Assembly (NCBI GenBank): GCA_017522225.1
Contig: JAFWZR010000015.1
Span: 62,001 to 126,000 of the forward strand
Length of the DNA: 64,000 bases
Direction: 5' to 3'
Source: Clostridia bacterium
GTDB lineage: Bacteria; Bacillota; Clostridia; Oscillospirales; Acutalibacteraceae
Below the pieces are notes generated by a model. That model had not been told where the DNA came from, searched no databases, and saw nothing but the letters and a program-made list of their open reading frames with translations. The position numbers and the translations under genes were made by a program. This document shows, piece after piece, positions 1 through 64,000 of the stretch; position 1 is the stretch's first letter; each line of letters begins with the position of its first letter.

Positions 1-179
1 GTGTTCTTAACAACAGTGTACTCAACACCTGCTTCACGAAGCTCTCTACGAAGAGCAGTATCGTCAGCAACTGAGATACCCTTGTAATCTACGATTACAC
101 CTGCGCATGAATTGTTGATTCTTTCAGCAACGTCAGCAACTATCTTCTTCTTCTGTTCCAATACGCTTGCACTTGGCAT
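1..179 (-). CDS. rplJ: 50S ribosomal protein L10, N-terminal part (runs off window)
   Basis: L10 forms the base of the ribosomal stalk, binding 23S rRNA and the L7/L12 dimers that recruit translation factors. Only the first 59 residues are here; the gene continues beyond position 1. The visible N-terminus (MPSASVLEQKKKIVADVAER, then a NNSCAGVIVDYKGISV segment) is typical of Firmicutes L10. The ATG at 179-177 is preceded by a GAGAGGTG ribosome binding site. Directly upstream lies an L10-type leader with its own promoter, so this gene can be transcribed and autoregulated separately from rplK-rplA. Confidence 0.95.
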   Translation of the reverse strand, partial: MPSASVLEQKKKIVADVAERINNSCAGVIVDYKGISVADDTALRRELREAGVEYTVVKN

Positions 180-373
180 TTTTTTCACCTCTCAAAAATG
201 GGATACGGTGCTATAACGAAAATAATCCCTGCCCACAAACCGTGGACAGGGAACAAACATACAAATTATAGATTAACAGACTTACGCCTGAAAACCTTGT
301 ATGCTCCTATCCTCGGCAGGTGGTTAAAAACCGTTACGCATAAAGCACCTGCTGTCTTTGAATAAAGAACAGC
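180..373 (-). ncRNA. L10 leader (ribosomal protein autoregulatory RNA) with attenuator hairpin
   Basis: Read on the minus strand, the leader contains the paired AGACAGCAGGTG and CACCTGCCGAGGA segments typical of the L10 leader family, where the L10(L12)4 complex binds. Further down, CCCTGTCCAC and GTGGGCAGGG pair across a short loop (around 207-236), followed by ATTATTTT. That is an intrinsic terminator about 30 bases before the rplJ ATG. Known family logic is that excess L10 stabilises the terminator and stops rplJ-rplL transcription. The assignment rests on conserved pieces read by eye; a covariance model search would settle the exact ends. Confidence 0.85.
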
Positions 374-379
374 TTAGAT

Positions 380-408
380 ATAATACCACACGATTTGCAC
401 CGTGTCAA
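380..408 (-). promoter_or_regulatory. Promoter of rplJ leader
   Basis: On the minus strand TTGACA (408-403) and TATTAT (385-380) are separated by 17 bases. Transcription would start near 373, just before the L10 leader. It lies directly after the end of rplA. Confidence 0.8.
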
Positions 409-426
409 GTATTAACGAAAATAAAA

Positions 427-1128
427 TTAGTCTGTGATAACAGCCTTAGCCGGGTTGATACGAACGCCGGGGCCCATTGTTGAAGCAACAACACAAGATC
501 TGATATACTGACCTTTTGCAGCTGCCGGCTTTGCTTTCTCGATAGCGCCGAGGAGAACCTTGTAGTTTTCTGCAAGCTTCTCTGCGCCGAAAGAAACCTT
601 ACCGATCGGGCAGTGGATGATGTTTGTCTTGTCAAGACGGTACTCAATCTTACCAGCCTTAGCTTCTTCAACAGCCTTAGCTACGTCAGGAGTAACTGTA
701 CCAGCCTTGGGTGAAGGCATAAGACCACGAGGACCAAGAACCTTACCAAGACGACCAACAAGACCCATCATGTTGGGAGCTGCGATAGCAACGTCGAAAT
801 CAAGGAAACCTTCGCCCTGGATCTTAGCAACAAGATCCTCAGCGCCTACGATCTCAGCACCTGCAGCAGCAGCAGCGTCAGCAGCCTCGCCCTTAGCAAA
901 AACTGCAACTCTTACTTTCTTACCTGTACCGTTGGGGAGTACAACAGCGCCTCTGACCTGCTGGTCAGCGTGACGTGAGTCAACACCGAGACGAACGTGT
1001 ACTTCAACTGTTTCATCAAACTTTGCGGAAGAAGTCTTGATTGCGAGTTCAAGAGCTTCTGCCGGCTCGTAGAGTGTTGCTCTGTCAACGAGCTTTGCAC
1101 TCTCTAAATATTTCTTACCGTGTTTCAT
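427..1128 (-). CDS. rplA: 50S ribosomal protein L1
   Basis: L1 binds 23S rRNA at the E-site stalk and assists release of deacylated tRNA; it is also a translational repressor of its own operon. The 233 residues match the usual length, with a conserved central stretch ([19 protein letters not shown]) and the C-terminal TMGPGV loop. The ATG follows an AGGGAGGAATT site. It lies 55 bases after rplK, and that spacer contains a GTGGGAGG...CCAC hairpin that resembles an L1 operator. Its end is followed immediately by the rplJ promoter. Confidence 0.97.
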
Positions 1129-1149
1129 TAGTTAATTCCTCCCTGAAAA

Positions 1150-1175
1150 GTGGTTAATCGGATTTTTCCTCCCAC
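1150..1175 (-). promoter_or_regulatory. Candidate L1-binding operator hairpin before rplA
   Basis: The minus strand reads GTGGGAGGAAAAATCC... closing with CCAC, giving a short stem with an asymmetric GGAGGA internal region. A very similar closing sequence precedes rplK (1630-1671). L1 represses the L11 operon by binding an mRNA mimic of its rRNA site, so this is a reasonable operator candidate. The pairing is visible; L1 binding is inferred. Confidence 0.4.
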
Positions 1176-1183
1176 GCGGGAGA

Positions 1184-1609
1184 TTAGTCTACAACAGTAA
1201 CACCCATGCTGCGTGCAGTACCAGCGATCATAGACATAGCTGTCTCGATGTTAGCTGCATTCAAGTCGGGCATTTTCTGTTCAGCGATTTTCCTAACCTG
1301 CTCGCTTGTGATTGTTGCTACCTTTGTCTTATTCGGTACGCCTGAGCCGCTCTCAATGCCACATGCCTTCTTGATAAGAACAGCTGCGGGCGGTGTCTTT
1401 GTAACGAATGTGAATGTACGGTCTGCATAAACTGTGATTACAACGGGGATGATAAGACCTACGTCGTTCTTTGTACGCTCGTTGAATTCCTTAGTGAATG
1501 CCATGATGTTAACACCATGCTGACCTAAAGCAGGACCAACCGGGGGAGCCGGTGTTGCTTTACCTGCAGGGATCTGAAGCTTAATAAAGCCTACTACCTT
1601 CTGAGCCAT
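1184..1609 (-). CDS. rplK: 50S ribosomal protein L11
   Basis: L11 binds the GTPase-associated centre of 23S rRNA and contacts elongation factors. The protein is 141 residues from the MAQKVVGF start, the usual length, and has the proline-rich N-terminal binding segment ([19 protein letters not shown]) and the C-terminal GTARSMG motif. I use the ATG at 1609-1607 because GGAGGTG sits 6 bases upstream; a start five codons earlier would overlap that site. It is the first gene of a rplK-rplA pair, downstream of nusG. Confidence 0.96.
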
Positions 1610-1629
1610 TTTTTGCACCTCCAAAATAT

Positions 1630-1671
1630 GTGGTTCGGCGGAGCAATTGAAAAGTTTTTTGCTCCTCCCAC
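1630..1671 (-). promoter_or_regulatory. Candidate L1-binding operator hairpin before rplK
   Basis: The minus strand contains GTGGGAGGAGCA, a loop, TGCTCCGCC and then CCAC, so an inner hairpin is closed by a GTGG/CCAC stem. The GTGGGAGGA core is shared with 1150-1175. A second, T-run-free hairpin (AATTAAGCG/CGCTTTAATT) lies further upstream near 1708-1733. Function as an L1 autoregulatory site is inferred from position. Confidence 0.4.
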
Positions 1672-1744
1672 GGGGAACCGGAGTTCCATACCCAAAGGGG
1701 TATATAATTAAAGCGAAAACGCTTAATTATCACGTAACACTAAC

Positions 1745-2305
1745 TTAATCGGCAACGACTTCTACCTGGTCGAGCTCAAGTTCAACCAATGTCTCTTTGC
1801 CGAACAAAGCAGAAACCGTAACCTTAACCTTGTTGTTTTCAAGATCAATTTCTTCAACAGTTCCTGAGAAACCTTCAAAGATTTCATCAATGATATTGAC
1901 TGTGTCGCCAACGTTGTAACGAACCTCGACAACCTTCTTTTCAACACCGAGTCTGTAAACCTCCTCCTCAGTAAGGGGAACGGGCTTACCCTCGGGACCT
2001 ACAAAACCTGTTGCACCGCGTGTTCCGCGGATAACGAGCCATGCTTCGTCGCTGATACGGGGCATATCGTTTTCGTCAAGGAAAGTAGCGATTTTAACCA
2101 TAACATAGCCGGGGAAGATTTTGCGCTCAACCTCACGTGTCTTACCGTCCTCGCGGACCTCGACAACAGTTTCGGTCGGGATTTTAACTTCCAGAATCTC
2201 GTCCTGCATTTTACGGTTTTCCGCAGCTTTCATTACGTTGGATGCTACTTTGTTCTCGTAGCCTGAGTAGGTATGGACAACATACCATCTGGAGTCATTA
2301 GACAT
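1745..2305 (-). CDS. nusG: Transcription termination/antitermination factor NusG
   Basis: NusG binds the RNA polymerase clamp and modulates pausing, Rho action and transcription-translation coupling. The 186-residue protein has the NGN domain (RWYVVHTYSGYENKVASN at the start, FPGYVMVK near residue 90) and a C-terminal KOW domain (VGDTVNIIDEIFEGFSG). The linker keeps the RGTRGATGFVG segment common to bacterial NusG. It sits 24 bases after secE in the classic secE-nusG-rplK-rplA order. Confidence 0.97.
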   Translation of the reverse strand: MSNDSRWYVVHTYSGYENKVASNVMKAAENRKMQDEILEVKIPTETVVEVREDGKTREVERKIFPGYVMVKIATFLDENDMPRISDEAWLVIRGTRGATGFVGPEGKPVPLTEEEVYRLGVEKKVVEVRYNVGDTVNIIDEIFEGFSGTVEEIDLENNKVKVTVSALFGKETLVELELDQVEVVAD

Positions 2306-2329
2306 TGCCTTTCCTCCGTATACTCTGAA

Positions 2330-2707
2330 TTATTCAGCAGCTGTTGTAGTTGTAGAAGCTGCTGCTGTTGTTGTAGTCGTTGTAGTTGTAGTTGAAGCTT
2401 CTGTTGTTGTAGTTGTTCTGTTCTCGGCAACGTTGCGGAGAGCATCGATACCGTTTGTAAGACCAAAGTCAACAAGGAAAACTGCAATACCGATTACAGC
2501 GATACAAGCGATTGTGATAGCTGTTCCCTTGAGAACATCTTTTGCGCCCGGCCAAGTAATTTTCTTAACTTCGCCTTTGAGGTCTTTGAAGAAGCGTTTG
2601 ATTACCTCAAGAATATTCTTTCTGTTCTTCTTAGGCTTCTTAGCTGTCTTTTCCTTTTCAGCCTTGGCAATCTTCTTTGCTGCTTCTGAACTTTCTTTGT
2701 TAGCCAT
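2330..2707 (-). CDS. secE: Preprotein translocase subunit SecE with Thr-rich C-terminal tail
   Basis: SecE is the small clamp subunit of the SecYEG channel. The protein is 125 residues: a Lys-rich cytoplasmic N-terminus, the conserved amphipathic helix with KKITWPG, and one membrane segment (TAITIACIAVIGIAVFLVDF). It then continues unusually for about 35 residues with a Thr/Ala low-complexity tail (runs of four to nine threonines), which would lie outside the cell. Typical single-span SecE proteins stop soon after the membrane helix. The DNA of the tail is almost entirely ACA/ACT/GCA/GCT triplets, so it probably grew by slippage. Confidence 0.93.
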   Translation of the reverse strand: MANKESSEAAKKIAKAEKEKTAKKPKKNRKNILEVIKRFFKDLKGEVKKITWPGAKDVLKGTAITIACIAVIGIAVFLVDFGLTNGIDALRNVAENRTTTTTEASTTTTTTTTTAAASTTTTAAE

Positions 2708-2726
2708 AGCAGTTAATCCTCCCAGC

Positions 2727-2876
2727 TTACTTCGTCTCTTTGTGGAGAGTATGCTTCTTGCAGAATCTGCAGTACTTGTTCATCTCCAACCTGTCGGGTG
2801 AGTTCTTCTTGTTTTTCATTGTGTCATAATTGCGCTGTTTGCATTCTGTGCATGCGAGTGTAATTTTAACTCTCAT
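2727..2876 (-). CDS. rpmG: 50S ribosomal protein L33
   Basis: A 49-residue zinc-binding-type L33 with two CxxC pairs (ACTEC and CRFC) and the conserved [16 protein letters not shown] opening. The start is the ATG at 2876-2874, preceded by TGGAGGTGCC. It is the first gene of the rpmG-secE-nusG operon, 19 bases before secE. Having both CxxC pairs makes it the zinc-containing form rather than the C-minus paralogue made under zinc limitation. Confidence 0.95.
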
Positions 2877-2998
2877 TTTTCGGCACCTCCATTTAACCGG
2901 ATTATCCGGAATTATAAGCCTCCCTCGTAACGGAACAAACACCCTGTAAGTTCCTAAAAGAGGGCACAAAAAAAGAACCCTCTACAAGAGGTAGAGAT

Positions 2999-3027
2999 AT
3001 TCTAGCAGATATATCAAGTTTTGTCAA
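2999..3027 (-). promoter_or_regulatory. Promoter of rpmG-secE-nusG operon
   Basis: TTGACA (3027-3022) and TAGAAT (3004-2999) on the minus strand, 17 bases apart. The predicted start is near 2992, so the transcript would begin at a small hairpin (CCTC-TTGTA-GAGG) followed by a T-run at 2970-2976. That is oddly close to the start for a terminator and may protect the 5' end. Nothing else was seen in 2877-3120. Confidence 0.8.
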
Positions 3028-3120
3028 TAGTTTTTGTGCAATATTTATCAAAGCTGAGGCTTTTGAGTTTTTTCGCAATCAGTTGTGGAACGGCTTTCAA
3101 CGTGCCACAAAATATGCGAA

Positions 3121-3149
3121 TTGACTTTATTAATTCTATTTGTTAAAAT
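3121..3149 (+). promoter_or_regulatory. Promoter of FAD-dependent dehydrogenase gene
   Basis: TTGACT (3121-3126) and TAAAAT (3144-3149) with a 17-base spacer. The predicted start near 3156 leaves a short leader before the gene at 3187. It is divergent to the rpmG promoter about 95 bases away. Confidence 0.7.
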
Positions 3150-3186
3150 GTGTTGAAGAAAAAATTTTTTGCGTGGCGATATAAAA

Positions 3187-4788
3187 ATGATAAGAATAAA
3201 CGAAATAAAGCTTCCCCTCGAGGGAACAAACGACGACCTGCTCAGTGCAGCGGCAAAGGCACTGCGTCTGCCCAAAAGAAAGATAACATCAATGACGGTT
3301 GCGAAGAAGTCGCTTGATTCCAGAAAGAAGGAAAACCTCTTCTTTGTTTACAGCGTTGATGTCACGGTCGAGGGTGATGAGGCAGAGATCCTTGAAAAGA
3401 GCAGGTGCAAAAAAGCAATGCTCACAGAACCCTTTTCATATATTATACCTGAAAACAAAAGAAAAAGCAAGCTCCGTCCTATCGTTGCAGGCTTCGGCCC
3501 CGGCGGTATCTGGGCAGCACTGACGCTGGCACGTGCAGGACTGTGTCCTATTGTTCTTGAAAGAGGCCGCGACATTGATGCGCGTACGGCTGACGTCAAC
3601 CGCTTCTGGCAGACCAAGGTTATTGATGAAACCTCAAACGTTCAGTTCGGTGAGGGTGGTGCAGGTACATTCTCTGACGGTAAGCTGACAACAGGCATCA
3701 AGGATAAGCTTTGCAGAAAGGTTTTCCTCGATTTTGTTGAATTCGGTGCTCCCGAAGAAATTCTTTATTCCTGGCGTCCGCATATCGGAACGGACAAGCT
3801 CGGTCAGGTTGTAAAAAATATGCGTGAGGAAATCAAGCATCTCGGCGGCGATGTGCTTTTCTCGTGCAAGCTGACGGATATCATCATCGCAAACGGTGTT
3901 GTTCACGGTGCGACATATATAAATGAAAAAGGCGAAACCGTTGACCTTGAGACAGACAGCGTTATCCTTGCAGTCGGACATTCGGCAAAGGATACGGTTG
4001 AGATGTTATATAATAAAGGTATAGACCTGATGCAGAAGCCCTTCTCGGTCGGTGCAAGAATTGAGCATCCGCGTCAGATGATTGACCGTGCACAGTACGG
4101 AGACTTTGCAGGACATCCTGCACTCGGTGCGGCAGACTACAAGCTTTCGTGCCATCCGCCTCACGGCAGGGGTGCATATACATTCTGTATGTGTCCGGGC
4201 GGTACTGTTGTTGCGGCAGCAAGTGAAAACGGCGGTGTGGTTGTTAACGGAATGAGCAACTTTGCACGTAATGAGGAAAACTCAAACTCTGCTCTGCTTG
4301 TCGGTGTTGAGCCTGAGGATTTCGGCAGCGAGCATCCGCTTGCAGGCTTTAAGCTTCAGCGTGAAATTGAGGAAAAGGCTTTTCGTTGCGGCGGCGGAGA
4401 TTTCACCGCACCTGCACAGCTCGTCGGAGACTTTCTGCAGAATGTGAAATCGACACAGCTCGGAAGCGTTAATCCCTCCTGTCCGACAGGTGTTAAAATG
4501 GGCGATATCCGCGAGGTTCTTCCGAAAAAGGTGACGGACACAATGGCGGATGCAATTGTTAAAATGGGCACACAGCTCAAGGGCTTTGACCTGCCCGATG
4601 CGGTGCTTACGGCACCCGAAACACGCTCGTCATCACCCGTAAGAATCCTGCGTGATGAATTTTATCAGGCACTCAAGGTAAGAGGACTCTACCCCTGCGG
4701 TGAGGGAGCAGGCTATGCGGGCGGAATAGTGTCTGCCGCAGTTGACGGCATCCGCTGTGCTCACGCAGTTCTGAGTGACGAATTTTAA
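3187..4788 (+). CDS. FAD-dependent dehydrogenase (COG2509-type NAD(FAD) oxidoreductase)
   Basis: A 533-residue flavoprotein. Around residue 95 a Rossmann motif (VAGFGPGGIWAALTLARAG) binds FAD, followed by the LERG acidic strand end and FGEGGAGTFSDGKL, a hallmark of this family. A second flavin-contacting segment (YPCGEGAGYAGGIVSAAVDG) is near the C-terminus. The N-terminal 85 residues are the family's small alpha/beta domain. Substrate is unknown for the family. I chose ATG 3187; an in-frame TTG at 3169 is possible and would add six residues. It is monocistronic, with a promoter at 3121-3149 and a terminator at 4812-4848. Confidence 0.85.
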   Translation: MIRINEIKLPLEGTNDDLLSAAAKALRLPKRKITSMTVAKKSLDSRKKENLFFVYSVDVTVEGDEAEILEKSRCKKAMLTEPFSYIIPENKRKSKLRPIVAGFGPGGIWAALTLARAGLCPIVLERGRDIDARTADVNRFWQTKVIDETSNVQFGEGGAGTFSDGKLTTGIKDKLCRKVFLDFVEFGAPEEILYSWRPHIGTDKLGQVVKNMREEIKHLGGDVLFSCKLTDIIIANGVVHGATYINEKGETVDLETDSVILAVGHSAKDTVEMLYNKGIDLMQKPFSVGARIEHPRQMIDRAQYGDFAGHPALGAADYKLSCHPPHGRGAYTFCMCPGGTVVAAASENGGVVVNGMSNFARNEENSNSALLVGVEPEDFGSEHPLAGFKLQREIEEKAFRCGGGDFTAPAQLVGDFLQNVKSTQLGSVNPSCPTGVKMGDIREVLPKKVTDTMADAIVKMGTQLKGFDLPDAVLTAPETRSSSPVRILRDEFYQALKVRGLYPCGEGAGYAGGIVSAAVDGIRCAHAVLSDEF

Positions 4789-4811
4789 TGATATATATTA
4801 ATGTATGCAAA

Positions 4812-4848
4812 ACGGACTGTCTCAGATGAGACAGTCCGTTGGTTTTTT
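4812..4848 (+). terminator. Bidirectional intrinsic terminator
   Basis: ACGGACTGTCTC pairs perfectly with GAGACAGTCCGT across a four-base loop, followed by TGGTTTTTT. The opposite strand ends in a shorter T-run (TTTTGC), so it can also serve the convergent gene at 4856-5533. Confidence 0.85.
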
Positions 4849-4855
4849 GATACTT

Positions 4856-5533
4856 TTACGGATGAGGTTCGCTATTGCGGTATGCCGCCATAATGCTTTT
4901 GAAAATTTCTCCGTTCGACGGCGGTGTCCAAGTAATCGCGTTTGCTCCTGCATCAATCGTGGCTTTGATGCTTTCGTCCGTCGGACCGCCTGTGGCTATA
5001 ATCGGAATATCTGGATACTCCGCGCGTATCTTGCGCACAATGTCGGGCGTTTTTGCCGCGGCGGAAACATTCAGCACGCTCGCACCCGCTTCAATTCTTG
5101 CGCCAATGTCCTCATCTTCACGCACAACGGTAACAATCGTCGGAATATCCACCGTCTGCGAAACGTTATGTACAACCTCGTTCGAGGTCGGCGCATTAAG
5201 TACAACACCCATCGCGCCCTGCATCTCGGCATAATTCGAAAGATTGAGCACACGCTGTCCCTGCGTGAGACCGCCGCCCACCCCGACAAATACAGGAATG
5301 TCTGATGCCTGCAAAATAGCCTGCGTTATCACAGGCTGGGGGGTGAACGGATAGACCGCTATCACGGCATCCGCATTTACGTTTCTTATTATTGCAACAT
5401 CGGTCGAAAAGACCAACGATTTTATTCTTTTACCGAAAACTGTAATTCCGCTGCACTCGCGGATGATTTCGGGTACACGCAACGAAAATTTCCTCAAAGT
5501 TCCGTCAATCGGCTTCGGATACACCTTCGCCAC
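4856..5533 (-). CDS. TIM-barrel protein of uncharacterised 'hydrolase' family
   Basis: About 225 residues with repeated beta/alpha units (ADAVIAVYPF, IPVFVGVGGG, GVVLNAPT, TIVTVV, ASVLNVSA) and a C-terminal IATGGPT phosphate-binding-type loop, as in small TIM barrels such as KDPG aldolase, ThiG and IGPS. Relatives are usually labelled only 'hydrolase'; I do not know the reaction. The longest frame starts at ATG 5569, but that ATG has no ribosome binding site and lies upstream of the start predicted from a TACAAT box at 5565-5560. I therefore use GTG 5533, preceded by AAGGAAGTGATGAG; GTG 5524 is an alternative. Confidence 0.65.
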   Translation of the reverse strand: MAKVYPKPIDGTLRKFSLRVPEIIRECSGITVFGKRIKSLVFSTDVAIIRNVNADAVIAVYPFTPQPVITQAILQASDIPVFVGVGGGLTQGQRVLNLSNYAEMQGAMGVVLNAPTSNEVVHNVSQTVDIPTIVTVVREDEDIGARIEAGASVLNVSAAAKTPDIVRKIRAEYPDIPIIATGGPTDESIKATIDAGANAITWTPPSNGEIFKSIMAAYRNSEPHP

Positions 5534-5700
5534 CTCATCACTTCCTTTTATTTTTCTATATTGTAACATAAAAAAGACGATTACGTGTTAAGTAATTATT
5601 AACAACCTTACCACTATTTGTTAATATACCGCACGGCACTTGAAAATTTCGTCAAAACATAGTAGAATTATTTTATTCTTTGAACAGCGAGGGTTTTGCT

Positions 5701-7551
5701 ATGCTTTCGGAAAAAATACAGAAAATTTTACTTGAGGTGCAGAAGCCGGGGCGTTATGTCGGCGGTGAGCTTAACAGCGTTGTCAAGGATAAGGACAGCG
5801 TTGCTGTCCGCTATGCCTTCTGCTTCCCCGACACTTACGAAATCGGTATGTCTCACCTCGGAATGAAAATACTTTATTCCGTCGTCAACAACCGTGACGA
5901 TGCGTGGTGCGAGCGTGTTTTTGCACCCGACAACGATATGGAAGAAAAAATGCGTGAGCAGAATGTTCCGCTCTGGGCGCTTGAAAGCGGAGACGATGTC
6001 AAGGATTTTGACCTTATCGGCTTCACTCTGCAGTACGAGCTGAGCTTTTCCAATGTTCTTAATATGCTTGACCTTGCAGGCGTACCCCTTTATTCAAAGG
6101 ACAGACCTGACATGACTCCGATTGTTGTTGCAGGTGGTCCGTGCGCGTGTAACGCCGAGCCGATGTCAGATTTTATCGACGTGTTTATGCTCGGTGACGG
6201 CGAAGAGACAACGGACCTTCTTATTTCACTTGTTAAAAAACATAAAGAAGCGGGCTCTTCCAAGCTTGATTTCCTTCGTGATGTTGCTCAGCACAAGGGC
6301 TTTTACGTGCCTGCGTTTTATGATGTCGAATACAACGCTGACGGTACAATCAGCAGCGTAACCGCAAAGGAAACTGCACCCGAAAAGGCTGAAAAAGCTA
6401 TCGTTTCGGATATGGATAAGGCGGTTTACCCTGAAAAATTCATTGTTCCGTCAATTGAGGTCGTTCACGACAGAGTAACAGCAGAGATTTTCCGCGGCTG
6501 TATCCGTGGTTGCCGATTCTGTCAGGCAGGCTTCCTCTACAGACCTATACGCGAAAAATCGCCCGAGGTTGTTGAGGAGCAGTGCAAAAAGCTCTGCGAA
6601 ACCTCAGGCTATGACGAAATCTCACTCTGTTCACTCAGCACAAGTGACTATACGGGACTTCAGCCCCTTCTCAACTCTATGCTCGACTGGACAACAAAGG
6701 ATAAAATCAACATCGCCCTCCCCTCTCTGCGTGTTGACAATTTCTCCGACGAGCTTATGGAAAAGCTTGCCGTTGTGCGCAGAAGCTCACTGACCTTTGC
6801 TCCCGAAGCAGGTACACAGAGACTGCGTGACGCTATAAATAAAAATGTAACTGAAGAGGATGTTATGTCCACCGTTGACAAGGCGTTTGCAGGCGGTTGG
6901 ACGGCTGTCAAGCTCTACTTTATGATCGGTCTTCCGACCGAGACGCTTGACGACGTTGCAGGTATTGCACAGCTCGGTCAGAAGGTTGTTGACGAATTCT
7001 ACCGTCTGCCCGACAGACCGAAGGGCAAGGGTGTACAGGTAAGCATCAGCGCTTCGTCCTTTGTTCCGAAGCCGTTCACTCCGTTCCAGTGGGAGCCTCA
7101 GGACACACAGGAAATGCTTGCCGAGAAACAGGAGCATCTTATGGCAAGCGTTACAACAAAGAAAATCAAGATTTCCACCCACACAACACAGACAAGCTTT
7201 ATGGAGGGTGTTCTTGCACGCGGTGACAGACGTCTTTCAAAGGTTATCGAGCTTGCGTGGAGAAAGGGATGTAAATTTGACAGTTGGGATGACCAGTTCA
7301 GATACGACAAATGGATGGAAGCCTTTGAAGAGGCAGGAATTGACCCTGTTTTCTATGCTAACCGCCGCCGTGACTATGACGAAATCCTTCCGTGGGATCA
7401 CCTTGATTACGGTGTAAGCAAGACCTTCCTTATAAACGAAAACAAAAAAGCTCACGAAAGTGTGACAACTCCGCACTGCAGAATCAAATGTGCAGGCTGC
7501 GGTGCAAATAAACTTAACGGAGGTAAGTGTGATGCGCTCAGTAAGGCTTAA
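5701..7551 (+). CDS. B12-binding-type radical SAM protein (TIGR03960-like)
   Basis: A 616-residue radical SAM enzyme. The N-terminal third resembles a cobalamin-binding-type fold (YEIGMSHLGMKILYSVVN, then FVAGGPCACNAEP-like glycine turns). The iron-sulfur motif is C267-x3-C271-x2-C274 within FRGCIRGCRFCQAGF, followed by the RPIREKSP segment of this family. A C-terminal cluster (CRIKCAGCG...GGKC) may bind metal. The usual partner, a DUF2344/TIGR03936 protein, overlaps its 3' end by 20 bases. The pair is widespread in Clostridia, often near ribosomal protein genes, as with rplS here; an RNA or ribosome modification role is plausible but unproven. GAGGG precedes ATG 5701. Confidence 0.88.
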   Translation: MLSEKIQKILLEVQKPGRYVGGELNSVVKDKDSVAVRYAFCFPDTYEIGMSHLGMKILYSVVNNRDDAWCERVFAPDNDMEEKMREQNVPLWALESGDDVKDFDLIGFTLQYELSFSNVLNMLDLAGVPLYSKDRPDMTPIVVAGGPCACNAEPMSDFIDVFMLGDGEETTDLLISLVKKHKEAGSSKLDFLRDVAQHKGFYVPAFYDVEYNADGTISSVTAKETAPEKAEKAIVSDMDKAVYPEKFIVPSIEVVHDRVTAEIFRGCIRGCRFCQAGFLYRPIREKSPEVVEEQCKKLCETSGYDEISLCSLSTSDYTGLQPLLNSMLDWTTKDKINIALPSLRVDNFSDELMEKLAVVRRSSLTFAPEAGTQRLRDAINKNVTEEDVMSTVDKAFAGGWTAVKLYFMIGLPTETLDDVAGIAQLGQKVVDEFYRLPDRPKGKGVQVSISASSFVPKPFTPFQWEPQDTQEMLAEKQEHLMASVTTKKIKISTHTTQTSFMEGVLARGDRRLSKVIELAWRKGCKFDSWDDQFRYDKWMEAFEEAGIDPVFYANRRRDYDEILPWDHLDYGVSKTFLINENKKAHESVTTPHCRIKCAGCGANKLNGGKCDALSKA

Positions 7552-8206
7552 TTTCTCCAAAACAGGCAGAGCGATTTACATCTCTCACCTTGACGTTAAC
7601 AGAATGATGACACGTGCCGTTCGCCGTGCACAGCTGCCGATGTGGTATACCGAGGGCTTCAATCCCCATCCGTACATCGCATTCGCATTACCGCTTTCAC
7701 TCGGTCAGTCAAGCGACTGCGAATATATGGATATCCGTATTGAGGGTGATATGACGGACGAGGAAATCAGGCAGAGACTCAATGCCACCCTTCCTGAGGG
7801 CATCAGCATCCTCAGCGTCGGTGCTCCCGTGCATGATGCAAAGGACATTTCCGCTGCACAGTATTTTGTCAAAATTATTTTTGAAACAGATGCCGAGGCA
7901 TCGCTCTTCTGCGAAAAAGCGGATGAGCTGATGAAAGGTGCCGAGCTGATTGCGGAAAAGCCCGGCAAAAAAGGTCACCGTAAGATTATGAAGCAGGTAA
8001 ATCTTATTGATTTCATTTTTGAAAGAAAAATCACCTGTACGGGCAATGTTGTTAACCTTCAATGCTCCCTTGCAGCAGGAAATACCAACAATCTTAACCC
8101 CACATTGTTGGTTGAAACTATTGAGAATTGTGTCGGTATTCACCACAAGCAACTATATGTTGTACGCAAAAAACTCATTACAAAAAATAATGAAATTTTC
8201 CGCTGA
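7532..8206 (+). CDS. TIGR03936/DUF2344 family radical SAM-associated protein
   Basis: A 224-residue partner of the upstream radical SAM enzyme. The family signature is the N-terminal MRSVRLNFSKTGRAIYISHL and the GFNPHPYIAFALPLSLG segment. In other bacteria this domain is often fused to the radical SAM protein, so the two very likely act as one complex. ATG 7532 lies within the end of the upstream gene and has GGAGGTAAGTGTG before it, consistent with translational coupling. Biochemical function is unknown. It ends shortly before the rplS promoter at 8224. Confidence 0.87.
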   Translation: MRSVRLNFSKTGRAIYISHLDVNRMMTRAVRRAQLPMWYTEGFNPHPYIAFALPLSLGQSSDCEYMDIRIEGDMTDEEIRQRLNATLPEGISILSVGAPVHDAKDISAAQYFVKIIFETDAEASLFCEKADELMKGAELIAEKPGKKGHRKIMKQVNLIDFIFERKITCTGNVVNLQCSLAAGNTNNLNPTLLVETIENCVGIHHKQLYVVRKKLITKNNEIFR

Positions 8207-8223
8207 TTTTTTTCAAAAAAAAC

Positions 8224-8252
8224 TTGCAATCCGTAAATCTTTGTGATAGTAT
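8224..8252 (+). promoter_or_regulatory. Promoter of rplS
   Basis: TTGCAA (8224-8229) and TAGTAT (8247-8252), 17-base spacer, giving a leader of roughly 125 bases before rplS. Confidence 0.65.
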
Positions 8253-8261
8253 ATTAGAGCA

Positions 8262-8325
8262 TTTCTGACCACCACGGGATAAGTATGCCCTGTGGCGGGG
8301 TTTAATGCCCAACATTAAAGCGGAC
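8262..8325 (+). ncRNA. Candidate L19 leader
   Basis: The leader contains CCACGGGATAAG, then TGCCCTGTGG, which pair as a hairpin. GGGGTTTAATGCCC forms a second short stem just downstream. Firmicutes rplS genes commonly carry a small L19 leader in this position. The structure is visible; family membership is inferred from position and the CCACGGG/CCTGTGG pairing. Confidence 0.5.
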
Positions 8326-8382
8326 GGTCCTCTGAAGAGTAATCTTGTACGAACGCCTGAAATTCTATGGGAGGTGTCTGTA

Positions 8383-8730
8383 ATGGACGCACTTAAGTTA
8401 ATCGCACAGGACAGCCTCAAGCCTGAGGTTTCCGAAGCAATCAAAGTCGGTAACACTGTTAAAATCTGGGTTAAGATTCGCGAAGGCGAAAGAGAAAGAC
8501 TCCAGGCTTTTGAAGGTACAGTAATCGCTCGTAAGGGCAGCGGTGTTTCCGAGACCTTTACTGTTCGTCGTGTATCTTACGGCGTTGGTGTTGAGAGAGT
8601 CTTCCCGATTCACTCCCCCAATGTTGATAAGGTAGAGCTTATCAGAACAGGTAAGGTACGCAGAAGCAAGCTCTACTATCTGCGTGACAGAGTCGGTAAG
8701 GCTGCAAAGGTTAAGCAGCAGATCGGCTAA
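8383..8730 (+). CDS. rplS: 50S ribosomal protein L19
   Basis: A 115-residue L19, which sits at the 30S-50S interface. The conserved stretches [23 protein letters not shown] and [21 protein letters not shown] are present, ending in [19 protein letters not shown] 8383 is preceded by GGGAGGTGTCTGTA; longer in-frame starts upstream lie in the leader and are not supported. It is followed by a clear terminator at 8763. Confidence 0.96.
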
Positions 8731-8762
8731 TAATCAAGAGCTGAGGGTACGCAACGTACCGT

Positions 8763-8803
8763 GGGGTATGGGAGGCTTTCGCTTCACCATGCCCCTTTTC
8801 TTT
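8763..8803 (+). terminator. Intrinsic terminator after rplS
   Basis: GGGGTATGG pairs with CCATGCCCC (one G-T wobble) and is followed by TTTTCTTT. Confidence 0.8.
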
Positions 8804-8841
8804 ACAACTGATTCTTATTTATATATACCGGAGGTAACGCT

Positions 8842-9465
8842 ATGTTTTTAAGCAAGCGTCGCGTTCAGCTTGAACGTACTGAATACCTTACAGACGGAAT
8901 GACACCTGAGCAGGCAAAAAAACACAAGACAAAGTGGCTTCGCATTTTTGACCTGTGCAGCTCGGTTGCAACTGCAATCATCATCATTTTTGTTGTGTTC
9001 ACTTTCGTCTGCCGTCCGACAAGCGTTGTCGGCACTTCCATGGTCCCGACTCTGCAGAACGGTGACTGGCTTATCACTATGCCTAAAAGTGAGTATGTCT
9101 ACGGTGACATCGTTGTTGTAACACAGCCTAACGTTCACAACGAGCCGCTTATCAAGCGTGTTATTGCGGTTGAGGGTCAGACAGTTGACATCAACTTCAC
9201 CTCAGGTCAGGTTTTCGTCAACGGTGTCGAGCTTCACGAGGATTATATTGCTGACCTTACACACACCTCTTCGGATGTGTCATTCCCGCTTGTTGTTCCG
9301 AAGGGCAAGGTATTTGTTATGGGTGACAACCGTAACCATTCATCCGACAGCCGAACAAGCGGTGTCGGATTTATCGATACAAGATACATTCTCGGTAAGG
9401 CAACCTTCAGAATTCTGCCTTTCGGTGAATTTGATATTTACGAAAATTTTAACCCCGGTGAATAA
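8842..9465 (+). CDS. lepB: Signal peptidase I (Ser-Lys type), first copy
   Basis: A 207-residue bacterial-type signal peptidase that removes Sec and Tat signal peptides outside the membrane. A cytoplasmic N-terminus of about 35 residues leads into one membrane helix (IIIIFVVFTFVC). The catalytic serine is S66 in GTSMVPTL and the general base is K105 in PLIKRVIA; the MGDNRNHSSDSR box is also intact. GGAGG precedes ATG 8842. A second, closely similar copy starts 2 bases after its stop, so this is a tandem duplication. Confidence 0.95.
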   Translation: MFLSKRRVQLERTEYLTDGMTPEQAKKHKTKWLRIFDLCSSVATAIIIIFVVFTFVCRPTSVVGTSMVPTLQNGDWLITMPKSEYVYGDIVVVTQPNVHNEPLIKRVIAVEGQTVDINFTSGQVFVNGVELHEDYIADLTHTSSDVSFPLVVPKGKVFVMGDNRNHSSDSRTSGVGFIDTRYILGKATFRILPFGEFDIYENFNPGE

Positions 9466-9467
9466 TT

Positions 9468-10037
9468 ATGGAAAACGCAGCTCCCGTTAACGAAACAACT
9501 GAACAGAAAAAAGAAAAGTACGGGTTTGTAAACTTTGTTTACGATATGGTTTCGATTTTTGCTACCGCCATGGTGATGATTGCGGTTCTTTTTACCTTTG
9601 TGATTCGTTTTGTAGGTGTTGACGGCGACTCTATGGAGCCCACACTTCAGAACAATGACTGGCTTATCGTGTCCGCCTTCAATCCGGAAATCGAGCACGG
9701 TGACATCGTAATCAGCACTCAGCCCAACGCCTTTGACGAGCCTCTTGTAAAAAGAGTTATCGCAAAGGGCGGTCAGACTGTGGACATCGACTTTGAAACC
9801 GGTGCGGTTTATGTTGACGATGTTCTGCTTGACGAGCCGTACATCGCAGACCTTACGCACACCTCGGAGGGTGTCACCTTCCCGTTGATTGTTCCCGAGG
9901 GAACACTTTTCCTGATGGGAGATAACCGTAACGACTCGACAGACAGCCGTTCACCTATGGTCGGTTGTGTTGACGAAAGGTATGTTCTCGGTGTTGTTCA
10001 GTACCGTATTATGCCTGAATTTACAAAATTTAATTAA
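9468..10037 (+). CDS. lepB: Signal peptidase I (Ser-Lys type), second copy
   Basis: A 189-residue paralogue of the preceding gene with one N-terminal membrane segment (FATAMVMIAVLFTFVIRFVG). The catalytic pair is S55 in GDSMEPTL and K95 in PLVKRVIA, and MGDNRNDSTDSR is intact. The shared YIADLTHTS and FPL(I/V)VP segments show a local duplication followed by divergence in the N-terminal tail. Both copies look active and are probably co-transcribed; different substrate preference is an inference. Confidence 0.95.
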   Translation: MENAAPVNETTEQKKEKYGFVNFVYDMVSIFATAMVMIAVLFTFVIRFVGVDGDSMEPTLQNNDWLIVSAFNPEIEHGDIVISTQPNAFDEPLVKRVIAKGGQTVDIDFETGAVYVDDVLLDEPYIADLTHTSEGVTFPLIVPEGTLFLMGDNRNDSTDSRSPMVGCVDERYVLGVVQYRIMPEFTKFN

Positions 10038-10047
10038 CAAATATTCA

Positions 10048-10076
10048 GGGGGCTTATTACAAAAGCTCCCGTTTTT
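10048..10076 (+). terminator. Intrinsic terminator after lepB pair
   Basis: GGGGGCTT pairs with AAGCTCCC (one wobble) and is followed by GTTTTT. The downstream rbgA start is only 19 bases away, so read-through is likely. Confidence 0.6.
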
Positions 10077-10094
10077 ACAATACAGGAGAAAACT

Positions 10095-10961
10095 ATGAGT
10101 GATTATCAGAAGCAGACCGTTCAATGGTTTCCCGGTCATATGGCAAAGACACGCAGACTTATCAAGGAAAGTCTGTCCCGCGTGGACTGCGTAACGGAAA
10201 TTCTTGACGCAAGAATTCCCCTTGCAAGCCGTAATCCCGAAATTGAAGAAATAACCGCAAAAAAGCCGCGTATCATCCTTCTTAACAAATGTGATATGGC
10301 GGATGAAAAAGTGACTGCAGACTGGATAAAATATTTTAAGGCACAGGGTGCGGAAGCGCTGGCTGTTGACTGCAGAACAGGTAAGGGACTTAACGGCTAT
10401 CACGCACTTGTGCGTAAGGTTCTTGCAGACAAAATTGAAGCTAACAACGCCCGCGGAATGGTCGGTAAGGCACTGCGCGTTATGGTTGTGGGTATTCCGA
10501 ACACGGGTAAATCCTCTTTTATCAACAAAATGGCGGGCAGAGTCCGTGCAAAGGTTGCCGACAAGCCCGGTGTTACAACAAGCAACCAATGGTTTTTCAT
10601 CGGTAACGGTATCGAGCTGCTCGACACTCCCGGTGTTCTCTGGCCAAAATTTGACGATCCTGTTGTAGGTGACAAGCTCGCTTTCATCGGATCCGTGAAG
10701 GATTCCGTTCTCGACATTGAAACGATGGCTGTGCGTCTTATCGACGTGCTTCGTGACGGCTACCCCGACCGCCTTGCAGAAAGATACAAAATCTCTGACT
10801 TTGAGGATTTGCAGTCGTGGGAAATTCTCGAGCTTATCGGCAGAAAAAGAGGTATGCTCATAAGCGGCGGCGAAGTGAACACGGAAAGAGCATCAGTTAT
10901 GCTTCTTGATGAGTACCGCGGAGGTAAGCTAGGCAGAATCTCCATGGAATTTCCAAAATAA
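10095..10961 (+). CDS. rbgA: Ribosome biogenesis GTPase RbgA (YlqF)
   Basis: A 288-residue circularly permuted GTPase needed for late 50S assembly. The G-motif order is permuted as expected: NKCD (64-67) comes first, then the P-loop GIPNTGKS (133-140), then DTPG (177-180). The N-terminal QWFPGHMAKTRR segment is diagnostic for RbgA. AGGAGAA precedes the ATG. The position after rplS and signal peptidase genes matches the conserved rplS-lepB-ylqF order of many Firmicutes. Confidence 0.95.
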   Translation: MSDYQKQTVQWFPGHMAKTRRLIKESLSRVDCVTEILDARIPLASRNPEIEEITAKKPRIILLNKCDMADEKVTADWIKYFKAQGAEALAVDCRTGKGLNGYHALVRKVLADKIEANNARGMVGKALRVMVVGIPNTGKSSFINKMAGRVRAKVADKPGVTTSNQWFFIGNGIELLDTPGVLWPKFDDPVVGDKLAFIGSVKDSVLDIETMAVRLIDVLRDGYPDRLAERYKISDFEDLQSWEILELIGRKRGMLISGGEVNTERASVMLLDEYRGGKLGRISMEFPK

Positions 10962-11062
10962 CATTAAAAACCAAATTTATAAATTTATTTTTGATTAGTT
11001 CACAAATTAGACAAAATAAGACTTATAATAATAATTGAAAGTATAAATTGGAGGGAAAGACT

Positions 11063-11764
11063 ATGGCAACAGAAAAAATTCTTGTAGTTGACGATGACAA
11101 CAATATATGCGAATTGCTTCGACTCTACCTCGAAAAAGAGGGTTATGCCGTAAGCCTTGCTCACACAGGTATGCAGGCTATACGCGTGTTTACAGAGCAG
11201 CAGCCCGACCTTATGCTCCTTGATATTATGCTCCCCGAGCTTGACGGTTGGCAGGTATGCCGTGAAATCAGAAAAAATTCCGACAAGCCTATAATTATGC
11301 TCACTGCAAAGGGCGAAACCTTTGATAAGGTTCTCGGTCTTGAGCTTGGTGCAGACGACTATATCACAAAGCCGTTTGAAGCCAAAGAGGTTCTTGCAAG
11401 AATCAAGGCTGTTCTCCGCCGTTCTGCAAACTCAGTGCGTGCCGAGGCAGCGGAGGAAATCAAGCAGGTTTCGTACGACAATCTCACAATCAACCTTACA
11501 AACTACGAGCTTACGGTCAAGGGTAAGCGTGTGGACGCTCCCCCGAAGGAAATGGAGCTTCTTTACCACCTTGCAAGCAACCCGAACAGAGTTTTCACCC
11601 GTGACCAGCTTCTTGATGAGGTGTGGGGCTTTGATTACTACGGTGACAGCCGTACGGTTGACGTTCACGTTAAGAGAATCCGTGAAAAGCTTGAGGATGT
11701 TTCCGACAAATGGGAGCTCAGAACCGTATGGAGTGTCGGTTATAAATTTGAAACCAAGGACTGA
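11063..11764 (+). CDS. OmpR/PhoB-family response regulator
   Basis: A 233-residue regulator. The receiver domain has the acidic pair (VVDDDNN), phospho-acceptor D54 in LMLLDIMLP, and the conserved lysine in DDYITKPF. The C-terminal winged helix (LTNYELTVKGK...EMELLYHLASNPNRVFTR...GDSRTVDVHVKRIREKLE) binds DNA. ATG 11063 is used because GGAGGGAAAG precedes it. The cognate kinase begins 6 bases after the stop. The input signal is unknown; co-location with an HtrA protease suggests envelope stress. Confidence 0.93.
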   Translation: MATEKILVVDDDNNICELLRLYLEKEGYAVSLAHTGMQAIRVFTEQQPDLMLLDIMLPELDGWQVCREIRKNSDKPIIMLTAKGETFDKVLGLELGADDYITKPFEAKEVLARIKAVLRRSANSVRAEAAEEIKQVSYDNLTINLTNYELTVKGKRVDAPPKEMELLYHLASNPNRVFTRDQLLDEVWGFDYYGDSRTVDVHVKRIREKLEDVSDKWELRTVWSVGYKFETKD

Positions 11765-11770
11765 TAGTCT

Positions 11771-13270
11771 ATGGGCAACCGCAAAATAAAAAGTGGAACA
11801 AAGATTTTCCGGAAATACCTGATGGTTATAACATCGGTTATCCTTGCAAGTGTTATTTTGCTTTGCACGGTTTACCTTTTTCTTGTTACCCGCCACTGGA
11901 ATTCCGAACAGATCGATACACTTCAGCACAATTCAAACATAATAGCTCAGAATGCACAGGATGTTCTTGTCCGTTTTAATCCCGGTGAACAGGGTACGCA
12001 GACGGACATCACTCCCCTTTCGGTGATATGCAACACCATGCGAATTATGTCCGAGGCGATTGATGCAGACATTTTCATTACAGATATGAACGGCAAGGTT
12101 GTTGTATGTAAGGAAATGATCGACGAAAGGTTCAATTTCTCGGGTGAACACCGCTGTATGCTGCACGACCGTTACCGTATCAGTCCCGATATAATCGAAA
12201 AAGCATCGGTCGGTAACTTTGTTGACACATCACGGCTCGGCGGAACTTTCATAAACAATCAGATTACCTCTGCCTCGCCCATTGTTTTCAACAACAAGCC
12301 TGTTGCAATTGTTTTTGCAACCGAGCCTATTACAATGAGCTGGTACAGCTACGCAAAGCGTATAATGGAGGTTTTCCTTTCTGCCGCACTTCTTGCTCTT
12401 GTGGTTTCTTTCCTTATGGTTTACTTCCTTTCCTACCGTTTTACACGGCCGCTTAAGGAAATGTCAACCGCAATACGCCACTATGCCGAGGGTGACTTCA
12501 GCTATAAGGTAAAGGTCAGGGGCAACGATGAGGTTGCCGAGCTGGCACAGGCTTTCAACAGTATGGCGCAGTCGCTTTCGTCACAGGAAAGCTCAAGAAG
12601 AAGCTTTGTTGCAAACGTTTCGCACGAGCTTAAAACTCCGATGACCTCAATCGGCGGTTTTATTGACGGTATTCTTGACGGCACAATCAGCGAGGACAAG
12701 CACGACTATTATCTGCGCATTGTTTCCGATGAGGTCAAGCGTCTTTCGCGCCTTGTGACGGGTATGCTGAATATGTCAAAAATTGAAGCGGGCGAAATGC
12801 AGATAAACGTCAGAAGCTTTGACCTGAGTGCAGATATTTTCAAAACTCTTCTGAGCTTTGAGAAAAAAATAAACGATAAATCCATTGAGATTGTCGGACT
12901 TGATACGATGCAGAGCATCACCGTCAACGCAGACGAGGATATGCTGATGCAGGTTATCTATAATCTTATTGATAATGCAGTCAAGTTCACGCCCAACGGC
13001 GGATATATATTTATAAAAGACTATAAGGACAGCGAAAAAACCTTTGTCAGCATACGCAACAGCGGTGACGGCATCGAGCGTGATGAATTGCCGAAAGTTT
13101 TTGAGCGTTTTTATAAAATTGACCGTTCAAGAAGCTTTGATGTCAAGGGTGCAGGTCTCGGCCTCTTCCTTTGCAAAAGTATAATCGAGCTTCACGGCGG
13201 TGAAATAAGGGTAGACAGTAAGGTCGGCGAATACACAGAATTTGCCTTCTGGATTCCCAATAATATTTAA
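11771..13270 (+). CDS. Sensor histidine kinase
   Basis: A 499-residue membrane kinase. A first membrane segment (about 18-40) is followed by an extracellular sensor region of roughly 155 residues and a second membrane segment (about 200-221). A HAMP linker (RFTRPLKEMSTAIRHYAEGD) leads to a HisKA domain with H285 in VANVSHELKTP, then an ATPase domain with N, G1 (DGIERDELP) and G2 (GAGLGLFLC) boxes. It is paired with the regulator just upstream and followed 32 bases later by an HtrA-type protease, a likely regulon member. Confidence 0.93.
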   Translation: MGNRKIKSGTKIFRKYLMVITSVILASVILLCTVYLFLVTRHWNSEQIDTLQHNSNIIAQNAQDVLVRFNPGEQGTQTDITPLSVICNTMRIMSEAIDADIFITDMNGKVVVCKEMIDERFNFSGEHRCMLHDRYRISPDIIEKASVGNFVDTSRLGGTFINNQITSASPIVFNNKPVAIVFATEPITMSWYSYAKRIMEVFLSAALLALVVSFLMVYFLSYRFTRPLKEMSTAIRHYAEGDFSYKVKVRGNDEVAELAQAFNSMAQSLSSQESSRRSFVANVSHELKTPMTSIGGFIDGILDGTISEDKHDYYLRIVSDEVKRLSRLVTGMLNMSKIEAGEMQINVRSFDLSADIFKTLLSFEKKINDKSIEIVGLDTMQSITVNADEDMLMQVIYNLIDNAVKFTPNGGYIFIKDYKDSEKTFVSIRNSGDGIERDELPKVFERFYKIDRSRSFDVKGAGLGLFLCKSIIELHGGEIRVDSKVGEYTEFAFWIPNNI

Positions 13271-13302
13271 AAATCATCTCGCAAGAGACAGGAGGAAAAT
13301 AT

Positions 13303-14811
13303 ATGAGTGACGAGAGAGGTTTTATCCCCGAAGAGGAAACCAACAGCTCATCCCGACAGAATAATGTAAACGACGGCACATATCATTACGGCCGTCAGTA
13401 TTACGAAGAGCATAAGACGGACGGCAACTTCAGTCAGTTCCGCGATCCCGTTGAAGAGGACATTCCAAAGGTGGAGGCAGAGCCTGCTTACAGTCCTTAT
13501 TCAAATCAGGATTATTCACAGAACACATATTATTCTGCACCGCAGAATTCCGATCAGGAGCCTGAAAAGAAGAAAAAGAGCAAGGGCTTCAAGGGCTTTA
13601 TGATAGCTGTTGTTGCAATTATTGTGTGTGTGGCTCTGCTTATCGGTATTTATCCGAAGCTTGCAGGTAACAAAAACGATAATCCTTCCGTTAAGGGTGA
13701 CGATACAACTCTCAACATCAGCGACGTACCGTCAATTGATAAAAGCTCAGAAAGTCTTTCTACAATTGAGATTGCCGAAAACGCTGAAAAAATCAATGTA
13801 GGCATCCTCATTTACGGCAAGGTTCAGTCCTTCCTCTCCAACTCAACAAATTCGCTTGTAGGCGAAGGCTCGGGCATTATTATGAGTGAGGATAAGAGCG
13901 GTAAATACACTTACATTCTCACCTGCGCCCACGTCATCAAGGAAGCAGGCACAGACGGATACACTATCACTGTTCAGGATTCCGAGGGCAACACTTATGA
14001 CGGTATTCTTGTCGGCTTTGATTTAAAGACCGATATCGGTGTTATCAAAATTGCTAAAACAGGTCTTACAAAGGCTGACTTCGGTGATTCCTCAACTCTT
14101 CGCAAGGGTCAGAAGGTATACGCTATCGGCAACCCCGGCGGTATGGAGTTTTTCGGTTCCTTCACAGATGGTATGATTTCTTCAATCGACCGTCCCATCA
14201 GCAGTGAAAGCGGATACGAAATGAACTGTATCCAGCATACAACTCCGATTAACTCAGGTAACTCGGGCGGTGCTCTTCTTAACGAATTCGGTCAGGTTAT
14301 CGGTATCAACTCGTCAAAGATTGTAAGCACAGGCTACGAGGGTATGGCTTTCACAATTCCCATCACGGATGCTAAGCCGATTATTGACGACATTATCGCA
14401 AACGGTTATGTTACTGACAGACCAAAGCTCGGTATCTCCTACACTCCTGCAATGCAGTATCAGCAGTTTGCAATGATAATCAAGCTCAAGGATCTTCCTG
14501 CAGGCTCACTTATCATCAGAGAGATTAATCCCGACAGCTCACTTGCTAAAACTGAGGCTGAGGTTTATGACCTTATTATTGCCGTTAACGGTGAAAAACT
14601 CGACACGGCAGACGTGCTTCTTGACAAGATTGAAAACGGCAAGGTCGGCGACCAGCTGAAGTTCACTCTCTGCAGAATCATTGATGATAACTACAGAATT
14701 GAGGAATTTGAGGTTACTGCAACTCTTGTTGAGGACACAGGCACAAGCACCGAAACTCAGGAGCAAACAACTCAGAATTACTGGGAACAGTATTTCAATA
14801 ACGGATTCTAA
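13303..14811 (+). CDS. HtrA/DegP-type membrane-anchored serine protease with PDZ domain
   Basis: A 502-residue quality-control protease. The N-terminal 98 residues are hydrophilic and Tyr/Asn-rich, followed by one membrane helix (about 99-117), so the protease faces outward. The trypsin-like triad is H210 (TCAHV), D244 (KTDIGV) and S321 (INSGNSGGALL). A C-terminal PDZ domain follows (INPDSSLAKTEAEVYDLIIAVNGE). A long cytoplasmic tail before the helix is common in Firmicutes HtrA. It follows the two-component system in the same direction and ends at a terminator. Confidence 0.93.
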   Translation: MSDERGFIPEEETNSSSRQNNVNDGTYHYGRQYYEEHKTDGNFSQFRDPVEEDIPKVEAEPAYSPYSNQDYSQNTYYSAPQNSDQEPEKKKKSKGFKGFMIAVVAIIVCVALLIGIYPKLAGNKNDNPSVKGDDTTLNISDVPSIDKSSESLSTIEIAENAEKINVGILIYGKVQSFLSNSTNSLVGEGSGIIMSEDKSGKYTYILTCAHVIKEAGTDGYTITVQDSEGNTYDGILVGFDLKTDIGVIKIAKTGLTKADFGDSSTLRKGQKVYAIGNPGGMEFFGSFTDGMISSIDRPISSESGYEMNCIQHTTPINSGNSGGALLNEFGQVIGINSSKIVSTGYEGMAFTIPITDAKPIIDDIIANGYVTDRPKLGISYTPAMQYQQFAMIIKLKDLPAGSLIIREINPDSSLAKTEAEVYDLIIAVNGEKLDTADVLLDKIENGKVGDQLKFTLCRIIDDNYRIEEFEVTATLVEDTGTSTETQEQTTQNYWEQYFNNGF

Positions 14812-14819
14812 ATAACACA

Positions 14820-14850
14820 GGCACTCACCACTACGGGTGGGTGCCTTTTT
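14820..14850 (+). terminator. Intrinsic terminator after htrA-type gene
   Basis: GGCACTCACC pairs with GGGTGGGTGCC across a short loop and is followed by TTTTT. Confidence 0.85.
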
Positions 14851-14865
14851 AAAAGGGGTATAAAA

Positions 14866-15825
14866 ATGTACGACGTAATATCTCTGGGCGAAATACTCAT
14901 TGATTTTACCTCACAGGGTAAAAATACAGACGGACAAAGACTTTTTGCACAGAATGCGGGCGGTGCACCTGCCAATGTTGCCGTTGCGGTTGCAAGACTC
15001 GGAGGCGACGCAGCCTTTATAGGCAAGACGGGTGCTGATATGCACGGCAGATTTCTCAGATCAACGCTTGAAAGCAACGGTGTCGACTGTACTTATCTTT
15101 ATGAAGACAAAAATCATTTCACGACACTCGCCTTTGTTGACCTGAAGGATAACGGAGAAAGGGAATTTTCCTTTGCCCGTATGCACGGTGCAGACAAGAT
15201 GCTTACAAAAGATGAGGTTCCTGAAGATATAATAAAGTCAGGCAGAATTTTTCATTTCGGCTCAGTGTCGCTTACCGATGAGCCGTCACGCTCAGCAACG
15301 CTTTACGCTGCGGAGTGTGCAAAAAACGCAGGTGTTATTGTTGCCTATGACCCGAATTACAGGGCATCCTTATGGAAAAACGAAAAAACGGCAAAAAAAG
15401 AAATGCGCAATGCATTGAAATTTGCCGATATGGTAAAAATATCCGAAGAGGAAACAGAGCTTCTTACCGATGAAACAGACTTTGAAAAAGCGGCAGAAAG
15501 GCTGATTGACAGCGGAGTTAAAATTGCCGTGGTCACACTCGGTGAAAAGGGTGCTTATGTAAGAACAAAGGACGGCGGAAAATTTGTTGAAGGATTTAAA
15601 GCAAATGCTGTTGACTGCACAGGTGCCGGCGATGCCTTCTGGGGCGCGTTTTTGGTTTGGTTTGCAAAATTCAAGAAGTTTCCGGACGAAATTACTCTTG
15701 AAAATGCCGCATTTTTTACCAACTTCGGCAATTCTGCAGGAAGCCTTTGCGTAGAAAAATACGGAGCTATTCCGTCTTTACCCTATCAGCTCAATGTAGT
15801 AGAAAGAATTGTCAATAAAAAGTAA
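14866..15825 (+). CDS. PfkB-family carbohydrate kinase (fructokinase-like)
   Basis: A 319-residue ribokinase-family sugar kinase. The N-terminal signature (AGGAPANVAVAVARLGG) and the C-terminal anion-hole motif DCTGAGDAFWGAF, with catalytic D256, are intact. The pattern fits fructokinase-like members (about 320 residues, GEILIDF start), but the sugar cannot be read from sequence alone. AAGGGG precedes the ATG. Terminators on both sides suggest a single-gene unit. Confidence 0.88.
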   Translation: MYDVISLGEILIDFTSQGKNTDGQRLFAQNAGGAPANVAVAVARLGGDAAFIGKTGADMHGRFLRSTLESNGVDCTYLYEDKNHFTTLAFVDLKDNGEREFSFARMHGADKMLTKDEVPEDIIKSGRIFHFGSVSLTDEPSRSATLYAAECAKNAGVIVAYDPNYRASLWKNEKTAKKEMRNALKFADMVKISEEETELLTDETDFEKAAERLIDSGVKIAVVTLGEKGAYVRTKDGGKFVEGFKANAVDCTGAGDAFWGAFLVWFAKFKKFPDEITLENAAFFTNFGNSAGSLCVEKYGAIPSLPYQLNVVERIVNKK

Positions 15826-15856
15826 CCGGATTCTTAAAAATCCGGTTTTCTTTTTT
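15824..15856 (+). terminator. Intrinsic terminator after PfkB kinase
   Basis: AACCGGATT pairs with AATCCGGTT and is followed by TTCTTTTTT. Confidence 0.85.
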
Positions 15857-15859
15857 CAA

Positions 15860-15889
15860 TTGACTTCATCCTATTAAATGTGGTATTAT
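15860..15889 (+). promoter_or_regulatory. Promoter of polysaccharide ABC exporter
   Basis: TTGACT (15860-15865) and TATTAT (15884-15889) with an 18-base spacer, directly after the preceding terminator. Confidence 0.6.
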
Positions 15890-15930
15890 AAATTGATTAA
15901 ATGTACAAATAAATGTAGAGGATGAGAAAG

Positions 15931-16749
15931 TTGAGAAAAACTGTTATTGAACCTAACGGCCGTAACTTTCAGTATTGGAAGGATATCTGGAATTACAGAG
16001 AGCTCGCTCTGAACTTTGCAAAACGAGATGTAACCGTCCGCTATAAGCAGACACGAATCGGTCTTGGTTGGGCTGTAATTGCCCCGATTATTAATGTTTT
16101 TGTTATGACATTTATTTTCGGTAACCTTGCAGGACTTGAATCTGACGGTAATGCTCCTTATTTTGTAATGGTTTATGCAGGAACAATTCCATGGGGTCTC
16201 TTCTCAAAGGCAATTACCAGCGTCTCAAGTACCTTTATAACTAATGCCGATATTATGAAAAAGGTTTATTTTCCGAGATTAATATCTCCTATCGGCACTT
16301 CTATCGCCCATGTTATTGACAGCCTTGTTGCACTGAGCATCCTTTTAATAATGATGCTTATTATGGGATATTTTCCTTCTGTAAAATTTTTACTTTTCCC
16401 TGTTTTCTTCCTTATTTGTCTTTTGCTTGGCTCGTCACTCGGTCTTTTCCTTTCTTCATTCAATGTAAAATGGCGTGACCTTTCACAGATTATCCCGTTC
16501 GCAATTTCTGTAGGTCAGTATCTCACCCCTGTTGCTTATTCAATTGATTCAATTCCCGAGAATTTCCGTTTAATCTATTCTCTCAATCCTGCAACAGGTG
16601 CTATCAATGCATTCAAATGGTGCCTTATAAAGGATATGCCGTTTGATTGGACATCCTTTATTATTACAATCGTGTGGATTATTTTCCTCTTTCCTATCGG
16701 CATATACTTTTTCAGAAAAACAGAACGTACATTTGTTGATATAGTCTGA
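15931..16749 (+). CDS. ABC-2 type polysaccharide export permease (Wzm/TagG-like)
   Basis: A roughly 272-residue permease with six predicted membrane segments. The entry region (YRELALNFAKRDVTVRYKQTRIGLGWAVIAP) is the hallmark of Wzm/TagG/RfbA-type exporters of polysaccharides or teichoic acid. A TTG at 15931 is preceded by GAGG with 9-base spacing; the in-frame ATG at 15922 abuts that site and is less likely. The partner ATPase follows 14 bases later. No glycosyltransferases are nearby, so the exported polymer is unknown. Confidence 0.88.
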   Translation: MRKTVIEPNGRNFQYWKDIWNYRELALNFAKRDVTVRYKQTRIGLGWAVIAPIINVFVMTFIFGNLAGLESDGNAPYFVMVYAGTIPWGLFSKAITSVSSTFITNADIMKKVYFPRLISPIGTSIAHVIDSLVALSILLIMMLIMGYFPSVKFLLFPVFFLICLLLGSSLGLFLSSFNVKWRDLSQIIPFAISVGQYLTPVAYSIDSIPENFRLIYSLNPATGAINAFKWCLIKDMPFDWTSFIITIVWIIFLFPIGIYFFRKTERTFVDIV

Positions 16750-16763
16750 TGTGAGGTATTCTT

Positions 16764-18014
16764 ATGAAAGAAAAACCTGTTGTTTTAAAAATTGAAAATA
16801 TCAAAAAAAGATATAAGATAAAGGTTATTAAAAAAAAGCCTGAAAATAAAATTGACAGCGCCAAGCTGGCTTTAAAATCTTTTTTGAATCCTAATAGCAA
16901 TAAGGAAGATTTCTGGGCACTCAGCGGTGTTAATTTTAATGTTGAACAGGGTGAAAAAATCGGTATTATCGGAAAAAACGGTGCAGGCAAATCAACCCTT
17001 CTCAAAATTATTTCAAGAATTACAGAGCCGACAGACGGCAGAATTGAAATGCTCGGTAAAATTTCTTCCATGCTCGAGGTCGGAACAGGCTTTAACAGTG
17101 AGCTTACAGGCCGTGAAAATGTGTATCTCAACGGCGCAATCCTCGGAATGACCAAAGCTGAAATTGATGCAAAATTTGACGAAATTCTTGAATTTTCTGA
17201 GGTCGGAAAGTTTATCGACACACCTGTAAAGCGTTATTCAAGCGGAATGTTTGTCCGCCTTGCTTTTGCCGTTGCCTCTCATCTTGAGCCGGACATCCTT
17301 CTTGTTGACGAGGTTCTTGCCGTTGGTGACACGCGCTTTCAAAAAAAATGTATTGATAAAATGCTCGAGATTGCCGCAAGCGGCAAAACAATTCTTTTTG
17401 TCAGTCATCAGATGAATACCATCCGCCAGCTTTGTGACAGAGTTATTGTTTTGAGCAAAGGTAAGGTGATTTTTGACGGTGATGTTGAAGAGGGTATAAA
17501 AATATACAACAGTGATATTTATACCGAGAAAAAACTCCACTACGAGTATAAAAATCTTCATCGTTCTCAAGCAAAAGAACTCGATAAGGCCGAAGTTTTG
17601 TCTCTTGATATTCTTAATACTGACACTTGTGTATATAAGGTTAATGAATCTATTGATTTTAATATAAAAGTAAATATCAAGATACATGATCTGGGTGATA
17701 TAAGCTTAAGAGCTTTCTTCTGGCAGAATGACGACTCTCCTGTTTCTGTTTGCTTTTCAAAGCCTTTTGCAAACATAAACACTCCGGGTGAATATAATTT
17801 TAATGTAAAAATTACCGATCATCATCTTAATCCTGGTGTATATAAAGCAACCTTGAACCTGCTTGGCGGCTCTTCAAGAGTTAACGAAAATAATCTTGAC
17901 TATATTTCTCCGGCATTTGTTTTTGAAGTAGTCAATGAAGACGGAACAGCTACTTTGTGGGCCAGAGACTGGGGACGCTGTAACTTTAAAAATCTTGAAA
18001 TCAATCCTATTTAA
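16764..18014 (+). CDS. Polysaccharide ABC exporter ATPase with Wzt-like C-terminal domain
   Basis: A 416-residue ATPase of the Wzt/TagH class. Walker A is GKNGAGKST (70-78), the signature region is YSSGMFVRLAFA (about 159-170), and Walker B is ILLVDEVLAVGD (178-189). About 150 further residues form a beta-rich C-terminal domain (from roughly 270). In Wzt such domains recognise the modified end of the O-antigen before export. This extra domain points to a capped or modified glycan substrate rather than plain teichoic acid. Base use in the C-terminal part is more AT-rich than in neighbouring genes, which may reflect faster evolution. Confidence 0.88.
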   Translation: MKEKPVVLKIENIKKRYKIKVIKKKPENKIDSAKLALKSFLNPNSNKEDFWALSGVNFNVEQGEKIGIIGKNGAGKSTLLKIISRITEPTDGRIEMLGKISSMLEVGTGFNSELTGRENVYLNGAILGMTKAEIDAKFDEILEFSEVGKFIDTPVKRYSSGMFVRLAFAVASHLEPDILLVDEVLAVGDTRFQKKCIDKMLEIAASGKTILFVSHQMNTIRQLCDRVIVLSKGKVIFDGDVEEGIKIYNSDIYTEKKLHYEYKNLHRSQAKELDKAEVLSLDILNTDTCVYKVNESIDFNIKVNIKIHDLGDISLRAFFWQNDDSPVSVCFSKPFANINTPGEYNFNVKITDHHLNPGVYKATLNLLGGSSRVNENNLDYISPAFVFEVVNEDGTATLWARDWGRCNFKNLEINPI

Positions 18015-18071
18015 AATTTAAAATAATATAATAAAAATCCTGCAATATCTTAAAAAATTTTGCAAATTTAC

Positions 18072-18100
18072 TTGATAAATAAAGCAGAATATATTATAAT
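18072..18100 (+). promoter_or_regulatory. Promoter of SRP RNA
   Basis: TTGATA (18072-18077) and a consensus TATAAT (18095-18100) with a 17-base spacer, with predicted start near 18107, upstream of the SRP RNA helix. Confidence 0.75.
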
Positions 18101-18132
18101 AATAATCTAGATATTGCAGGCGATTTATCGAA

Positions 18133-18277
18133 GCATTATTTCAGTCATGTGGTGTGTTGGTCCTGTGCGACGGGGTGCCACGAACCATGTCAGGCGGGGA
18201 ACCGAGCAGCATTAAGAGGTTAACACCGTGCGACACAGTCCGGCCTGCGCACCATATGACTGAGATAATGCTTTTTT
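18133..18277 (+). ncRNA. ffs: Signal recognition particle RNA
   Basis: The Ffh-binding helix 8 is plain: ATGTCAGG, the GGGGAACCGAGCAGCA loop region, and TTAAGAGGTTAACACC. The ends pair over a long stem (GCATTATTTCAGTCAT with ATGACTGAGATAATGC), and the T-run that follows makes the stem an intrinsic terminator. It is the short form, with no room for the Alu-type domain seen in Bacillus SRP RNA. Its location directly before dnaX matches many Firmicutes. Confidence 0.93.
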
Positions 18278-18303
18278 ATTTTTCAGAAAAGCAGGTGAGT
18301 TTT

Positions 18304-19896
18304 TTGTACAGAGTTCTATACCGTAAATGGAGACCGCAGACATTTGCAGATGTTGTCGGTCAGGAGCATATAACCTCTACCCTTGCGCACGAGGTTGAAT
18401 CGGGTAAGGTTTCGCACGCTTACCTTTTTACAGGCTCCAGAGGTACGGGTAAAACAACCTGCGCAAAAATACTTGCAAAGGCTGCAAACTGCCTTAACCC
18501 CGTTGACGGAAATCCGTGTAACGAATGCTCCGTCTGTAAGGGTCTTGATGACGGTACAATTCTTGACGTTATAGAAATTGACGCTGCAAGTAACAACGGT
18601 GTTGATAATATCCGTGACCTCAGGGAAGAGGCAAACTACACTCCCGTCCACACAAAGTACCGTGTGTACATCATTGACGAGGTGCATATGCTTTCTATCG
18701 GTGCCTTCAACGCACTGCTCAAAACTCTTGAGGAGCCACCCGCACACGTCAAGTTCATCCTTGCAACAACGGAAGTGCACAAGCTTCCTGCAACCATTCT
18801 TTCAAGATGTCAGCGCTTTGATTTTCACAGAATCACGCCCGAAAATATTTCTTCGCGTCTTCGCTATGTTGCAGAATGCGAAAATATTGAGCTTGAGGAC
18901 GATGCAGCAATTCTTATTTCAAGAATTGCAGACGGTGCAATGCGTGATGCACTCTCAATCCTTGACAGATGCTCGGGTATCACAAACCACGTCACAACTG
19001 ATGTTGTAAGTAACGCTGCAGGTCTTGCGGGTAAGGATTATCTTTTTGATCTTGTTGAAAATATAAACAACAATAATCCTGCCGAGGTGCTTTCAATCGT
19101 TGCAAAGCTTCACAACGATTCCTGCGATATGGAAAGACTCTGCACAGAGCTTATCAACCATTACCGCAACCTTATGATAATTAAAACGGTCAAAAATCCG
19201 CAGAAGCTTATCGTCTGCACCGACCTTGACCTTGAGCTTTATAAAAAGCAGGCAGACAAAACCACACTTTTCAAGATTCTTTCCTGCATTACAACGCTTG
19301 AGGAATGTGCAGCAATGCTCAAGTCCTCTTCAAACAAGCGTACACAGATGGAAATGAGCGTAATAAAGCTCTGTATTCCCGATATGTCAGGCGACAATAC
19401 AGCAATTCTTGCAAGAATTGAACGCCTTGAAAATATGCTCAAGGGCGGAAAAATTACCGTCGGAGCAAAACAGGAAAATACCGAAAAAGAAAAGCCTGTT
19501 GAGACAAAAGCAGAAGAGAAAAAGGAAGAAATTCCTCTTCCTCCTCCCCCGCCCGAGACTGAATCCCCGGCTGCGGCTGATACCTCAACTGACACAGACA
19601 CTCTTTTCACCGGTTGGGGTGAGGTACTTGAAAAGCTCAATGTTACAGACAAACCTCTTCTTGGTATTTTAGGTACATCCTCAGCTTATATCAGGGGCGA
19701 TTTTCTTCTTATCAAGTGTGATAATCCTGTATTCTCACAGTTTATCCGTCAGGGAAGTCACGCAAATGCAATCAAAATTGCGGTTTATGAGGTGACAGGC
19801 AAAAAATTCCGTCTCGGCATTTATAAATCGGAAGAAAGCAAGGCAATCAAAAATGATCCCCTTGCAGATTTAGTAAGTAAAATAAATAATCTTTGA
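18304..19896 (+). CDS. dnaX: DNA polymerase III subunit gamma/tau
   Basis: A 530-residue clamp-loader ATPase. The N-terminus (LYRVLYRKWRPQTFADVVGQEH) aligns with the usual MYQVLYRKWRP start, so I use the TTG at 18304, which has AGGTGAG 7 bases upstream. Longer in-frame starts lie inside the SRP RNA. Walker A is GSRGTGKT (44-51). The zinc module has cysteines at about 63, 72, 75 and 78, and Walker B lies near IIDEVHML. A Pro/Glu-rich linker (about 405-450) precedes the C-terminal tau domain. ybaB and recR follow in the classic dnaX-ybaB-recR order. Confidence 0.95.
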   Translation: MYRVLYRKWRPQTFADVVGQEHITSTLAHEVESGKVSHAYLFTGSRGTGKTTCAKILAKAANCLNPVDGNPCNECSVCKGLDDGTILDVIEIDAASNNGVDNIRDLREEANYTPVHTKYRVYIIDEVHMLSIGAFNALLKTLEEPPAHVKFILATTEVHKLPATILSRCQRFDFHRITPENISSRLRYVAECENIELEDDAAILISRIADGAMRDALSILDRCSGITNHVTTDVVSNAAGLAGKDYLFDLVENINNNNPAEVLSIVAKLHNDSCDMERLCTELINHYRNLMIIKTVKNPQKLIVCTDLDLELYKKQADKTTLFKILSCITTLEECAAMLKSSSNKRTQMEMSVIKLCIPDMSGDNTAILARIERLENMLKGGKITVGAKQENTEKEKPVETKAEEKKEEIPLPPPPPETESPAAADTSTDTDTLFTGWGEVLEKLNVTDKPLLGILGTSSAYIRGDFLLIKCDNPVFSQFIRQGSHANAIKIAVYEVTGKKFRLGIYKSEESKAIKNDPLADLVSKINNL

Positions 19897-19916
19897 TACG
19901 AAAGGAAAGTTATAAT

Positions 19917-20249
19917 ATGAAAGCAAGAATTCCCAACGCACCCAGTCAGGGTAATATGATGAAGCAGATTCAGAAAATGCAGGAGGATATGGAGCGTATC
20001 CAGGCAGAGGTTGAAGCAAGCGAATATTCAGCATCTGTCGGTGGCGGTGCAGTTGAGGTTACCGTTAACGGCTCACACGAGGTTCTCTCTGTTAAAATGA
20101 AGCCCGAGGTTGTTGACCCCGAGGATATCGATATGCTTGAGGATCTTCTTATTTCTGCTCTTAATGAGAGCATCCGCAAGGCTAACGATGCAATGTCACA
20201 GGGTATGGAAAAGGCTAAGGGCGGACTTTCAATCCCGGGTCTTTTCTGA
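19917..20249 (+). CDS. ybaB: YbaB/EbfC family nucleoid-associated protein
   Basis: A 110-residue DNA-binding protein. A Met/Gln-rich amphipathic helix (MMKQIQKMQEDMERIQ) is followed by the family core VGGGAVEVTVNGSHEVLSVKM and PEVVDPEDIDMLEDLL. It forms dimers that bind DNA non-specifically; the exact role in the recR pathway is unsettled. AAGGAAAG precedes ATG 19917, and its stop overlaps the recR start by one base. Confidence 0.94.
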   Translation: MKARIPNAPSQGNMMKQIQKMQEDMERIQAEVEASEYSASVGGGAVEVTVNGSHEVLSVKMKPEVVDPEDIDMLEDLLISALNESIRKANDAMSQGMEKAKGGLSIPGLF

Positions 20250-20848
20250 TGGCACGTAACGTTGTTCCTCTTGCCAACCTTATTGAGCAGTTTGAAAGAC
20301 TGCCCGGTATAGGACATAAAAGTGCGCAGAAGCTCGCCTTTCACATCCTTAATATGACGGATGCGGAGGCTAAAAAATTTGCTGATACAATAATCCTTGC
20401 GCACGAAAAAATTCACCGTTGCTCAGTCTGCTGTGACCTTACCGATTCGGACACCTGCAACATCTGCCTTGACGAAAAAAGAGACCACACAACAATCTGC
20501 GTGGTCGAAAATTCAAAGGATGTTATTGCAATTGAGCGCACACGCGAATATAACGGAATGTATCACGTTCTTCACGGCTCAATTTCCCCGATGAACGGCA
20601 TCGGCCCCGATGAAATTACGATTAAAGAGCTTCTTAACAGACTCTCTGACGACACGGTGAAAGAAATTATTATGGCAACAAACCCGACAGTTGAAGGTGA
20701 AGCAACTGCAATGTATATTTCAAGGCTTATAAAGCCCCTCGGAATCAAGGTTTCGCGTCTTGCATACGGTGTGCCCGTAGGTGCAGACCTTGAATATGCC
20801 GATGAAATCACACTTACAAGAGCGATTGAAGGAAGACAGGTTCTATAA
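20249..20848 (+). CDS. recR: Recombination mediator protein RecR
   Basis: A 199-residue recombinational repair protein that works with RecO and RecF to load RecA at gaps. It has the N-terminal helix-hairpin-helix (LPGIGHKSAQKLAFH), a zinc finger (CSVCCDLTDSDTCNIC), and a Toprim domain (ICVVENSKDVIAIE...HVLHGSISPMNGIGP). The C-terminal Walker-like segment YGVPVGADLEYADEITL is intact. It is the last gene before the putative origin. Confidence 0.96.
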   Translation: MARNVVPLANLIEQFERLPGIGHKSAQKLAFHILNMTDAEAKKFADTIILAHEKIHRCSVCCDLTDSDTCNICLDEKRDHTTICVVENSKDVIAIERTREYNGMYHVLHGSISPMNGIGPDEITIKELLNRLSDDTVKEIIMATNPTVEGEATAMYISRLIKPLGIKVSRLAYGVPVGADLEYADEITLTRAIEGRQVL

Positions 20849-20850
20849 AA

Positions 20851-21064
20851 TATTCCACACTTTCTTTAACATTCTTTCCACAACCTTCCACACTTTCAAC
20901 AGTGATTTTTATTTAACAAATTTTTCCACAAATTATAAACAACGGGAATGTTTAAAACTTTGTCGAAAAAAACTTGATAATAAAGGCTTGTACGACTTTT
21001 CCACACTTTAAACAGCCCCTACTACTACTACTTAAATATATATATAATATTTATATTAAATTTC
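20851..21064. other. oriC: Candidate replication origin (oriC) upstream of dnaN
   Basis: This non-coding gap holds five TTCCACA elements in one orientation (ending at 20859, 20882, 20892, 20930 and 21005). Two of them are TTTTCCACA, one base from the DnaA box TTATCCACA. After the last box come a GC patch (CAGCCCC, 21013-21019), a run of CTA trinucleotides (21019-21033) and an AT-only stretch to 21064. That order of box, GC patch, DnaA-trio and AT-rich melting region matches the basal unwinding system described for the Bacillus subtilis oriC. Adjacent dnaN, yaaA, recF and remB, with parS sites 6 kb away, support it. dnaA itself is absent. Confidence 0.65.
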
Positions 21065-21082
21065 CTGAACGGAGGAATTAAA

Positions 21083-22204
21083 ATGAAATTCGTCTGCGAA
21101 ACAGCAACACTTTCCACAGCCTGTCAGAATGTTCAGAGAGCAGTTTCTGCCAAGTCATCAATACCCGGTACAGAAGGTATTCTTATCAAGGCAGAAAATA
21201 ACGGTCTCAATCTTACAGGCTATGACCTTGAAATAGGTATCAATACAACAATCTATGCAAAAATTGAACAGGCGGGTTCAATTGTACTCAATGCTAAGGT
21301 TCTTTGCGAAATTCTTCGCAGAATTCCGAATCAGACAGTTACAATCGAATGCGATGACAGAAATTTTGCAATTATCCGCAGCGGTGACATTAAATACGAA
21401 ATTATGGGTATTTCTGCAGAGGATTATCCTGAATTGCCGACTGTTCAGGGCGGATTTACAATCAATATCAACAGAAAAATGCTTTCCGAAATGGTTAAGC
21501 AGACAATTTTTGCCGTTGCTGTTACAGATGCAAAGGTTGTTTATACAGGTATCAAGTTTGAAATTTCTGACGGTGAAATCAAGCTTATAGCTGTTGACGG
21601 CTTCAGAATGGCTATCCGTACAGAAAAAATTGATTATCACGGTGAGGATATCACATTCATTGTTCCCGCAAAGACAATGTCAGAAATTATCAAGCTTTCT
21701 GTTGAAGATGCGGAAAACGAAGAAGGAATTGTTTCACTCGGTCTGGGCAGCCGCCACATTATTTTTGAAGTTAACGGCTACAGTATAATTTCCCGTCTTC
21801 TTGAGGGTGAATTCCTTAACTATAAGTCAACTATCCCCGTTTCTGTTTCAACAAGCGTTGAGGTTGACACAAGAAGTCTTATCGACAGTATCGAAAGAAC
21901 ATCACTTATTATTACAGACAGAACAAAGAGCCTTATCAACTGCGTTTTTGACACTGATTTTATCAGAATTTCAAGTATTGCAGCACTCGGTACGGCTAAC
22001 GATAAAGTTTCTGCAGATATTGAGGGCAACAGAGTTGAAATCGGATTCAACAACCGCTATCTTCTTGATGCACTCAAGGCATGCAACACTGACAGAGTAA
22101 AAATTCAGCTCAACGGTGCAATTTCACCGATTCTTATTCTTCCGACCGAGGGTGAAAGCTTTATCTTCCTTGTTCTTCCCGTGAGGTTGAAGAAAAATGA
22201 TTGA
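21083..22204 (+). CDS. dnaN: DNA polymerase III beta subunit (sliding clamp)
   Basis: A 373-residue clamp with three topologically equal domains. Conserved stretches include MKFVCETATLSTACQNVQRAVSA at the start, the mid-domain AVDGFRMA, and the C-terminal PILILP hydrophobic pocket region that binds client motifs. GGAGG precedes the ATG. It begins the dnaN-yaaA-recF-remB operon. In most Firmicutes dnaA precedes it; here recR and the putative origin do. Confidence 0.97.
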   Translation: MKFVCETATLSTACQNVQRAVSAKSSIPGTEGILIKAENNGLNLTGYDLEIGINTTIYAKIEQAGSIVLNAKVLCEILRRIPNQTVTIECDDRNFAIIRSGDIKYEIMGISAEDYPELPTVQGGFTININRKMLSEMVKQTIFAVAVTDAKVVYTGIKFEISDGEIKLIAVDGFRMAIRTEKIDYHGEDITFIVPAKTMSEIIKLSVEDAENEEGIVSLGLGSRHIIFEVNGYSIISRLLEGEFLNYKSTIPVSVSTSVEVDTRSLIDSIERTSLIITDRTKSLINCVFDTDFIRISSIAALGTANDKVSADIEGNRVEIGFNNRYLLDALKACNTDRVKIQLNGAISPILILPTEGESFIFLVLPVRLKKND

Positions 22205-22448
22205 TAAAAGAAAAATCAGATTAAAAATTAAAGAAAAACCCGTTATTCAGAAGAGCATCCATACTGAATTTATCCGACTTGATGCATTTTTGAAGCTTTG
22301 CGATGCAGTTCAGTCGGGCGGACACGCAAAAATTGTTATTCAGGACGGAGAAATCAAGGTTAATAACGAGGTCTGCACCCAGAGAGGAAAAAAGCTTCAT
22401 CCGGGTGACAAGGTAGAATTTGAAAATACGGTTTACGAGATAGTTTGA
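22197..22448 (+). CDS. yaaA: S4-domain RNA-binding protein YaaA
   Basis: An 83-residue protein. The S4 fold is seen in FIRLDAFLKLCDAVQSGGHAKIVIQDGEIKVNNEV followed by RGKKLHPGDKVEFEN. It overlaps the dnaN stop by 8 bases, indicating coupled translation. The position between dnaN and recF is conserved in Firmicutes; a ribosome assembly role is suspected for the family. Confidence 0.93.
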   Translation: MIDKRKIRLKIKEKPVIQKSIHTEFIRLDAFLKLCDAVQSGGHAKIVIQDGEIKVNNEVCTQRGKKLHPGDKVEFENTVYEIV

Positions 22449-22449
22449 T

Positions 22450-23544
22450 ATGAATATTGAAAACCATGTAATCAGGAATTTCCGGAACATCGAGCATATT
22501 GAAATTGAACCTGTGAACGGAATCAATGTAATTTACGGCGAAAACGGTCACGGTAAGACTAATATTATCGAAAGCATCTGGATGTTTACGGGATGCAACA
22601 GCTTCAGAACAAGAAAAAACACCGAGCTTATAAAAAAAGACACGGATTTTTCTGAAATTTATATGGATTTCTTTTCTTATGAAAGACAGCAGAATGCAAA
22701 ACTGATTATAAACAGTCAGAAGGAAGCATATCTGAACGGAATCAAACAAATCTCGCCGAGAAAATTTTTGGGAGAATTTCAGGCGGTGGTTTTTTCACCG
22801 TCTGTTCTTTCTGTTATAAAAGACGGCCCGTCAGAAAAGAGAAAGTTTCTTGACATCGCAATAAGCCTTGTGAAGCCGAATTACGCAGTTTTACTTTCAA
22901 AGTATAACAAGGCTATATTCCAGCGTAACGCGCTTTTAAAGCAGATTAATCAAACGTCACGCGGTGAAGATCTGCTTTTCGCGTTTGATGAGGAAATTGC
23001 ACGCTACGGCGGACGCATTATTGATTACAGACTTAACTATATTGAAGATTTAAAACAGTTTTCTTCTGATGTTTACAGAGAAATTTCTTCTGACCGTGAG
23101 CAGATGGAAATTGCGTATCTTAATTCATTGAAGGATACAGGAACAAATGTAAATGAATGGGCAGAAATAATTTATAATGAATCCGTTAAAAATCACAGCA
23201 AGGATGTTATGCGTCTTGCAACAAGTGTCGGCCCGCATAAGGATGACCTTAATATAATGCTCAGCGGTATGGATGCGAGAAGCTACGGTTCTCAGGGACA
23301 GCAGCGTTCGTGTGCGCTTGCTTTAAAGCTGAGTGAAGCATCAATTATCCGTAAATATTCAGGTGAGCAGCCTATTGCTCTGCTTGATGATGTTATGAGT
23401 GAGCTTGACGGAAAAAGACAAAAGTATCTTATTAAATATTTTGATGGCTGGCAGGTTTTTGTCACCTGCTGTGACAGGTCACATTTAAGAAAAATAAAGT
23501 CTGACAAGACTTTTAAAATTGCTGACGGCAAGGTTAAAAAGTAA
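22450..23544 (+). CDS. recF: DNA replication and repair protein RecF
   Basis: A 364-residue SMC-like ATPase that recognises gapped DNA and helps load RecA. Walker A is YGENGHGKT (about 29-37), the ABC signature is YGSQGQQRSCALALKL, and Walker B with D-loop is PIALLDDVMSELD. It starts one base after the yaaA stop. Confidence 0.96.
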   Translation: MNIENHVIRNFRNIEHIEIEPVNGINVIYGENGHGKTNIIESIWMFTGCNSFRTRKNTELIKKDTDFSEIYMDFFSYERQQNAKLIINSQKEAYLNGIKQISPRKFLGEFQAVVFSPSVLSVIKDGPSEKRKFLDIAISLVKPNYAVLLSKYNKAIFQRNALLKQINQTSRGEDLLFAFDEEIARYGGRIIDYRLNYIEDLKQFSSDVYREISSDREQMEIAYLNSLKDTGTNVNEWAEIIYNESVKNHSKDVMRLATSVGPHKDDLNIMLSGMDARSYGSQGQQRSCALALKLSEASIIRKYSGEQPIALLDDVMSELDGKRQKYLIKYFDGWQVFVTCCDRSHLRKIKSDKTFKIADGKVKK

Positions 23545-23553
23545 GGTGATAAT

Positions 23554-23826
23554 ATGTTTTTGCATCTTGGACAGGATACAATTATAACAACAGATGAAAT
23601 ACTCGGAATTTTTGACCTTGACACTTCAACTGTTATGAAGTCTACACGCGATTTTCTTGCAACAATGTCAAAGGAAAAAAAGGTTATAAATGTCGGTTAT
23701 GAATTACCAAAATCTTTTGTTCTTACTTATGATGAAAAAACAAAAGAAAAAAAGATGTATATCTCCCCTATCTCCAGCGTTACATTATTAAAACGAATTG
23801 AGAATGTGAATTACATTAAGGAATAA
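23554..23826 (+). CDS. remB: Extracellular matrix regulator RemB (YaaB/DUF370)
   Basis: A 90-residue protein opening MFLHLGQDTIITTDEILGIFD, typical of RemB/YaaB beside recF. In Bacillus, RemA and RemB influence expression of matrix operons including the TasA/SipW operon. This is worth noting because this window also carries SipW-type surface genes at 48-64 kb, although any regulatory link here is inference. It ends the dnaN operon and meets serS tail to tail. Confidence 0.9.
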   Translation: MFLHLGQDTIITTDEILGIFDLDTSTVMKSTRDFLATMSKEKKVINVGYELPKSFVLTYDEKTKEKKMYISPISSVTLLKRIENVNYIKE

Positions 23827-23830
23827 AAAA

Positions 23831-23869
23831 AGCAGTAACTTTCATCTGAAAGCTACTGCTTAATATTTT
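23831..23869. terminator. Bidirectional terminator between remB and serS
   Basis: AGCAGTA-A-CTTTC pairs with GAAAG-C-TACTGCT (one internal mismatch). An AT-rich T tract follows on the plus strand and TTTTTTT on the minus strand, so it can stop both convergent operons. Confidence 0.8.
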
Positions 23870-23876
23870 ATATAAC

Positions 23877-25145
23877 TTATTTAATAATATCTGTACCCAT
23901 ATACTCAACGAGAACCTCGGGAATTGTTACTGTGCCGTCCTCATTCTGGAAGTTTTCAAGTATAGCGGCTACTGTTCTGCCGACTGCAACGCCTGAACCG
24001 TTGAGTGTGTGAACAAGCTGTGCCTTTGCCTTCGGATCCTTCTTGAATCTGATTGCTGCACGGCGAGCCTGGAAGTCTTCAAAGTTTGAGCATGAAGAAA
24101 TTTCAACATATCTGCCGTATGAAGGCATCCATACTTCAATATCATAAGTCTTAGCTGATGAGAAGCCGATGTCACCTGTTGAAAGGCATACAACTCTGTA
24201 AGGAAGACCGAGAAGCTGAAGAACTCTTTCTGCATCGTTTGTGAGCTTCTCAAGCTCATCATAAGATGTTTCGGGATCTACAAACTTAACAAGCTCAACC
24301 TTGTTGAACTGATGCTGACGGATAAGACCTCTTGTGTCACGGCCTGCTGAACCTGCCTCTGCACGGAAGCATGCAGAATATGCACAATAGCTGATGGGAA
24401 GCTTGCTGCCGTCGATGATTTCATCTCTGAACATATTTGTAACGGGAACCTCTGCTGTCGGAATAAGGAAGAAATCGTCAGTTGTCTTGAATGCATCCTC
24501 TTCAAACTTAGGAAGCTGACCTGTACCTGTCATTGATGCGCGGTTTACAAGGAACGGAGGAAGCACCTCTGTGTAACCGTTTTCTGTATGAGTGTTAAGG
24601 AAAAAGCTGATGATAGCTCTTTCGAGGCGGGCACCGAGACCCTTGTAGAAATGGAAACGTGTGCCTGTAACCTTTGCAGCTGTTTCCGGATCAAGAATAC
24701 CGAGGTCAGCACCAATGTCCCAATGTGCCTTCGGCTCAAAACCGAAATCTCTGGGCTCACTGTAACGGCGGATTTCTACGTTTTCGCTGTCATCCTTACC
24801 CTGCGGAACGCTTGAATCCGGAACATTCGGAAACTCGTACATAATTGTTTTCTGCTTTTTATCAAGCTCAGCAATAGCGGCATCGTTTGCCTTGACCTTT
24901 TCTTTGATCTCGTTCATACGAGCCATAATTTCAGAAATGTCTCCGCCTGCCTTTTTGATCTGCGGAATCTGCTTGCTTGCTGCGTTCTGCTCCTGCTTCA
25001 TAGCGTCTGTAACCTGCATAAGCTCACGGCGCTGAACGTCAAGTGCGAGTACCTCGTCAACAAGTGCATCCATGTCTTTATTTCTCGACTTCATCGCTGC
25101 TTTGACCAAGTCGGGATTTTCTCTAATTAGTTTGATATCTAACAT
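23877..25145 (-). CDS. serS: Seryl-tRNA synthetase
   Basis: A 422-residue class II synthetase. The N-terminal coiled-coil arm (about 30-110) grips tRNA-Ser. Motif 2 ([24 protein letters not shown]) and motif 3 ([17 protein letters not shown]) are intact. ATG 25145 has AGGAGTG upstream; an in-frame start three codons earlier overlaps it. No T-box leader is present: only 21 bases separate it from parB, so it appears to be co-transcribed with the par genes. Confidence 0.96.
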
Positions 25146-25166
25146 TTTTATCACTCCTGATAAATA

Positions 25167-26033
25167 TTATTTTCCGTAATTTTCAAGGTTTAATGCAAGG
25201 CACTTAAGATCGGATTCATCAAAAAACTCAATCTCAAGTGTTCCTGCACCCTTCTTACCTGATGATTTGATTTTAACCTTTCTGCCAAGGTTATTTTTAA
25301 GAGCCAGCTCAACTTCACTGAAAAACTTATCTTTTTTCTTTTCAGGCTTCGGCTCTTTAGGCGCTTTCTTTGAAAGCTTTACAAGTGCCTCAATCTGACG
25401 CACGGAAATATCTTCCTTAACAATCATATTTGCCGTTGAAACCATATCTTCAGCTTTCTCAAAACCGAGCAAGGCACGTGCATGGCCTGCTGAGATAAGA
25501 TTATCTCTGACCATATTCTGAATTTCTTCGGGAAGCTTTAAAAGACGAAGTGAGTTTGTGATTGCGGGACGGGATTTGCCGACCTTTTCTGCCGCCTCTT
25601 CCTGTGTGATTTTAAGCTCCTTCATCATGTAGCTGTATCCGAGAGCTTCTTCAAGCGGATTAAGGTCTTCACGCTGAAGGTTTTCAATCATCGCAATCTC
25701 GATGGTTTCTTCATCCGTAAGCTCTTTAATTATAACGGGAACCTCACTGAGTCCTGCAATTCTTGCGGCACGCCAGCGTCTTTCACCTGCAACAAGCTGA
25801 TAACCGCCGTTTGCCATCGGACGGACTACAAGAGGCTGAAGCACACCGTGCTGTGCAATACTGTCTGCAAGCTCACTGAGTGCCTTTTCGTCAAAGATTT
25901 TTCTCGGCTGATCATGATTAGGCTCAATTTCCATAAGCTTGAGCTTATTGGTTGAAGCATTTATCTCTTCAACCGAATTATCGACAAAGAGGGATTCAAG
26001 TCCCCTGCCCAGACCGTTTCTTTTAACTGCCAT
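25167..26033 (-). CDS. parB: Chromosome partitioning protein ParB (Spo0J)
   Basis: A 288-residue CTPase that binds parS and slides along DNA to build the partition complex. Visible features are the GERRWRAARIAGL nucleotide-binding motif and ENLQREDLNPLEEA. The helix-turn-helix is TQEEAAEKVGKSRPAITNSLRLL. The Arg in KSRP and the small residue after ITN fit a parS-specific ParB rather than Noc. It overlaps the parA stop by one base. Three parS sites lie within 3 kb. Confidence 0.95.
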   Translation of the reverse strand: MAVKRNGLGRGLESLFVDNSVEEINASTNKLKLMEIEPNHDQPRKIFDEKALSELADSIAQHGVLQPLVVRPMANGGYQLVAGERRWRAARIAGLSEVPVIIKELTDEETIEIAMIENLQREDLNPLEEALGYSYMMKELKITQEEAAEKVGKSRPAITNSLRLLKLPEEIQNMVRDNLISAGHARALLGFEKAEDMVSTANMIVKEDISVRQIEALVKLSKKAPKEPKPEKKKDKFFSEVELALKNNLGRKVKIKSSGKKGAGTLEIEFFDESDLKCLALNLENYGK

Positions 26034-26812
26034 TAGTTCTTAACCTCCTTGCCGTTTAATTTTAAAAATTCGTTTGCAAGTGCATCGTAAGCAAGTGCAC
26101 CCTTGGAATTTTTATCGTAATATGCAATCGGTAAACCATAGCTCGGAGCCTCTGAAAGCTTGACGTTACGCGGAATTACCGTTGTATATACCTTTCTCGG
26201 GAAAAATCTTTTAAGCTCATCAACAACCTGATGTGTAAGGTTAAGTCTGCCGTCAAACATTGTAAGAAGCACACCCTCCATATCAATCAGCGGATTATAG
26301 AGCCTTTTAACCTGACGTATTGTTGCCATAAGCTGTGAAAGACCTTCAAGTGCATAATACTCGCACTGAATCGGCACGAGCACTGTGTCTGCCGCACAGA
26401 GTGCATTAAGTGTAAGCAGACCGAGTGATGGCGGACAGTCAAGAAAAATGAAGTCAAAGCTATCCTTTACAAGTGCAAGTGCATTTTTAAGCTTTGCCTC
26501 TCGCCTGTTCATATCAACAAGTTCAAGCTCGGCACCGGCAAGATTCATACTTGACGGAAGCACCCAGAGATTGTCAAATTCCGTTTTAATCATTGTTTTT
26601 TCAATCTGAACGGAATTTATAAGTACATCGTATGATGAAATCTTAAGCTCACGCTTATTTACTCCAAGACCGCTTGTTGCATTACCCTGAGGGTCAATAT
26701 CCGCAAGAAGAACGCGGAAGCCCTTGGCAGCTATACTCGCGGCAAGGTTTACGGTAGATGTAGTTTTACCTACACCACCCTTCTGATTAACAACTGCTAT
26801 TGTTTTAGCCAT
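26033..26812 (-). CDS. parA: Chromosome partitioning ATPase ParA (Soj)
   Basis: A 259-residue deviant-Walker ATPase (KGGVGKTT, 11-18) with the ADIDPQGNATSGLGV and FIFLDCPPSLGLLTLNAL motifs. It dimerises with ATP on DNA and is stimulated by ParB, aiding origin segregation and controlling initiation through DnaA in Bacillus. The parA-parB order and overlap are standard. Its upstream region carries two parS sites. Confidence 0.96.
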   Translation of the reverse strand: MAKTIAVVNQKGGVGKTTSTVNLAASIAAKGFRVLLADIDPQGNATSGLGVNKRELKISSYDVLINSVQIEKTMIKTEFDNLWVLPSSMNLAGAELELVDMNRREAKLKNALALVKDSFDFIFLDCPPSLGLLTLNALCAADTVLVPIQCEYYALEGLSQLMATIRQVKRLYNPLIDMEGVLLTMFDGRLNLTHQVVDELKRFFPRKVYTTVIPRNVKLSEAPSYGLPIAYYDKNSKGALAYDALANEFLKLNGKEVKN

Positions 26813-26924
26813 TATATCTACTCCAAAATTATTAGTGAAATAAATTTATATTGCGGAATTTTATTATAACACAAAGATTTCAAAAATTAAAGTAGAAATG
26901 CATTATTTTTTATAAAAACATAAA

Positions 26925-26940
26925 TGTTTCACGTGAAACC
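26925..26940. other. parS: parS site (15 of 16 to consensus)
   Basis: TGTTTCACGTGAAACC; only the last base differs from the palindrome TGTTTCACGTGAAACA. It lies in the promoter region of parA, so ParB binding here could also affect parA transcription. Confidence 0.92.
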
Positions 26941-26961
26941 TGATTTTCGGCTCCCCTGCCG

Positions 26962-26977
26962 TGTTTCACGTGAAACA
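26962..26977. other. parS: parS site (perfect)
   Basis: TGTTTCACGTGAAACA, the perfect palindrome, 37 bases from the preceding site and ending just before the noc stop codon. Confidence 0.95.
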
Positions 26978-26980
26978 TTA

Positions 26981-27793
26981 TTAATTCTGAGGCTTATTTA
27001 TCTTAACCACATATTCTATGTATTCATCTGTCTCGTTTTTTGTTGCTTTTGCATTTATTCCGCTTTTGCGCATTGTGCTTACGGCATGGTTAAGTGTATT
27101 TATAAAAATGCGTACATCTTTAAAAACCATTACCTTTTTTCCCTTTTTATCCTTATCCGGCTGTTTTGTAAGAATATCGCAGATTAATTGCTCAGTTGCG
27201 CTCACACTTAACCCCTGCTCTACAATTGAATCAATCACCTGCTCCATAAGAGCAGTTGACGGCAGACGCAGCAAAGCGCGTGCGTGGCGTTCCGTAAGAC
27301 CGTAAATCATAATGTTATATCTGATTTCGTCGGGTAAACGCAGAATACGGAGCTTATTGGATAATGTCGGCTGAGATTTACCGAGCTTCCGTGAAACCTC
27401 CTCCTGAGATAAGCCAAAGCCTTTAATAAGTCTTTCTATAGCCATTGCTTCTTCAAAAAAGTGAAGATTTTCCCGCTGCAGATTTTCAATTACGGCTAAC
27501 AAAGCAGATTTTTCTTCATCAATATCAATTATAATTGACGGTATTGCAGAAAGTCCCGCCATTTTGCATGCACGCAGTCTGCGTTCACCTGAAATCAGCT
27601 CATATCTTCCGTTATCCTTGCGTCTGACTGTAATGGGCTGTAAAAGTCCGTTGTGATGAATACTTTCCGCCAGACCTTCAAGATCGTCCCAGTTAAAGTT
27701 CTTTCTCGGCTGATGCGGATTGGGTAAAATCATCCTTGCAGGTATAAGAACAACCTCATTACTCTTTTTAAGATTATTACGGTTTTTAAGCAT
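26981..27793 (-). CDS. noc: Nucleoid occlusion-type ParB paralogue (Noc)
   Basis: A 270-residue ParB-family protein with GERRLRACKMAGL and ENLQRENLHFFEEA. Its recognition helix reads SQEEVSRKLGKSQPTLSNKLRIL. The Gln in KSQP and the Lys after LSN match published Noc specificity residues (Q and K where ParB has R and T/S), so it should prefer Noc sites over parS. The position next to rsmG also matches Bacillus noc. In Bacillus, Noc blocks division over the nucleoid and uses an N-terminal amphipathic helix for membrane contact; the short N-terminus here (MLKNRNNLKKS) is basic. Confidence 0.82.
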   Translation of the reverse strand: MLKNRNNLKKSNEVVLIPARMILPNPHQPRKNFNWDDLEGLAESIHHNGLLQPITVRRKDNGRYELISGERRLRACKMAGLSAIPSIIIDIDEEKSALLAVIENLQRENLHFFEEAMAIERLIKGFGLSQEEVSRKLGKSQPTLSNKLRILRLPDEIRYNIMIYGLTERHARALLRLPSTALMEQVIDSIVEQGLSVSATEQLICDILTKQPDKDKKGKKVMVFKDVRIFINTLNHAVSTMRKSGINAKATKNETDEYIEYVVKINKPQN

Positions 27794-27897
27794 AAAAAAC
27801 CTCCCTTAAGTTTGCCAAATATAATTTAGCACTCTTAAAAGAGGTTGTCCAACATTTTTCGTTGACTAAAAATGCATTATTCTTATTTAATTCTGCT

Positions 27898-28611
27898 TTA
27901 TGCGAGTGGCTTTTTAGAAATCTGTGCCGAAGCACGTGGGTATTTTGACGGAGTCTGCGATATTTTCTTTGTCACAATGATACATCTTTCTCCACAGTTT
28001 TCAATATCAAGGTGGCATACCTTGTCAACCTGACCGCCAAGGAGCTTAATTGCTCCCTTTGCACTGTCGAGTTCTTCATCAGCCTTTGCCGCCTTCATCG
28101 GAGCAAAAACACCGCCGACCTTTGCAAAAGGCATACAATATTCGCTGAGTGTGTTCATATTTGCAACTGCCCGTGCCGTTACAAGATCAAATTGCTCACG
28201 GTAAGTCTTTTCTTTGCCTGCAAGTTCAGCACGGGAGTGAAGAATTTCTGCATCAAGTCCGATTTCGTCAAGAACTGTGCGGATAAAATTAAGACGCTTG
28301 TTTGTACCGTCCATAAGAGTGATCCTGATGTCGGGACGTGCAATAAGCAGGACAACACCGGGGAAGCCTGCGCCTGTGCCTACGTCAATAACTTTTGCAC
28401 CTTTATTGAGTTCAATAACAGTCAGAAGACTTAAACTGTCCACAAAATGCTTATAAACCATCTCGTCAGGCTCGATTATTGCTGTAAGGTTGAGTGTTTT
28501 GTTTGTTTCAACAATCATTTCAGCGTATTTATCGAAACGGGAGAGTGCAGTATCGTCAAGAATTATGCCGATTTTTTCAGCTTCAGTCTTTAAAAGGGTA
28601 GTGTTAATCAT
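27898..28611 (-). CDS. rsmG: 16S rRNA (guanine-N7) methyltransferase RsmG (GidB)
   Basis: A 237-residue SAM-dependent methyltransferase modifying 16S G527. The SAM motif is VIDVGTGAGFPGVVL; HSRAEL and DLVTARAVANM follow. ATG 28611 has AAGGAGTGCAG upstream and overlaps the mnmG stop by four bases. The C-terminal tail is rich in Lys/Ser/Pro. About 100 AT-rich bases without clear signals separate it from noc. Confidence 0.95.
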   Translation of the reverse strand: MINTTLLKTEAEKIGIILDDTALSRFDKYAEMIVETNKTLNLTAIIEPDEMVYKHFVDSLSLLTVIELNKGAKVIDVGTGAGFPGVVLLIARPDIRITLMDGTNKRLNFIRTVLDEIGLDAEILHSRAELAGKEKTYREQFDLVTARAVANMNTLSEYCMPFAKVGGVFAPMKAAKADEELDSAKGAIKLLGGQVDKVCHLDIENCGERCIIVTKKISQTPSKYPRASAQISKKPLA

Positions 28612-30482
28612 TTTCTGCACTCCTTTTCAAGATAAATAAGTAAAACTGAAATGTCCGAAGGACTTACACCTGAAATACGCGAAGCCTGTGCAATATTGTG
28701 CGGACGGATTTTTGAAAGCTTTTCTCTTGCCTCAAGGCGTAAGCCGTGGATTGAGTTATAATCTGTATTCTCAGGCAGCTTTTTAACCTCAAGTCGATGC
28801 ATTTCGTCAACCTGTGCCTGCTGACGCTTAATGTAGCCTTCGTATTTGATGTCAATCTCAACCTGCTCAAAAATTTCGTAGGGCAGGGGAGGACGGTCCT
28901 TATCAAAAGGAGTAAGTAAATTATAATTCAGCTGTGGTCTTTTAATAAGCTCTGAAAAACGCACACCTGAGTTAAGTGCAGATGTTTCACGTGAAACAAG
29001 AAGCTTGTTTATCTCCTCTGACGGAGAAATTACGAGGTTCTGCACGCGTTTTTTCTCAATTTCAATAAGCTCGAGCTTTTTGAGATATTTCTGATATCTT
29101 TCTTCGCTTATAAGACCTATTTCATAGCCGATGGGTGTAAGACGGCGGTCAGCATTATCCTGTCGGAGCAGGAGTCTGTATTCTGAACGCGAGGTCATCA
29201 TTCTGTATGGGTCAGAGCATCCCTTTGTTACAAGGTCGTCAATAAGTGTGCCTATATATGAGCCTGAACGCTCAAGAATAAGCGGTTCTTTACCCAATAT
29301 CTTCTGTGCAGCATTAATACCTGCAACAAGCCCTTGAGCTGCAGCCTCTTCATAACCTGATGATCCGTTAAACTGTCCCGCACCGAAAAGACCACTGTAA
29401 TCGTTAAATTCAAGGCTTGCCTTGAGCGCCAACGGGTCAACACAGTCATATTCAATTGCGTAAGCTGTACGCATGGTTTCTGCGTTTTCAAGTCCGGGGA
29501 TTGAACGGATGAATTTAAGCTGAACATCCTCGGGCAGGGAAGAGGAGAGTCCCTGAAGATACATTTCTTCAGTGTTTTCACCGCAAGGTTCAATAAAAAT
29601 CTGATGACGCTCTTTTTCGGCAAAGCGAACAATCTTATCTTCAATGCTCGGACAATATCTCGGACCTTTGCCGTCAATTTTACCGCCGTAAAGAGGGGAG
29701 CGGTGCAGATTCTGAAGGATTATATCCTTTGTTTCAAGATTTGTGTATGTAATATAGCAGGGGAGCTTGTTCTGAACCTCACAGTCGCAGTCAAAAGAGA
29801 ACGTAACAATGTTCTCGTCGCCCTCCTGAATTTCTAATTTAGAAAAATCGACGGTTTTTCTGTTAACTCTTGACGGTGTACCTGTTTTAAAACGACGTGT
29901 GGGAAGACCGAGATTCTTAAGCGCAACACCAAGCTTGTTTGCAGGAAACATTCCGTCAGGACCGCTTTCGTATGAAACATCACCTACATAGACCTTACCT
30001 GCAAGGAAGGTACCTGTTGCAAGAATAACACAGTCAGCGGTATAAATTGCTTCAAGGTGTGTTTTAACCTGCCATGTTCCGTCCTCAAGCTGACAGAGGT
30101 CAGTTATTTCCGCCTGTCTCAGGTCAAGGTTATCCTGAAGCTCGAGTACGTGCTTCATATAATCGGAATAAAGTCTGCGGTCAATCTGTGCACGCAGACT
30201 GTGTACGGCAGGGCCTTTACCGAGGTTGAGAATACGGCTCTGCAGAGTGTTTGCGTCTGCCGCCTTACCCATTTCACCGCCAAGAGCGTCAATTTCACGC
30301 ACAAGGTGACCCTTTGAGGTGCCGCCGATAGACGGATTGCATGCCATATTGCCTACCCAGTCAAGATTTATTGTAAAAACGCAGGTTTCGCAGCCAAGAC
30401 GCGCCGAAGCAAGACCCGCTTCAATTCCCGCGTGACCTGCACCGATGACTATAACCTGATATTTTTTTGCAAAATATTCCAT
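28608..30482 (-). CDS. mnmG: tRNA uridine-5-carboxymethylaminomethyl modification enzyme MnmG (GidA)
   Basis: A 624-residue FAD protein that, with MnmE, installs cmnm5 on wobble uridine 34. The FAD motif is VIGAGHAGIEAGLASARLG near the start, with GMFPANKLG, TGTPSRV, and a C-terminal helical domain for tRNA and MnmE contact (RISGVSPSDISVLLIYLEK). A perfect parS site is embedded in its coding sequence at 28983-28998 (encoding LVSRETS), so the segment is under two constraints. Confidence 0.97.
   Translation of the reverse strand: MEYFAKKYQVIVIGAGHAGIEAGLASARLGCETCVFTINLDWVGNMACNPSIGGTSKGHLVREIDALGGEMGKAADANTLQSRILNLGKGPAVHSLRAQIDRRLYSDYMKHVLELQDNLDLRQAEITDLCQLEDGTWQVKTHLEAIYTADCVILATGTFLAGKVYVGDVSYESGPDGMFPANKLGVALKNLGLPTRRFKTGTPSRVNRKTVDFSKLEIQEGDENIVTFSFDCDCEVQNKLPCYITYTNLETKDIILQNLHRSPLYGGKIDGKGPRYCPSIEDKIVRFAEKERHQIFIEPCGENTEEMYLQGLSSSLPEDVQLKFIRSIPGLENAETMRTAYAIEYDCVDPLALKASLEFNDYSGLFGAGQFNGSSGYEEAAAQGLVAGINAAQKILGKEPLILERSGSYIGTLIDDLVTKGCSDPYRMMTSRSEYRLLLRQDNADRRLTPIGYEIGLISEERYQKYLKKLELIEIEKKRVQNLVISPSEEINKLLVSRETSALNSGVRFSELIKRPQLNYNLLTPFDKDRPPLPYEIFEQVEIDIKYEGYIKRQQAQVDEMHRLEVKKLPENTDYNSIHGLRLEAREKLSKIRPHNIAQASRISGVSPSDISVLLIYLEKECRK
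28983..28998. other. parS: parS site (perfect) inside mnmG
   Basis: TGTTTCACGTGAAACA within the mnmG reading frame, about 2 kb from the other two parS sites. Confidence 0.95.
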
Positions 30483-30491
30483 AATAATCCT

Positions 30492-31862
30492 TTACTTTCC
30501 TACACAGAATTGTCTGAAAACCTCGTCAACGACAGCTTCACTTGCTTTCTGACCTGTCAATTCAAGCAAGGCAGAGATTGCACCGTCAATACACACACCG
30601 ATAGCATCGAGCGTAAGCCCGAAATCTATAGCATCAAGTGCCTCCTGAAGGCTTTGTAATGCGTTTTCACAGCAAAGACGCTGTCTTTCGTTAACAAGCA
30701 TTGCTGCTGATGTGTCAAAATCCTTTGTTCCAATCAATGTTGCAACCGTATCGCAAAGCTCATCGTATCCGTCACCGTCTTTTGCGGAGATAGCAACGCA
30801 TTTTCCAAGGTTATTTTCTATAACAGAAATATCAGCCTTGCGGTCAAGGTCAGTTTTATTGATAATCGGTATAACTGTTTTGCCCTTGCACATTTCTATA
30901 AGCTCGTTGTCCTCGTCCGAAAGCTCACGCGAGAGGTCAAAAACGGCAAAAATCACAGCCGCACGTTCAAGCTTTTTCCTGCTGCGGTCAACACCGATTT
31001 TTTCAACGATGTCGCCTGTCTCACGCATACCTGCAGTGTCCGAAAGGCGGAGAATACAACCGTTAAGGTTGACTGTCTCTTCAACAACATCACGCGTTGT
31101 TCCCTCAACCGCAGTCACGATGGAACGGTCATAGCCCGTAAGCAGATTCATAAGCGTGCTTTTTCCGACATTCGGCTTGCCGACAATTGCAGCATCAACA
31201 CCCGCGGTAACAGCCATACCGCTGTCAAAACGGTCAAGCAGGGTATTTATTTCTGTGAATGCCGTCTGTACGGTATTTCTGAGGTTTGTATCGTCAATTT
31301 CTTCAATCTCATCATCAGGATAGTCCACCCAGGCAGCCATATGAGCCGCAACTGAGAGCAGAGACGAGTTAATCTCTTCAATTTTTCGGCTGAGTGAGCC
31401 TTCAAGCAGGTTGTATGCGGCGTTTGCACCCTGTTCACCCTGTGCAGAAATCAGTGACATCACACCTTCTGCCTTTGAAAGATCCATTTTGCCGTTGAGA
31501 AAAGCTCTTTTTGTAAATTCACCGGGTGCGGCAGGGGAGGCTCCGTTTGAAAGAACGAGTCGGAGTATTTTTTTTGTAAGAAAAATACCGCCGTGGCAGT
31601 TGATTTCCACAACATTTTCACCCGTGTAGCTGTGCGGTGCTCGGAAAACAAGGCAGATTGCCTCATCAACAGCATTTTCACCGTCAAAAATTCTGCCGTA
31701 ATGCGCTCTGTAGCCCTCGGAGTCTGCGAGAGCTTTGCCTGAAAATGCCTTGAAAATCTTATCTGTGATTTCCATTGAATTTTCGCCTGATATTCTTATA
31801 ATTCCAACGCCGCCTGTACCCATAGGCGTGGATATGGCGGCGATAGTTGTCTTGTCTGTCAT
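30492..31862 (-). CDS. mnmE: tRNA modification GTPase MnmE (TrmE)
   Basis: A 456-residue potassium-activated GTPase, partner of MnmG. An N-terminal folate-binding domain opens ISTPMGTGGVGIIRISG. A G domain follows ([36 protein letters not shown]) within a helical domain. The terminal CVGK supplies the catalytic cysteine. It is 9 bases from mnmG and directly follows the minD-like gene. Confidence 0.97.
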   Translation of the reverse strand: MTDKTTIAAISTPMGTGGVGIIRISGENSMEITDKIFKAFSGKALADSEGYRAHYGRIFDGENAVDEAICLVFRAPHSYTGENVVEINCHGGIFLTKKILRLVLSNGASPAAPGEFTKRAFLNGKMDLSKAEGVMSLISAQGEQGANAAYNLLEGSLSRKIEEINSSLLSVAAHMAAWVDYPDDEIEEIDDTNLRNTVQTAFTEINTLLDRFDSGMAVTAGVDAAIVGKPNVGKSTLMNLLTGYDRSIVTAVEGTTRDVVEETVNLNGCILRLSDTAGMRETGDIVEKIGVDRSRKKLERAAVIFAVFDLSRELSDEDNELIEMCKGKTVIPIINKTDLDRKADISVIENNLGKCVAISAKDGDGYDELCDTVATLIGTKDFDTSAAMLVNERQRLCCENALQSLQEALDAIDFGLTLDAIGVCIDGAISALLELTGQKASEAVVDEVFRQFCVGK

Positions 31863-31874
31863 AACTCTTTTTCC

Positions 31875-32597
31875 TTATATAACAAGATTTACATTTATGC
31901 CCTCAAGACGCTTTGCAATTCGATGGAAAGCGGACTTTGCAGGGGATTTTGTAAGGGTCTGCATACCTGTGACCGAGCAATAAGAAAGCTTTCTGTCCTC
32001 GGGTACAACACCGATGAGCTGAAGCACGGTTGCATCAATCACCTCGTCAATGTTGAGGTAATGCCCCTGAGTTGTATATTTTTTATTGAAGCGGTTTATA
32101 ATAAGGCGGATGTTTTCAAGTCCCATTGAATAAAGGATGTCACCTGCATACTGACCTACACGTACACAGACCTCGTCGGGAGTGGAAACAATAATTCCCT
32201 CATCCGCACACTCTGCCGCAAGTCTGAATCCGCCGCTTACACCTGCGGGTGCATCGAACAGAATGTAGTCAAACTGCTTGTCATAAACACTTATCATCTT
32301 TTTAACTGCCTCAGCAGTATAACTGTCATCAGAAAAGGTGGGGGCAACAAGGAGCTTCGGACCGATTGTTGAACGAAGAGCGGTCATCGGTTCGCAGGTT
32401 TCGTTAATAACATCGCCCCAGTTGAAAATTCCGGTGTCATCGGCAGCAAGGATAAGATCAAGGCAACCCATACCGATATCAAAATCAATGACAAGGGTAT
32501 TGAAGCCGATGTCGCAAAGAGCAATTGCAAGACCGGCAGTAAGCGATGACTTACCTACACCGCCTTTACCTGAAGCAAGGATTATTTTTTTTGCCAT
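31875..32597 (-). CDS. minD: MinD-like ParA-family ATPase
   Basis: A 240-residue deviant-Walker ATPase (KGGVGKSS, 11-18; DFDIGMGCLDLIL; YILFDAPAGVSGG). It lies downstream of mreBCD and a PBP2, where clostridial minC-minD often sits, but minC and minE are not in this window. It lacks an obvious strongly amphipathic C-terminal membrane helix, though FHRIAKRLEGINVNL could be a weak one. MinD is the best guess; a different MinD/FlhG-type ATPase cannot be excluded. Confidence 0.7.
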   Translation of the reverse strand: MAKKIILASGKGGVGKSSLTAGLAIALCDIGFNTLVIDFDIGMGCLDLILAADDTGIFNWGDVINETCEPMTALRSTIGPKLLVAPTFSDDSYTAEAVKKMISVYDKQFDYILFDAPAGVSGGFRLAAECADEGIIVSTPDEVCVRVGQYAGDILYSMGLENIRLIINRFNKKYTTQGHYLNIDEVIDATVLQLIGVVPEDRKLSYCSVTGMQTLTKSPAKSAFHRIAKRLEGINVNLVI

Positions 32598-32609
32598 TAT
32601 AACACCGCC

Positions 32610-34676
32610 TTAATGAAGAAGTGCAGAATTGACGTCTCCTGTATTTTCGTCCGTTTCGGTTTCCTGTCCCGGAGTTGTATTGTCTGTAAAATAGTAGTTG
32701 TAAACATCGCAGGCAACGGGAGCACAGCTGCCGCCCGAGGTAGCACCTTCAATTGCAACCGCAATTGCAAGCTCAGGGTCGTCATACGGAGCAAAAGAGA
32801 TATTAAAACCGTTTGTATATGTTTTCTTAACGCCGTTGATGGTTTTATCAACCTGAGAAGTACCTGTTTTACACGCAACGGCAATGTCAAGCAAACCGAA
32901 GGTGTTACGGCACGAGCCGTTTGTAACAACAAGGCGCATGCCCTGATGTACTGTCTTCATATTTTCCTGCGAAATGCCTGTTTCAACAACAACCTTAGGC
33001 TCTTTTTCGAGGAAAGTGGTTGTATTGTCGGCAGAAAGGATTGATTTGATAAGGTGTGCCTCGTAGCGTGTACCGCCGTTTGCAACAGTTGCGACATAAT
33101 TGCACAGCTGAAGCGGGGTAAAAAGGTTACCTGCCTGTCCGATAGCTGACTGAAGCGAGAAACCGGGCATCCAGGTCTGACCGATTGAGGTACGGTAGCT
33201 GGGGGAGTCAAGCACACCCGTGTTTTCGGCAATCTCGATACCTGTCGGCTGACCGAGACCGAGCATTTCACGGTACATATTCATCTTATCTATGCCGAGC
33301 TGCTCACCGCCGTAGTAGTAGAAGAATGTGTTACATGAGTCCTGCAATGCAGTACGCACATTGATTGTTCTGTTAGCATGATTAATCTGGCAGACAAATC
33401 TGTGTCCGCGGAAAAAATAATCGTATGCACAGTATTTTGAATCTTCGGGGTTTACAATCTCCTCTTCAAGGCAGGCAATTGCCGTTGAAACCTTAGCCGT
33501 TGAGCCCGGAGCATATGTGCTCAGAGTCGCACGGTTGTAAAGAGGGGAGTTTGTATTCTTCGCAAGCTTGTTGTAATCATCGTAATATGTTGTAAGATTG
33601 TAGGACGGATAGGATGCCATTGCAAGAATTTCGCCTGTTTTGCAGTTCATTACAACAACTGCACCGCCGCCTGAGTTAGCCGTGCCGAGTGAATCGCACT
33701 TTGCCTTGAGCGCATCCTGAGCAATTTTCTGCATTTTTGCATCAATCGTAAGAACGATGTTGTCACCGTTTTTAAGTCCGCTGATTCTTGTTTCCTGTGT
33801 GCCGTCTGTAGATGTTGTAACGGTTTTTATGCCGTTTGTGCCCTTAAGATTTTCTTCAAAAACCTTTTCAATACCGCTTTTGCCGAGGACATCATCCATT
33901 GCGTAGCCCTTTTCCTTGAGCTTTGCATACTCCTCAGCATTGATTACACCCGTTACACCGAGAATGTGCGGTGCAATTTCACCGTCTGTGTACTCACGGT
34001 AGGTAACAATCTGCACATCGACACCCTTATAGAAGCGGCTGTTTTCCTTAACAACAGCAACAACCTCATCGTCAACATCCATTGCAAAAACATACGGGTT
34101 TGCAGTGTTGAATGTATTCATTTTCATATTGCAGACAACGGATGCGATTTTAAGAGTGTCAGCCTTTGAGTAATTTTCGAGAGAATAGCGTTCAATAATT
34201 TCCTGCATACAGTCGTCTGCAGTGGCGTATTTGTTGAGGTGGAGCATATCCCTTGCCTTAAGCTTGGCAATGTCTGACTCTCTGTCCTCAATAAATTGAT
34301 ATTTGCCGCTTGCATCAAGTGTGATCGGCAATTCATTTATCCACTCTTCGCCGTTGTCCTCAAAAAGGTTGACAAGCGAAAGTATAATTTCGTTACGCTC
34401 CTCCTGCTGACTGAAGGAGGGGAAGGTGCTTGCGTTAAAAATAATCTCGTTACCCTGACGGTTACCGACAAGAACATTGCCGTTTCTGTCAAGAATCTGA
34501 CCTCTTGTAGCCTTTACTGTGGTTGAAGAGGTGGAGGCAGTGCTTGTTTTTGAATATTTATCACCGTTTACAACCTGAATGTTTACAAGTCGGAGGGCAA
34601 AAACAAAAAAAAGACAAACAAAGATTGTAACAAGGGCAATAAATCTGCCTTTTTTCTCTTCGCGAGCCAATCTCAT
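32610..34676 (-). CDS. mrdA: Penicillin-binding protein 2 (elongasome transpeptidase)
   Basis: A 688-residue class B PBP. A single N-terminal membrane segment (ALVTIFVCLFFVFALRLVNIQ) is followed by the pedestal domain and the transpeptidase domain. The latter has SxxK (PGSTAKVSTA), SxN (DSCNTFF) and KTG (CKTGTSQV). It crosslinks peptidoglycan during elongation with MreBCD, whose genes directly precede it. The C-terminal tail is short and acidic/Thr-rich. Confidence 0.92.
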   Translation of the reverse strand: MRLAREEKKGRFIALVTIFVCLFFVFALRLVNIQVVNGDKYSKTSTASTSSTTVKATRGQILDRNGNVLVGNRQGNEIIFNASTFPSFSQQEERNEIILSLVNLFEDNGEEWINELPITLDASGKYQFIEDRESDIAKLKARDMLHLNKYATADDCMQEIIERYSLENYSKADTLKIASVVCNMKMNTFNTANPYVFAMDVDDEVVAVVKENSRFYKGVDVQIVTYREYTDGEIAPHILGVTGVINAEEYAKLKEKGYAMDDVLGKSGIEKVFEENLKGTNGIKTVTTSTDGTQETRISGLKNGDNIVLTIDAKMQKIAQDALKAKCDSLGTANSGGGAVVVMNCKTGEILAMASYPSYNLTTYYDDYNKLAKNTNSPLYNRATLSTYAPGSTAKVSTAIACLEEEIVNPEDSKYCAYDYFFRGHRFVCQINHANRTINVRTALQDSCNTFFYYYGGEQLGIDKMNMYREMLGLGQPTGIEIAENTGVLDSPSYRTSIGQTWMPGFSLQSAIGQAGNLFTPLQLCNYVATVANGGTRYEAHLIKSILSADNTTTFLEKEPKVVVETGISQENMKTVHQGMRLVVTNGSCRNTFGLLDIAVACKTGTSQVDKTINGVKKTYTNGFNISFAPYDDPELAIAVAIEGATSGGSCAPVACDVYNYYFTDNTTPGQETETDENTGDVNSALLH

Positions 34677-34708
34677 TTGCCTTTACTCCTTTCTGTTTGT
34701 AACGACAG

Positions 34709-35227
34709 TTATTTAAACTGCTTTGAAATTGCACGGACAAGGAAATAATACACGGGTGTAAGAATAACCGTGTAGATTGCCGATGCAAAATAGTATTTCA
34801 AAAAAACAAGAAACGGCCTGTCTATCGCCGTAAAATCGATGTATATAAAATAAAGAAGAGCTGTGTAGATAAATGACGAAACGGATGTCATAATTGTTGC
34901 GCAGAGCAGGTTATTACGCATAAGGTAGGTTATAAGTGCGCCTGCGCCAAAGCCGATTACCGTAAAAAACAGGGAGTTGAGCACCACAGACTGTGAGCTG
35001 AATGCATCAAGCATAACACCTGCGGCAAGACCGTAGAAAATTCCTGCAAATTCACGCTCAAACATTGCAATGCAGACGGTCAGCGGAACAAGCAGCATTG
35101 CGTGAATGCCGAAGGGAGCGGGAAAAAGTCCTCCCGTGTTCTGAAAAAGGAAAGTAAGAAGCAGAAGTGAAGCAAGGATTACACGGCGTTCGACCGTTTT
35201 TTTATCGATTTTGCCGACAAAATCCAT
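34709..35227 (-). CDS. mreD: Rod shape-determining protein MreD
   Basis: A 172-residue membrane protein with five predicted helices, as expected for MreD. The sequence is poorly conserved overall, but TVERRVILASLLLLTFLFQNT, LLVPLTVCIAMFERE and the position between mreC and PBP2 identify it. It connects the MreB filament to peptidoglycan enzymes. Confidence 0.85.
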   Translation of the reverse strand: MDFVGKIDKKTVERRVILASLLLLTFLFQNTGGLFPAPFGIHAMLLVPLTVCIAMFEREFAGIFYGLAAGVMLDAFSSQSVVLNSLFFTVIGFGAGALITYLMRNNLLCATIMTSVSSFIYTALLYFIYIDFTAIDRPFLVFLKYYFASAIYTVILTPVYYFLVRAISKQFK

Positions 35228-35260
35228 ATCAACTTTCCTTTCGTTTATATTTTAGCCGGT

Positions 35261-36121
35261 TCAGTCACCCGTGACGGTAACAACACCTTGTCCGTCAAAG
35301 CTTTTGATGATAAAAACCTCTGAAAGCTCTGCAAGGTCAACAGCGGAACGCACTGTTGCAAATGAAGAAATGCCGTCCTTTGCATCCTCAATTTCAACAA
35401 TGGTGCCGACAATCAGGTCTTTGGGATAAATTCCGCCGCTGCCTGATGTGGAAATAATTCCGTTGGGGGAGATTGCGGTTTCGGTTTTAAGTCCGGGAAT
35501 TCTGCAATAGACTCTGTCCTTTGAGTTGCCCGTACCTCCCGAATATCCGACCTCGCCCGTATATGTTTCGTAAACGGCAACATTTACGTCAGGGTTTGCA
35601 ATTGTGCTGACAGTACATGTTGCGGGAGAAACAGAGGTAACAACGCCGACAAGATTTGTGCCGTAAATTACGGGGTCGTTTACCTCAATGTCGTCAAGTG
35701 AGCCCTTGTTAAGCGTGAAGGACTCGTACGGGTCGGTTGAATCTCTTGAAATGATGATTGCACTTTCAAATATGAAGTCGGGATTTTCTTCCTTTACGCC
35801 AAGGAAATCCTCATATGTCTCAAGCTTCTTTTTAGCCTCATTGTAGCCGATAACCTGCTGCTGATACTGTTCAATCTGCATCTTAAGCTCAGCATTTTCG
35901 TCTGCAAGGGTTGCCGAAGACCTGAAATTATCGTTAAAGTTTGAAAATTTATAGCTGAGGTATGCAGAAACTCGCTGAAGCGGGTACAAAACCGTGCTTG
36001 TAGCCGCTGAAAGGGGAGTGTTGTTACTGTGCGAAAAAGCCGCAATTACCGCACCCAGACAAACAGCAACAATAACGCCTATAAAAACCTTCAATGCTCT
36101 GCTGTGAAAAAATCTTTGCAA
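35261..36121 (-). CDS. mreC: Rod shape-determining protein MreC
   Basis: A 286-residue protein with one N-terminal membrane helix (LKVFIGVIVAVCLGAVIAAF). A coiled coil follows (about 60-105, ENAELKMQIEQYQQQV), then a beta-rich domain (VIGTNLVGVVTSVSPATCTV and a later VGTIVEIEDAKDG). It scaffolds the elongasome. The start codon is TTG (36121-36119) with GGAGGTGAAG upstream. Confidence 0.92.
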   Translation of the reverse strand: MQRFFHSRALKVFIGVIVAVCLGAVIAAFSHSNNTPLSAATSTVLYPLQRVSAYLSYKFSNFNDNFRSSATLADENAELKMQIEQYQQQVIGYNEAKKKLETYEDFLGVKEENPDFIFESAIIISRDSTDPYESFTLNKGSLDDIEVNDPVIYGTNLVGVVTSVSPATCTVSTIANPDVNVAVYETYTGEVGYSGGTGNSKDRVYCRIPGLKTETAISPNGIISTSGSGGIYPKDLIVGTIVEIEDAKDGISSFATVRSAVDLAELSEVFIIKSFDGQGVVTVTGD

Positions 36122-36160
36122 ACCGCTTCACCTCCGTTTCAGAATAATAGTAAAAAACAA

Positions 36161-37147
36161 TTAATGATGCTTTTCAAGGCAGATGCCCGTGCCTTCAACA
36201 ACGCAGTCAAGCGGATTGTCGGAAATTGTAACGGGAATCTTTACTTCCTTTTCGATAAGCTTATCAAGACCGCGGAGAAGTGCACCGCCGCCTGTAAGTG
36301 TGATACCGCCGTCAATGATGTCGGCAGCAAGCTCGGGAGGAGTATTCTCAAGAGTTGTGCGTACAGCGTCAAGCAGCTGGCTGATATTATCCTTGAGAGC
36401 CTCACGGATTTCTTCGGATGTAACCTCAACATCCTTCGGCAGACCGTCAACAAGGTTTCTGCCCTTTACGTTCATCGCACCCTCACTCTCATAGGGGAAA
36501 GCGGAGCCGATCTGTATTTTGATGTCTTCTGCAGTTCTTTCACCGATAAGAAGACTGTATTTTCTTCTGATATAGTTGATAATTGCCTCGTCGTAGCTGT
36601 CACCGGCAACCTTGACCGAGCGTGATGTTACAATATCACCGAGTGCAACAACAGCAACCTCAGCAGTACCGCCGCCGATGTCAACAATCATTGAACCCTT
36701 TGCAGCCTCAACGGGGAGACCTGCACCGATAGCTGCAGCCATAGGCTGTTCAATAAGGCTTACGTATCTTGCACCCGCGCTCTTTGCAGCGTCGTTAACG
36801 GCTCTGCGTTCAACCTCGGTAACACCCGACGGAACACAGATCATAACTCTTGTCTTGCTGAAGGGTGAAGCTGTGACTGCCTTACGGATAAATTTGCGAA
36901 GCATTTCTGCAGTTGCATCAAAGTCAGCAATAACACCGTTACGCAAGGGACGTACCGCACCGATTGAGCCGGGAGTTCTGCCGATCATATTCTTGGCTTC
37001 CGAGCCGACGGCAACAACACGTACGGGGGAATAACGCTGGTCAACGGCAACAACCGACGGCTCACGGATGATGATACCCTTACCCTTAACAAAAACCAGG
37101 GTATTGGCTGTGCCTAAATCTATACCGATGTCCTGTGAAAACAACAT
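36161..37147 (-). CDS. mreB: Rod shape-determining protein MreB
   Basis: A 328-residue actin homologue. Phosphate 1 motif: [15 protein letters not shown]. Phosphate 2 and connect motifs: [19 protein letters not shown]. Adenosine motif: [16 protein letters not shown]. An N-terminal MLFSQDIG may touch the membrane. Its presence predicts a rod-shaped or elongating cell. AGGAGAA precedes the ATG. Confidence 0.97.
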
Positions 37148-37165
37148 ATCAATTTCTCCTAAAAA

Positions 37166-37912
37166 TTATTCTGCCGATGAGGTGTCAGATGTTTCTTCGC
37201 TTTTTTCGGTGGACTGGGCAGTAGGTCTTACACCGCCGAGGTCCTTGAGTGTGTAAGCGTCAGAGATAACCTCTTTAAGCTCGTCTTCCGTGAAGCATTC
37301 GTCGCAGGCATAAGCCTCGATTTCAAAAGCAGCAAGACCTCTTTCAACAAGATAGTAGTAGAAGGTGCCGCCCTCAGCTGAACGGTAAGAGATAGCCTTT
37401 GCGGGAAGACCGCAGATTTCTGTTTCATATTCCTTAAGGTCGCTGAAATTAAACTGACTTTCAACAAGCCAACGTACAGGACCTCTGTAGTCTTCATAAA
37501 GCTTTTCGTTTGTAAGCATTACATTCCACTTAACATCAACCTGGCACTGAGTCTTGTTCATATCAAGACATGCTTTGCCCTTGTGCTTCATTGAAAGCTT
37601 GTCGGCAAGGCTGAAATCAGTCCACTTTGAGGGAACGTGAAGCTTGACGAAGGAATTTTCAATTTTATTACCGCGCTTGTTTGTAACTCTGTCGGGAAAA
37701 TCGAATCTTTTTGTCTCGGTTTCACCGCGAGAATCGGTAACAACCTCAAAAACAACACCGTACTCGTCCTGAACGAACTCACCGTTTTTGTCGGTAAGAA
37801 GCACGTGCTTTTCGCCGTCCTCGTCGATGACAACATTTTTCTTACTGCAAGCAGTAAAAGTGATTGAGAGAAGGATAATTAATACCGAAATAAGAGCAAT
37901 AGATTTTTTCAC
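37166..37912 (-). CDS. Predicted lipoprotein of unknown function, first gene of mreBCD operon
   Basis: A 248-residue protein with an N-terminal hydrophobic segment (IALISVLIILLSITFTAC) that ends in a lipobox-like cysteine at about residue 22. The mature part is acidic and alternates beta and helix, with an Asp/Glu-rich stretch and a Ser/Thr-rich C-terminus (EKSEETSDTSSAE). I do not recognise a domain. Leading the mre operon, it may be an envelope factor acting with the elongasome, but that is context only. The start is GTG 37912. Confidence 0.75.
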   Translation of the reverse strand: MKKSIALISVLIILLSITFTACSKKNVVIDEDGEKHVLLTDKNGEFVQDEYGVVFEVVTDSRGETETKRFDFPDRVTNKRGNKIENSFVKLHVPSKWTDFSLADKLSMKHKGKACLDMNKTQCQVDVKWNVMLTNEKLYEDYRGPVRWLVESQFNFSDLKEYETEICGLPAKAISYRSAEGGTFYYYLVERGLAAFEIEAYACDECFTEDELKEVISDAYTLKDLGGVRPTAQSTEKSEETSDTSSAE

Positions 37913-37948
37913 AAAAAACGCCTACTTTACAATTTTATTCAGTTTAAT

Positions 37949-37977
37949 AGTATATCATTACACAGTCAAAAAGTCAA
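37949..37977 (-). promoter_or_regulatory. Promoter of lipoprotein-mreBCD operon
   Basis: TTGACT (37977-37972) and TATACT (37954-37949) on the minus strand, 17-base spacer, with start predicted about 30 bases before the GTG. Confidence 0.8.
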
Positions 37978-38053
37978 TGTGCAAACAGATAAATATGGTT
38001 GACATAACAAGTGTATTTTGGTAAAATGTTTCTTGCAGATGCAAAGAAAATAT

Positions 38054-38130
38054 GTCTTCGTAGCTCAGATGGATAGAGCGTTCGCCTCCTAAGCGAAAGG
38101 CCGTGGGTTCGACTCCCGCCGAGGACGCCA
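38054..38130 (+). tRNA. tRNA-Arg (CCT anticodon)
   Basis: A complete cloverleaf. Acceptor GTCTTCG pairs with CGAGGAC (one wobble). The anticodon stem is TTCGC/GCGAA around CTCCTAA, giving anticodon CCT, and the T arm contains GGGTTCGACTCCC. CCA is encoded at 38128-38130. It reads AGG codons. A copy of its 3' end recurs 171 bases downstream. Confidence 0.96.
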
Positions 38131-38346
38131 ACAAAAAGACGGAGACCGAGCGAAGCCGATCTCGGTCTTTTGTTTTGTTTTTTCCTCAAGGGAGTCGAAA
38201 AGGGCGACGGCGAAGCCGGAAACGAGCGTCCGGTGGACGGTAGTTTAGCCCGTGGGCGTGTAGCGGTGACAGCCGCGTAGCGACTCCCGCCGAGGACGCC
38301 AACAAAAAGACGGAGACCGAGCGAAGCAGGACTCGGTCTTTTGTTA
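38110..38346 (+). repeat. Direct repeat of tRNA-Arg 3' end plus terminator, flanking a GC-rich element
   Basis: 47 identical bases (38110-38156 and 38281-38327) cover the T arm, acceptor 3' half, CCA and start of the terminator; the terminators that follow are near copies. Between them, GGGAGTCG (38190-38197) and CGACTCCC (38281-38288) form terminal inverted repeats. They enclose about 83 GC-rich bases with small palindromes (CGTCC-ggt-GGACG; GCGG-tgaca-CCGC). No integrase or transposase is nearby. Confidence 0.8.
38143..38183 (+). terminator. Intrinsic terminator after tRNA-Arg
   Basis: AGACCGAG pairs with CTCGGTCT over a ten-base loop and is followed by TTTGTTTTG. A second copy occurs at 38314-38344. 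Confidence 0.7.
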
Positions 38347-38374
38347 TATTTTTAAATTCTGAACTCTGCTCGGA

Positions 38375-38404
38375 AAAACAAAAAGGGACTGTGAAAACAG
38401 TCCC
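38375..38404 (-). terminator. Terminator of the SDR gene
   Basis: GGGACTG pairs with CAGTCCC. The minus strand continues into TTTTTGTTTTT, so it serves the gene at 38425-39258; the plus strand has only a weak T-run. Confidence 0.75.
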
Positions 38405-38424
38405 TTAATTTTATGCAAATATTA

Positions 38425-39258
38425 TCAGTCTTTGAAAACCGCATCAAACAGCGGGAGCTTGGAAGCCTTCATAACTGCGCTGAAGAGACGGCCGCCCGTA
38501 ACAGGTGTGATTCTGCCGAATATCTTCATAAACAATGCATCAAAGCCGAAAATCATAAGCTCTCTCTTGTTTTCAATGCCGTTTACAATCATATTAACCA
38601 TCTTGTCACAAGCTGTGCTGATGGCATTGATCATCTTTTCGCCCTTTGCTGTGTTCGAATCCTGATTACGGAAGATATCAGTCTTTGTAAAGCCGGGGCA
38701 TACAACAGAAACATAGCACTTGCCTCTGAGGTCCTCTCGGAGTGACTCTGTGTATGACTTGAGTGCTGCCTTACTTGCTGAGTATGTAGATGTACCTGCA
38801 AGAGACATAAGAGCTGCTGAAGAAGCAACGTTGATGATTGCAGGTGAGTTTGACTTAAGGAGAATCGGCAGCAATGCATCGATTGAATAAACAGCCGAAT
38901 AGAAATTGATGTTCATTACACGCTCGATTTCTTCAATTGAATAATTCTGTGTCTTGTTGAACTTGGGAAGGATACCTGCGTTGTTGATAAGTACATCGGG
39001 CTGAATGTTGTTCTCCTTGATATACTCTGCAAACTCGATCCAGTTTTCCTTGCTTGAAACGTCAAAAAGCTTGTATGAGAAATTAGCAGCGTACTTGCCA
39101 AGCTCTGCAACGAACTTTTCTGTCTTTTCCTGGCTTCTTGCGATACCGATAACCTTACAGTTATGCTTTTTGATAAGAGACTCTGTAATTCCCTTACCGA
39201 TACCTGCGGAAGCGCCGGTGATGATTACGGTTTTGTTGTCAATCCAATTCTTAGCCAT
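38425..39258 (-). CDS. Short-chain dehydrogenase/reductase
   Basis: A 277-residue classical SDR. The NAD(P)-binding motif GASAGIG is at 15-21, NNAG at 92-95, and the catalytic YSASK has Y159 and K163. After the Rossmann core, VVCPGFTKTDIF and a C-terminal extension of about 60 residues with a hydrophobic patch resemble membrane-associated DltE/DHRS-type SDRs. Substrate is unknown. GGAGATATGTT precedes the ATG; it is monocistronic. Confidence 0.85.
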   Translation of the reverse strand: MAKNWIDNKTVIITGASAGIGKGITESLIKKHNCKVIGIARSQEKTEKFVAELGKYAANFSYKLFDVSSKENWIEFAEYIKENNIQPDVLINNAGILPKFNKTQNYSIEEIERVMNINFYSAVYSIDALLPILLKSNSPAIINVASSAALMSLAGTSTYSASKAALKSYTESLREDLRGKCYVSVVCPGFTKTDIFRNQDSNTAKGEKMINAISTACDKMVNMIVNGIENKRELMIFGFDALFMKIFGRITPVTGGRLFSAVMKASKLPLFDAVFKD

Positions 39259-39354
39259 AACATATCTCCTCGATAAAAAATTTGTTATTTTTGGTTGCTG
39301 AGTATATTCTACATTAATTTATACAAATTTGCAAGAAAATATAAGAATAAAAAA

Positions 39355-39410
39355 GATTAAAATAATAAGAGCTGCCCCGGACAGAGCGTAAGCCCAATCA
39401 GGGACAGCCC
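39355..39410 (-). terminator. Terminator after beta-propeller protein gene
   Basis: On the minus strand GGGCTGTCCC and GGGGCAGCTC close a long imperfect hairpin that is followed by TTATTATTTTAAT. Confidence 0.6.
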
Positions 39411-39429
39411 GTTTTGTTAAATTTAAGTT

Positions 39430-40998
39430 TTATTCTGCTACAGTGTCTTCAATTGAGATAAGACCGTTGAATACACCTACATAAGCCTTGCCGTTCGGGC
39501 CGATTGTGATGGGACCGTAAGAGTTGTTCCAGTTCTTGCCTGAGCCTGTGAATACCTTGTAAAGAGTTTCACCTGTTCTGAAATCAACAGCTGTGAAGTA
39601 CCATGCAACTGCACGATCGGGAATCTCGTCGTTCTGAACTCTTGTGTAGAGGTAGAGGATGCCGTTTTCTGTTGACATCTTGGGAACAACTGTTGCTGAT
39701 GCTTCGTCGATTTCCCAAACGATCTCTGCCTTTGTACAGTCATAGTTCATATCGATTCTTGTAACGCCGGGCTCACTTGTGGGGTTGTTCTCAAGGAAGC
39801 CTGCGCCTGATTCTGAGTAGTTGTTTTCGATGATGAATGAACGGCCGTAAGCAACGATTGAGTTTTCACTTACAGATTTGCCCTCTGTGAAGAGAGGAAC
39901 CTGGTCAACGATTGCACCTGTCGGACGGTCATAGATAACGATGTTTACTCTGCCGTCAGCGTTGTCTGTGATAGCGCAAAGCTCCTTAACGCCGATCTGC
40001 TTAGCGCCTTCGCCTTCCTTGTCGTAGATGGGAACATCAAGGAGAGTCGGAGTTGTACCTGAACCCTGGTTGATAGCACCGGGCTTGAGAGTTGTTCCGC
40101 GGTCATAAGCAGTTCTCCATGTGTAAGTGGGGAGACCGTCAGCACCGATTTCGAAACGGTACATAGCTGTATCGGAAACGATGTAGATACCGTCATCACA
40201 GATTGCGAATGTGTTCTGGATTTCTTCGTTTTCAAGCTTGATCATCTTGACTTCGTCTGTTTCGATATCGATATAACCGATTTCGCCGGGACGTGTAAGG
40301 AACCAGATGTTGCCCTCGAAGTCAGGCATAGCGTCTGTGATGTGTGAGCCTTCGGGAAGCTTATCATCAATATCCCACTCTTTTTCGATCTTCCACTCAG
40401 GTGTGCCTGATGACTCATCGATGTAGTAAATCTGGATTACGTTGTCAGAGTTACCGATGATGGGTCTGTCGCCCTTGAGAAGGTGGCAATAAGCACCGCC
40501 TGAAGTATCTGTTGAGATAGCAGCGAAGTTGAATGTCTTGATAGCTTCAACTGTTGACGGACGCTGGGGAAGTCTTGTTTCAGCAAGAATCTCAAGTGTG
40601 TCTGCATCAAGAAGAAGAAGACGGAAGCCGACAACGTTACCGCTGATGCACATAATTCTTCCCTGTGAGTCGAACATAAGTGTTGCAACAAGACCGCCGA
40701 AAACGTTCATTGAACGTGACTTAACAACGGGGTTGATGCCGAGAGGACCCATGTAGTCGTATGTGTCTGTGTTGTAAGAGTCGCCGTGCATACCGTTTGT
40801 TCCCTCGGGAGCAAGGTAGGGATGCTGAGGAACACCAAGGTTGCCCTCGTCCTCAAGAGGATTGGCAACAGCAGCCTCACCGTAGAAAGCGGGGCACTGT
40901 TTAGCAACTAACGGCTGACGAATCTGTCCGCCCGGGCTGAGGAAAAACATAAGAAATGCTGACAGAGCGGTCAGAATTTTCAGAAGGAATGGATTCAT
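39430..40998 (-). CDS. Secreted or anchored beta-propeller-like protein, function unknown
   Basis: A 522-residue protein. The hydrophobic N-terminus (LLKILTALSAFLMFFLSPGG) acts as a signal peptide or anchor. The rest is a series of four-stranded blade-like repeats (FDSQGRIMCISG, PDFEGNIWFLTRPGEIGYIDIET, AICDDGIYIVSDTAMYRFEI, ENGILYLYTRV, IGPNGKAYVGVFNGLISI), as in PQQ or SMP-30 propellers. No catalytic residues are evident. It is rich in Asp/Glu and Gly, as expected of exported proteins. Monocistronic. Confidence 0.7.
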   Translation of the reverse strand: MNPFLLKILTALSAFLMFFLSPGGQIRQPLVAKQCPAFYGEAAVANPLEDEGNLGVPQHPYLAPEGTNGMHGDSYNTDTYDYMGPLGINPVVKSRSMNVFGGLVATLMFDSQGRIMCISGNVVGFRLLLLDADTLEILAETRLPQRPSTVEAIKTFNFAAISTDTSGGAYCHLLKGDRPIIGNSDNVIQIYYIDESSGTPEWKIEKEWDIDDKLPEGSHITDAMPDFEGNIWFLTRPGEIGYIDIETDEVKMIKLENEEIQNTFAICDDGIYIVSDTAMYRFEIGADGLPTYTWRTAYDRGTTLKPGAINQGSGTTPTLLDVPIYDKEGEGAKQIGVKELCAITDNADGRVNIVIYDRPTGAIVDQVPLFTEGKSVSENSIVAYGRSFIIENNYSESGAGFLENNPTSEPGVTRIDMNYDCTKAEIVWEIDEASATVVPKMSTENGILYLYTRVQNDEIPDRAVAWYFTAVDFRTGETLYKVFTGSGKNWNNSYGPITIGPNGKAYVGVFNGLISIEDTVAE

Positions 40999-41103
40999 TT
41001 TACATTCTCCTTTTCTATTAAGATATCGTCATTATACCATAATTTTACCTAAAAGCAATATAAACAAATAATAATTTATGTCTGTTTTGGTACATTTTGT
41101 TTT

Positions 41104-41152
41104 AAAAAATATACAGACGCTGTGTTCTTTCGGACACAACGCCTGTTTTTTT
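41104..41152. terminator. Terminator near the FAD oxidoreductase 3' end
   Basis: ACAGACG-CTGTGTT pairs imperfectly with GGACACAA-CGCCTGT. T-runs occur on both strands (TTTTTTT plus, ATTTTTT minus), so it can serve the minus-strand gene at 41159. Confidence 0.6.
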
Positions 41153-41158
41153 GTCAAT

Positions 41159-42562
41159 TTATTGTGTAATACCCAGCTTTTCCATAATTGCGGGGTCGCA
41201 GGTGTCAGCAAGTGAGCCGATTTCATCCCACATTTTCTCTGCCTTCTGTTTCCATTCTGCAAAGCCGAGCGGAGTTGTGGGATATTTATCGTAATGTGCG
41301 GCAACCTCAAGTGCCTGCATCAGTCCCTTTACAACATTACCGACGGCAGATGCGCGGATTTTCTTTTTCGCAACACCCTTTGCAATGCTTGTCAGCCACT
41401 TTGCAACGTCGGCAGGCTTAAGGTTAAGGTTGTCACCGTCCATACCGCTGAAAAGTGCATCGCTGAAGATTATTTCATTTTCAAACATATATTCTGCCTC
41501 GTCATAGTTGAGCGTTACAATGCCCATAAGAAGAGGACGCATAAAGTCGAAGTCCTTGCCCTGTGCAACCATATAACGCTTGTTGATGCTCCACATATTC
41601 TCCTTTGAAAGAGGAAGATTTTCCTTAAGAAGGGTGGAGATAACATCAACGGCAATTTCTGCCTGAACAAGCGACGATGTACAGCCCTCACCGCAGGTCG
41701 GCTTTGTAAGGCAGGCTGCATCACCCATAGCAATAAAGCCGTCATCGACAAACGAGAAAACAGAGCGGTGATACGGAGTCATACCTTTTTCGACCTTTTT
41801 AACGGTGTATTCGGGATATTCTACATTTTTTGTGTAGTGGGTGTTGAAAACCTCTTCGGAATAATCGTAAGAATAGCTGCCGCCAATACCGAGAATTGCA
41901 TCATATCCATCACCTGCAGGTGCAGACCAGGATTTGTACTGCATAAAGAAGCCGTCAAGTGAGCGCGGGTCGATGCTTTTATCAAGATATTCGATATAAT
42001 AAAGCACAACATAGAAAATATCGCGCGGAGTGATTTCAAAATTGCAGACAGCAGATGTGTCGGGCAGTCTTGTTCTTGCAACGGACGGAATACCCGAGCA
42101 GTCTGCAACAAGCTTAGCGTAAACAGTCTGCTCACCGTCGGCTGTGCTGTACTTAGCGCCGACAATTCTGCCGTTTTCATAGATAAAATCGGTAAAAGCA
42201 GCACCGTAAATGAATTCTGCACCGTGACTCTGTGCCTTTTCAGCCATCAGCATTATGTAATCGTGCTTATGCAGACCGATGACGGGGGAGTAGGCACCTT
42301 TTTTCTTAATTGTGCCGTAGGGTGAAATCATATTTGAGCTTTCAAAGCGGAATTCACGCACGGGATGCCCCTCTTCGGGAATGTCGAGGTCAAAACGCAT
42401 CATATCCGCTTCACCCATGTGGAAAATATCGTACTCGCGGGAAACATTGTCGGGTACCTGCTTTTCAATCACAAGCACCTTTGCACCCTTTTGTGCCATT
42501 TTATCGGCAAACCAACAACCCGTTGTCGAGCCGCCGACAATCAGAATATCATACTTTTCCAT
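41159..42562 (-). CDS. FAD-dependent oxidoreductase (geranylgeranyl reductase-like)
   Basis: A 467-residue flavoprotein. Its N-terminal Rossmann motif is DILIVGGSTTGCWFADKMA, followed by LVIEKQ. The VADCSGIPSVARTRL and GFIAMGDAACLTKPTCGEGCTSSLVQA segments match the geranylgeranyl reductase and PHBH-like flavoprotein group. The C-terminal 90 residues are helical and lineage-specific. The substrate cannot be told. ATG 42562 follows GTGAGGGATTTT; a start four codons upstream lacks a site. A TATAAT box lies at 42627-42622. Confidence 0.8.
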   Translation of the reverse strand: MEKYDILIVGGSTTGCWFADKMAQKGAKVLVIEKQVPDNVSREYDIFHMGEADMMRFDLDIPEEGHPVREFRFESSNMISPYGTIKKKGAYSPVIGLHKHDYIMLMAEKAQSHGAEFIYGAAFTDFIYENGRIVGAKYSTADGEQTVYAKLVADCSGIPSVARTRLPDTSAVCNFEITPRDIFYVVLYYIEYLDKSIDPRSLDGFFMQYKSWSAPAGDGYDAILGIGGSYSYDYSEEVFNTHYTKNVEYPEYTVKKVEKGMTPYHRSVFSFVDDGFIAMGDAACLTKPTCGEGCTSSLVQAEIAVDVISTLLKENLPLSKENMWSINKRYMVAQGKDFDFMRPLLMGIVTLNYDEAEYMFENEIIFSDALFSGMDGDNLNLKPADVAKWLTSIAKGVAKKKIRASAVGNVVKGLMQALEVAAHYDKYPTTPLGFAEWKQKAEKMWDEIGSLADTCDPAIMEKLGITQ

Positions 42563-42707
42563 AAAATCCCTCACTTTGTGTTTTTTCAGCTTTTTGTATC
42601 CGTGAGCGTACTCTAGTTCTTATTATAGCAATATAAGACAAAAAAAGGAAGAGCTTTTGCAATTTTTGTGATTAAATGGTTTAATAACTGTGTTTTTGAC
42701 AAAATCA

Positions 42708-42736
42708 TTGACTTGTAAATTTTCAGGTGGTAAAAT
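42708..42736 (+). promoter_or_regulatory. Promoter of candidate small RNA
   Basis: TTGACT (42708-42713) and TAAAAT (42731-42736), 17-base spacer, with predicted start near 42743. Confidence 0.65.
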
Positions 42737-42742
42737 CAACCT

Positions 42743-42800
42743 GCACTTTTAATTTATAAAAACCAAAAGCTGTCGGTCCAACCGTCAGCTTTTATTTTTT
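42743..42800 (+). ncRNA. Candidate small RNA or leader transcript with own terminator
   Basis: Between divergent genes, a good promoter is followed after about 22 bases by a perfect hairpin (AAAAGCTG-t-CGGT/ACCG-t-CAGCTTTT, 42765-42793) and TATTTTTT. The transcript would be about 55-58 bases. No open reading frame fits. The next gene has its own promoter downstream, so this is not simply its leader. Seen: promoter and terminator. Inferred: a stable RNA. Confidence 0.45.
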
Positions 42801-42824
42801 CATAAGTAGAAGCTGTTTATAATA

Positions 42825-42853
42825 TTGAAAAAACATCGCTGTCGTGATAGAAT
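42825..42853 (+). promoter_or_regulatory. Promoter of GH63-like glycosidase
   Basis: TTGAAA (42825-42830) and TAGAAT (42848-42853), 17-base spacer; the predicted transcript has a short leader of about 20 bases to the ATG at 42881. Confidence 0.7.
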
Positions 42854-42880
42854 TATCAAAAAAATACGAGGAGATTTTTT

Positions 42881-44407
42881 ATGATTCCGTTTAAGCAAAA
42901 TAATGAAATTACATATGACGATAAAGAGCTGATGGAAGAAAATTCTTTCATCGGTGCCGAGGCGGAGGACACGGACCTTCCCGACTTTGACTCTGTCAGA
43001 AGCAGTCTTCCTCAGCCGGTCTGGGCAAATCACAGTGATTATATCGACTGCTACTGGAAGGCGTGGCAGATTGCTTTTTCAAACCTGAGAAAGCCGAAAA
43101 ACGGTACAGGCTTTGTAACAAATTATATTGACGCCGCGTTCAACGGATGCATTTTTATGTGGGACTCTGCGTTTATGCTGATGTTCGGCAAATACGCGGA
43201 CAGAATTTTCAAATTCCAGAAAACGCTTGACAACTTTTATTCCCATCAGCATGTTGACGGTTTTATCTGCCGTCAGATTGAAGAGGAAACAGGCTGTGAT
43301 GTTTTTGCCCGTCACGATCCGTCTTCAACAGGTCCTGAGGTGCTTGCGTGGTGTGAGTGGGATTATTTCCTTAATTTCGGCGATAAGGAGCGACTTGCAC
43401 GTGTTTATCCGTGCCTTGTGGCATATCATCAGTGGATGCAGGAGCATTTCACCTGGCGTGACGGTACATATTTCTCTTCCGGCTACGGTTGCGGAATGGA
43501 TAACTGTCCCAGACTTGACGAAAAATATCACGTTTGCTACAGCCACGGACATATGGTATGGGTTGATGCCTGTATGCAGGAGCTCAACGCCTGCAATATT
43601 CTTATCAAAATGTCAGAAATTCTCGGCAGAAACGAATTTGTTCCCGAGCTTACGGCTGAACGCGACAGACTTTTCAAGGTAATAAACGAGAAGCTTTGGG
43701 ATGAAAAAACAAAGTTTTATTACGACCTTAAGGATGACGATACCTTTAACGGAGTCAAGCACATCGGTGCATTCTGGTCGCTTCTTGCAAGATGCGTTCC
43801 CGAGGACAGAAAAGACGATTTTATCGCGCACCTTAACAATGAAAACGAGTTTAAAACCGTACACCGCGTTCCGACTCTTTCAAGGGATCACGAGGAGTAC
43901 AATCCTGCGGGCGGATATTGGTGCGGCTCTGTCTGGTCTCCGACAAATTATATGGTGCTCAAGGGACTTGATGAGTACGGCAGATACGGACTTTCGCACG
44001 AAATTGCAGTATCGCACCTTGATGCGGTTGTGAGCGTATTCAAAAACAGGGGCACGGTTTTTGAGAATTACGCACCTGAGCTTGTTGACGGAATTTTTGA
44101 AAAGGGAAGCTCCTCAATGCCTGATTTTGTAGGCTGGACGGGACTGTCACCGATATCGATTATGTTTGAATATGTTTTCGGTATCAAGCCCGACGCAGCA
44201 AAGAATAAAATCACCTGGCATATCAATCTGCTCGAAAAGCACGGTGTTGAAAAATATCCGTTCAGCATCAACGGCGAGCTTACTCTGATTTGTGACGAAC
44301 GCAGCTCAGAGGAAGAGAAGCCGCAGGTTACAATCAGGTCAGATATTCCGATCGAGGTTGAAATAATCTGGAACAAGGGACAAAACAGCGAAACGGTTAA
44401 GCTTTAA
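42881..44407 (+). CDS. GH63/trehalase-like (alpha/alpha)6-barrel glycoside hydrolase
   Basis: A 508-residue protein without signal peptide, so cytoplasmic. Conserved stretches are FMWDSAFMLMFGKYA near 95, FICRQIEEETG, DPSSTGPEVLAWCEWDYF, GCGMDNCPR, and PAGGYWCGSVWSPTNYMVLKGL. These match the MGH1-type clan of GH63 and trehalase-like enzymes that act on alpha-glucosides or mannosyl/glucosylglycerate. Catalytic acids probably lie in the WDSAF and late PDFVGWTGLSP regions. The exact substrate is unknown; such enzymes are common in gut Ruminococcus. It has its own promoter and terminator. Confidence 0.8.
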   Translation: MIPFKQNNEITYDDKELMEENSFIGAEAEDTDLPDFDSVRSSLPQPVWANHSDYIDCYWKAWQIAFSNLRKPKNGTGFVTNYIDAAFNGCIFMWDSAFMLMFGKYADRIFKFQKTLDNFYSHQHVDGFICRQIEEETGCDVFARHDPSSTGPEVLAWCEWDYFLNFGDKERLARVYPCLVAYHQWMQEHFTWRDGTYFSSGYGCGMDNCPRLDEKYHVCYSHGHMVWVDACMQELNACNILIKMSEILGRNEFVPELTAERDRLFKVINEKLWDEKTKFYYDLKDDDTFNGVKHIGAFWSLLARCVPEDRKDDFIAHLNNENEFKTVHRVPTLSRDHEEYNPAGGYWCGSVWSPTNYMVLKGLDEYGRYGLSHEIAVSHLDAVVSVFKNRGTVFENYAPELVDGIFEKGSSSMPDFVGWTGLSPISIMFEYVFGIKPDAAKNKITWHINLLEKHGVEKYPFSINGELTLICDERSSEEEKPQVTIRSDIPIEVEIIWNKGQNSETVKL

Positions 44408-44439
44408 AAGCTATGTAATCGGGTAAACAGAAAATAAAA

Positions 44440-44489
44440 AGCGTTGCATGAGGGAAACTATACCCCGCTTGCAACGCTTAATTGTTTTT
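44440..44489 (+). terminator. Terminator after GH63-like gene
   Basis: AGCGTTGCA pairs with TGCAACGCT around a 21-base loop that itself contains GGG/CCC pairing, followed by TAATTGTTTTT. Confidence 0.7.
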
Positions 44490-44532
44490 AACTGTTTTCT
44501 TACGCAACTCACCCCCTTGGGGTTCAAGTCCC

Positions 44533-44574
44533 AAACAAAAAGACACCCCGACACCGAAGGGTGTCTGAGTGTCT
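44533..44574 (-). terminator. Terminator after tRNA-Leu
   Basis: On the minus strand, directly after the encoded CCA, AGACAC...GACACC-ttc-GGTGTC...GTGTCT folds as nested stems and runs into TTTTTGTTT. Confidence 0.75.
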
Positions 44575-44575
44575 T

Positions 44576-44662
44576 TGGTGCAGAAGAAGGGACTTGAACC
44601 CTCACGAATTTGCATTCACTAGAACCTGAATCTAGCGCGTCTGCCGATTCCGCCACTTCTGC
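44576..44662 (-). tRNA. tRNA-Leu (CAG anticodon)
   Basis: A class II tRNA with long variable arm. Acceptor GCAGAAG pairs with CTTCTGC, and the D arm is GGCGGAATCGGCAGAC. The anticodon stem is CTAGA/TCTAG around TTCAGGT, giving CAG. The variable arm (TGAATGCAAATTCG) is followed by the T arm GAGGGTTCAAGTCCCTT. The CCA end is encoded at 44578-44576. Confidence 0.96.
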
Positions 44663-44763
44663 ATATTTTTTTGCCGCAACTATCAGGCTGCAAAATGAAT
44701 TATATCACATAACCGCAAAAAGTCAAGCAAAACCCGTCGAAAACAGGCGGTACATCACAAAGC

Positions 44764-44796
44764 AAAAAAGGAAACACCGCTCGGGCGTTTCCTTTT
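44764..44796 (-). terminator. Terminator of ychF
   Basis: GGAAACGCC-cgag-CGGTGTTTCC hairpin on the minus strand followed by TTTTTT. Confidence 0.75.
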
Positions 44797-44811
44797 GTAT
44801 GTCTGTCAGGC

Positions 44812-45906
44812 TCATACATTGAAAAGAAAGTGGACAACGTCGCCGTCCTTCATCACATATTCCTTACCCTCGGAGCGGATAAGTCCCTTTTCTCTTGCAG
44901 CAGCAAGTGAACCGCATTCCATAAGGTTTTCAAAGCTGATAACTTCTGCGCGGATAAATCCTTTTTCAAAATCGGAGTGGATTTTACCTGCGGCCTGCGG
45001 AGCCTTTGTACCCTTTTTGATTGTCCATGCTCTTACCTCGGGTGTACCTGCAGTCAGGTATGAAATAAGACCGAGAAGGTCATAGCTTCTCTGGATAAGA
45101 AGATCAAGTCCGCCCTGCTCGATGCCGAGGTCAGCGAGGAACATTTCCTTCTCTTCCTTGTCAAGGCTTGCGATTTCCGCTTCCATTTCGGCACAGATGG
45201 GAAGCACCTGTGAGCCGTCTTCTGCGGCAATCTTGCAAACTGCGTTGAATCGTGCGTTTGACTCGATGCTGTTTGCAAAGTCATCCTCACTCATATTACA
45301 AGCGTAGATTACGGGCTTTGATGTAAGCAGAGCAATGTCACCGATGATCGCTCTTTCCTCATCGTCACACTCAATGCTTCTTGCAGATTTGCCCTCTTCG
45401 AGGTGAGCCTTGAGTGCCTTGAGGAATTCATATTCCTTTGCAAGACCCTTATCACCCTTCATTGCCTTAGCTGTTCTGTCGATACGGCGCTCAACCATCT
45501 CGATGTCAGAGAAGATAAGTTCAAGATTGATTGTCTCAATATCTCTTGCAGGGTCAACGCTTCCGTCAACATGGATGATGTCATCATTCTCAAAGCAGCG
45601 GACAACGTGAATAACCGCGTCAACCTCACGGATGTGTGAAAGGAACTTGTTACCAAGACCCTCACCCTTTGATGCACCGCGCACAAGACCTGCGATGTCA
45701 ACAAATTCAATCACAGCGGGAGTGATCTTTGCAGGGTTATACATTTCGGAAAGTGCATCAATTCTGCTGTCCGGCACGGCAACAACGCCAACGTTGGGCT
45801 CAATTGTGCAGAACGGATAGTTTGCAGACTGTGCACCTGCATTTGTGATTGCGTTAAAAAGTGTGCTCTTGCCGACATTCGGCAGACCTACTATACCAAG
45901 CTTCAT
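44812..45906 (-). CDS. ychF: Redox-regulated ATPase/GTPase YchF (Obg family)
   Basis: A 364-residue OLA1/YchF protein that prefers ATP and binds ribosomes. The N-terminus [21 protein letters not shown] carries the P-loop. [17 protein letters not shown] is switch II, and a coiled-coil insert lies near 130-190. A TGS domain at the end ([23 protein letters not shown]) completes the family architecture. It is monocistronic, with promoter 45941-45969. Confidence 0.96.
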
Positions 45907-45940
45907 ATTTTTCTTCCTTTTTTCAGATTATTACTGATAC

Positions 45941-45969
45941 ATTATATACGGATAACAGTAAAAATTCAA
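45941..45969 (-). promoter_or_regulatory. Promoter of ychF
   Basis: TTGAAT (45969-45964) and consensus TATAAT (45946-45941), 17-base spacer. The -35 box lies 18 bases from that of the divergent promoter at 45987. Confidence 0.8.
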
Positions 45970-45986
45970 GAGAATATATTTAATCG

Positions 45987-46015
45987 TTGAAAAAAGTGCA
46001 GGAAAAAGATATAAT
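45987..46015 (+). promoter_or_regulatory. Promoter of Gfo/Idh/MocA oxidoreductase gene
   Basis: TTGAAA (45987-45992) and consensus TATAAT (46010-46015), 17-base spacer, with start near 46022. It gives a leader of about 220 bases, or about 42 if translation begins at 46064. Confidence 0.75.
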
Positions 46016-46240
46016 TATACCGGAAACAGAATCACAGGCAAGGGTGAAAGCAGAAGATAAGTTATGAGAATTAACAGTATTACAGGTAAGCTGATTTCGT
46101 CAATTTCTGTTAAGGAAACGGTTCAAAGTTTCAGATTATGGATTATTGTACCTGTAATTATGTTTTCTGCAGGAGTCTTTCAAATTGTTAAAACTATAAA
46201 AAACAGAAAAATAAAGATTAATTTATCAGGAGAAAAAATT

Positions 46241-47215
46241 ATGATTAAATACGGTGTTATCGGCTCAGGCTGGATTGCAGAATCCTTTGTGGAGGGTGCG
46301 CAGACTATTGACGGAATGCAGTTTGCCGCAATGTACTCAAGAACATACGAAAAGGGAAAAGAATTTGCAGAAAAATTCGGCTGCGACACGGTCTATACCG
46401 ACCTTGAAAAATTTGCGGAAAGCGATATCGATGCCGTCTATATCGCAAGTCCGAATTCGCTTCATTATTCACAGAGTAAGCTGATGCTTGAAAAGGGAAA
46501 GCACGTGCTTTGCGAAAAGCCCATTACAATAACTCCCGAAGAATTTGAGGAGCTTTTTTCACTCGCGCAGAGCAAAAATTTAATCTACACCGAGGCGATA
46601 ATGATGATGTTTTCGCCCCACAAAAAGCTTCTGAAAAATGCACTTGAAAAAATCGGAAAAATCACAACGGCTCACTTCGATTTTTCACAGCTTTCTTCAA
46701 AATACAAGGCGCTTAAAAACGGAGAGAATCCGAACATTTTCAATCCCGAAATGAAGACGGGATGCCTAAGAGATCTCGGAATTTACTGTTATTATCCTGT
46801 TGTTGAATTTTTCGGTCTGCCCGAAAAAATTTCTGCCTTTGCGGGCTTTATCGAAACAGGTGCGGACGGCTACGGTACGGCGGTACTTGACTATCCCGAC
46901 AAGCAGATAACACTTACATATTCAAAGATCGGACAGAGCTATCTCGGCTCACAGATTTTCGGCGACAAGGGAACGATTACGATTGAATCCGTTTCACAGC
47001 TTACGGGAATAAAAATTCATTTTGCCGACGGAAAAACTCAGAGCATAAACGAAGAAGTTGACAAGCATATTCTTATGGCTTATGAGGCAGAAAAGTTTTA
47101 TAATTTCATCACGGATTTTGAAAAAAATAAAGAGGAATATTTCTACACAAACAAAAAAATTCTTGAAGTAAACAAGCTGATGTTTGAAGTGAAAAATCAG
47201 TGCGGAATCATCTGA
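46241..47215 (+). CDS. Gfo/Idh/MocA family oxidoreductase
   Basis: A 324-residue NAD(P)-dependent sugar or cyclitol dehydrogenase. The N-terminal Rossmann motif is IKYGVIGSGWIAESFVEG. The family EKP motif (GKHVLCEKPITIT) and the C-terminal alpha/beta substrate domain (MKTGCLRDLGIYCYYPVVEFFG, with the usual DxGxY-like histidine region) are present. Substrate is unknown. ATG 46241 has AGGAGAA upstream. The frame stays open for 59 codons before it, including a possible membrane helix (LWIIVPVIMFSAGVFQIV); that extension could be translated from ATG 46064 but has a poor ribosome binding site. Confidence 0.82.
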   Translation: MIKYGVIGSGWIAESFVEGAQTIDGMQFAAMYSRTYEKGKEFAEKFGCDTVYTDLEKFAESDIDAVYIASPNSLHYSQSKLMLEKGKHVLCEKPITITPEEFEELFSLAQSKNLIYTEAIMMMFSPHKKLLKNALEKIGKITTAHFDFSQLSSKYKALKNGENPNIFNPEMKTGCLRDLGIYCYYPVVEFFGLPEKISAFAGFIETGADGYGTAVLDYPDKQITLTYSKIGQSYLGSQIFGDKGTITIESVSQLTGIKIHFADGKTQSINEEVDKHILMAYEAEKFYNFITDFEKNKEEYFYTNKKILEVNKLMFEVKNQCGII

Positions 47216-47227
47216 AAAAATAAACAA

Positions 47228-47259
47228 AAAATCTCGTCACTTTTGACGGGATTTTTTTG
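47228..47259 (+). terminator. Terminator after Gfo/Idh/MocA gene
   Basis: AAATC-t-CGTC pairs with GACG-g-GATTT and is followed by TTTTT. It separates the core-type genes from the surface locus. Confidence 0.8.
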
Positions 47260-47279
47260 CTTCACTTATAAATTTTTTG

Positions 47280-47308
47280 TTGACTATTGTTGCAAGATGT
47301 GATAAAGT
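47280..47308 (+). promoter_or_regulatory. Promoter of EAL-protein and surface locus
   Basis: TTGACT (47280-47285) and TAAAGT (47303-47308), 17-base spacer, predicted start near 47314. The leader of about 130 bases is AT-rich with no strong hairpin. This is the only clear promoter I see for the genes that follow. Confidence 0.65.
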
Positions 47309-47445
47309 AATATACGTATATTAGTATCTCTATGTGTATAATTGCGCCTTTAAACAGAAATATAATTTCTGAAAAGGAAAAACGCATACATTTATAATAT
47401 ATATATATAATAAAACAACCGATAAACTTGTTGGAGTGAGTAACT

Positions 47446-48186
47446 ATGGCTGAAAACAAAAAGAGCACCGGTTCAAGAATCAGAACAATTGAACTTTTCT
47501 ACAGACCTGTGTTTGACATTCATCTTAATATGGCGATTGATTACGAAACTTCAATGCGTATCAATGATAAGATACAGGGCGTAATTCCCGAAAAGGTTTT
47601 TATGCCGGTTGCAGAAAAATCCAACCAGGTTGTTCAGCTCAACCTTTGGGCGGTTGAAGAGGCCTGTGAGGCTATCAAGCGTTGTGCAGAGCGCGAGGTC
47701 GATATGAACAGCGTTATCATCTGGGTTTCGGTTAAATCTCTTACAAAAAAGAATTTTGTAAATCAGGTTAAAAAGATTGTTGATAAATACGAAATATCTC
47801 CCGACAGCTTCTGCTTCAACATTACGGAAAGCATTCTTGAAGCAGTCAAGGATAAGGTCATTGAGACAATCAATGCACTGCGTGAGCTCGGCTTCAGAAT
47901 TTCAATCGACGACCTTGGTCTTGAATATACTTCGCTTTCACATCTTTCACACTACGATGTTGACTACATCGGAATTCACAAGAGCATGATTGAAGATATT
48001 CTTTACAACGAAAAGGTTCAGAACACTCTTCAGGGTATCATCGATTTCTGTAAGAAGATTGATACACAGGTAATTGTTGACGGAATCGAATCGAAAGAGG
48101 AGTTTGACCTGATCAACAAGATGGGTGCTGACCGTTTCAGCGGCCCGTACTTCGGAGAGTTTATTAAAGATAAGCAAATCAATTAA
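47446..48186 (+). CDS. Degenerate EAL-domain protein (probable c-di-GMP sensor or adaptor)
   Basis: A 246-residue stand-alone EAL-fold protein with no membrane segment or GGDEF domain. The fold landmarks are there, but catalytic positions are changed. EAL is YETS (33-36), the (L/F)EITES motif is FNITES with N125 for the metal-binding Glu, and IDDFG is IDDLG (154-158). The KID lysine motif is IGIH with G176 for Lys, and AEGVE is VDGIE with D212 for Glu. Hydrolysis of c-di-GMP is therefore unlikely; ligand binding or protein contact is more plausible. It is the first gene of the surface-assembly locus, 15 bases before a membrane-anchored protein. Confidence 0.8.
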   Translation: MAENKKSTGSRIRTIELFYRPVFDIHLNMAIDYETSMRINDKIQGVIPEKVFMPVAEKSNQVVQLNLWAVEEACEAIKRCAEREVDMNSVIIWVSVKSLTKKNFVNQVKKIVDKYEISPDSFCFNITESILEAVKDKVIETINALRELGFRISIDDLGLEYTSLSHLSHYDVDYIGIHKSMIEDILYNEKVQNTLQGIIDFCKKIDTQVIVDGIESKEEFDLINKMGADRFSGPYFGEFIKDKQIN

Positions 48187-48201
48187 AGGAGGAGGATCAG
48201 C

Positions 48202-49026
48202 TTGGCGAAAAAGAAAAAGAATCAGGCACCTGCAGATGAAGCAATGCAGGCAAACGGCCAGATGGATCGCTACGGTGTAAGAACCGAATCTAAAAAAGTT
48301 AAAAAAAGAGAAGCGTTGATCCGAATTCTTGCAATTATTCTGGTTATACTTTTGCTTTTCCTTTCCATAATGTTCGCTTGCTCGTCTTATGTGAACAAAG
48401 CAGGTGACTTTACGGTTACAATGGATAAAGATGCATTCAACATCGGTATCACTCTTTCGGAAACACCCGGATTTGAAAATCCGACACGTTTCCTTACCGG
48501 TGAAAAATGCGAAAACATGGGCGACTGTACATACGAATGGCTTCCCGATGACATCGACAGCATCGATGGCTCTCACAACCGTTCAAACGGTGAGGAGTTC
48601 CTTGCCTACACGTTCTATGTAAAGAACGCAGGTGAGGTTGACGTCAAGTACAATGCAAAGATTCTTATTGATTCTGTTGCGCTCGGTGCTGACGAAGCAA
48701 TGCGTGTTATGGTCTTCCGTAACGGTGAGCCTACAATTTATGCTAAGCCGCAGAAGGGTACAACGGATAAGCTTGAAGAGAACAAGGACGACAAGGGCAT
48801 TATCCAGTACACGGTTGACAAGAACTTTGTAACAAACACAAAGGTTATGGAAGAGAGCTTTGAGCTTTTCCCCGTCAACTCGGTTGATAAGTATACAGTT
48901 GTTATCTGGCTCGAAGGTTGGGATCCTGAATGTGTTGATAAAATTCTGGATGGCGAAATCAAGATGTCGATGAGCTTTTGGTGCGACCCCTTGGATGACG
49001 GTGACGGATCATCTGAGCAGCAGTAA
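48202..49026 (+). CDS. Membrane-anchored surface protein related to the FAWF subunits
   Basis: A 274-residue protein starting at TTG 48202 after a strong AAAGGAGGAGG. A Lys-rich cytoplasmic tail (1-39) leads to one membrane helix (about 40-60, ending IMFACSSY). The outer domain shares landmarks with the next two proteins: DEAMRVMVF near 173 and YTVVIWLEGWDPEC near the C-terminus, where the others have INRVRVYLWMEG-type strands. It lacks the FAWF cleavage motif, so it may stay anchored and act as a basal or capping component. C60 is not a canonical lipobox. The C-terminus is acidic (DDGDGSSEQQ). Confidence 0.65.
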   Translation: MAKKKKNQAPADEAMQANGQMDRYGVRTESKKVKKREALIRILAIILVILLLFLSIMFACSSYVNKAGDFTVTMDKDAFNIGITLSETPGFENPTRFLTGEKCENMGDCTYEWLPDDIDSIDGSHNRSNGEEFLAYTFYVKNAGEVDVKYNAKILIDSVALGADEAMRVMVFRNGEPTIYAKPQKGTTDKLEENKDDKGIIQYTVDKNFVTNTKVMEESFELFPVNSVDKYTVVIWLEGWDPECVDKILDGEIKMSMSFWCDPLDDGDGSSEQQ

Positions 49027-49136
49027 AATCACATCCCTCTCGGTTTTGTCTTCAGGAGGAAGGCACATTTAAGATATATATTATGGCGGGTTAAACAACC
49101 GTACATAAAATCTAAGAAGGAGGTAAAGAAAAGACA

Positions 49137-50096
49137 ATGTTTAAAAAGAATCAGAAAAACCGCACCTTTATGGCTGCGATTGCGATGCTTCTTCTTTCAG
49201 CTATCGTTATTACAACTGCTTCTTTCGCATGGTTCACATTGGGCAGAAGCGCTATGGCAAGCAACCTTGATCTTAAGGTTACAAAGCAGGGCGAAGGCAT
49301 TCAGATTTCTGCTAATGCTACAACATTCACAGACGAGCTTACATTTGAAGACCTTAACGGTACAGCTACTTCAGGCTTCCAGGCTCCGTCAGAGGATTAT
49401 AACTTCTTCCCCGCAATGATCGAACCTGCATCTTCAAGATTTGCACTCAACAACTTGCCTGCATTCTTTACAGGCGGCGTTGATAAGGGTACAGATACTC
49501 TTGAAAGCTTTGCAACATCATCTGCAGACGGCTTGACAATCTATGGCAAGTCAGGCGCAGAGACACCTGCAGGCTCAAAGAGAGCAGGCTACTACGTTTT
49601 CGACGTATTCGTTGACTACGTTGGTGCTACAGACGGTCAGCTCAAGATCGGCAGCTCAACAATCGAAGTTAAGAATGATGAGGCTGACAATACAACAGCT
49701 ATCGCAGAGGCAGCTAATGCTATGCGTATCGGTTTCGTAAATTGCGGAACTGTAACAAAGGGTGCTACACCCGCAGCGGCTACTTCAGGTTCCGAAGCAG
49801 TCATTTTCGCTACCAACGCTGAAGCACGTAACACCACACCTATCGCAAGTACAGGTGTAAGTGGTGAACTTGCAGAAGGTACATATTCAGTGCCTCAGTC
49901 AGCAGCAGGTGATATCACAGTTGCATCTGCTTACGACTGTGCAGTTGACACAGGTGCTGAAGATGCAGTTATCAACATCACAGAAGGCGTAAACCGTATC
50001 AGAATTTATGTCTGGATGGAAGGCCAGGATGCTAACTGTACTGATGAACTTCAGAGCCAGCTCATTTCTGCAAATCTCGTATTCACATTGGTATAA
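49137..50096 (+). CDS. SipW-dependent secreted subunit 1 (FAWF motif)
   Basis: A 319-residue exported protein. Basic N-terminus, hydrophobic stretch 11-29, then SFAWFTLG at 29-36, the motif typical of SipW-type signal peptides (TasA/CalY-like secretion). The mature part is beta-rich, Thr/Ala/Gly-rich and nearly free of Lys, with two cysteines (NAMRIGFVNCG, and QDANC near the end). A C-terminal VNRIRIYVWMEGQD strand is shared with its neighbours. GGAGG with a long spacer precedes the ATG. It is probably a major extracellular fibre or matrix subunit; Thr and Ala codons are strongly biased to ACA/GCA, as in highly expressed genes here. Confidence 0.75.
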   Translation: MFKKNQKNRTFMAAIAMLLLSAIVITTASFAWFTLGRSAMASNLDLKVTKQGEGIQISANATTFTDELTFEDLNGTATSGFQAPSEDYNFFPAMIEPASSRFALNNLPAFFTGGVDKGTDTLESFATSSADGLTIYGKSGAETPAGSKRAGYYVFDVFVDYVGATDGQLKIGSSTIEVKNDEADNTTAIAEAANAMRIGFVNCGTVTKGATPAAATSGSEAVIFATNAEARNTTPIASTGVSGELAEGTYSVPQSAAGDITVASAYDCAVDTGAEDAVINITEGVNRIRIYVWMEGQDANCTDELQSQLISANLVFTLV

Positions 50097-50319
50097 TCTC
50101 AAATTTTTACTTACTTCTAATTATGTTTCAGTTACTCCGGGAAGTGCTCGGTTGGAAGGTAATATTCAGCTGAAATTTGGAGATGCAATTCTTGCAAACC
50201 GGGTTATCGGAAGATCGCTACACTCCCGGTGAAATGGAACATCAATTAGTATCACTTGTGCGTTTGGCGACGCGTTAACGGTCGCTAAAGCATAAAATCT
50301 TTATGGAGGTAAAGAAACA
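50097..50319 (+). other. Structured intergenic RNA candidate between the two FAWF subunit genes
   Basis: A 223-base gap without a reading frame that folds well by eye. P1: CCGGGA-a-GTG (50137-50146) with CACTCCCGG (50221-50229). P2 abuts it: CTCGGTTGG (50147-50155) with CAAACCGGG (50195-50203). Inside P2 are TTCAGCTGAA and GCAA-ttc-TTGC hairpins; an ATC-GGAA-GAT hairpin lies between P2 and P1. A separate hairpin TTTGGCGAC/GTCGCTAAA (50263-50289) closes a loop just before the ribosome binding site. There is no T-run, so it is not a simple terminator. The pairings are visible; function is unknown. Confidence 0.55.
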
Positions 50320-51249
50320 ATGAAAAACACATTAAGAAGACGTACGTTCATTTCAGCTATTGCCATGCTTCTTGTGTCAGCTATTGTGTTGACATCATCA
50401 ACATTTGCATGGTTCTCAATGGCTAAGAGAGTTGAAGTTGAAACAATGGAACTCAACATCACTTCTCCTGACGGTGTTCAGCTTTCAGCTAACACATCAG
50501 CATTTACAACAAAGCTTACAGCAGCAGATCTTAAGGGTGAAGGTGCAGCTCGTTGGAAGGCTTATGAAGGACATAAGAACAACTTCCCCGAACTTCTCTC
50601 TCCCTCATCATCAAACCTTTATGTTGCAGGCAGTTTGCCCGGTTTCCACACAGCATCTATTGACGATGCGGGCAAAATGAAGTCAGTTAAAGTTGTAGAT
50701 GATACAGCAAGCGGTTATGTTGCTTTTGATATTTTTGTAAAGGTATCTGAGGCACAGAAGATTTATTTTGGTGATACAACAGTTATATGCGACGATAACC
50801 CTGATGTTCCTTCAGCAATGCGTGTTGGCGTTGTAGATTGTGGTGTTGTAGCCGCAAAGGCTGAAGCTGCAGCTATTCAGGCAGTTCTTCCCGCAAATGT
50901 TTATAATCATAATGTAGTTATGTATGCTCCCAACGCAACAAATCACACAGATGCATCAGGTTATGCTGACGGTGAAGCAGACGTTCCGGACAGATTCGTT
51001 ACAACAGCGTTTGAAAACGTTACTCCGGGCGGTAAGGGAAACAATATTGCTGAAGCTACTCATCTTACAGCTACAACAAATGCTACTTATGTAACAGACG
51101 AAACCAAGTCAACAGAAGCTTACTTCAATGCAGAAGCAGGTGTTAACCGTGTTCGTGTATACCTTTGGATGGAAGGTAACGACGTTGACTGTGAAAACTC
51201 TGTAGCAGGTGCAACAATCAAGTTTAACCTTGTTCTTACAATTGCATAA
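50320..51249 (+). CDS. SipW-dependent secreted subunit 2 (FAWF motif)
   Basis: A 309-residue paralogue of the preceding subunit. Short basic N-terminus, hydrophobic stretch to residue 28, then TFAWFSMAKR (28-37). The LNITSPDGVQLSANTSAFTTKLTA segment mirrors LKVTKQGEGIQISANATTFTDELTF in subunit 1. AMRVGVVDCGVV and VNRVRVYLWMEGNDVDC near the C-terminus are also shared. About 30 percent of residues look alike by eye. TGGAGG precedes the ATG. It is followed by a strongly structured spacer and then a SipW peptidase, the arrangement seen in tapA-sipW-tasA-like loci. Confidence 0.75.
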   Translation: MKNTLRRRTFISAIAMLLVSAIVLTSSTFAWFSMAKRVEVETMELNITSPDGVQLSANTSAFTTKLTAADLKGEGAARWKAYEGHKNNFPELLSPSSSNLYVAGSLPGFHTASIDDAGKMKSVKVVDDTASGYVAFDIFVKVSEAQKIYFGDTTVICDDNPDVPSAMRVGVVDCGVVAAKAEAAAIQAVLPANVYNHNVVMYAPNATNHTDASGYADGEADVPDRFVTTAFENVTPGGKGNNIAEATHLTATTNATYVTDETKSTEAYFNAEAGVNRVRVYLWMEGNDVDCENSVAGATIKFNLVLTIA

Positions 51250-51442
51250 GATAGGTTCTATTTGAATTTTAATTTTTCCGCAGGGCAGTTGCTCTGCTCT
51301 GCGGACTCTCCGTCACACTTTCCGGGTGGCGTTAACCCGCCACCCGAATAAAGCAAAACGCCTTAAGGGCGATTTGCAAAAATTGGAAACAGTTTTTGCA
51401 AATGACCTTTAAGTCAAATAAAACCAGGAGTGAGTGTAAAAA
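51250..51442 (+). other. Multi-hairpin intergenic region before SipW peptidase gene
   Basis: Hairpin 1: CCGCAGGGCAG/CTGCTCTGCGG (51278-51304). Hairpin 2: CGGGTGGCG/CGCCACCCG, nine perfect pairs with loop TTAACC (51323-51346). Hairpin 3: GCAAAACGCC/GGCGATTTGC (51353-51377). Hairpin 4: TTTGCAAAAA/TTTTTGCAAA, ten pairs (51373-51401), which shares TTTGC with hairpin 3, so the two exclude each other. None has a normal terminator tail. It probably sets the ratio of abundant subunits to the downstream peptidase by RNA stability or partial termination. Confidence 0.6.
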
Positions 51443-52159
51443 ATGAAAGAAAACGGTAAAAAAATAATCGGAGTTATTTCCGACATACTGCTTATTTTAA
51501 TCCTTGTAATTGCGATTGTTATAACAGTAATGACCTTCACATCAAAAAATTCAGATGCAGGCATCGGTAATGTGTTCGGATATACTCCGTTCTCAATCCA
51601 GTCAGATTCAATGGCTCCGACCTTCAAAAGCGGCGACCTGATTATTTCAAGAGAGGTTAAAAATGTCAACGAGCTTCAGCCCGGTGATGTTATCACCTAC
51701 TCAACAGTCCTTACAGATGAAAACGGCAGAAGTGTAAGAGGCTTCAACACTCACCGTATCATCGCTATCGAGTATAATAAGGACAACACAATCCGTGCCT
51801 TTGCTACAAAAGGTGACGGCATCGATTCAGAGGATAATACCCTTGTTCTTCCCGACGAAGTTATCGCAAAGCAGGTAAATTCGGGTGTGGATGAAAACGG
51901 TAACTATAAGGAAGGTCTTATGATTTCCAACTTCGGTATGGCTCTCAACTTCCTTCAGTCAAGAACGGGATTTATGGTTTGTATTATTATTCCGCTTGCC
52001 CTCTTCTTTATCTGGCAGATTTATAAGCTCATTGCAATGTTTATGGAAGCTAAGGCTCAGGACATTGATGAGGAAACCAAGAAGCGTGCAATTGAGGAAT
52101 ACCTCGCTGAGCAGGCTGCTAAGCAGAAGGCAGAATCAGGCGACGGTCCTACAGAATAA
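51443..52159 (+). CDS. sipW: SipW-type signal peptidase (Ser-His), copy 1
   Basis: A 238-residue archaeal/ER-type signal peptidase. N-terminal membrane helix (about 12-33), catalytic S56 in QSDSMAPTF, and a histidine, H104 in FNTHRI, where bacterial LepB has lysine; then FATKGDG. A second membrane helix (about 170-195) and a charged cytoplasmic tail with coiled-coil character (EAKAQDIDEETKKRAIEEYL) follow. Such enzymes process TasA/CalY-like precursors. Its place after two FAWF proteins makes those the likely substrates. AGGAGTGAGTG precedes the ATG. Confidence 0.88.
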   Translation: MKENGKKIIGVISDILLILILVIAIVITVMTFTSKNSDAGIGNVFGYTPFSIQSDSMAPTFKSGDLIISREVKNVNELQPGDVITYSTVLTDENGRSVRGFNTHRIIAIEYNKDNTIRAFATKGDGIDSEDNTLVLPDEVIAKQVNSGVDENGNYKEGLMISNFGMALNFLQSRTGFMVCIIIPLALFFIWQIYKLIAMFMEAKAQDIDEETKKRAIEEYLAEQAAKQKAESGDGPTE

Positions 52160-52238
52160 ATTTTCATAAATAAATACATTCACTGTACCTATATATAAAC
52201 CTACGGCATATAGTTATTAAGTTAAAGGGTGGCTGAAA

Positions 52239-53801
52239 ATGACAGTAACAAAATTCATTGCAGAATTCTTAAATCAGTTTTTCATAAAAGGTGTCTGGGG
52301 CATCTTCAAGGGTATCGGCCTTGGTATTGCCAATATCTTCAATGTTCCCGAGTATATTGCAATCTTCAAGTCCTGGTCAGGTGATTTTACTGCAGTTGAC
52401 TGGATTCTTGCGATTCTTGCAGTTGTTGCTACGGTTGCAGTTCTTGTTGCAGCAGTGATTCTTGTGGTTGTGCTTATCAGAAAGTATATCCGTGTCCGCA
52501 AGACTCTTGTTGACCAGGAAGAGCTTCTTAATGAAGTAGGCAATCTTAACCGCGAAATCATCAAGCTTTCAAACGAGAAGGAAAAAATCCTTGCTATGAA
52601 GGTTTCACAGCTTGGTCTCAAGCCCGGTGAAAGCGCTTACGTTGACACAGCAACAGAAGAGGGCTCAGAGGAAGAGGGCGAGAAGAAGGCTGACGGTGAA
52701 GTTGATAAGACTGCCGACGACTACAGCCGTTTCTACAAGTGTACACAGGTTGACCTTGAGCTTGAGAACTATATTCCTCCCGAGTATAACAACGAAATCA
52801 CACTTCCCGAAATCTGTGATATGTTCCGTAACTTTGCTTGCTCAAGACTCGGTCTTTTCTACGAAATCAAGGTTATCCGCCTTTTCCTTTCAGCATTTGC
52901 ATCAACTCGTCTTATCATCCTTCAGGGTATTTCAGGTACAGGTAAAACTTCACTTGCTTATGCATGGGGTAAGTTCCTTCAGAACGACGTAACAATCGCA
53001 TCTGTTCAGCCGTCATGGCGTGACCGTACTGAAATCTTCGGTTACTTTAACGAATTTACAAAGCGCTTCAACGAAACAGAAGTTCTTAAAAAGATGTACG
53101 AGGCAACATTTAAAGAGGACATCTTCATCACCGTTCTTGACGAGATGAACATCGCCCGTGTTGAGTACTACTTCGCTGAGCTTCTTTCAATCCTCGAAAT
53201 GCCGTCACGTGATGAGTGGGTTGTATCACTCGTTCCCAGCGTATGGCCGACAGACCCGAAGCACGTTATCGACGGTAAGCTCAGACTTCCCGAGAATATG
53301 TGGTATATCGGTACAATCAATAACGACGACTCAACATTCGCCGTTTCCGATAAGGTTTATGACCGTGCTATTCCCATCGACCTTAACAGTAAGGGTAAAT
53401 TCTTTGAAGCACCGTATACAGAAAACCTTACACTCAGCTACAAGCACCTTGAGGCAATGTTCAGAGATTGCCAGACAAAATACAAGGTATCTGATGAAAA
53501 CCTTAAGAAAATCGAAGAACTTGACGACTATGTTATCGAGCATTTTCGTCTTGCTTTCGGTAACCGTATTGTTAAGCAGCTCAAGGAATTCGTTCCTGCT
53601 TATGTCGGCTGCGGCGGTACAGAAATTGACGGTATCGACTTCGTTCTTGCAAAGAAGGTTTTCCGTAAGTTCGAAAGCTTGAACCTTTCTTTCATCCGTG
53701 ACGAAATCGACGGCCTTGTTACATATCTTAACAAGCACTTCGGTAAGGCTAACATGAACGAATGTAAAGAATACCTCCAGCTTCTTAAGAGACTTATGTA
53801 A
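52239..53801 (+). CDS. Membrane-anchored McrB-like AAA+ ATPase
   Basis: A 520-residue AAA+ protein. N-terminal amphipathic region, strong membrane helix (about 55-81), basic stretch, coiled coil (about 88-120), acidic linker (about 138-160), then the AAA+ core. Walker A is GISGTGKT (230-237). VQPSWRDRTEIFGYFN (256-271) is typical of the McrB/dynein-like class. Walker B is ITVLDEMNIARVEYYF (297-312), and sensor 1 with Arg finger is GTINNDDSTFAVSDKVYDRA (358-377). McrB of restriction systems has no membrane anchor. It is followed 45 bases later by a DUF2357/McrC-like gene. It probably works at the inner membrane face as a ring motor. Confidence 0.85.
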   Translation: MTVTKFIAEFLNQFFIKGVWGIFKGIGLGIANIFNVPEYIAIFKSWSGDFTAVDWILAILAVVATVAVLVAAVILVVVLIRKYIRVRKTLVDQEELLNEVGNLNREIIKLSNEKEKILAMKVSQLGLKPGESAYVDTATEEGSEEEGEKKADGEVDKTADDYSRFYKCTQVDLELENYIPPEYNNEITLPEICDMFRNFACSRLGLFYEIKVIRLFLSAFASTRLIILQGISGTGKTSLAYAWGKFLQNDVTIASVQPSWRDRTEIFGYFNEFTKRFNETEVLKKMYEATFKEDIFITVLDEMNIARVEYYFAELLSILEMPSRDEWVVSLVPSVWPTDPKHVIDGKLRLPENMWYIGTINNDDSTFAVSDKVYDRAIPIDLNSKGKFFEAPYTENLTLSYKHLEAMFRDCQTKYKVSDENLKKIEELDDYVIEHFRLAFGNRIVKQLKEFVPAYVGCGGTEIDGIDFVLAKKVFRKFESLNLSFIRDEIDGLVTYLNKHFGKANMNECKEYLQLLKRLM

Positions 53802-53846
53802 TCTTATTTCAAGCAAACTATCAACTCTCAGAAGGGGAAATAATCC

Positions 53847-56042
53847 ATGGAAAAATCTTATCTTGAATTATATCTTGAATATAAGGATTCCATTGCTTCT
53901 CTCACAACGGATAATGTTTTCTATGACGCTATGGAAAACTGCATTGATACCGGTGAGAACAAGTATTCCTTGTTCAACAGATATTTTGAAAAGAAAATCG
54001 ACCTCAGATGGGTTGAGGAAATTGAAGCATGTATCATTCCCCTTGATAACATTATGCGAGTTCCTCGTAAGTTCATCGTTCAGGAAGAGGAAATCGTACC
54101 CATTGAACGTGCAAGAAAGATAACCAACGAGTCTATCCGCCACCTTGCACAGCACACAAATATGATCGCAAAGGTTGAGGGTGACGATGTTACCCCGAAC
54201 CAGATTCTCAATGTTTTCAGAGAAGAAAGCTACGAGGTTTACGAAAACAGATTCGTCTATACACTTATGCAGAACCTCATCCGCTTTATCGATGTCCGTT
54301 ACGATGTTATCTTCAATGTTTCGGATGACGATAATATGGCTTCTCTTAAAATGGAAAGCGACTTCACACGCGGCCGTGAAAAGGTTACATACAAGCTTGA
54401 GGTTTCCGCACAGTCAGGCGGCGGTGAGCTTGACGACACCGCAACAGGTCTTGAGGGCGAAAACGCTTCCGCTTTCCAGAGAATTGAAAGAATCAAGAAG
54501 ATTATCAACGAATATGCACACTCTGCGTTTATGAAAGAGCTGCAGAACTGTGTTCCCGTCCGTCCTCCGATTATGAGAACGAACGCTATTCAGAAAAACC
54601 CGAACTTCAGAGCATGTCTTAAGCTCTGGCAGTTCATTCAGTCATATACTGACCTCGGTTACGAGATTACCGTAAAGGAATCCAACGATATGGTCAGCGA
54701 CGAGTACAGAAATCAGCTTAATCAGATGATGGCGCTCAACTATATGATGCTCAAGGCAAACACCCTTTCCGAGGATGCTGTCGGTAAGCAGAAGCGCCGT
54801 AAGTTAAAGCCGAAGCTTCTTAAGCGTCTGGCAGAGGAGCTTGTACTCGACTACGATATGGAAGATGTCGAAATCCAGCGAGTTTTTGTTGACGAAATCA
54901 AGCGAGTCAGCAAAAAGAAGATGGAAGGCGAAAAGAAGATTCAGGAAGCTATCCAGCGTGCTCTTGATTCTGAAAATGCCCGTAAAAAGGCAATTGAAGA
55001 TAAGATTAAGGCGAAAATCGCTCACGAAAAAGAGATGGAGCGTCGCCGCATAGCTCGAGAAAAAGAGAAAGAGCGTCTCGCAAAGCAGAAGGAAAAAGAA
55101 CGCATTGCAAGAGAAAAGGCACGCGAAAAGGCACGCAAGGAAAAAGAACTTGCACTTGCAAAGGAGCGTGCACGCAAGGAGAGAGAAAAGGCTCGTCTTG
55201 CAAGAGAGAAGGAGAAGGAGCGCATCCGTCTCGAGAAAGAGAAGGAAAAGGCAAGACTTCTCAAGGAAAAGGAGAGAGCAGAAAAGCTCAAGGCTCAGGA
55301 AGAAGCACGCATTGCAAGAGAAAAGCAGCGTGAAGCTGACCGCAAAGCCCGTGAGGAAGCAAAGAAGCAGGCTCTCATTGAAAAAGAAAAAGCAGCCAAG
55401 GCTAAGGCCCGTGAGAAAGAGCGTATTGCAAAAGAGCTTGCTCTTCAGAAGCAGCGCGAAAAGGAACGTGCAGCAAAGCAGCGTGAAAAAGAGCGCATAG
55501 CTAAAGAGAAAGCAGCTCAGGCTGAAAAAGAAAAGTTAGCCCGCGAAAAGGCTAAGGAAAAGGAAAGAGCAGCCAAGGCTCTTGCTGACGAAAAGGCAAA
55601 AGCAAAGGCGCAGGCAGAAAAGCTCAGGGAAAAGGAACGCGCAGCAAAGCAGAAGGCAGCTCAGGCTGAAAAAGAAAAGCTTGCCCGCGAAAAGGCTAAG
55701 GAAAAAGAAAGAGCAGCCAAGGCTCTTGCTGATGAAAAGGCAAAAGCAAAGGCGCAGGCAGAAAAGCTCAGGGAAAAGGAACGCGCAGCAAAGCAGAAGG
55801 CAGCTCAAGCTGAAAAAGAAAAGCTTGCCCGCGAAAAAGCTAAAGAAAAAGAACGCCTTGCCCGTGAAAAAATCAAGGAGCAGGAGCGAGTTGCCCGTGA
55901 AAAGGCAAAAGAGAAAGAGCGTGTAGCCCGTGAAAAGGCAAGAGCCAAGGCAAAGGAGCAGGAGCGTATCGCCCGCGAGAAGGCTAAGGCAAAGGAAAAG
56001 GCTCTTAAAGAAAAAGCAAAGAAATCAGCAGACGCTGAATAA
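53847..56042 (+). CDS. DUF2357/McrC-like protein with long charged helical tail, no nuclease
   Basis: A 731-residue protein. The first 350 residues look like the DUF2357 domain that partners McrB-type ATPases: YEVYENRFVYTLMQNLIRF (129-147) and IMRTNAIQKNPNFRACLKLW (242-261) are the best-conserved-looking parts. I see no PD-(D/E)xK nuclease motif. From about residue 355 to 728 the sequence is almost only Lys, Glu, Arg and Ala in KEKERLAREK-type patterns. That predicts a stable single alpha-helix or coiled coil more than 50 nm long. It contains two exact-length 48-residue tandem repeats. No signal peptide or membrane helix, so cytoplasmic with the ATPase. Confidence 0.7.
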   Translation: MEKSYLELYLEYKDSIASLTTDNVFYDAMENCIDTGENKYSLFNRYFEKKIDLRWVEEIEACIIPLDNIMRVPRKFIVQEEEIVPIERARKITNESIRHLAQHTNMIAKVEGDDVTPNQILNVFREESYEVYENRFVYTLMQNLIRFIDVRYDVIFNVSDDDNMASLKMESDFTRGREKVTYKLEVSAQSGGGELDDTATGLEGENASAFQRIERIKKIINEYAHSAFMKELQNCVPVRPPIMRTNAIQKNPNFRACLKLWQFIQSYTDLGYEITVKESNDMVSDEYRNQLNQMMALNYMMLKANTLSEDAVGKQKRRKLKPKLLKRLAEELVLDYDMEDVEIQRVFVDEIKRVSKKKMEGEKKIQEAIQRALDSENARKKAIEDKIKAKIAHEKEMERRRIAREKEKERLAKQKEKERIAREKAREKARKEKELALAKERARKEREKARLAREKEKERIRLEKEKEKARLLKEKERAEKLKAQEEARIAREKQREADRKAREEAKKQALIEKEKAAKAKAREKERIAKELALQKQREKERAAKQREKERIAKEKAAQAEKEKLAREKAKEKERAAKALADEKAKAKAQAEKLREKERAAKQKAAQAEKEKLAREKAKEKERAAKALADEKAKAKAQAEKLREKERAAKQKAAQAEKEKLAREKAKEKERLAREKIKEQERVAREKAKEKERVAREKARAKAKEQERIAREKAKAKEKALKEKAKKSADAE
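55512..55840 (+). repeat. 144-base tandem repeats inside the charged-tail gene
   Basis: Two full units (55512-55655 and 55656-55799) differ at only a few silent or near-silent positions. A third partial unit starts at 55800 and diverges after about 40 bases. Each encodes 48 residues beginning AAQAEKEKLAREKAKEKERA. The near-identity suggests recent duplication and length variation between strains. Confidence 0.9.
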
Positions 56043-56081
56043 TCAAAAATTACCGTCTTAACGGATTTTTCGGAGGAAATT

Positions 56082-59000
56082 ATGCAGAAAAGGAGATTTG
56101 AAAAGGTTGCGGTTGTGCTCCTCAGCATTGCAATGCTGTTGACATCAACCGGAATAGTTTCAGCACTGGCAGTCAATGTCAGTGAGTCTTCCGCTGCGCC
56201 CGAAAATTCTTCCGCATCAGTTTCAACCTCTGTTTCGTCTGCAACAACATCAACATCTGCTTCAACATCATCAACAGTCACTCAGGAGGGAGGTTCAATC
56301 ACCTCCTCAACGGTAACTGAAGAGGGTGGTGCAGTAATTGTCGATAACGGTGACGGAACAAAGGAAAATCCGTATAAGATTTCAACTCCCGAGGACTTCC
56401 TCGCAATCGGCAGCAAGGTAAATGACACATCAAGTGCAGACAAGTATTTTGTGCTTACAAATGATATCGACCTTTCAGGAGTAACAGCAAAGGATTTCGC
56501 AAACGGCTCACTTGTCGGTGCTGATAAGACTCTCGGTGCAACTGCTCCGAATGTATTCATCGTGCTTGACGGTAACGGATATGCTCTTAAGGGACTCAAC
56601 GTTGAGTTCACAAAGGGTACTGAGGCATCTGTTTTCGGCTCAGTCAATGCTAAGTCACAGATTAAGAACATCAGAATTGACCGTCCTGTTATCAAGTCAA
56701 CGGCTGACGAAATGTCACGCCTTGCAATTGTGGCAGCACAGAACAACGGTACAATTACAGGTGTCGAGATCACATATCCCGTACTCACAGCCGAGAAGGC
56801 AGACCTTACTGCTTTCGCAGTTGCTGAAAACATCGGTACTCTTTCAGAGATCTATGTAAGAGGCTCACATACCAACATCAGCGCCGCAACAGCAGACAAT
56901 CATACCATATCATCTGTCGGTACAGTCGGTGCGGTCGTCGGTCTTAACCACGGTACGGTTACAAATTCTTCGGCAATCAATATCGGTATGTTTATCCCCG
57001 AGACAGAAGCACAGGTTATCTACGGCGGTATCGCAGGTGCAAACTCAGGCTCTGTTCTCAACAGCGTTTCTACAGGTAATGTAACGGGCGGCAAGTCAGC
57101 CGATGCTGTCGGCGGTATCGTCGGTAAGGCAGTGGCACCCGTTGGCGGTGAGAAGGCAACTTCAACTCTTACCAACAACTACACACTTGTTGCAATTTCA
57201 AAATCAGTTTACGGCTGCGGAGTTATCGGCTCTGCAGGAACTGAGGATATGATCAAGGATTGCTTCTGGTCAAGCGCAGTCAGCGGCAAGGATGTTATGG
57301 CAACTGACTTCGGTGCAGGTGCGGATGAGCTTGTTAACCGCGGCTTCATCATCATCCCCGAGGGAAAGAAGGCAACATTCAGCACATCAGATATCAATGC
57401 AACCATATTCGGCAAGGCAAGTGCAGAGCTTGACGGTGCAATTTCAGTCAAGGGCGAGGGCGTCAAGGCTGAGGTTGAAGACGGCAAGGCAGTAATCACT
57501 GCAGAAACAGCAGGTAAGGTTGCTTATGTAACATACACTGCAAAGCTTATGCTTCCCGCAAACGCAGGTGCATCAAAGGCGGGCGCAGCACTCAAGCAGT
57601 ATCAGCGTGTTTATATTCTCACAGCTGCTGCAGATTCAAAGGGTAACGGCACAAAGGCTGATCCGTTTGTAATCAGAACAGCAGGCGATTTCGCAATGTA
57701 CAATTATGCTCCGACAATGAACGCAGTTCTCGGTGCAGATATCAGAGTTTCCTCAACTGTTCCCGCAATCAAGGGCACATTTGACGGTAACGGATGCACA
57801 ATCAGCACATCCAAGCCGATCGTTTCCAATGTTTACGGAACGGTCCGTGATGTAAATGTAAATGTTACGGCAGACATTTCTTCAGCAGTTCTCGGCAACG
57901 CAATTGGTGCAACAGTCAGCGGTGTTGCGGTTACAATGGCTGAGAGTGTTAAGCTCAATGCTCAGGCAAACAACAGAGGTATCCTCTTTAACAGAATAGG
58001 CGGTCAGAGTGTAATTGATGACTGTCACGCACAGGGCTGTGTTCTCGTCGGTGCAGATAAGCTTTCCGCAATCGGCGGATTTGCAGGTCTTGTAAACGGC
58101 AAGGCAAAGCTTACCAACAGCGGTGCAGCTGCAGATATCAGCGAGGGTGAGGGCTTCACAGCTGAAAAGACGGCAGGCTTCATCGGCAGCGTAACAGCAG
58201 AGGATGTAACGGTTACAAACTGTTATGTCGGTGGTGAAAATCTTGCAGGTGACATCGGCTTTATTGCAGATAAGCCCGCAAAGATTACACTTTCTGATAA
58301 CTATATGGCAGAGGCGATGTCTTCGGCAGATAAGGCTGAATTCAAGACCTGGTCATTCGATGGCGGTAATGTCGGCTTCTTCACAGGCAACGGCGGTGCA
58401 TTCACGGCAGCACTTCCGTCAATCAAGGCATTCTCTTCATCAGATGCTGACGATTATGAAATAATCACAGATAATTCAAAGATTGTTTCATCTGTAAGCG
58501 TTTCGGGCGGTAAGCTCACACTTAATGTTGAACGCGCAAAGGGTGTTGTTACTCTCAAGGCTCTTCCTGTCAGCGTAGTTAATAAGCGAACAGGTCTTTG
58601 CATAACAATCAATGTCTCCAACGGACTTGAAAAGGATGCAAACGGCAGATATATAATTTCAACAGCATACGACCTCGCATATCTGAGCGAAAACATTGCA
58701 GAGCTCAGCAACGCAAGCTTCGTAATGACAGCAGATGTTGATATGTCCGTGCTCAGCGGTTTTGCTCCCATCGGCACAACGGATGTTGCCTTCAGCGGAA
58801 CATTCGACGGTAACGGCAAGGCTGTCAAGAACCTTACAATTGATTCAGCTGCTAAGGTCGGTCTCTTTGCGGTGCTCAATTCAGCAACCGTCAAGAACCT
58901 TAAGCTCACAAACGCAAGTATTACTTCAACAGGCGGTTACGCTGCTGTACTTGCGGGTCAGGTTACAGGCAACACAATCATCAGCGATATCACTGTTGAC

Positions 59001-62000
59001 GGTGCAAAGGTTGAATCACGCGACCTTTATGCAGGTGTGCTTATCGGCGCGGTTGACAGCCAGGATGCAAAAGTATCAATCACAGACATTGCACTCAATA
59101 ACACATCAATCAACTCCGAGTCAAACTATGTCGGTGCAGTTGCAGGCCGTATCAACGGTAAGGCAACGGTTATCGGTGTAAGCGTTGATTCTCTTAAGGC
59201 AAACGGTGCTGCTTATGTTGCAGGTGCAGTCGGTCTTGCAATCGGTGAGGTAACACTTGAGACAGTCGCAGTCAACGGTGCAACTCTCCGCGGTGTATCC
59301 GAGATTTCGGGTATTGCAAGCGGTAACGGTAATGTTACTATAAGATCTGCCAAGGTAACAAAGGCTGATATTGCAACACTTGCAATCACATCGGCAAACA
59401 CAGCAGGCGGTATTGCTGCAGTCTTCGGCTCAGCTATCGAAGGTGTAAGTGTTGAAAACTCAACCGTTACTGCAGGTGTTGCAGGCGGTATCGTTGGCAA
59501 GACAGCTGAGGATTGCGTGCTTACAATCAAAAATGCAGAGGTTTACTCTTCAAAGATAAATTCACAGGATGCAAACACAGTTGCAGCAGGTATTCTCGGT
59601 GTTCACAATGTCAGAGGAACAGCTTCGGTTGAGGCAGTGCTTGTTGATGAAAATACTGTAATCAGCGGTGCAGCGGTCAGCGCAGGTCTTGTGGGCGACT
59701 GCTCAGGTGCAGAAAGCATCCTTAAGGTAACAGATGCAAAAGCTCTTGCAACCGTAAACGGCAGTGCTAACGCTAACGCAATTGCGGCGGCAGGTGCACT
59801 CGGCAGAATCGGTACATCGGCTATCAATAATGTAAGCCTTGAAGCACTCAAGGTTGGCGGAACAGTCAACGGTGCAGGTGCAGTCGGCGGTATCGTCGGC
59901 CTTATCAAGGATAATAAGGGTAACAAGTCTGACCGTACGGTTATTGCAGACAGCGTTGTATTTGCACAGGTTGATGCTTCATCTGCTGTTTCGGCAGGAA
60001 TGATCATCGGTGCGGTTGACGGTAAGGTCTTTGACTCAGACCTTGCAGCCCTCGCTGTAAGAGGTGTTGTTACAACAACATATTACGGTGTCGGTGCTTA
60101 TCCGGAAAACACTCTTACTTCAGGCTATACAGATATGAACGAGGGTATCCTGCTTTCAGTTGATACACTCAACACAACAGACGAAACAACAGTTGAGCTG
60201 TTCGGTCTTCCGAATGAAGACGGCTATACATTTGATGAACAGTCAGGCTGGGCTTCAGAGTCTGCAGACAGAGTTCAGGTTGTTTCTTCAACTGAGAAGA
60301 CGCTTGTCCTCAAGGCAGAGCATCGCGGTCAGGTCAAGCTTGTTGCATACTATGTTCTCGACAGTGACGAGCTGGTACGCATCCCCGTAAGCGTTGAAAT
60401 CAATGCAGATGTTTACGAGCCTCTTAACGGCAGCGGTACACAGTCCGATCCGTATCTCGTAAGCAACGCCTATGAGCTTGAGTCTGTTTCACAGTACGCT
60501 GACAAGGGCGCACACTTCGTGCTTACCGAGGATATTGTTCTTACTGATGCTGATTATGACTTCGGTGGAGCATTCTATAATCTCGGCAACGGTGTTGTAT
60601 CAATCGGCAGTGCAGATAAGCCGTTCAACGGTGTCTTCACAGGTCTTTATAACGGTAAGGTACATTCAATTTCAGGACTTAAGATGTCCGGCACAACCTT
60701 CGGCGGTCTGTTCGCAGTAACCGACGGTGCAACGGTAAGCGACCTTATCCTGAACGGTGCAGAAATTTCTGCAACTGTAAACGCAGGTATTCTTTCGGCC
60801 AGAGCAACAGACTCTGTATTCAGAAACATCGTTATAAACAATTCTTCTGTTGAGGCAACAGGCATGGGCGGAGCAGTCGGTGGTGTTGTCGGTGTTGCAC
60901 AGTCAACAACGGTTGAAAATACAACTCTTGAAAATGTAAGTGTAAGCACAACGGCAGAAGGAACAGGCGTAACTGCTGAGGTTGCAGGCGGAGTTGCAGG
61001 TACATTCAGCGGAACGGTCAAGAATGTCGTTCTTTCAGCTGTAAAGGTAACTGCTGACACAACCGGCGCAGGTGCAATCGGTGTTGCTCAGAGCGGAACA
61101 TACATCTCCGCAACCGACATCGACGCACAGGTCAAGGCCGAAACTGCAGCAGGTGTTATCGGCGAGGCAAAGGATTCAATGTACATCAGCGTTGACGGAG
61201 TTTCCGTAAAGGGCAAGGTCAACGGTGCAGAGATTTCTGCAGGTGTTATTGCGAAGATGTCCTCTGCTGACGAAGAAAACACATTCGATAAGCTCAAGAA
61301 ATCACTTATCAGCAACACAGTTATCACAACAAAGCTTGCAGGTGACGGTGTCAAGGCAATTGCAATCGGTGATATTTCCGAAAAGCTTGCAGTTGATAAG
61401 GAGAATACAAACGCAAATGTATTTGAGAATGTTTACTACTCATCGTACCAGAACAACTTCGGTGCATTCGGTGCAGAGCAGTTCAACGCATATCAGAATG
61501 CTGAGTATGTGATAAACGACCTCAGCGATGCAAAATACATTGCAGACGGCAAGGCTTATGCCTTTGTAAAGCTTGGTACAGAATTTACCGTTCTTGCTGA
61601 TGACAGCATCGTCATAGACGGTATCAGCGGAAGCTATAAGTCATTCACAGTTACAGGAAAGCAGTTCACCCTTGCAAATGTTACTTCAACAGTCAAGGGA
61701 CTTGTTGAGTACGATTCACAGAACAGTGCAGTAAGACTGACAGAGATTCCGTCTTCACCTGCAAAGCTCGTGTTCATTTACAACGATGGCCTCGAAATTG
61801 CGATTGACATTTCTGCAGGCAATGTTGAAACAGACGAAAACGAGGTTATCGTTAATATCAATGTAGTCAATGCTTCGGCAGGTAAGGCTATCTCCGATAA
61901 GCTTGTCGGCGTAATGCTCAAGACAAAGGCAGACGGAGCTGTCAAGGCATCAGACTTCTTCACAAAGGCAGATTCACAGCCGACTTCAATCGGTCTTGAC

Positions 62001-62231
62001 GAAATTGAAAACGGCAGCTTCTATGTGGATATGCAGCTTCCTGAGGGATACACATTCGCTCTGAATGCTACGGATGAGAACACAGAAGAGCTGGAGACTG
62101 AGTCAGCAGGCAATGAGGGCATCCTTGTTAATGCGGGCGAGTCAAAGAATATTACACTCACCGTAACAATTGAAGACGAAACCGATACCCCGTGGGGTCT
62201 CAGAAGTCTCTGGACGGTAATCGGCAAATAA
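56082..62231 (+). CDS. Giant secreted surface protein with GLUG-type beta-helix modules
   Basis: A 2049-residue exported protein. Classical signal peptide (basic start, hydrophobic 9-22, likely cut after SALA at 30), then a Ser/Thr-rich stalk (about 33-85). At least four modules begin with a G(D/N)GT..PY/PF-type strand, a (T/L)NDIDLS-like line and FDGNG: near residues 90, 520, 850 and 1450. Each is followed by long runs of short beta-helix repeats rich in GAVGGIVG, INNVSL and SGVAVT patterns, as in GLUG-motif adhesins. A mixed domain closes the protein (about 1870-2049). There is no LPxTG, choline-binding, SLH or dockerin motif, so its attachment is unclear. GGAGG precedes the ATG. Confidence 0.85.
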   Translation: MQKRRFEKVAVVLLSIAMLLTSTGIVSALAVNVSESSAAPENSSASVSTSVSSATTSTSASTSSTVTQEGGSITSSTVTEEGGAVIVDNGDGTKENPYKISTPEDFLAIGSKVNDTSSADKYFVLTNDIDLSGVTAKDFANGSLVGADKTLGATAPNVFIVLDGNGYALKGLNVEFTKGTEASVFGSVNAKSQIKNIRIDRPVIKSTADEMSRLAIVAAQNNGTITGVEITYPVLTAEKADLTAFAVAENIGTLSEIYVRGSHTNISAATADNHTISSVGTVGAVVGLNHGTVTNSSAINIGMFIPETEAQVIYGGIAGANSGSVLNSVSTGNVTGGKSADAVGGIVGKAVAPVGGEKATSTLTNNYTLVAISKSVYGCGVIGSAGTEDMIKDCFWSSAVSGKDVMATDFGAGADELVNRGFIIIPEGKKATFSTSDINATIFGKASAELDGAISVKGEGVKAEVEDGKAVITAETAGKVAYVTYTAKLMLPANAGASKAGAALKQYQRVYILTAAADSKGNGTKADPFVIRTAGDFAMYNYAPTMNAVLGADIRVSSTVPAIKGTFDGNGCTISTSKPIVSNVYGTVRDVNVNVTADISSAVLGNAIGATVSGVAVTMAESVKLNAQANNRGILFNRIGGQSVIDDCHAQGCVLVGADKLSAIGGFAGLVNGKAKLTNSGAAADISEGEGFTAEKTAGFIGSVTAEDVTVTNCYVGGENLAGDIGFIADKPAKITLSDNYMAEAMSSADKAEFKTWSFDGGNVGFFTGNGGAFTAALPSIKAFSSSDADDYEIITDNSKIVSSVSVSGGKLTLNVERAKGVVTLKALPVSVVNKRTGLCITINVSNGLEKDANGRYIISTAYDLAYLSENIAELSNASFVMTADVDMSVLSGFAPIGTTDVAFSGTFDGNGKAVKNLTIDSAAKVGLFAVLNSATVKNLKLTNASITSTGGYAAVLAGQVTGNTIISDITVDGAKVESRDLYAGVLIGAVDSQDAKVSITDIALNNTSINSESNYVGAVAGRINGKATVIGVSVDSLKANGAAYVAGAVGLAIGEVTLETVAVNGATLRGVSEISGIASGNGNVTIRSAKVTKADIATLAITSANTAGGIAAVFGSAIEGVSVENSTVTAGVAGGIVGKTAEDCVLTIKNAEVYSSKINSQDANTVAAGILGVHNVRGTASVEAVLVDENTVISGAAVSAGLVGDCSGAESILKVTDAKALATVNGSANANAIAAAGALGRIGTSAINNVSLEALKVGGTVNGAGAVGGIVGLIKDNKGNKSDRTVIADSVVFAQVDASSAVSAGMIIGAVDGKVFDSDLAALAVRGVVTTTYYGVGAYPENTLTSGYTDMNEGILLSVDTLNTTDETTVELFGLPNEDGYTFDEQSGWASESADRVQVVSSTEKTLVLKAEHRGQVKLVAYYVLDSDELVRIPVSVEINADVYEPLNGSGTQSDPYLVSNAYELESVSQYADKGAHFVLTEDIVLTDADYDFGGAFYNLGNGVVSIGSADKPFNGVFTGLYNGKVHSISGLKMSGTTFGGLFAVTDGATVSDLILNGAEISATVNAGILSARATDSVFRNIVINNSSVEATGMGGAVGGVVGVAQSTTVENTTLENVSVSTTAEGTGVTAEVAGGVAGTFSGTVKNVVLSAVKVTADTTGAGAIGVAQSGTYISATDIDAQVKAETAAGVIGEAKDSMYISVDGVSVKGKVNGAEISAGVIAKMSSADEENTFDKLKKSLISNTVITTKLAGDGVKAIAIGDISEKLAVDKENTNANVFENVYYSSYQNNFGAFGAEQFNAYQNAEYVINDLSDAKYIADGKAYAFVKLGTEFTVLADDSIVIDGISGSYKSFTVTGKQFTLANVTSTVKGLVEYDSQNSAVRLTEIPSSPAKLVFIYNDGLEIAIDISAGNVETDENEVIVNINVVNASAGKAISDKLVGVMLKTKADGAVKASDFFTKADSQPTSIGLDEIENGSFYVDMQLPEGYTFALNATDENTEELETESAGNEGILVNAGESKNITLTVTIEDETDTPWGLRSLWTVIGK

Positions 62232-62259
62232 TTTTACAGAAAGGGGCAGTGCTACAGTT

Positions 62260-62889
62260 ATGAAAAAGTTTCAGTTTTACAAAAACATAATATTGGTTGT
62301 GGCATCTGCCCTTACTCTTGTTGCAGTTACGTTCGCATGGTTCAGCTCAAGTAGTGACGCGACATTCGATCCCATCGCAGCTACCATTGAAGGTGACCCG
62401 ATCAAGGTTGCTTTTTATCAGGCCGATGCTTTCGATGCATATCAACCGCTTGTGGGTGATATTGAGCTTACAGAGTTTGTTCCCGGTAATTTCAACAAGT
62501 ATAAATTTGAAATCACGACCAAAACGGCTGATAAGCTGAAGCTCGGCTTCAGGATAGAAAATCTGCCGACAGATATACCGCAGGATCTTAAGGATTCTGT
62601 ATGCATAAAGTACACTGTCTACAGTTGCACCAAGACTACAGCAGGTGACGGTACTGCGGTATACACTGAAAGTGAAGTGATTGCTGAATCTCTCGATTAT
62701 GTTTCGCTTACTGATCTGATAGACGGAACAATTTTCAGTGCCCTTTCTCTTTCAAATTATCAGTCATCTTCTGAAGACAGATTTGTAATTTATTATGAAA
62801 TCGGTCTTGCTGAAGACAGTCCGTCAACAATCAGCGGTCTTGAGTCTTCACTCGGTGATGTCAAGATCAGTGCACAGCGAGCAGAGTGA
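62260..62889 (+). CDS. SipW-dependent secreted subunit 3 (FAWF motif)
   Basis: A 209-residue exported protein with FAWFSSSSDA at 25-34 after a hydrophobic N-terminus. The mature domain is a beta-sandwich-like sequence (IKVAFYQADAF, FVPGNFNKYKFEITTKTADKLKLGFRIENLP, RFVIYYEIGL) that resembles TasA/CalY-type subunits more than the two larger FAWF proteins do. It is directly followed by two SipW-like peptidases, the first overlapping its end. Possibly a minor or tip subunit. Confidence 0.72.
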   Translation: MKKFQFYKNIILVVASALTLVAVTFAWFSSSSDATFDPIAATIEGDPIKVAFYQADAFDAYQPLVGDIELTEFVPGNFNKYKFEITTKTADKLKLGFRIENLPTDIPQDLKDSVCIKYTVYSCTKTTAGDGTAVYTESEVIAESLDYVSLTDLIDGTIFSALSLSNYQSSSEDRFVIYYEIGLAEDSPSTISGLESSLGDVKISAQRAE

Positions 62890-62891
62890 TT

Positions 62892-63488
62892 ATGAAAAAG
62901 GCTAAGAAGATTTTCAGCCGCGTGATGTCGGCAATCTCCGTTGTTATTTTTCTGTTCGGACTGTTTGTATTTGTTTCTGTTCTCAATGCATCCGCAGGTA
63001 AGGTGCCGAGTGTTCTCGGCTTCAGCGTGTTGCAGGTAAGCACGGGCAGTATGGAACCCGAACTGATGACAGGCAGCATCGTTGTTGTTAAAAAAACTGA
63101 TGCACAGAAGCTGAAGGTCGGTGACATCATCAGCTTCTACTCAACGGATGTTAATATTCTGGGCAAGGTAAATACACACCGAATCGAAAAAATCGAGTAT
63201 GAATCGGGCACGTCTCATCTTCCGGTTTTCACCACCAAGGGTGACGCGAATGACGATGTCGACAGGGCAAAGGTTCATTCGATGAATGTTGTCGGTAAGG
63301 TCGTGTATGATCTCGGAACGGTCAGCGGTTCTGTTATCAGCGTTTTTCAGAATCCGAATGTTGTTTTCTTTGTGATTGTTCTTCCGCTGATTTTTATCAC
63401 CTTCGGCGAAGCGATTAATCTTGCAACGCTGATTGCAAAAAGTAAGTACGATAAAGAGGAAGATGAAAATGCAGACGCAGAAGAATAA
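62892..63488 (+). CDS. sipW: SipW-type signal peptidase (Ser-His), copy 2
   Basis: A 198-residue ER/archaeal-type peptidase. N-terminal helix (about 12-32), catalytic S53 in VSTGSMEPEL, H96 in VNTHRIEKIE, FTTKGDAND, and a C-terminal membrane helix (about 158-180) followed by an acidic tail. ATG 62892 lies 2 bases after the preceding stop; an in-frame GTG two codons earlier is less likely. Its 3' end overlaps the next gene by 20 bases. It is clearly diverged from copy 1, so different substrates are plausible. Confidence 0.87.
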   Translation: MKKAKKIFSRVMSAISVVIFLFGLFVFVSVLNASAGKVPSVLGFSVLQVSTGSMEPELMTGSIVVVKKTDAQKLKVGDIISFYSTDVNILGKVNTHRIEKIEYESGTSHLPVFTTKGDANDDVDRAKVHSMNVVGKVVYDLGTVSGSVISVFQNPNVVFFVIVLPLIFITFGEAINLATLIAKSKYDKEEDENADAEE

Positions 63489-63975
63489 AATCAGCATTCT
63501 GTTGACCTCTTTAGTTATTTTTATTTCAGTTCTCGCTGTCGGTTTTGTTTTTGCTCCGTCCGTTATGGGACTCAGGGCATACTCGATCGAAACAGGCAGT
63601 ATGGCAAACACAATTCCTGAGGGCAGTATGGTTTATGTCCGCCCTTATTTAAATTTTGAGGACTACGGAATTTACGATGTTGTTACATTTACTGATCCCG
63701 TAACCGAAAAAAGCTTTACACACAGAATTATCGGAATCGATTCTTCAAAGCAGGAGTTTCATACCAAGGGCGACGCGAATAAGGAGCCTGATCTTGAGCC
63801 TACACCGTTCACCATGGCGGTCGGCAAGGTTGAATTTTCAGTACCGCTTCTCGGCTATGTGGCTTCGTTTCTTAAAAACACAGTCGTCAAAATTGCGATT
63901 GGAGTAATTTACATCGCATGGGCGGCAATTGAGGCAGAACTATTTTTCGCAGAAAGGAAGAAGAAATATGATTAA
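63469..63975 (+). CDS. sipW: SipW-type signal peptidase (Ser-His), copy 3
   Basis: A 168-residue peptidase with N-terminal helix (about 9-28), S44 in IETGSMANTI, H85 in SFTHRIIGI, FHTKGDANKE and a C-terminal helix (about 138-158). I use ATG 63469, which has GAGGAAGATG upstream at proper spacing; ATG 63463 is too close to that site. It is the shortest of the three and lacks a long tail. Overlaps with both neighbours indicate one transcript. Confidence 0.85.
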   Translation: MQTQKNKISILLTSLVIFISVLAVGFVFAPSVMGLRAYSIETGSMANTIPEGSMVYVRPYLNFEDYGIYDVVTFTDPVTEKSFTHRIIGIDSSKQEFHTKGDANKEPDLEPTPFTMAVGKVEFSVPLLGYVASFLKNTVVKIAIGVIYIAWAAIEAELFFAERKKKYD

Positions 63976-64000
63976 AAGATTAATATTGTTTGTGGCTTCC
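63968..64000 (+). CDS. Start of a further exported protein (runs off window)
   Basis: ATG 63968 overlaps the preceding stop by 8 bases and reads MIKRLILFVAS, a basic start followed by hydrophobic residues, as in signal peptides. It is probably another secreted component of the same locus, but only 11 residues are visible. Confidence 0.5.
   Translation, partial: MIKRLILFVAS

Follow-up and report, generated by a model that had tools for sequence, protein, structure and literature searches.

McrB-like NTPases accompanied by signal peptidases have been described as 'CoCoPALM' in one paragraph of Bell et al. 2024 (PMC11090510), where the association is named and not worked out, and among the papers listed by our literature searches this one and its preprint, PMC10542128, alone were seen to link McrBC to signal peptidases. 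In that account, the NTPase carries an NxD signature, often with D or E next, and an FtsB-like transmembrane (TM) and coiled-coil domain. TasA fibres are described in PMC9674648 as assembling by donor-strand exchange, with no motor mentioned and 'ATP' occurring 0 times in the main text. An earlier note on the DNA analysed here had proposed that SipW-type subunits and an McrB/DUF2357 pair form one system, and had known of no described system joining them; the latter view is wrong, given the published CoCoPALM association, and the former is upheld by the gene neighbourhoods reported below. We propose, at a probability of about 0.5, that this locus encodes a CoCoPALM-type surface-fibre machine, in which a membrane motor would build or anchor TasA-like fibres through a membrane protein that we call ANC1.

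The window (the whole 64-kb stretch of DNA analysed, from a gut bacterium) contains a predicted one-strand operon, on the plus strand throughout, that begins at 47446, crosses the window end and stops near 67779. It encodes six AWF (SipW-type) subunits, four SipW peptidases, ANC1, a membrane-anchored McrB-like NTPase and a DUF2357 protein. The ORFs named in the earlier note all lie on this strand at the positions it gave, and the one-strand SipW/FAWF run that it saw is real, with an extent that needs correcting as the operon continues beyond the window edge. A promoter scan found 34 promoter-like sites, close to the 30.0 expected from shuffled sequence; a terminator scan found 26 terminator-like sites (shuffled mean 18.5).

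The AWF motif is visible in six proteins of the operon. Subunits 1 (49137..50096) and 2 (50320..51249) combine an N-terminal AWF motif with a family match, and subunit 3 (62260..62889) has a visible FAWF and matches TIGR04088 at 0.027, below that model's cut-off. Subunit 4, seen in the ORFs of the extended locus, has only its start in the window (63968..64000); gene order past the window end places subunits 5 and 6 at about 65049-65750 and 65713-66381 in window-based numbering, followed by two single-TM proteins (about 66388-67287 and 67288-67779). The three in-window peptidases, at 51443..52159, 62886..63488 and 63463..63975 (likely ATG at 63463), match NF046067 at 7.7e-26, 5.7e-25 and 3.1e-18, all under the 190-bit cut-off of this Bacillus SipW equivalog, and all exceed the cut-off of TIGR02228 (1.4e-18 for the first, 8.5e-22 for the third); by these matches they are of the SipW/archaeal signal-peptidase type. 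Ser (DSM) and His (THR) motifs are visible in the first, and simple regexes matched both motifs in 80/100 complete peptidases. A fourth SipW match lies at about 64643-65101 in window-based numbering (G000:C13:126643-127101).

The NTPase gene (52239..53801) encodes an McrB-like AAA+ protein with an N-terminal TM segment and a coiled-coil-like stretch. It matches NF008457 (McrB) at 2.9e-7, below the model cut-off, and McrB chains of the PDB at 1.8e-6 to 3.9e-6 by sequence search; the family profile reaches McrB at 3.3e-8 to 8.5e-8, with no other PDB match at E <= 0.01. By these matches the NTPase has the McrB-type domain of CoCoPALMs, a putative GTPase. Walker A, Walker B and N-x-D-[DE] are intact in all 84 NTPase homologues; NNDD can also be read as NxxD, and it lines up without gaps with NTAD of E. 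coli McrB. A strong hydrophobic segment is likewise present in 84/84, with more positive charge after the segment than before it, and a charged stretch follows the TM segment of the NTPase. The FtsB/DivIC family was not among the matches listed (25 of 43 families) when 16 NTPase homologues were compared with Pfam at E <= 0.1.

The adjacent gene (53847..56042) encodes a DUF2357 (McrC N-terminal-like) protein. The full-length protein has no Pfam match; its first 375 residues match DUF2357 at 2.8e-10, above the gathering score, and DUF2357 was found in 21/22 aligned homologues, the window protein counted. Nucleases, including PD-(D/E)xK, are absent from the 23 Pfam families listed across the 22 homologues, most of which were trimmed to about 360-480 residues and the Bacilli ones left whole, in agreement with the earlier description of the protein as nuclease-free. 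Foldseek paired it with chain M of 6hz4 (prob 0.80, E 0.057) and chain G of 6ut6 (prob 0.77, E 0.23), both McrBC complexes; a PDB sequence search with the DUF2357 profile gave nothing useful. Its C-terminus reads by eye as a K/E/R coiled coil and is encoded in part by a 144-bp tandem repeat at 55503-55853; judged by eye from these repeats, the coiled coil that CoCoPALMs carry on their McrC (DUF2357) homologue is present here as well. The 2049-aa surface protein or adhesin that follows (56082..62231) had been labelled GLUG, a label with no Pfam support at E <= 0.01; its sole match is Peptidase_M26_N (3e-8).

We collected the best 80 of 103 NTPase relatives, on different contigs, with patterns drawn from the window protein, so that distant relatives are under-sampled. 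SipW lies on the NTPase strand in 62/80 loci, at a distance of at most 2174 bases, and the two co-occur in distant gut bacteria. Among the 18 loci without SipW, two are contig starts and 16 form one Bacilli clade on the tree. Outside that clade, SipW is present in 62/64 loci and an AWF-family protein in 59/64, both on the NTPase strand; because the 64/16 split was drawn after the neighbourhoods had been viewed, 62/64 is partly circular and 62/80 is the plain count, the tree supporting the 16 as one clade. The DUF2357 partner is found in 57/64 of these loci (the seven misses lie at contig ends) and a homologue of the 2049-aa protein in 21/64, again on the NTPase strand. The phylum sample has 34 further McrB-like places, spread over 33 genomes, and no SipW match lies within 10 kb of any. 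Eight further loci, picked after SipW was seen on the same contigs, illustrate the linkage and do not test it (one, L180, repeats L056).

ANC1 (48202..49026), an uncleaved protein with one TM segment, is related to the AWF subunits: it has the WxEGxDxxC motif common to many of them, with its juxtamembrane motif judged by eye, and the AWF site is absent. It should have a cytosolic tail and an extracellular beta domain; its AF2 model (pLDDT 81.3) shows a helix at 27-65 and beta strands. The tail measures 22-91 residues in 45 ANC1 proteins (middle about 45) and exceeds that of 118 AWF subunits, for which the middle is about 10 and the sampled values span 4-41. The ANC1 class comprises 80 matches, of which 17 have an AWF-like motif and 63 do not; the class as a whole is present in 57/64 loci outside the Bacilli clade and its uncleaved members in 54/64, a count that falls to 41/64 under a stricter regex since TM letters such as TWL and AFV are then also discarded. 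Nine of the ten loci lacking an uncleaved ANC1 have 3.2 kb or less of contig upstream, and the tenth (L098) has an ANC1-class ORF missing the C-terminal motif. In fold comparisons the ANC1 model weakly resembles 7ueg, the PapG pilin domain and FimA (query TM-score 0.23-0.26), and its best E-values go to sugar enzymes, at their beta-sandwich domains. The 50 structural matches listed do not name TasA, and a profile search of PDB sequences gave no match between ANC1 and TasA.

Across 148 genomes, ANC1 presence tracks the NTPase and not SipW. ANC1 occurs in 26/30 NTPase genomes and 2/118 others, the contigs of the latter two stopping where SipW and the NTPase would come next; it was not found in one NTPase genome that is 97% complete (G134). 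Among SipW genomes alone, Fisher tests on genome counts, which ignore shared ancestry, give 5e-15 for ANC1 with the NTPase (26/30) versus without it (2/52), and 5e-9 once the window's own genus is removed (11/14 versus 1/51). By the same tests SipW is present in 30/30 NTPase genomes versus 52/118 others (1.1e-9), or 14/14 versus 51/116 without the own genus (2.8e-5). Since 52/118 genomes carry SipW without the NTPase, the motor is unnecessary for SipW processing as such.

By analogy with TasA/SipW biology, the AWF subunits would be exported by Sec and cleaved by the linked SipW peptidases, and would then be expected to join into beta-sandwich, donor-strand fibres. ANC1, having no AWF site, should stay membrane-bound, exposing its beta domain on the outer face and its tail to the cytosol, and could thus serve as fibre base or nucleator. 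The NTPase, tethered under the membrane, would form a ring switched on by the DUF2357 protein much as McrC activates McrB; by contacting the ANC1 tail or nearby pre-subunits, it would drive fibre initiation, growth or release, whichever is its direction of work.

The operon opens with a degenerate EAL-domain protein (47446..48186; Pfam EAL 1.3e-49), rightly called degenerate in the earlier note as several motif residues are lost. The canonical motif of these domains includes EAL and KID; in a regex survey of orthologues, the window protein keeps DDLG and has ETS for EAL and DYIGIH at the KID position. It is the only EAL protein found in its own genome (69% complete), and GGDEF occurs in 2/18 genomes of the genus and 1/16 of those bearing the NTPase (61-97% complete), so that the suggested c-di-GMP gate is unsupported in this genus. 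EAL-type proteins recur at 28/64 loci, at 4/8 of the further loci and at L194 and L196, which leaves room for a regulatory role.

The 16 Bacilli loci carry the NTPase/DUF2357 pair with no SipW or AWF gene in the locus. There, a 338-367-aa protein precedes the pair and an ORF for an anchored surface protein follows it in 16/16, with some ORFs cut short. The anchored protein (A4) was rejected as an ANC1 homologue (hhalign prob 4%, not significant), and neither its profile nor that of ANC1 found anything useful among PDB sequences. Two 357-aa Bacilli partners gave nothing below E 0.02 against Pfam, and a relationship of this partner to DUF2357 was not upheld on comparison; it may be related to the 324-326-aa product of a gene that lies upstream of the NTPase at SipW-linked Bacilli loci, with which it aligns collinearly across 275 columns (E 1.5e-4, prob 51%). 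One could take this clade to display a core role, in which the pair is a general membrane or envelope remodelling motor linked to cell wall and division, with fibre genes as one of several clients. None of the first 30 listed Bacilli relatives lacks the pair, which is single-copy in 29 of them. Division or cell-wall genes (mraZ, rsmH, PBP, mraY, ftsW, murG, murB) lie within 9 kb of it in 8/16 loci, and a ninth locus has rsmG and a noc/parB gene next to the pair. The constant flanking genes would also fit such a motor. Against it, seven of the 16 loci show none of these neighbours (five of the seven are contigs shorter than 8 kb), the PBP and ftsW genes of L106 are on the strand opposite to the pair, and a place beside division genes may be passive. 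In an 85-row tree, with 69 rows filed as SipW-linked (including L091 and L095, whose contig ends hide the site), the unlinked clade is nested among SipW-linked rows under midpoint rooting, and the fibre link therefore looks older. On balance we regard a general envelope motor as unlikely.

A motor that acts on SipW or on pre-subunits, for quality control or to extract AWF pre-proteins left uncleaved, in place of fibre assembly, would suit the gene order: going upstream from the NTPase, the first gene with a family label is SipW in 45/62 SipW-bearing loci, and ANC1 followed by SipW in 15 more. Membrane-protein extraction is also a frequent job of AAA+ rings. The phyletic association with ANC1 and not SipW makes this role distinctly improbable. 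More doubtful still is an anti-phage, Type IV restriction-like module sitting in, or displayed from, a surface operon. The McrB homology of the NTPase, a match to the PADLOC candidate-defence model PDC-M26A (6.5e-36) and the description of CoCoPALMs inside a paper on restriction systems (PMC11090510) speak for it; the DUF2357 partner without a detected nuclease family in the scan of 22, the TM segment of the NTPase, the same-strand linkage to SipW/AWF genes and the constant, mostly single-copy presence in the Bacilli relatives, unlike patchy defence genes, speak against it. A defence island is likewise unsupported by PADLOC scans of the neighbours. Among 17 recurrent clusters, each in 3-14 loci, 16 have no model match at 1e-10, and the other (13 loci) matches mad3 over 82 residues and reads as an ordinary ABC-transporter ATPase. 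A wider scan covered 102 of 187 cluster representatives, leaving out Bacilli and some short ones, and cannot show recurrence because one protein stands for each cluster; among the matches listed (25 of 47 families) are mostly UvrD-like helicase models with one member each, and single matches to REase_III, REase_I, RTasHel and mad3. The earlier note had named two outcomes that would count against it, SipW and the ATPase never occurring together or defence genes as usual neighbours, and neither is what these loci show.

We thus favour the fibre machine working through ANC1. Its wider form, at somewhat less than even odds, is that an McrBC motor was recruited to the envelope, serving TasA-like fibres via ANC1 in Clostridia and, in a small-genome Bacilli clade, being near-universal, usually single-copy, often beside division or cell-wall genes and paired with another anchored protein. 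If this is correct, SipW-type fibres would gain their first NTP-driven assembly motor, and the motor-free picture of TasA fibres would have to admit a dedicated NTPase that has a membrane base subunit of its own. It would also show an McrBC motor, known from defence, reused to build the cell surface. The ANC1/NTPase link names a specific contact that experiments can probe, and the form found near division genes brings the question within reach in gut Bacilli with small genomes.

Compared with known systems, the locus shares with E. coli McrBC (PDB 6hz4, 6ut6, 7vsr) an AAA+ NTPase domain and a DUF2357 partner; a nuclease was not detected, and the NTPase has a TM/coiled-coil N-terminus where McrB has its DNA-binding domain (the latter as described in PMC11090510). 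CoCoNuTs, in the same source, resemble it in long coiled coils, frequent loss of the McrC nuclease and, putatively, the NxD McrB branch, and differ in having RNase and helicase neighbours where this locus has surface-protein and signal-peptidase genes. The TasA/SipW system is represented here by both SipW-type peptidases and AWF-type signal peptides. As presented in PMC9674648, tapA-sipW-tasA of Bacillus subtilis likewise joins a SipW peptidase to fibre subunits that are secreted and have a beta-sandwich fold, and to an accessory subunit presumed to be their anchor; unlike this locus, it consists of three genes, none of them for an NTPase or a DUF2357 protein. CoCoPALM as outlined in PMC11090510 shares with the locus an McrB NTPase, here putatively of NxD[DE] type and with a TM and coiled-coil-like N-terminus that may correspond to the fused domain described there, a coiled coil also on the McrC homologue, and signal-peptidase neighbours, the last seen at the 62 SipW-bearing loci. 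To that outline, whose paragraph does not mention them, the present analysis adds the subunits, the SipW/AWF class, ANC1 and the form beside division genes.

The operon begins at 47446 on the plus strand and, by ORF and family reading, runs to ~67779, beyond the window end, after which the next gene lies on the opposite strand. It encodes, in order, an EAL protein, ANC1 (48202..49026, an uncleaved single-TM relative of the secreted AWF subunits), AWF1, AWF2, SipW1, the McrB-like NTPase (52239..53801), the DUF2357 protein (53847..56042), a 2049-aa surface protein, AWF3, SipW2, SipW3, AWF4, SipW4, AWF5, AWF6, and two more single-TM proteins. The plus-strand run from 47446 described in the earlier note was recovered and extended, and family matches agreed with its EAL, SipW-type, McrB-type, and DUF2357 assignments; its “GLUG” label for the 2049-aa surface protein was not borne out by family search. 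The window spans positions 62001-126000 of contig C13 in a 1.58 Mb genome bin of 35 contigs, 69% complete. In the DUF2357 gene, the coiled-coil region contains a near-perfect 144-bp tandem repeat (55503-55853, 95% matches, 2.4 copies), which may permit length variation.

Searches for NTPase relatives by contig scan of genomes found 103, and in the best 80 of these SipW lies on the NTPase strand within 2174 bases at 62 loci. The other 18 comprise 16 loci in one Bacilli clade and two contig starts, where only 1091 and 239 bases precede the NTPase. Across the 64 loci outside the Bacilli clade (mostly Oscillospiraceae/Ruminococcus and other Clostridia, with one Bacilli and one Tenericutes record), we found an AWF-family protein in 59, the DUF2357 gene in 57 (the seven misses have contig ends within 123 bases after the NTPase), and uncleaved ANC1 in 54. 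An EAL protein occurs at 28 of these 64 loci and the large surface protein at 21. The same gene set is carried by eight further loci, which belong to Bacilli and to other families of the order and were chosen because SipW had already been seen on the contig. EAL-domain proteins are larger (758-785 aa) at L179, L181, and L196, loci from other families, and DDFG-type motifs are kept in the first two.

In a 398-genome phylum sample, both NTPase-family members (G000, the window genome, and G082) have a SipW match (E ≤ 1e-10) within 10 kb; none of 34 further McrB-like sites (E ≤ 1e-30), from 33 genomes, has one within that distance. On the question of defence, PADLOC model PDC-M26A matches the NTPase (6.5e-36), and one of 17 recurrent neighbour clusters, each present in 3-14 loci, matches PADLOC: it is an ABC-type ATPase that aligns with the mad3 model along 82 residues.

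Among 148 relatives, the NTPase was detected in 30 at E 1.3e-153 or better, with weak matches alone in four more. SipW is present in all 30, vs. 52 of the 118 others (Fisher 1.1e-9, a p-value inflated by relatedness), and ANC1 in 28 genomes, 26 with the NTPase and two (G001 and G046) without. SipW thus frequently occurs without the NTPase, whereas ANC1 almost never does; with the window's own genus left out, ANC1 occurs in 11/14 SipW genomes with the NTPase vs. 1/51 without. In G001 and G046, the contig ends exactly where SipW/NTPase would be expected next. Four NTPase genomes had no ANC1 match: G003 (68% complete), G036 (59% complete), G116, whose NTPase is divided between contigs, and G134 (97% complete), where ANC1 was absent from the 20 kb read.

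ANC1 lacks the AWF site. Its C-terminal motif, WxEGxDxxC, also occurs in many AWF subunits, and 62 of 171 AWF-class matches contain EGxDxxC. The residues preceding the TM number 22-91 in 45 ANC1 proteins vs. a middle value of ~10 in 118 AWF subunits. By eye, a short basic motif stands directly before the membrane in ANC1, VKT/VRVT-like in many Oscillospiraceae and three Bacilli sequences and AKRD-like in Ruminococcus. Fold searches returned the beta-sandwich proteins 7ueg, the PapG pilin domain, and FimA at low TM-scores, outranked by sugar-enzyme domains. 7ueg is an archaeal bundling pilus whose paper is cited in PMC9674648, the available text of which relates some archaeal fibres structurally to TasA. 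At L057 (2951 onward), ANC1 is a 612-aa ORF, far longer than its relatives and possibly a fusion or assembly fault.

The 16 Bacilli loci have the order 338-367-aa protein, NTPase, DUF2357 protein, and an anchored protein whose repeats are rich in Asp. The loci themselves contain neither SipW nor AWF genes, and SipW is present elsewhere in all 16 genomes. In a tree of 85 NTPases, this unlinked form occupies one side of a branch (support 100/100) and, with midpoint rooting, adjoins SipW-linked Bacilli loci, so that SipW linkage looks older, the sister relation being supported at just 81/68. Around one carrier we compared 59 Bacilli genomes: SipW occurs in 32/33 with the NTPase vs. 8/26 without, and the first-listed 30 all encode the NTPase, 29 in single copy. 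G549 has two copies, one within a SipW-linked locus (L174, contig C47, where a SipW-like domain lies inside a 675-aa ORF), and so carries both locus forms. The 338-367-aa protein precedes the NTPase in 16/16 loci (L100:8913-9986 and equivalents); two that were scanned had no Pfam match, and a relationship to the 324-326-aa gene of L175, L176, and L076 is possible.

Division/cell-wall cluster genes lie within 9 kb in eight of these 16 loci (L092, L096, L100, L101, L103, L105, L106, and L107; phmmer, nine queries), whose host genomes are ~1 Mb. NCBIfam names for eight of these genes or homologues include MraZ, RsmH, PBP/SpoVD-like, MurG, MurB, MraY, and FtsW, and at L100 such genes flank the NTPase/DUF2357 pair on both sides. 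The nine queries were unmatched in the other seven loci, five of them on contigs <8 kb; at a ninth locus, L104, rsmG and a noc/parB gene adjoin the pair. An ORF stretch at L092:3-1091 resembles, by eye, a Hedgehog/intein (self-splicing) domain in a surface or phage-like protein.

The 84 homologous NTPases checked all retain the Walker A and B motifs and N-x-D-[DE]. With regard to the NxD deletion of CoCoPALM (Bell et al. 2024), the letters NNDD are equally compatible with NxxD and line up gap-free with NTAD of E. coli McrB; with regard to its FtsB homology, no FtsB/DivIC family appeared among the 25 of 43 families listed for 16 homologues at E ≤ 0.1. In all 84, the flank after a strong hydrophobic segment is more positively charged than the flank ahead of it (medians +5 and -1), so the positive-inside rule would place the NTPase domain in the cytoplasm. 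The two top-probability PDB matches of the DUF2357 protein model (pLDDT 77.8, pTM 0.51) are chains from E. coli McrBC complexes (0.80 and 0.77, with poor E-values), presumably McrC given their lengths.

From the linkage we infer that the NTPase/DUF2357 motor would act in fibre assembly. The tail of ANC1 is the best candidate for the contact of the motor, because of SipW and ANC1, the components whose spread was tested, it is ANC1 that tracks the motor. Literature searches found no follow-up to the CoCoPALM description of Bell et al. 2024, and neither the fibre-part make-up (SipW class, AWF subunits, ANC1 following the motor) nor the motor form beside division genes in the literature searched. 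Ring formation and McrC-like activation would be as in E. coli McrBC, for which PMC11090510 (Bell et al. 2024) describes them. The window locus agrees with the CoCoPALM description of that paper in GTPase type, signal peptidase, and a coiled coil on the partner.
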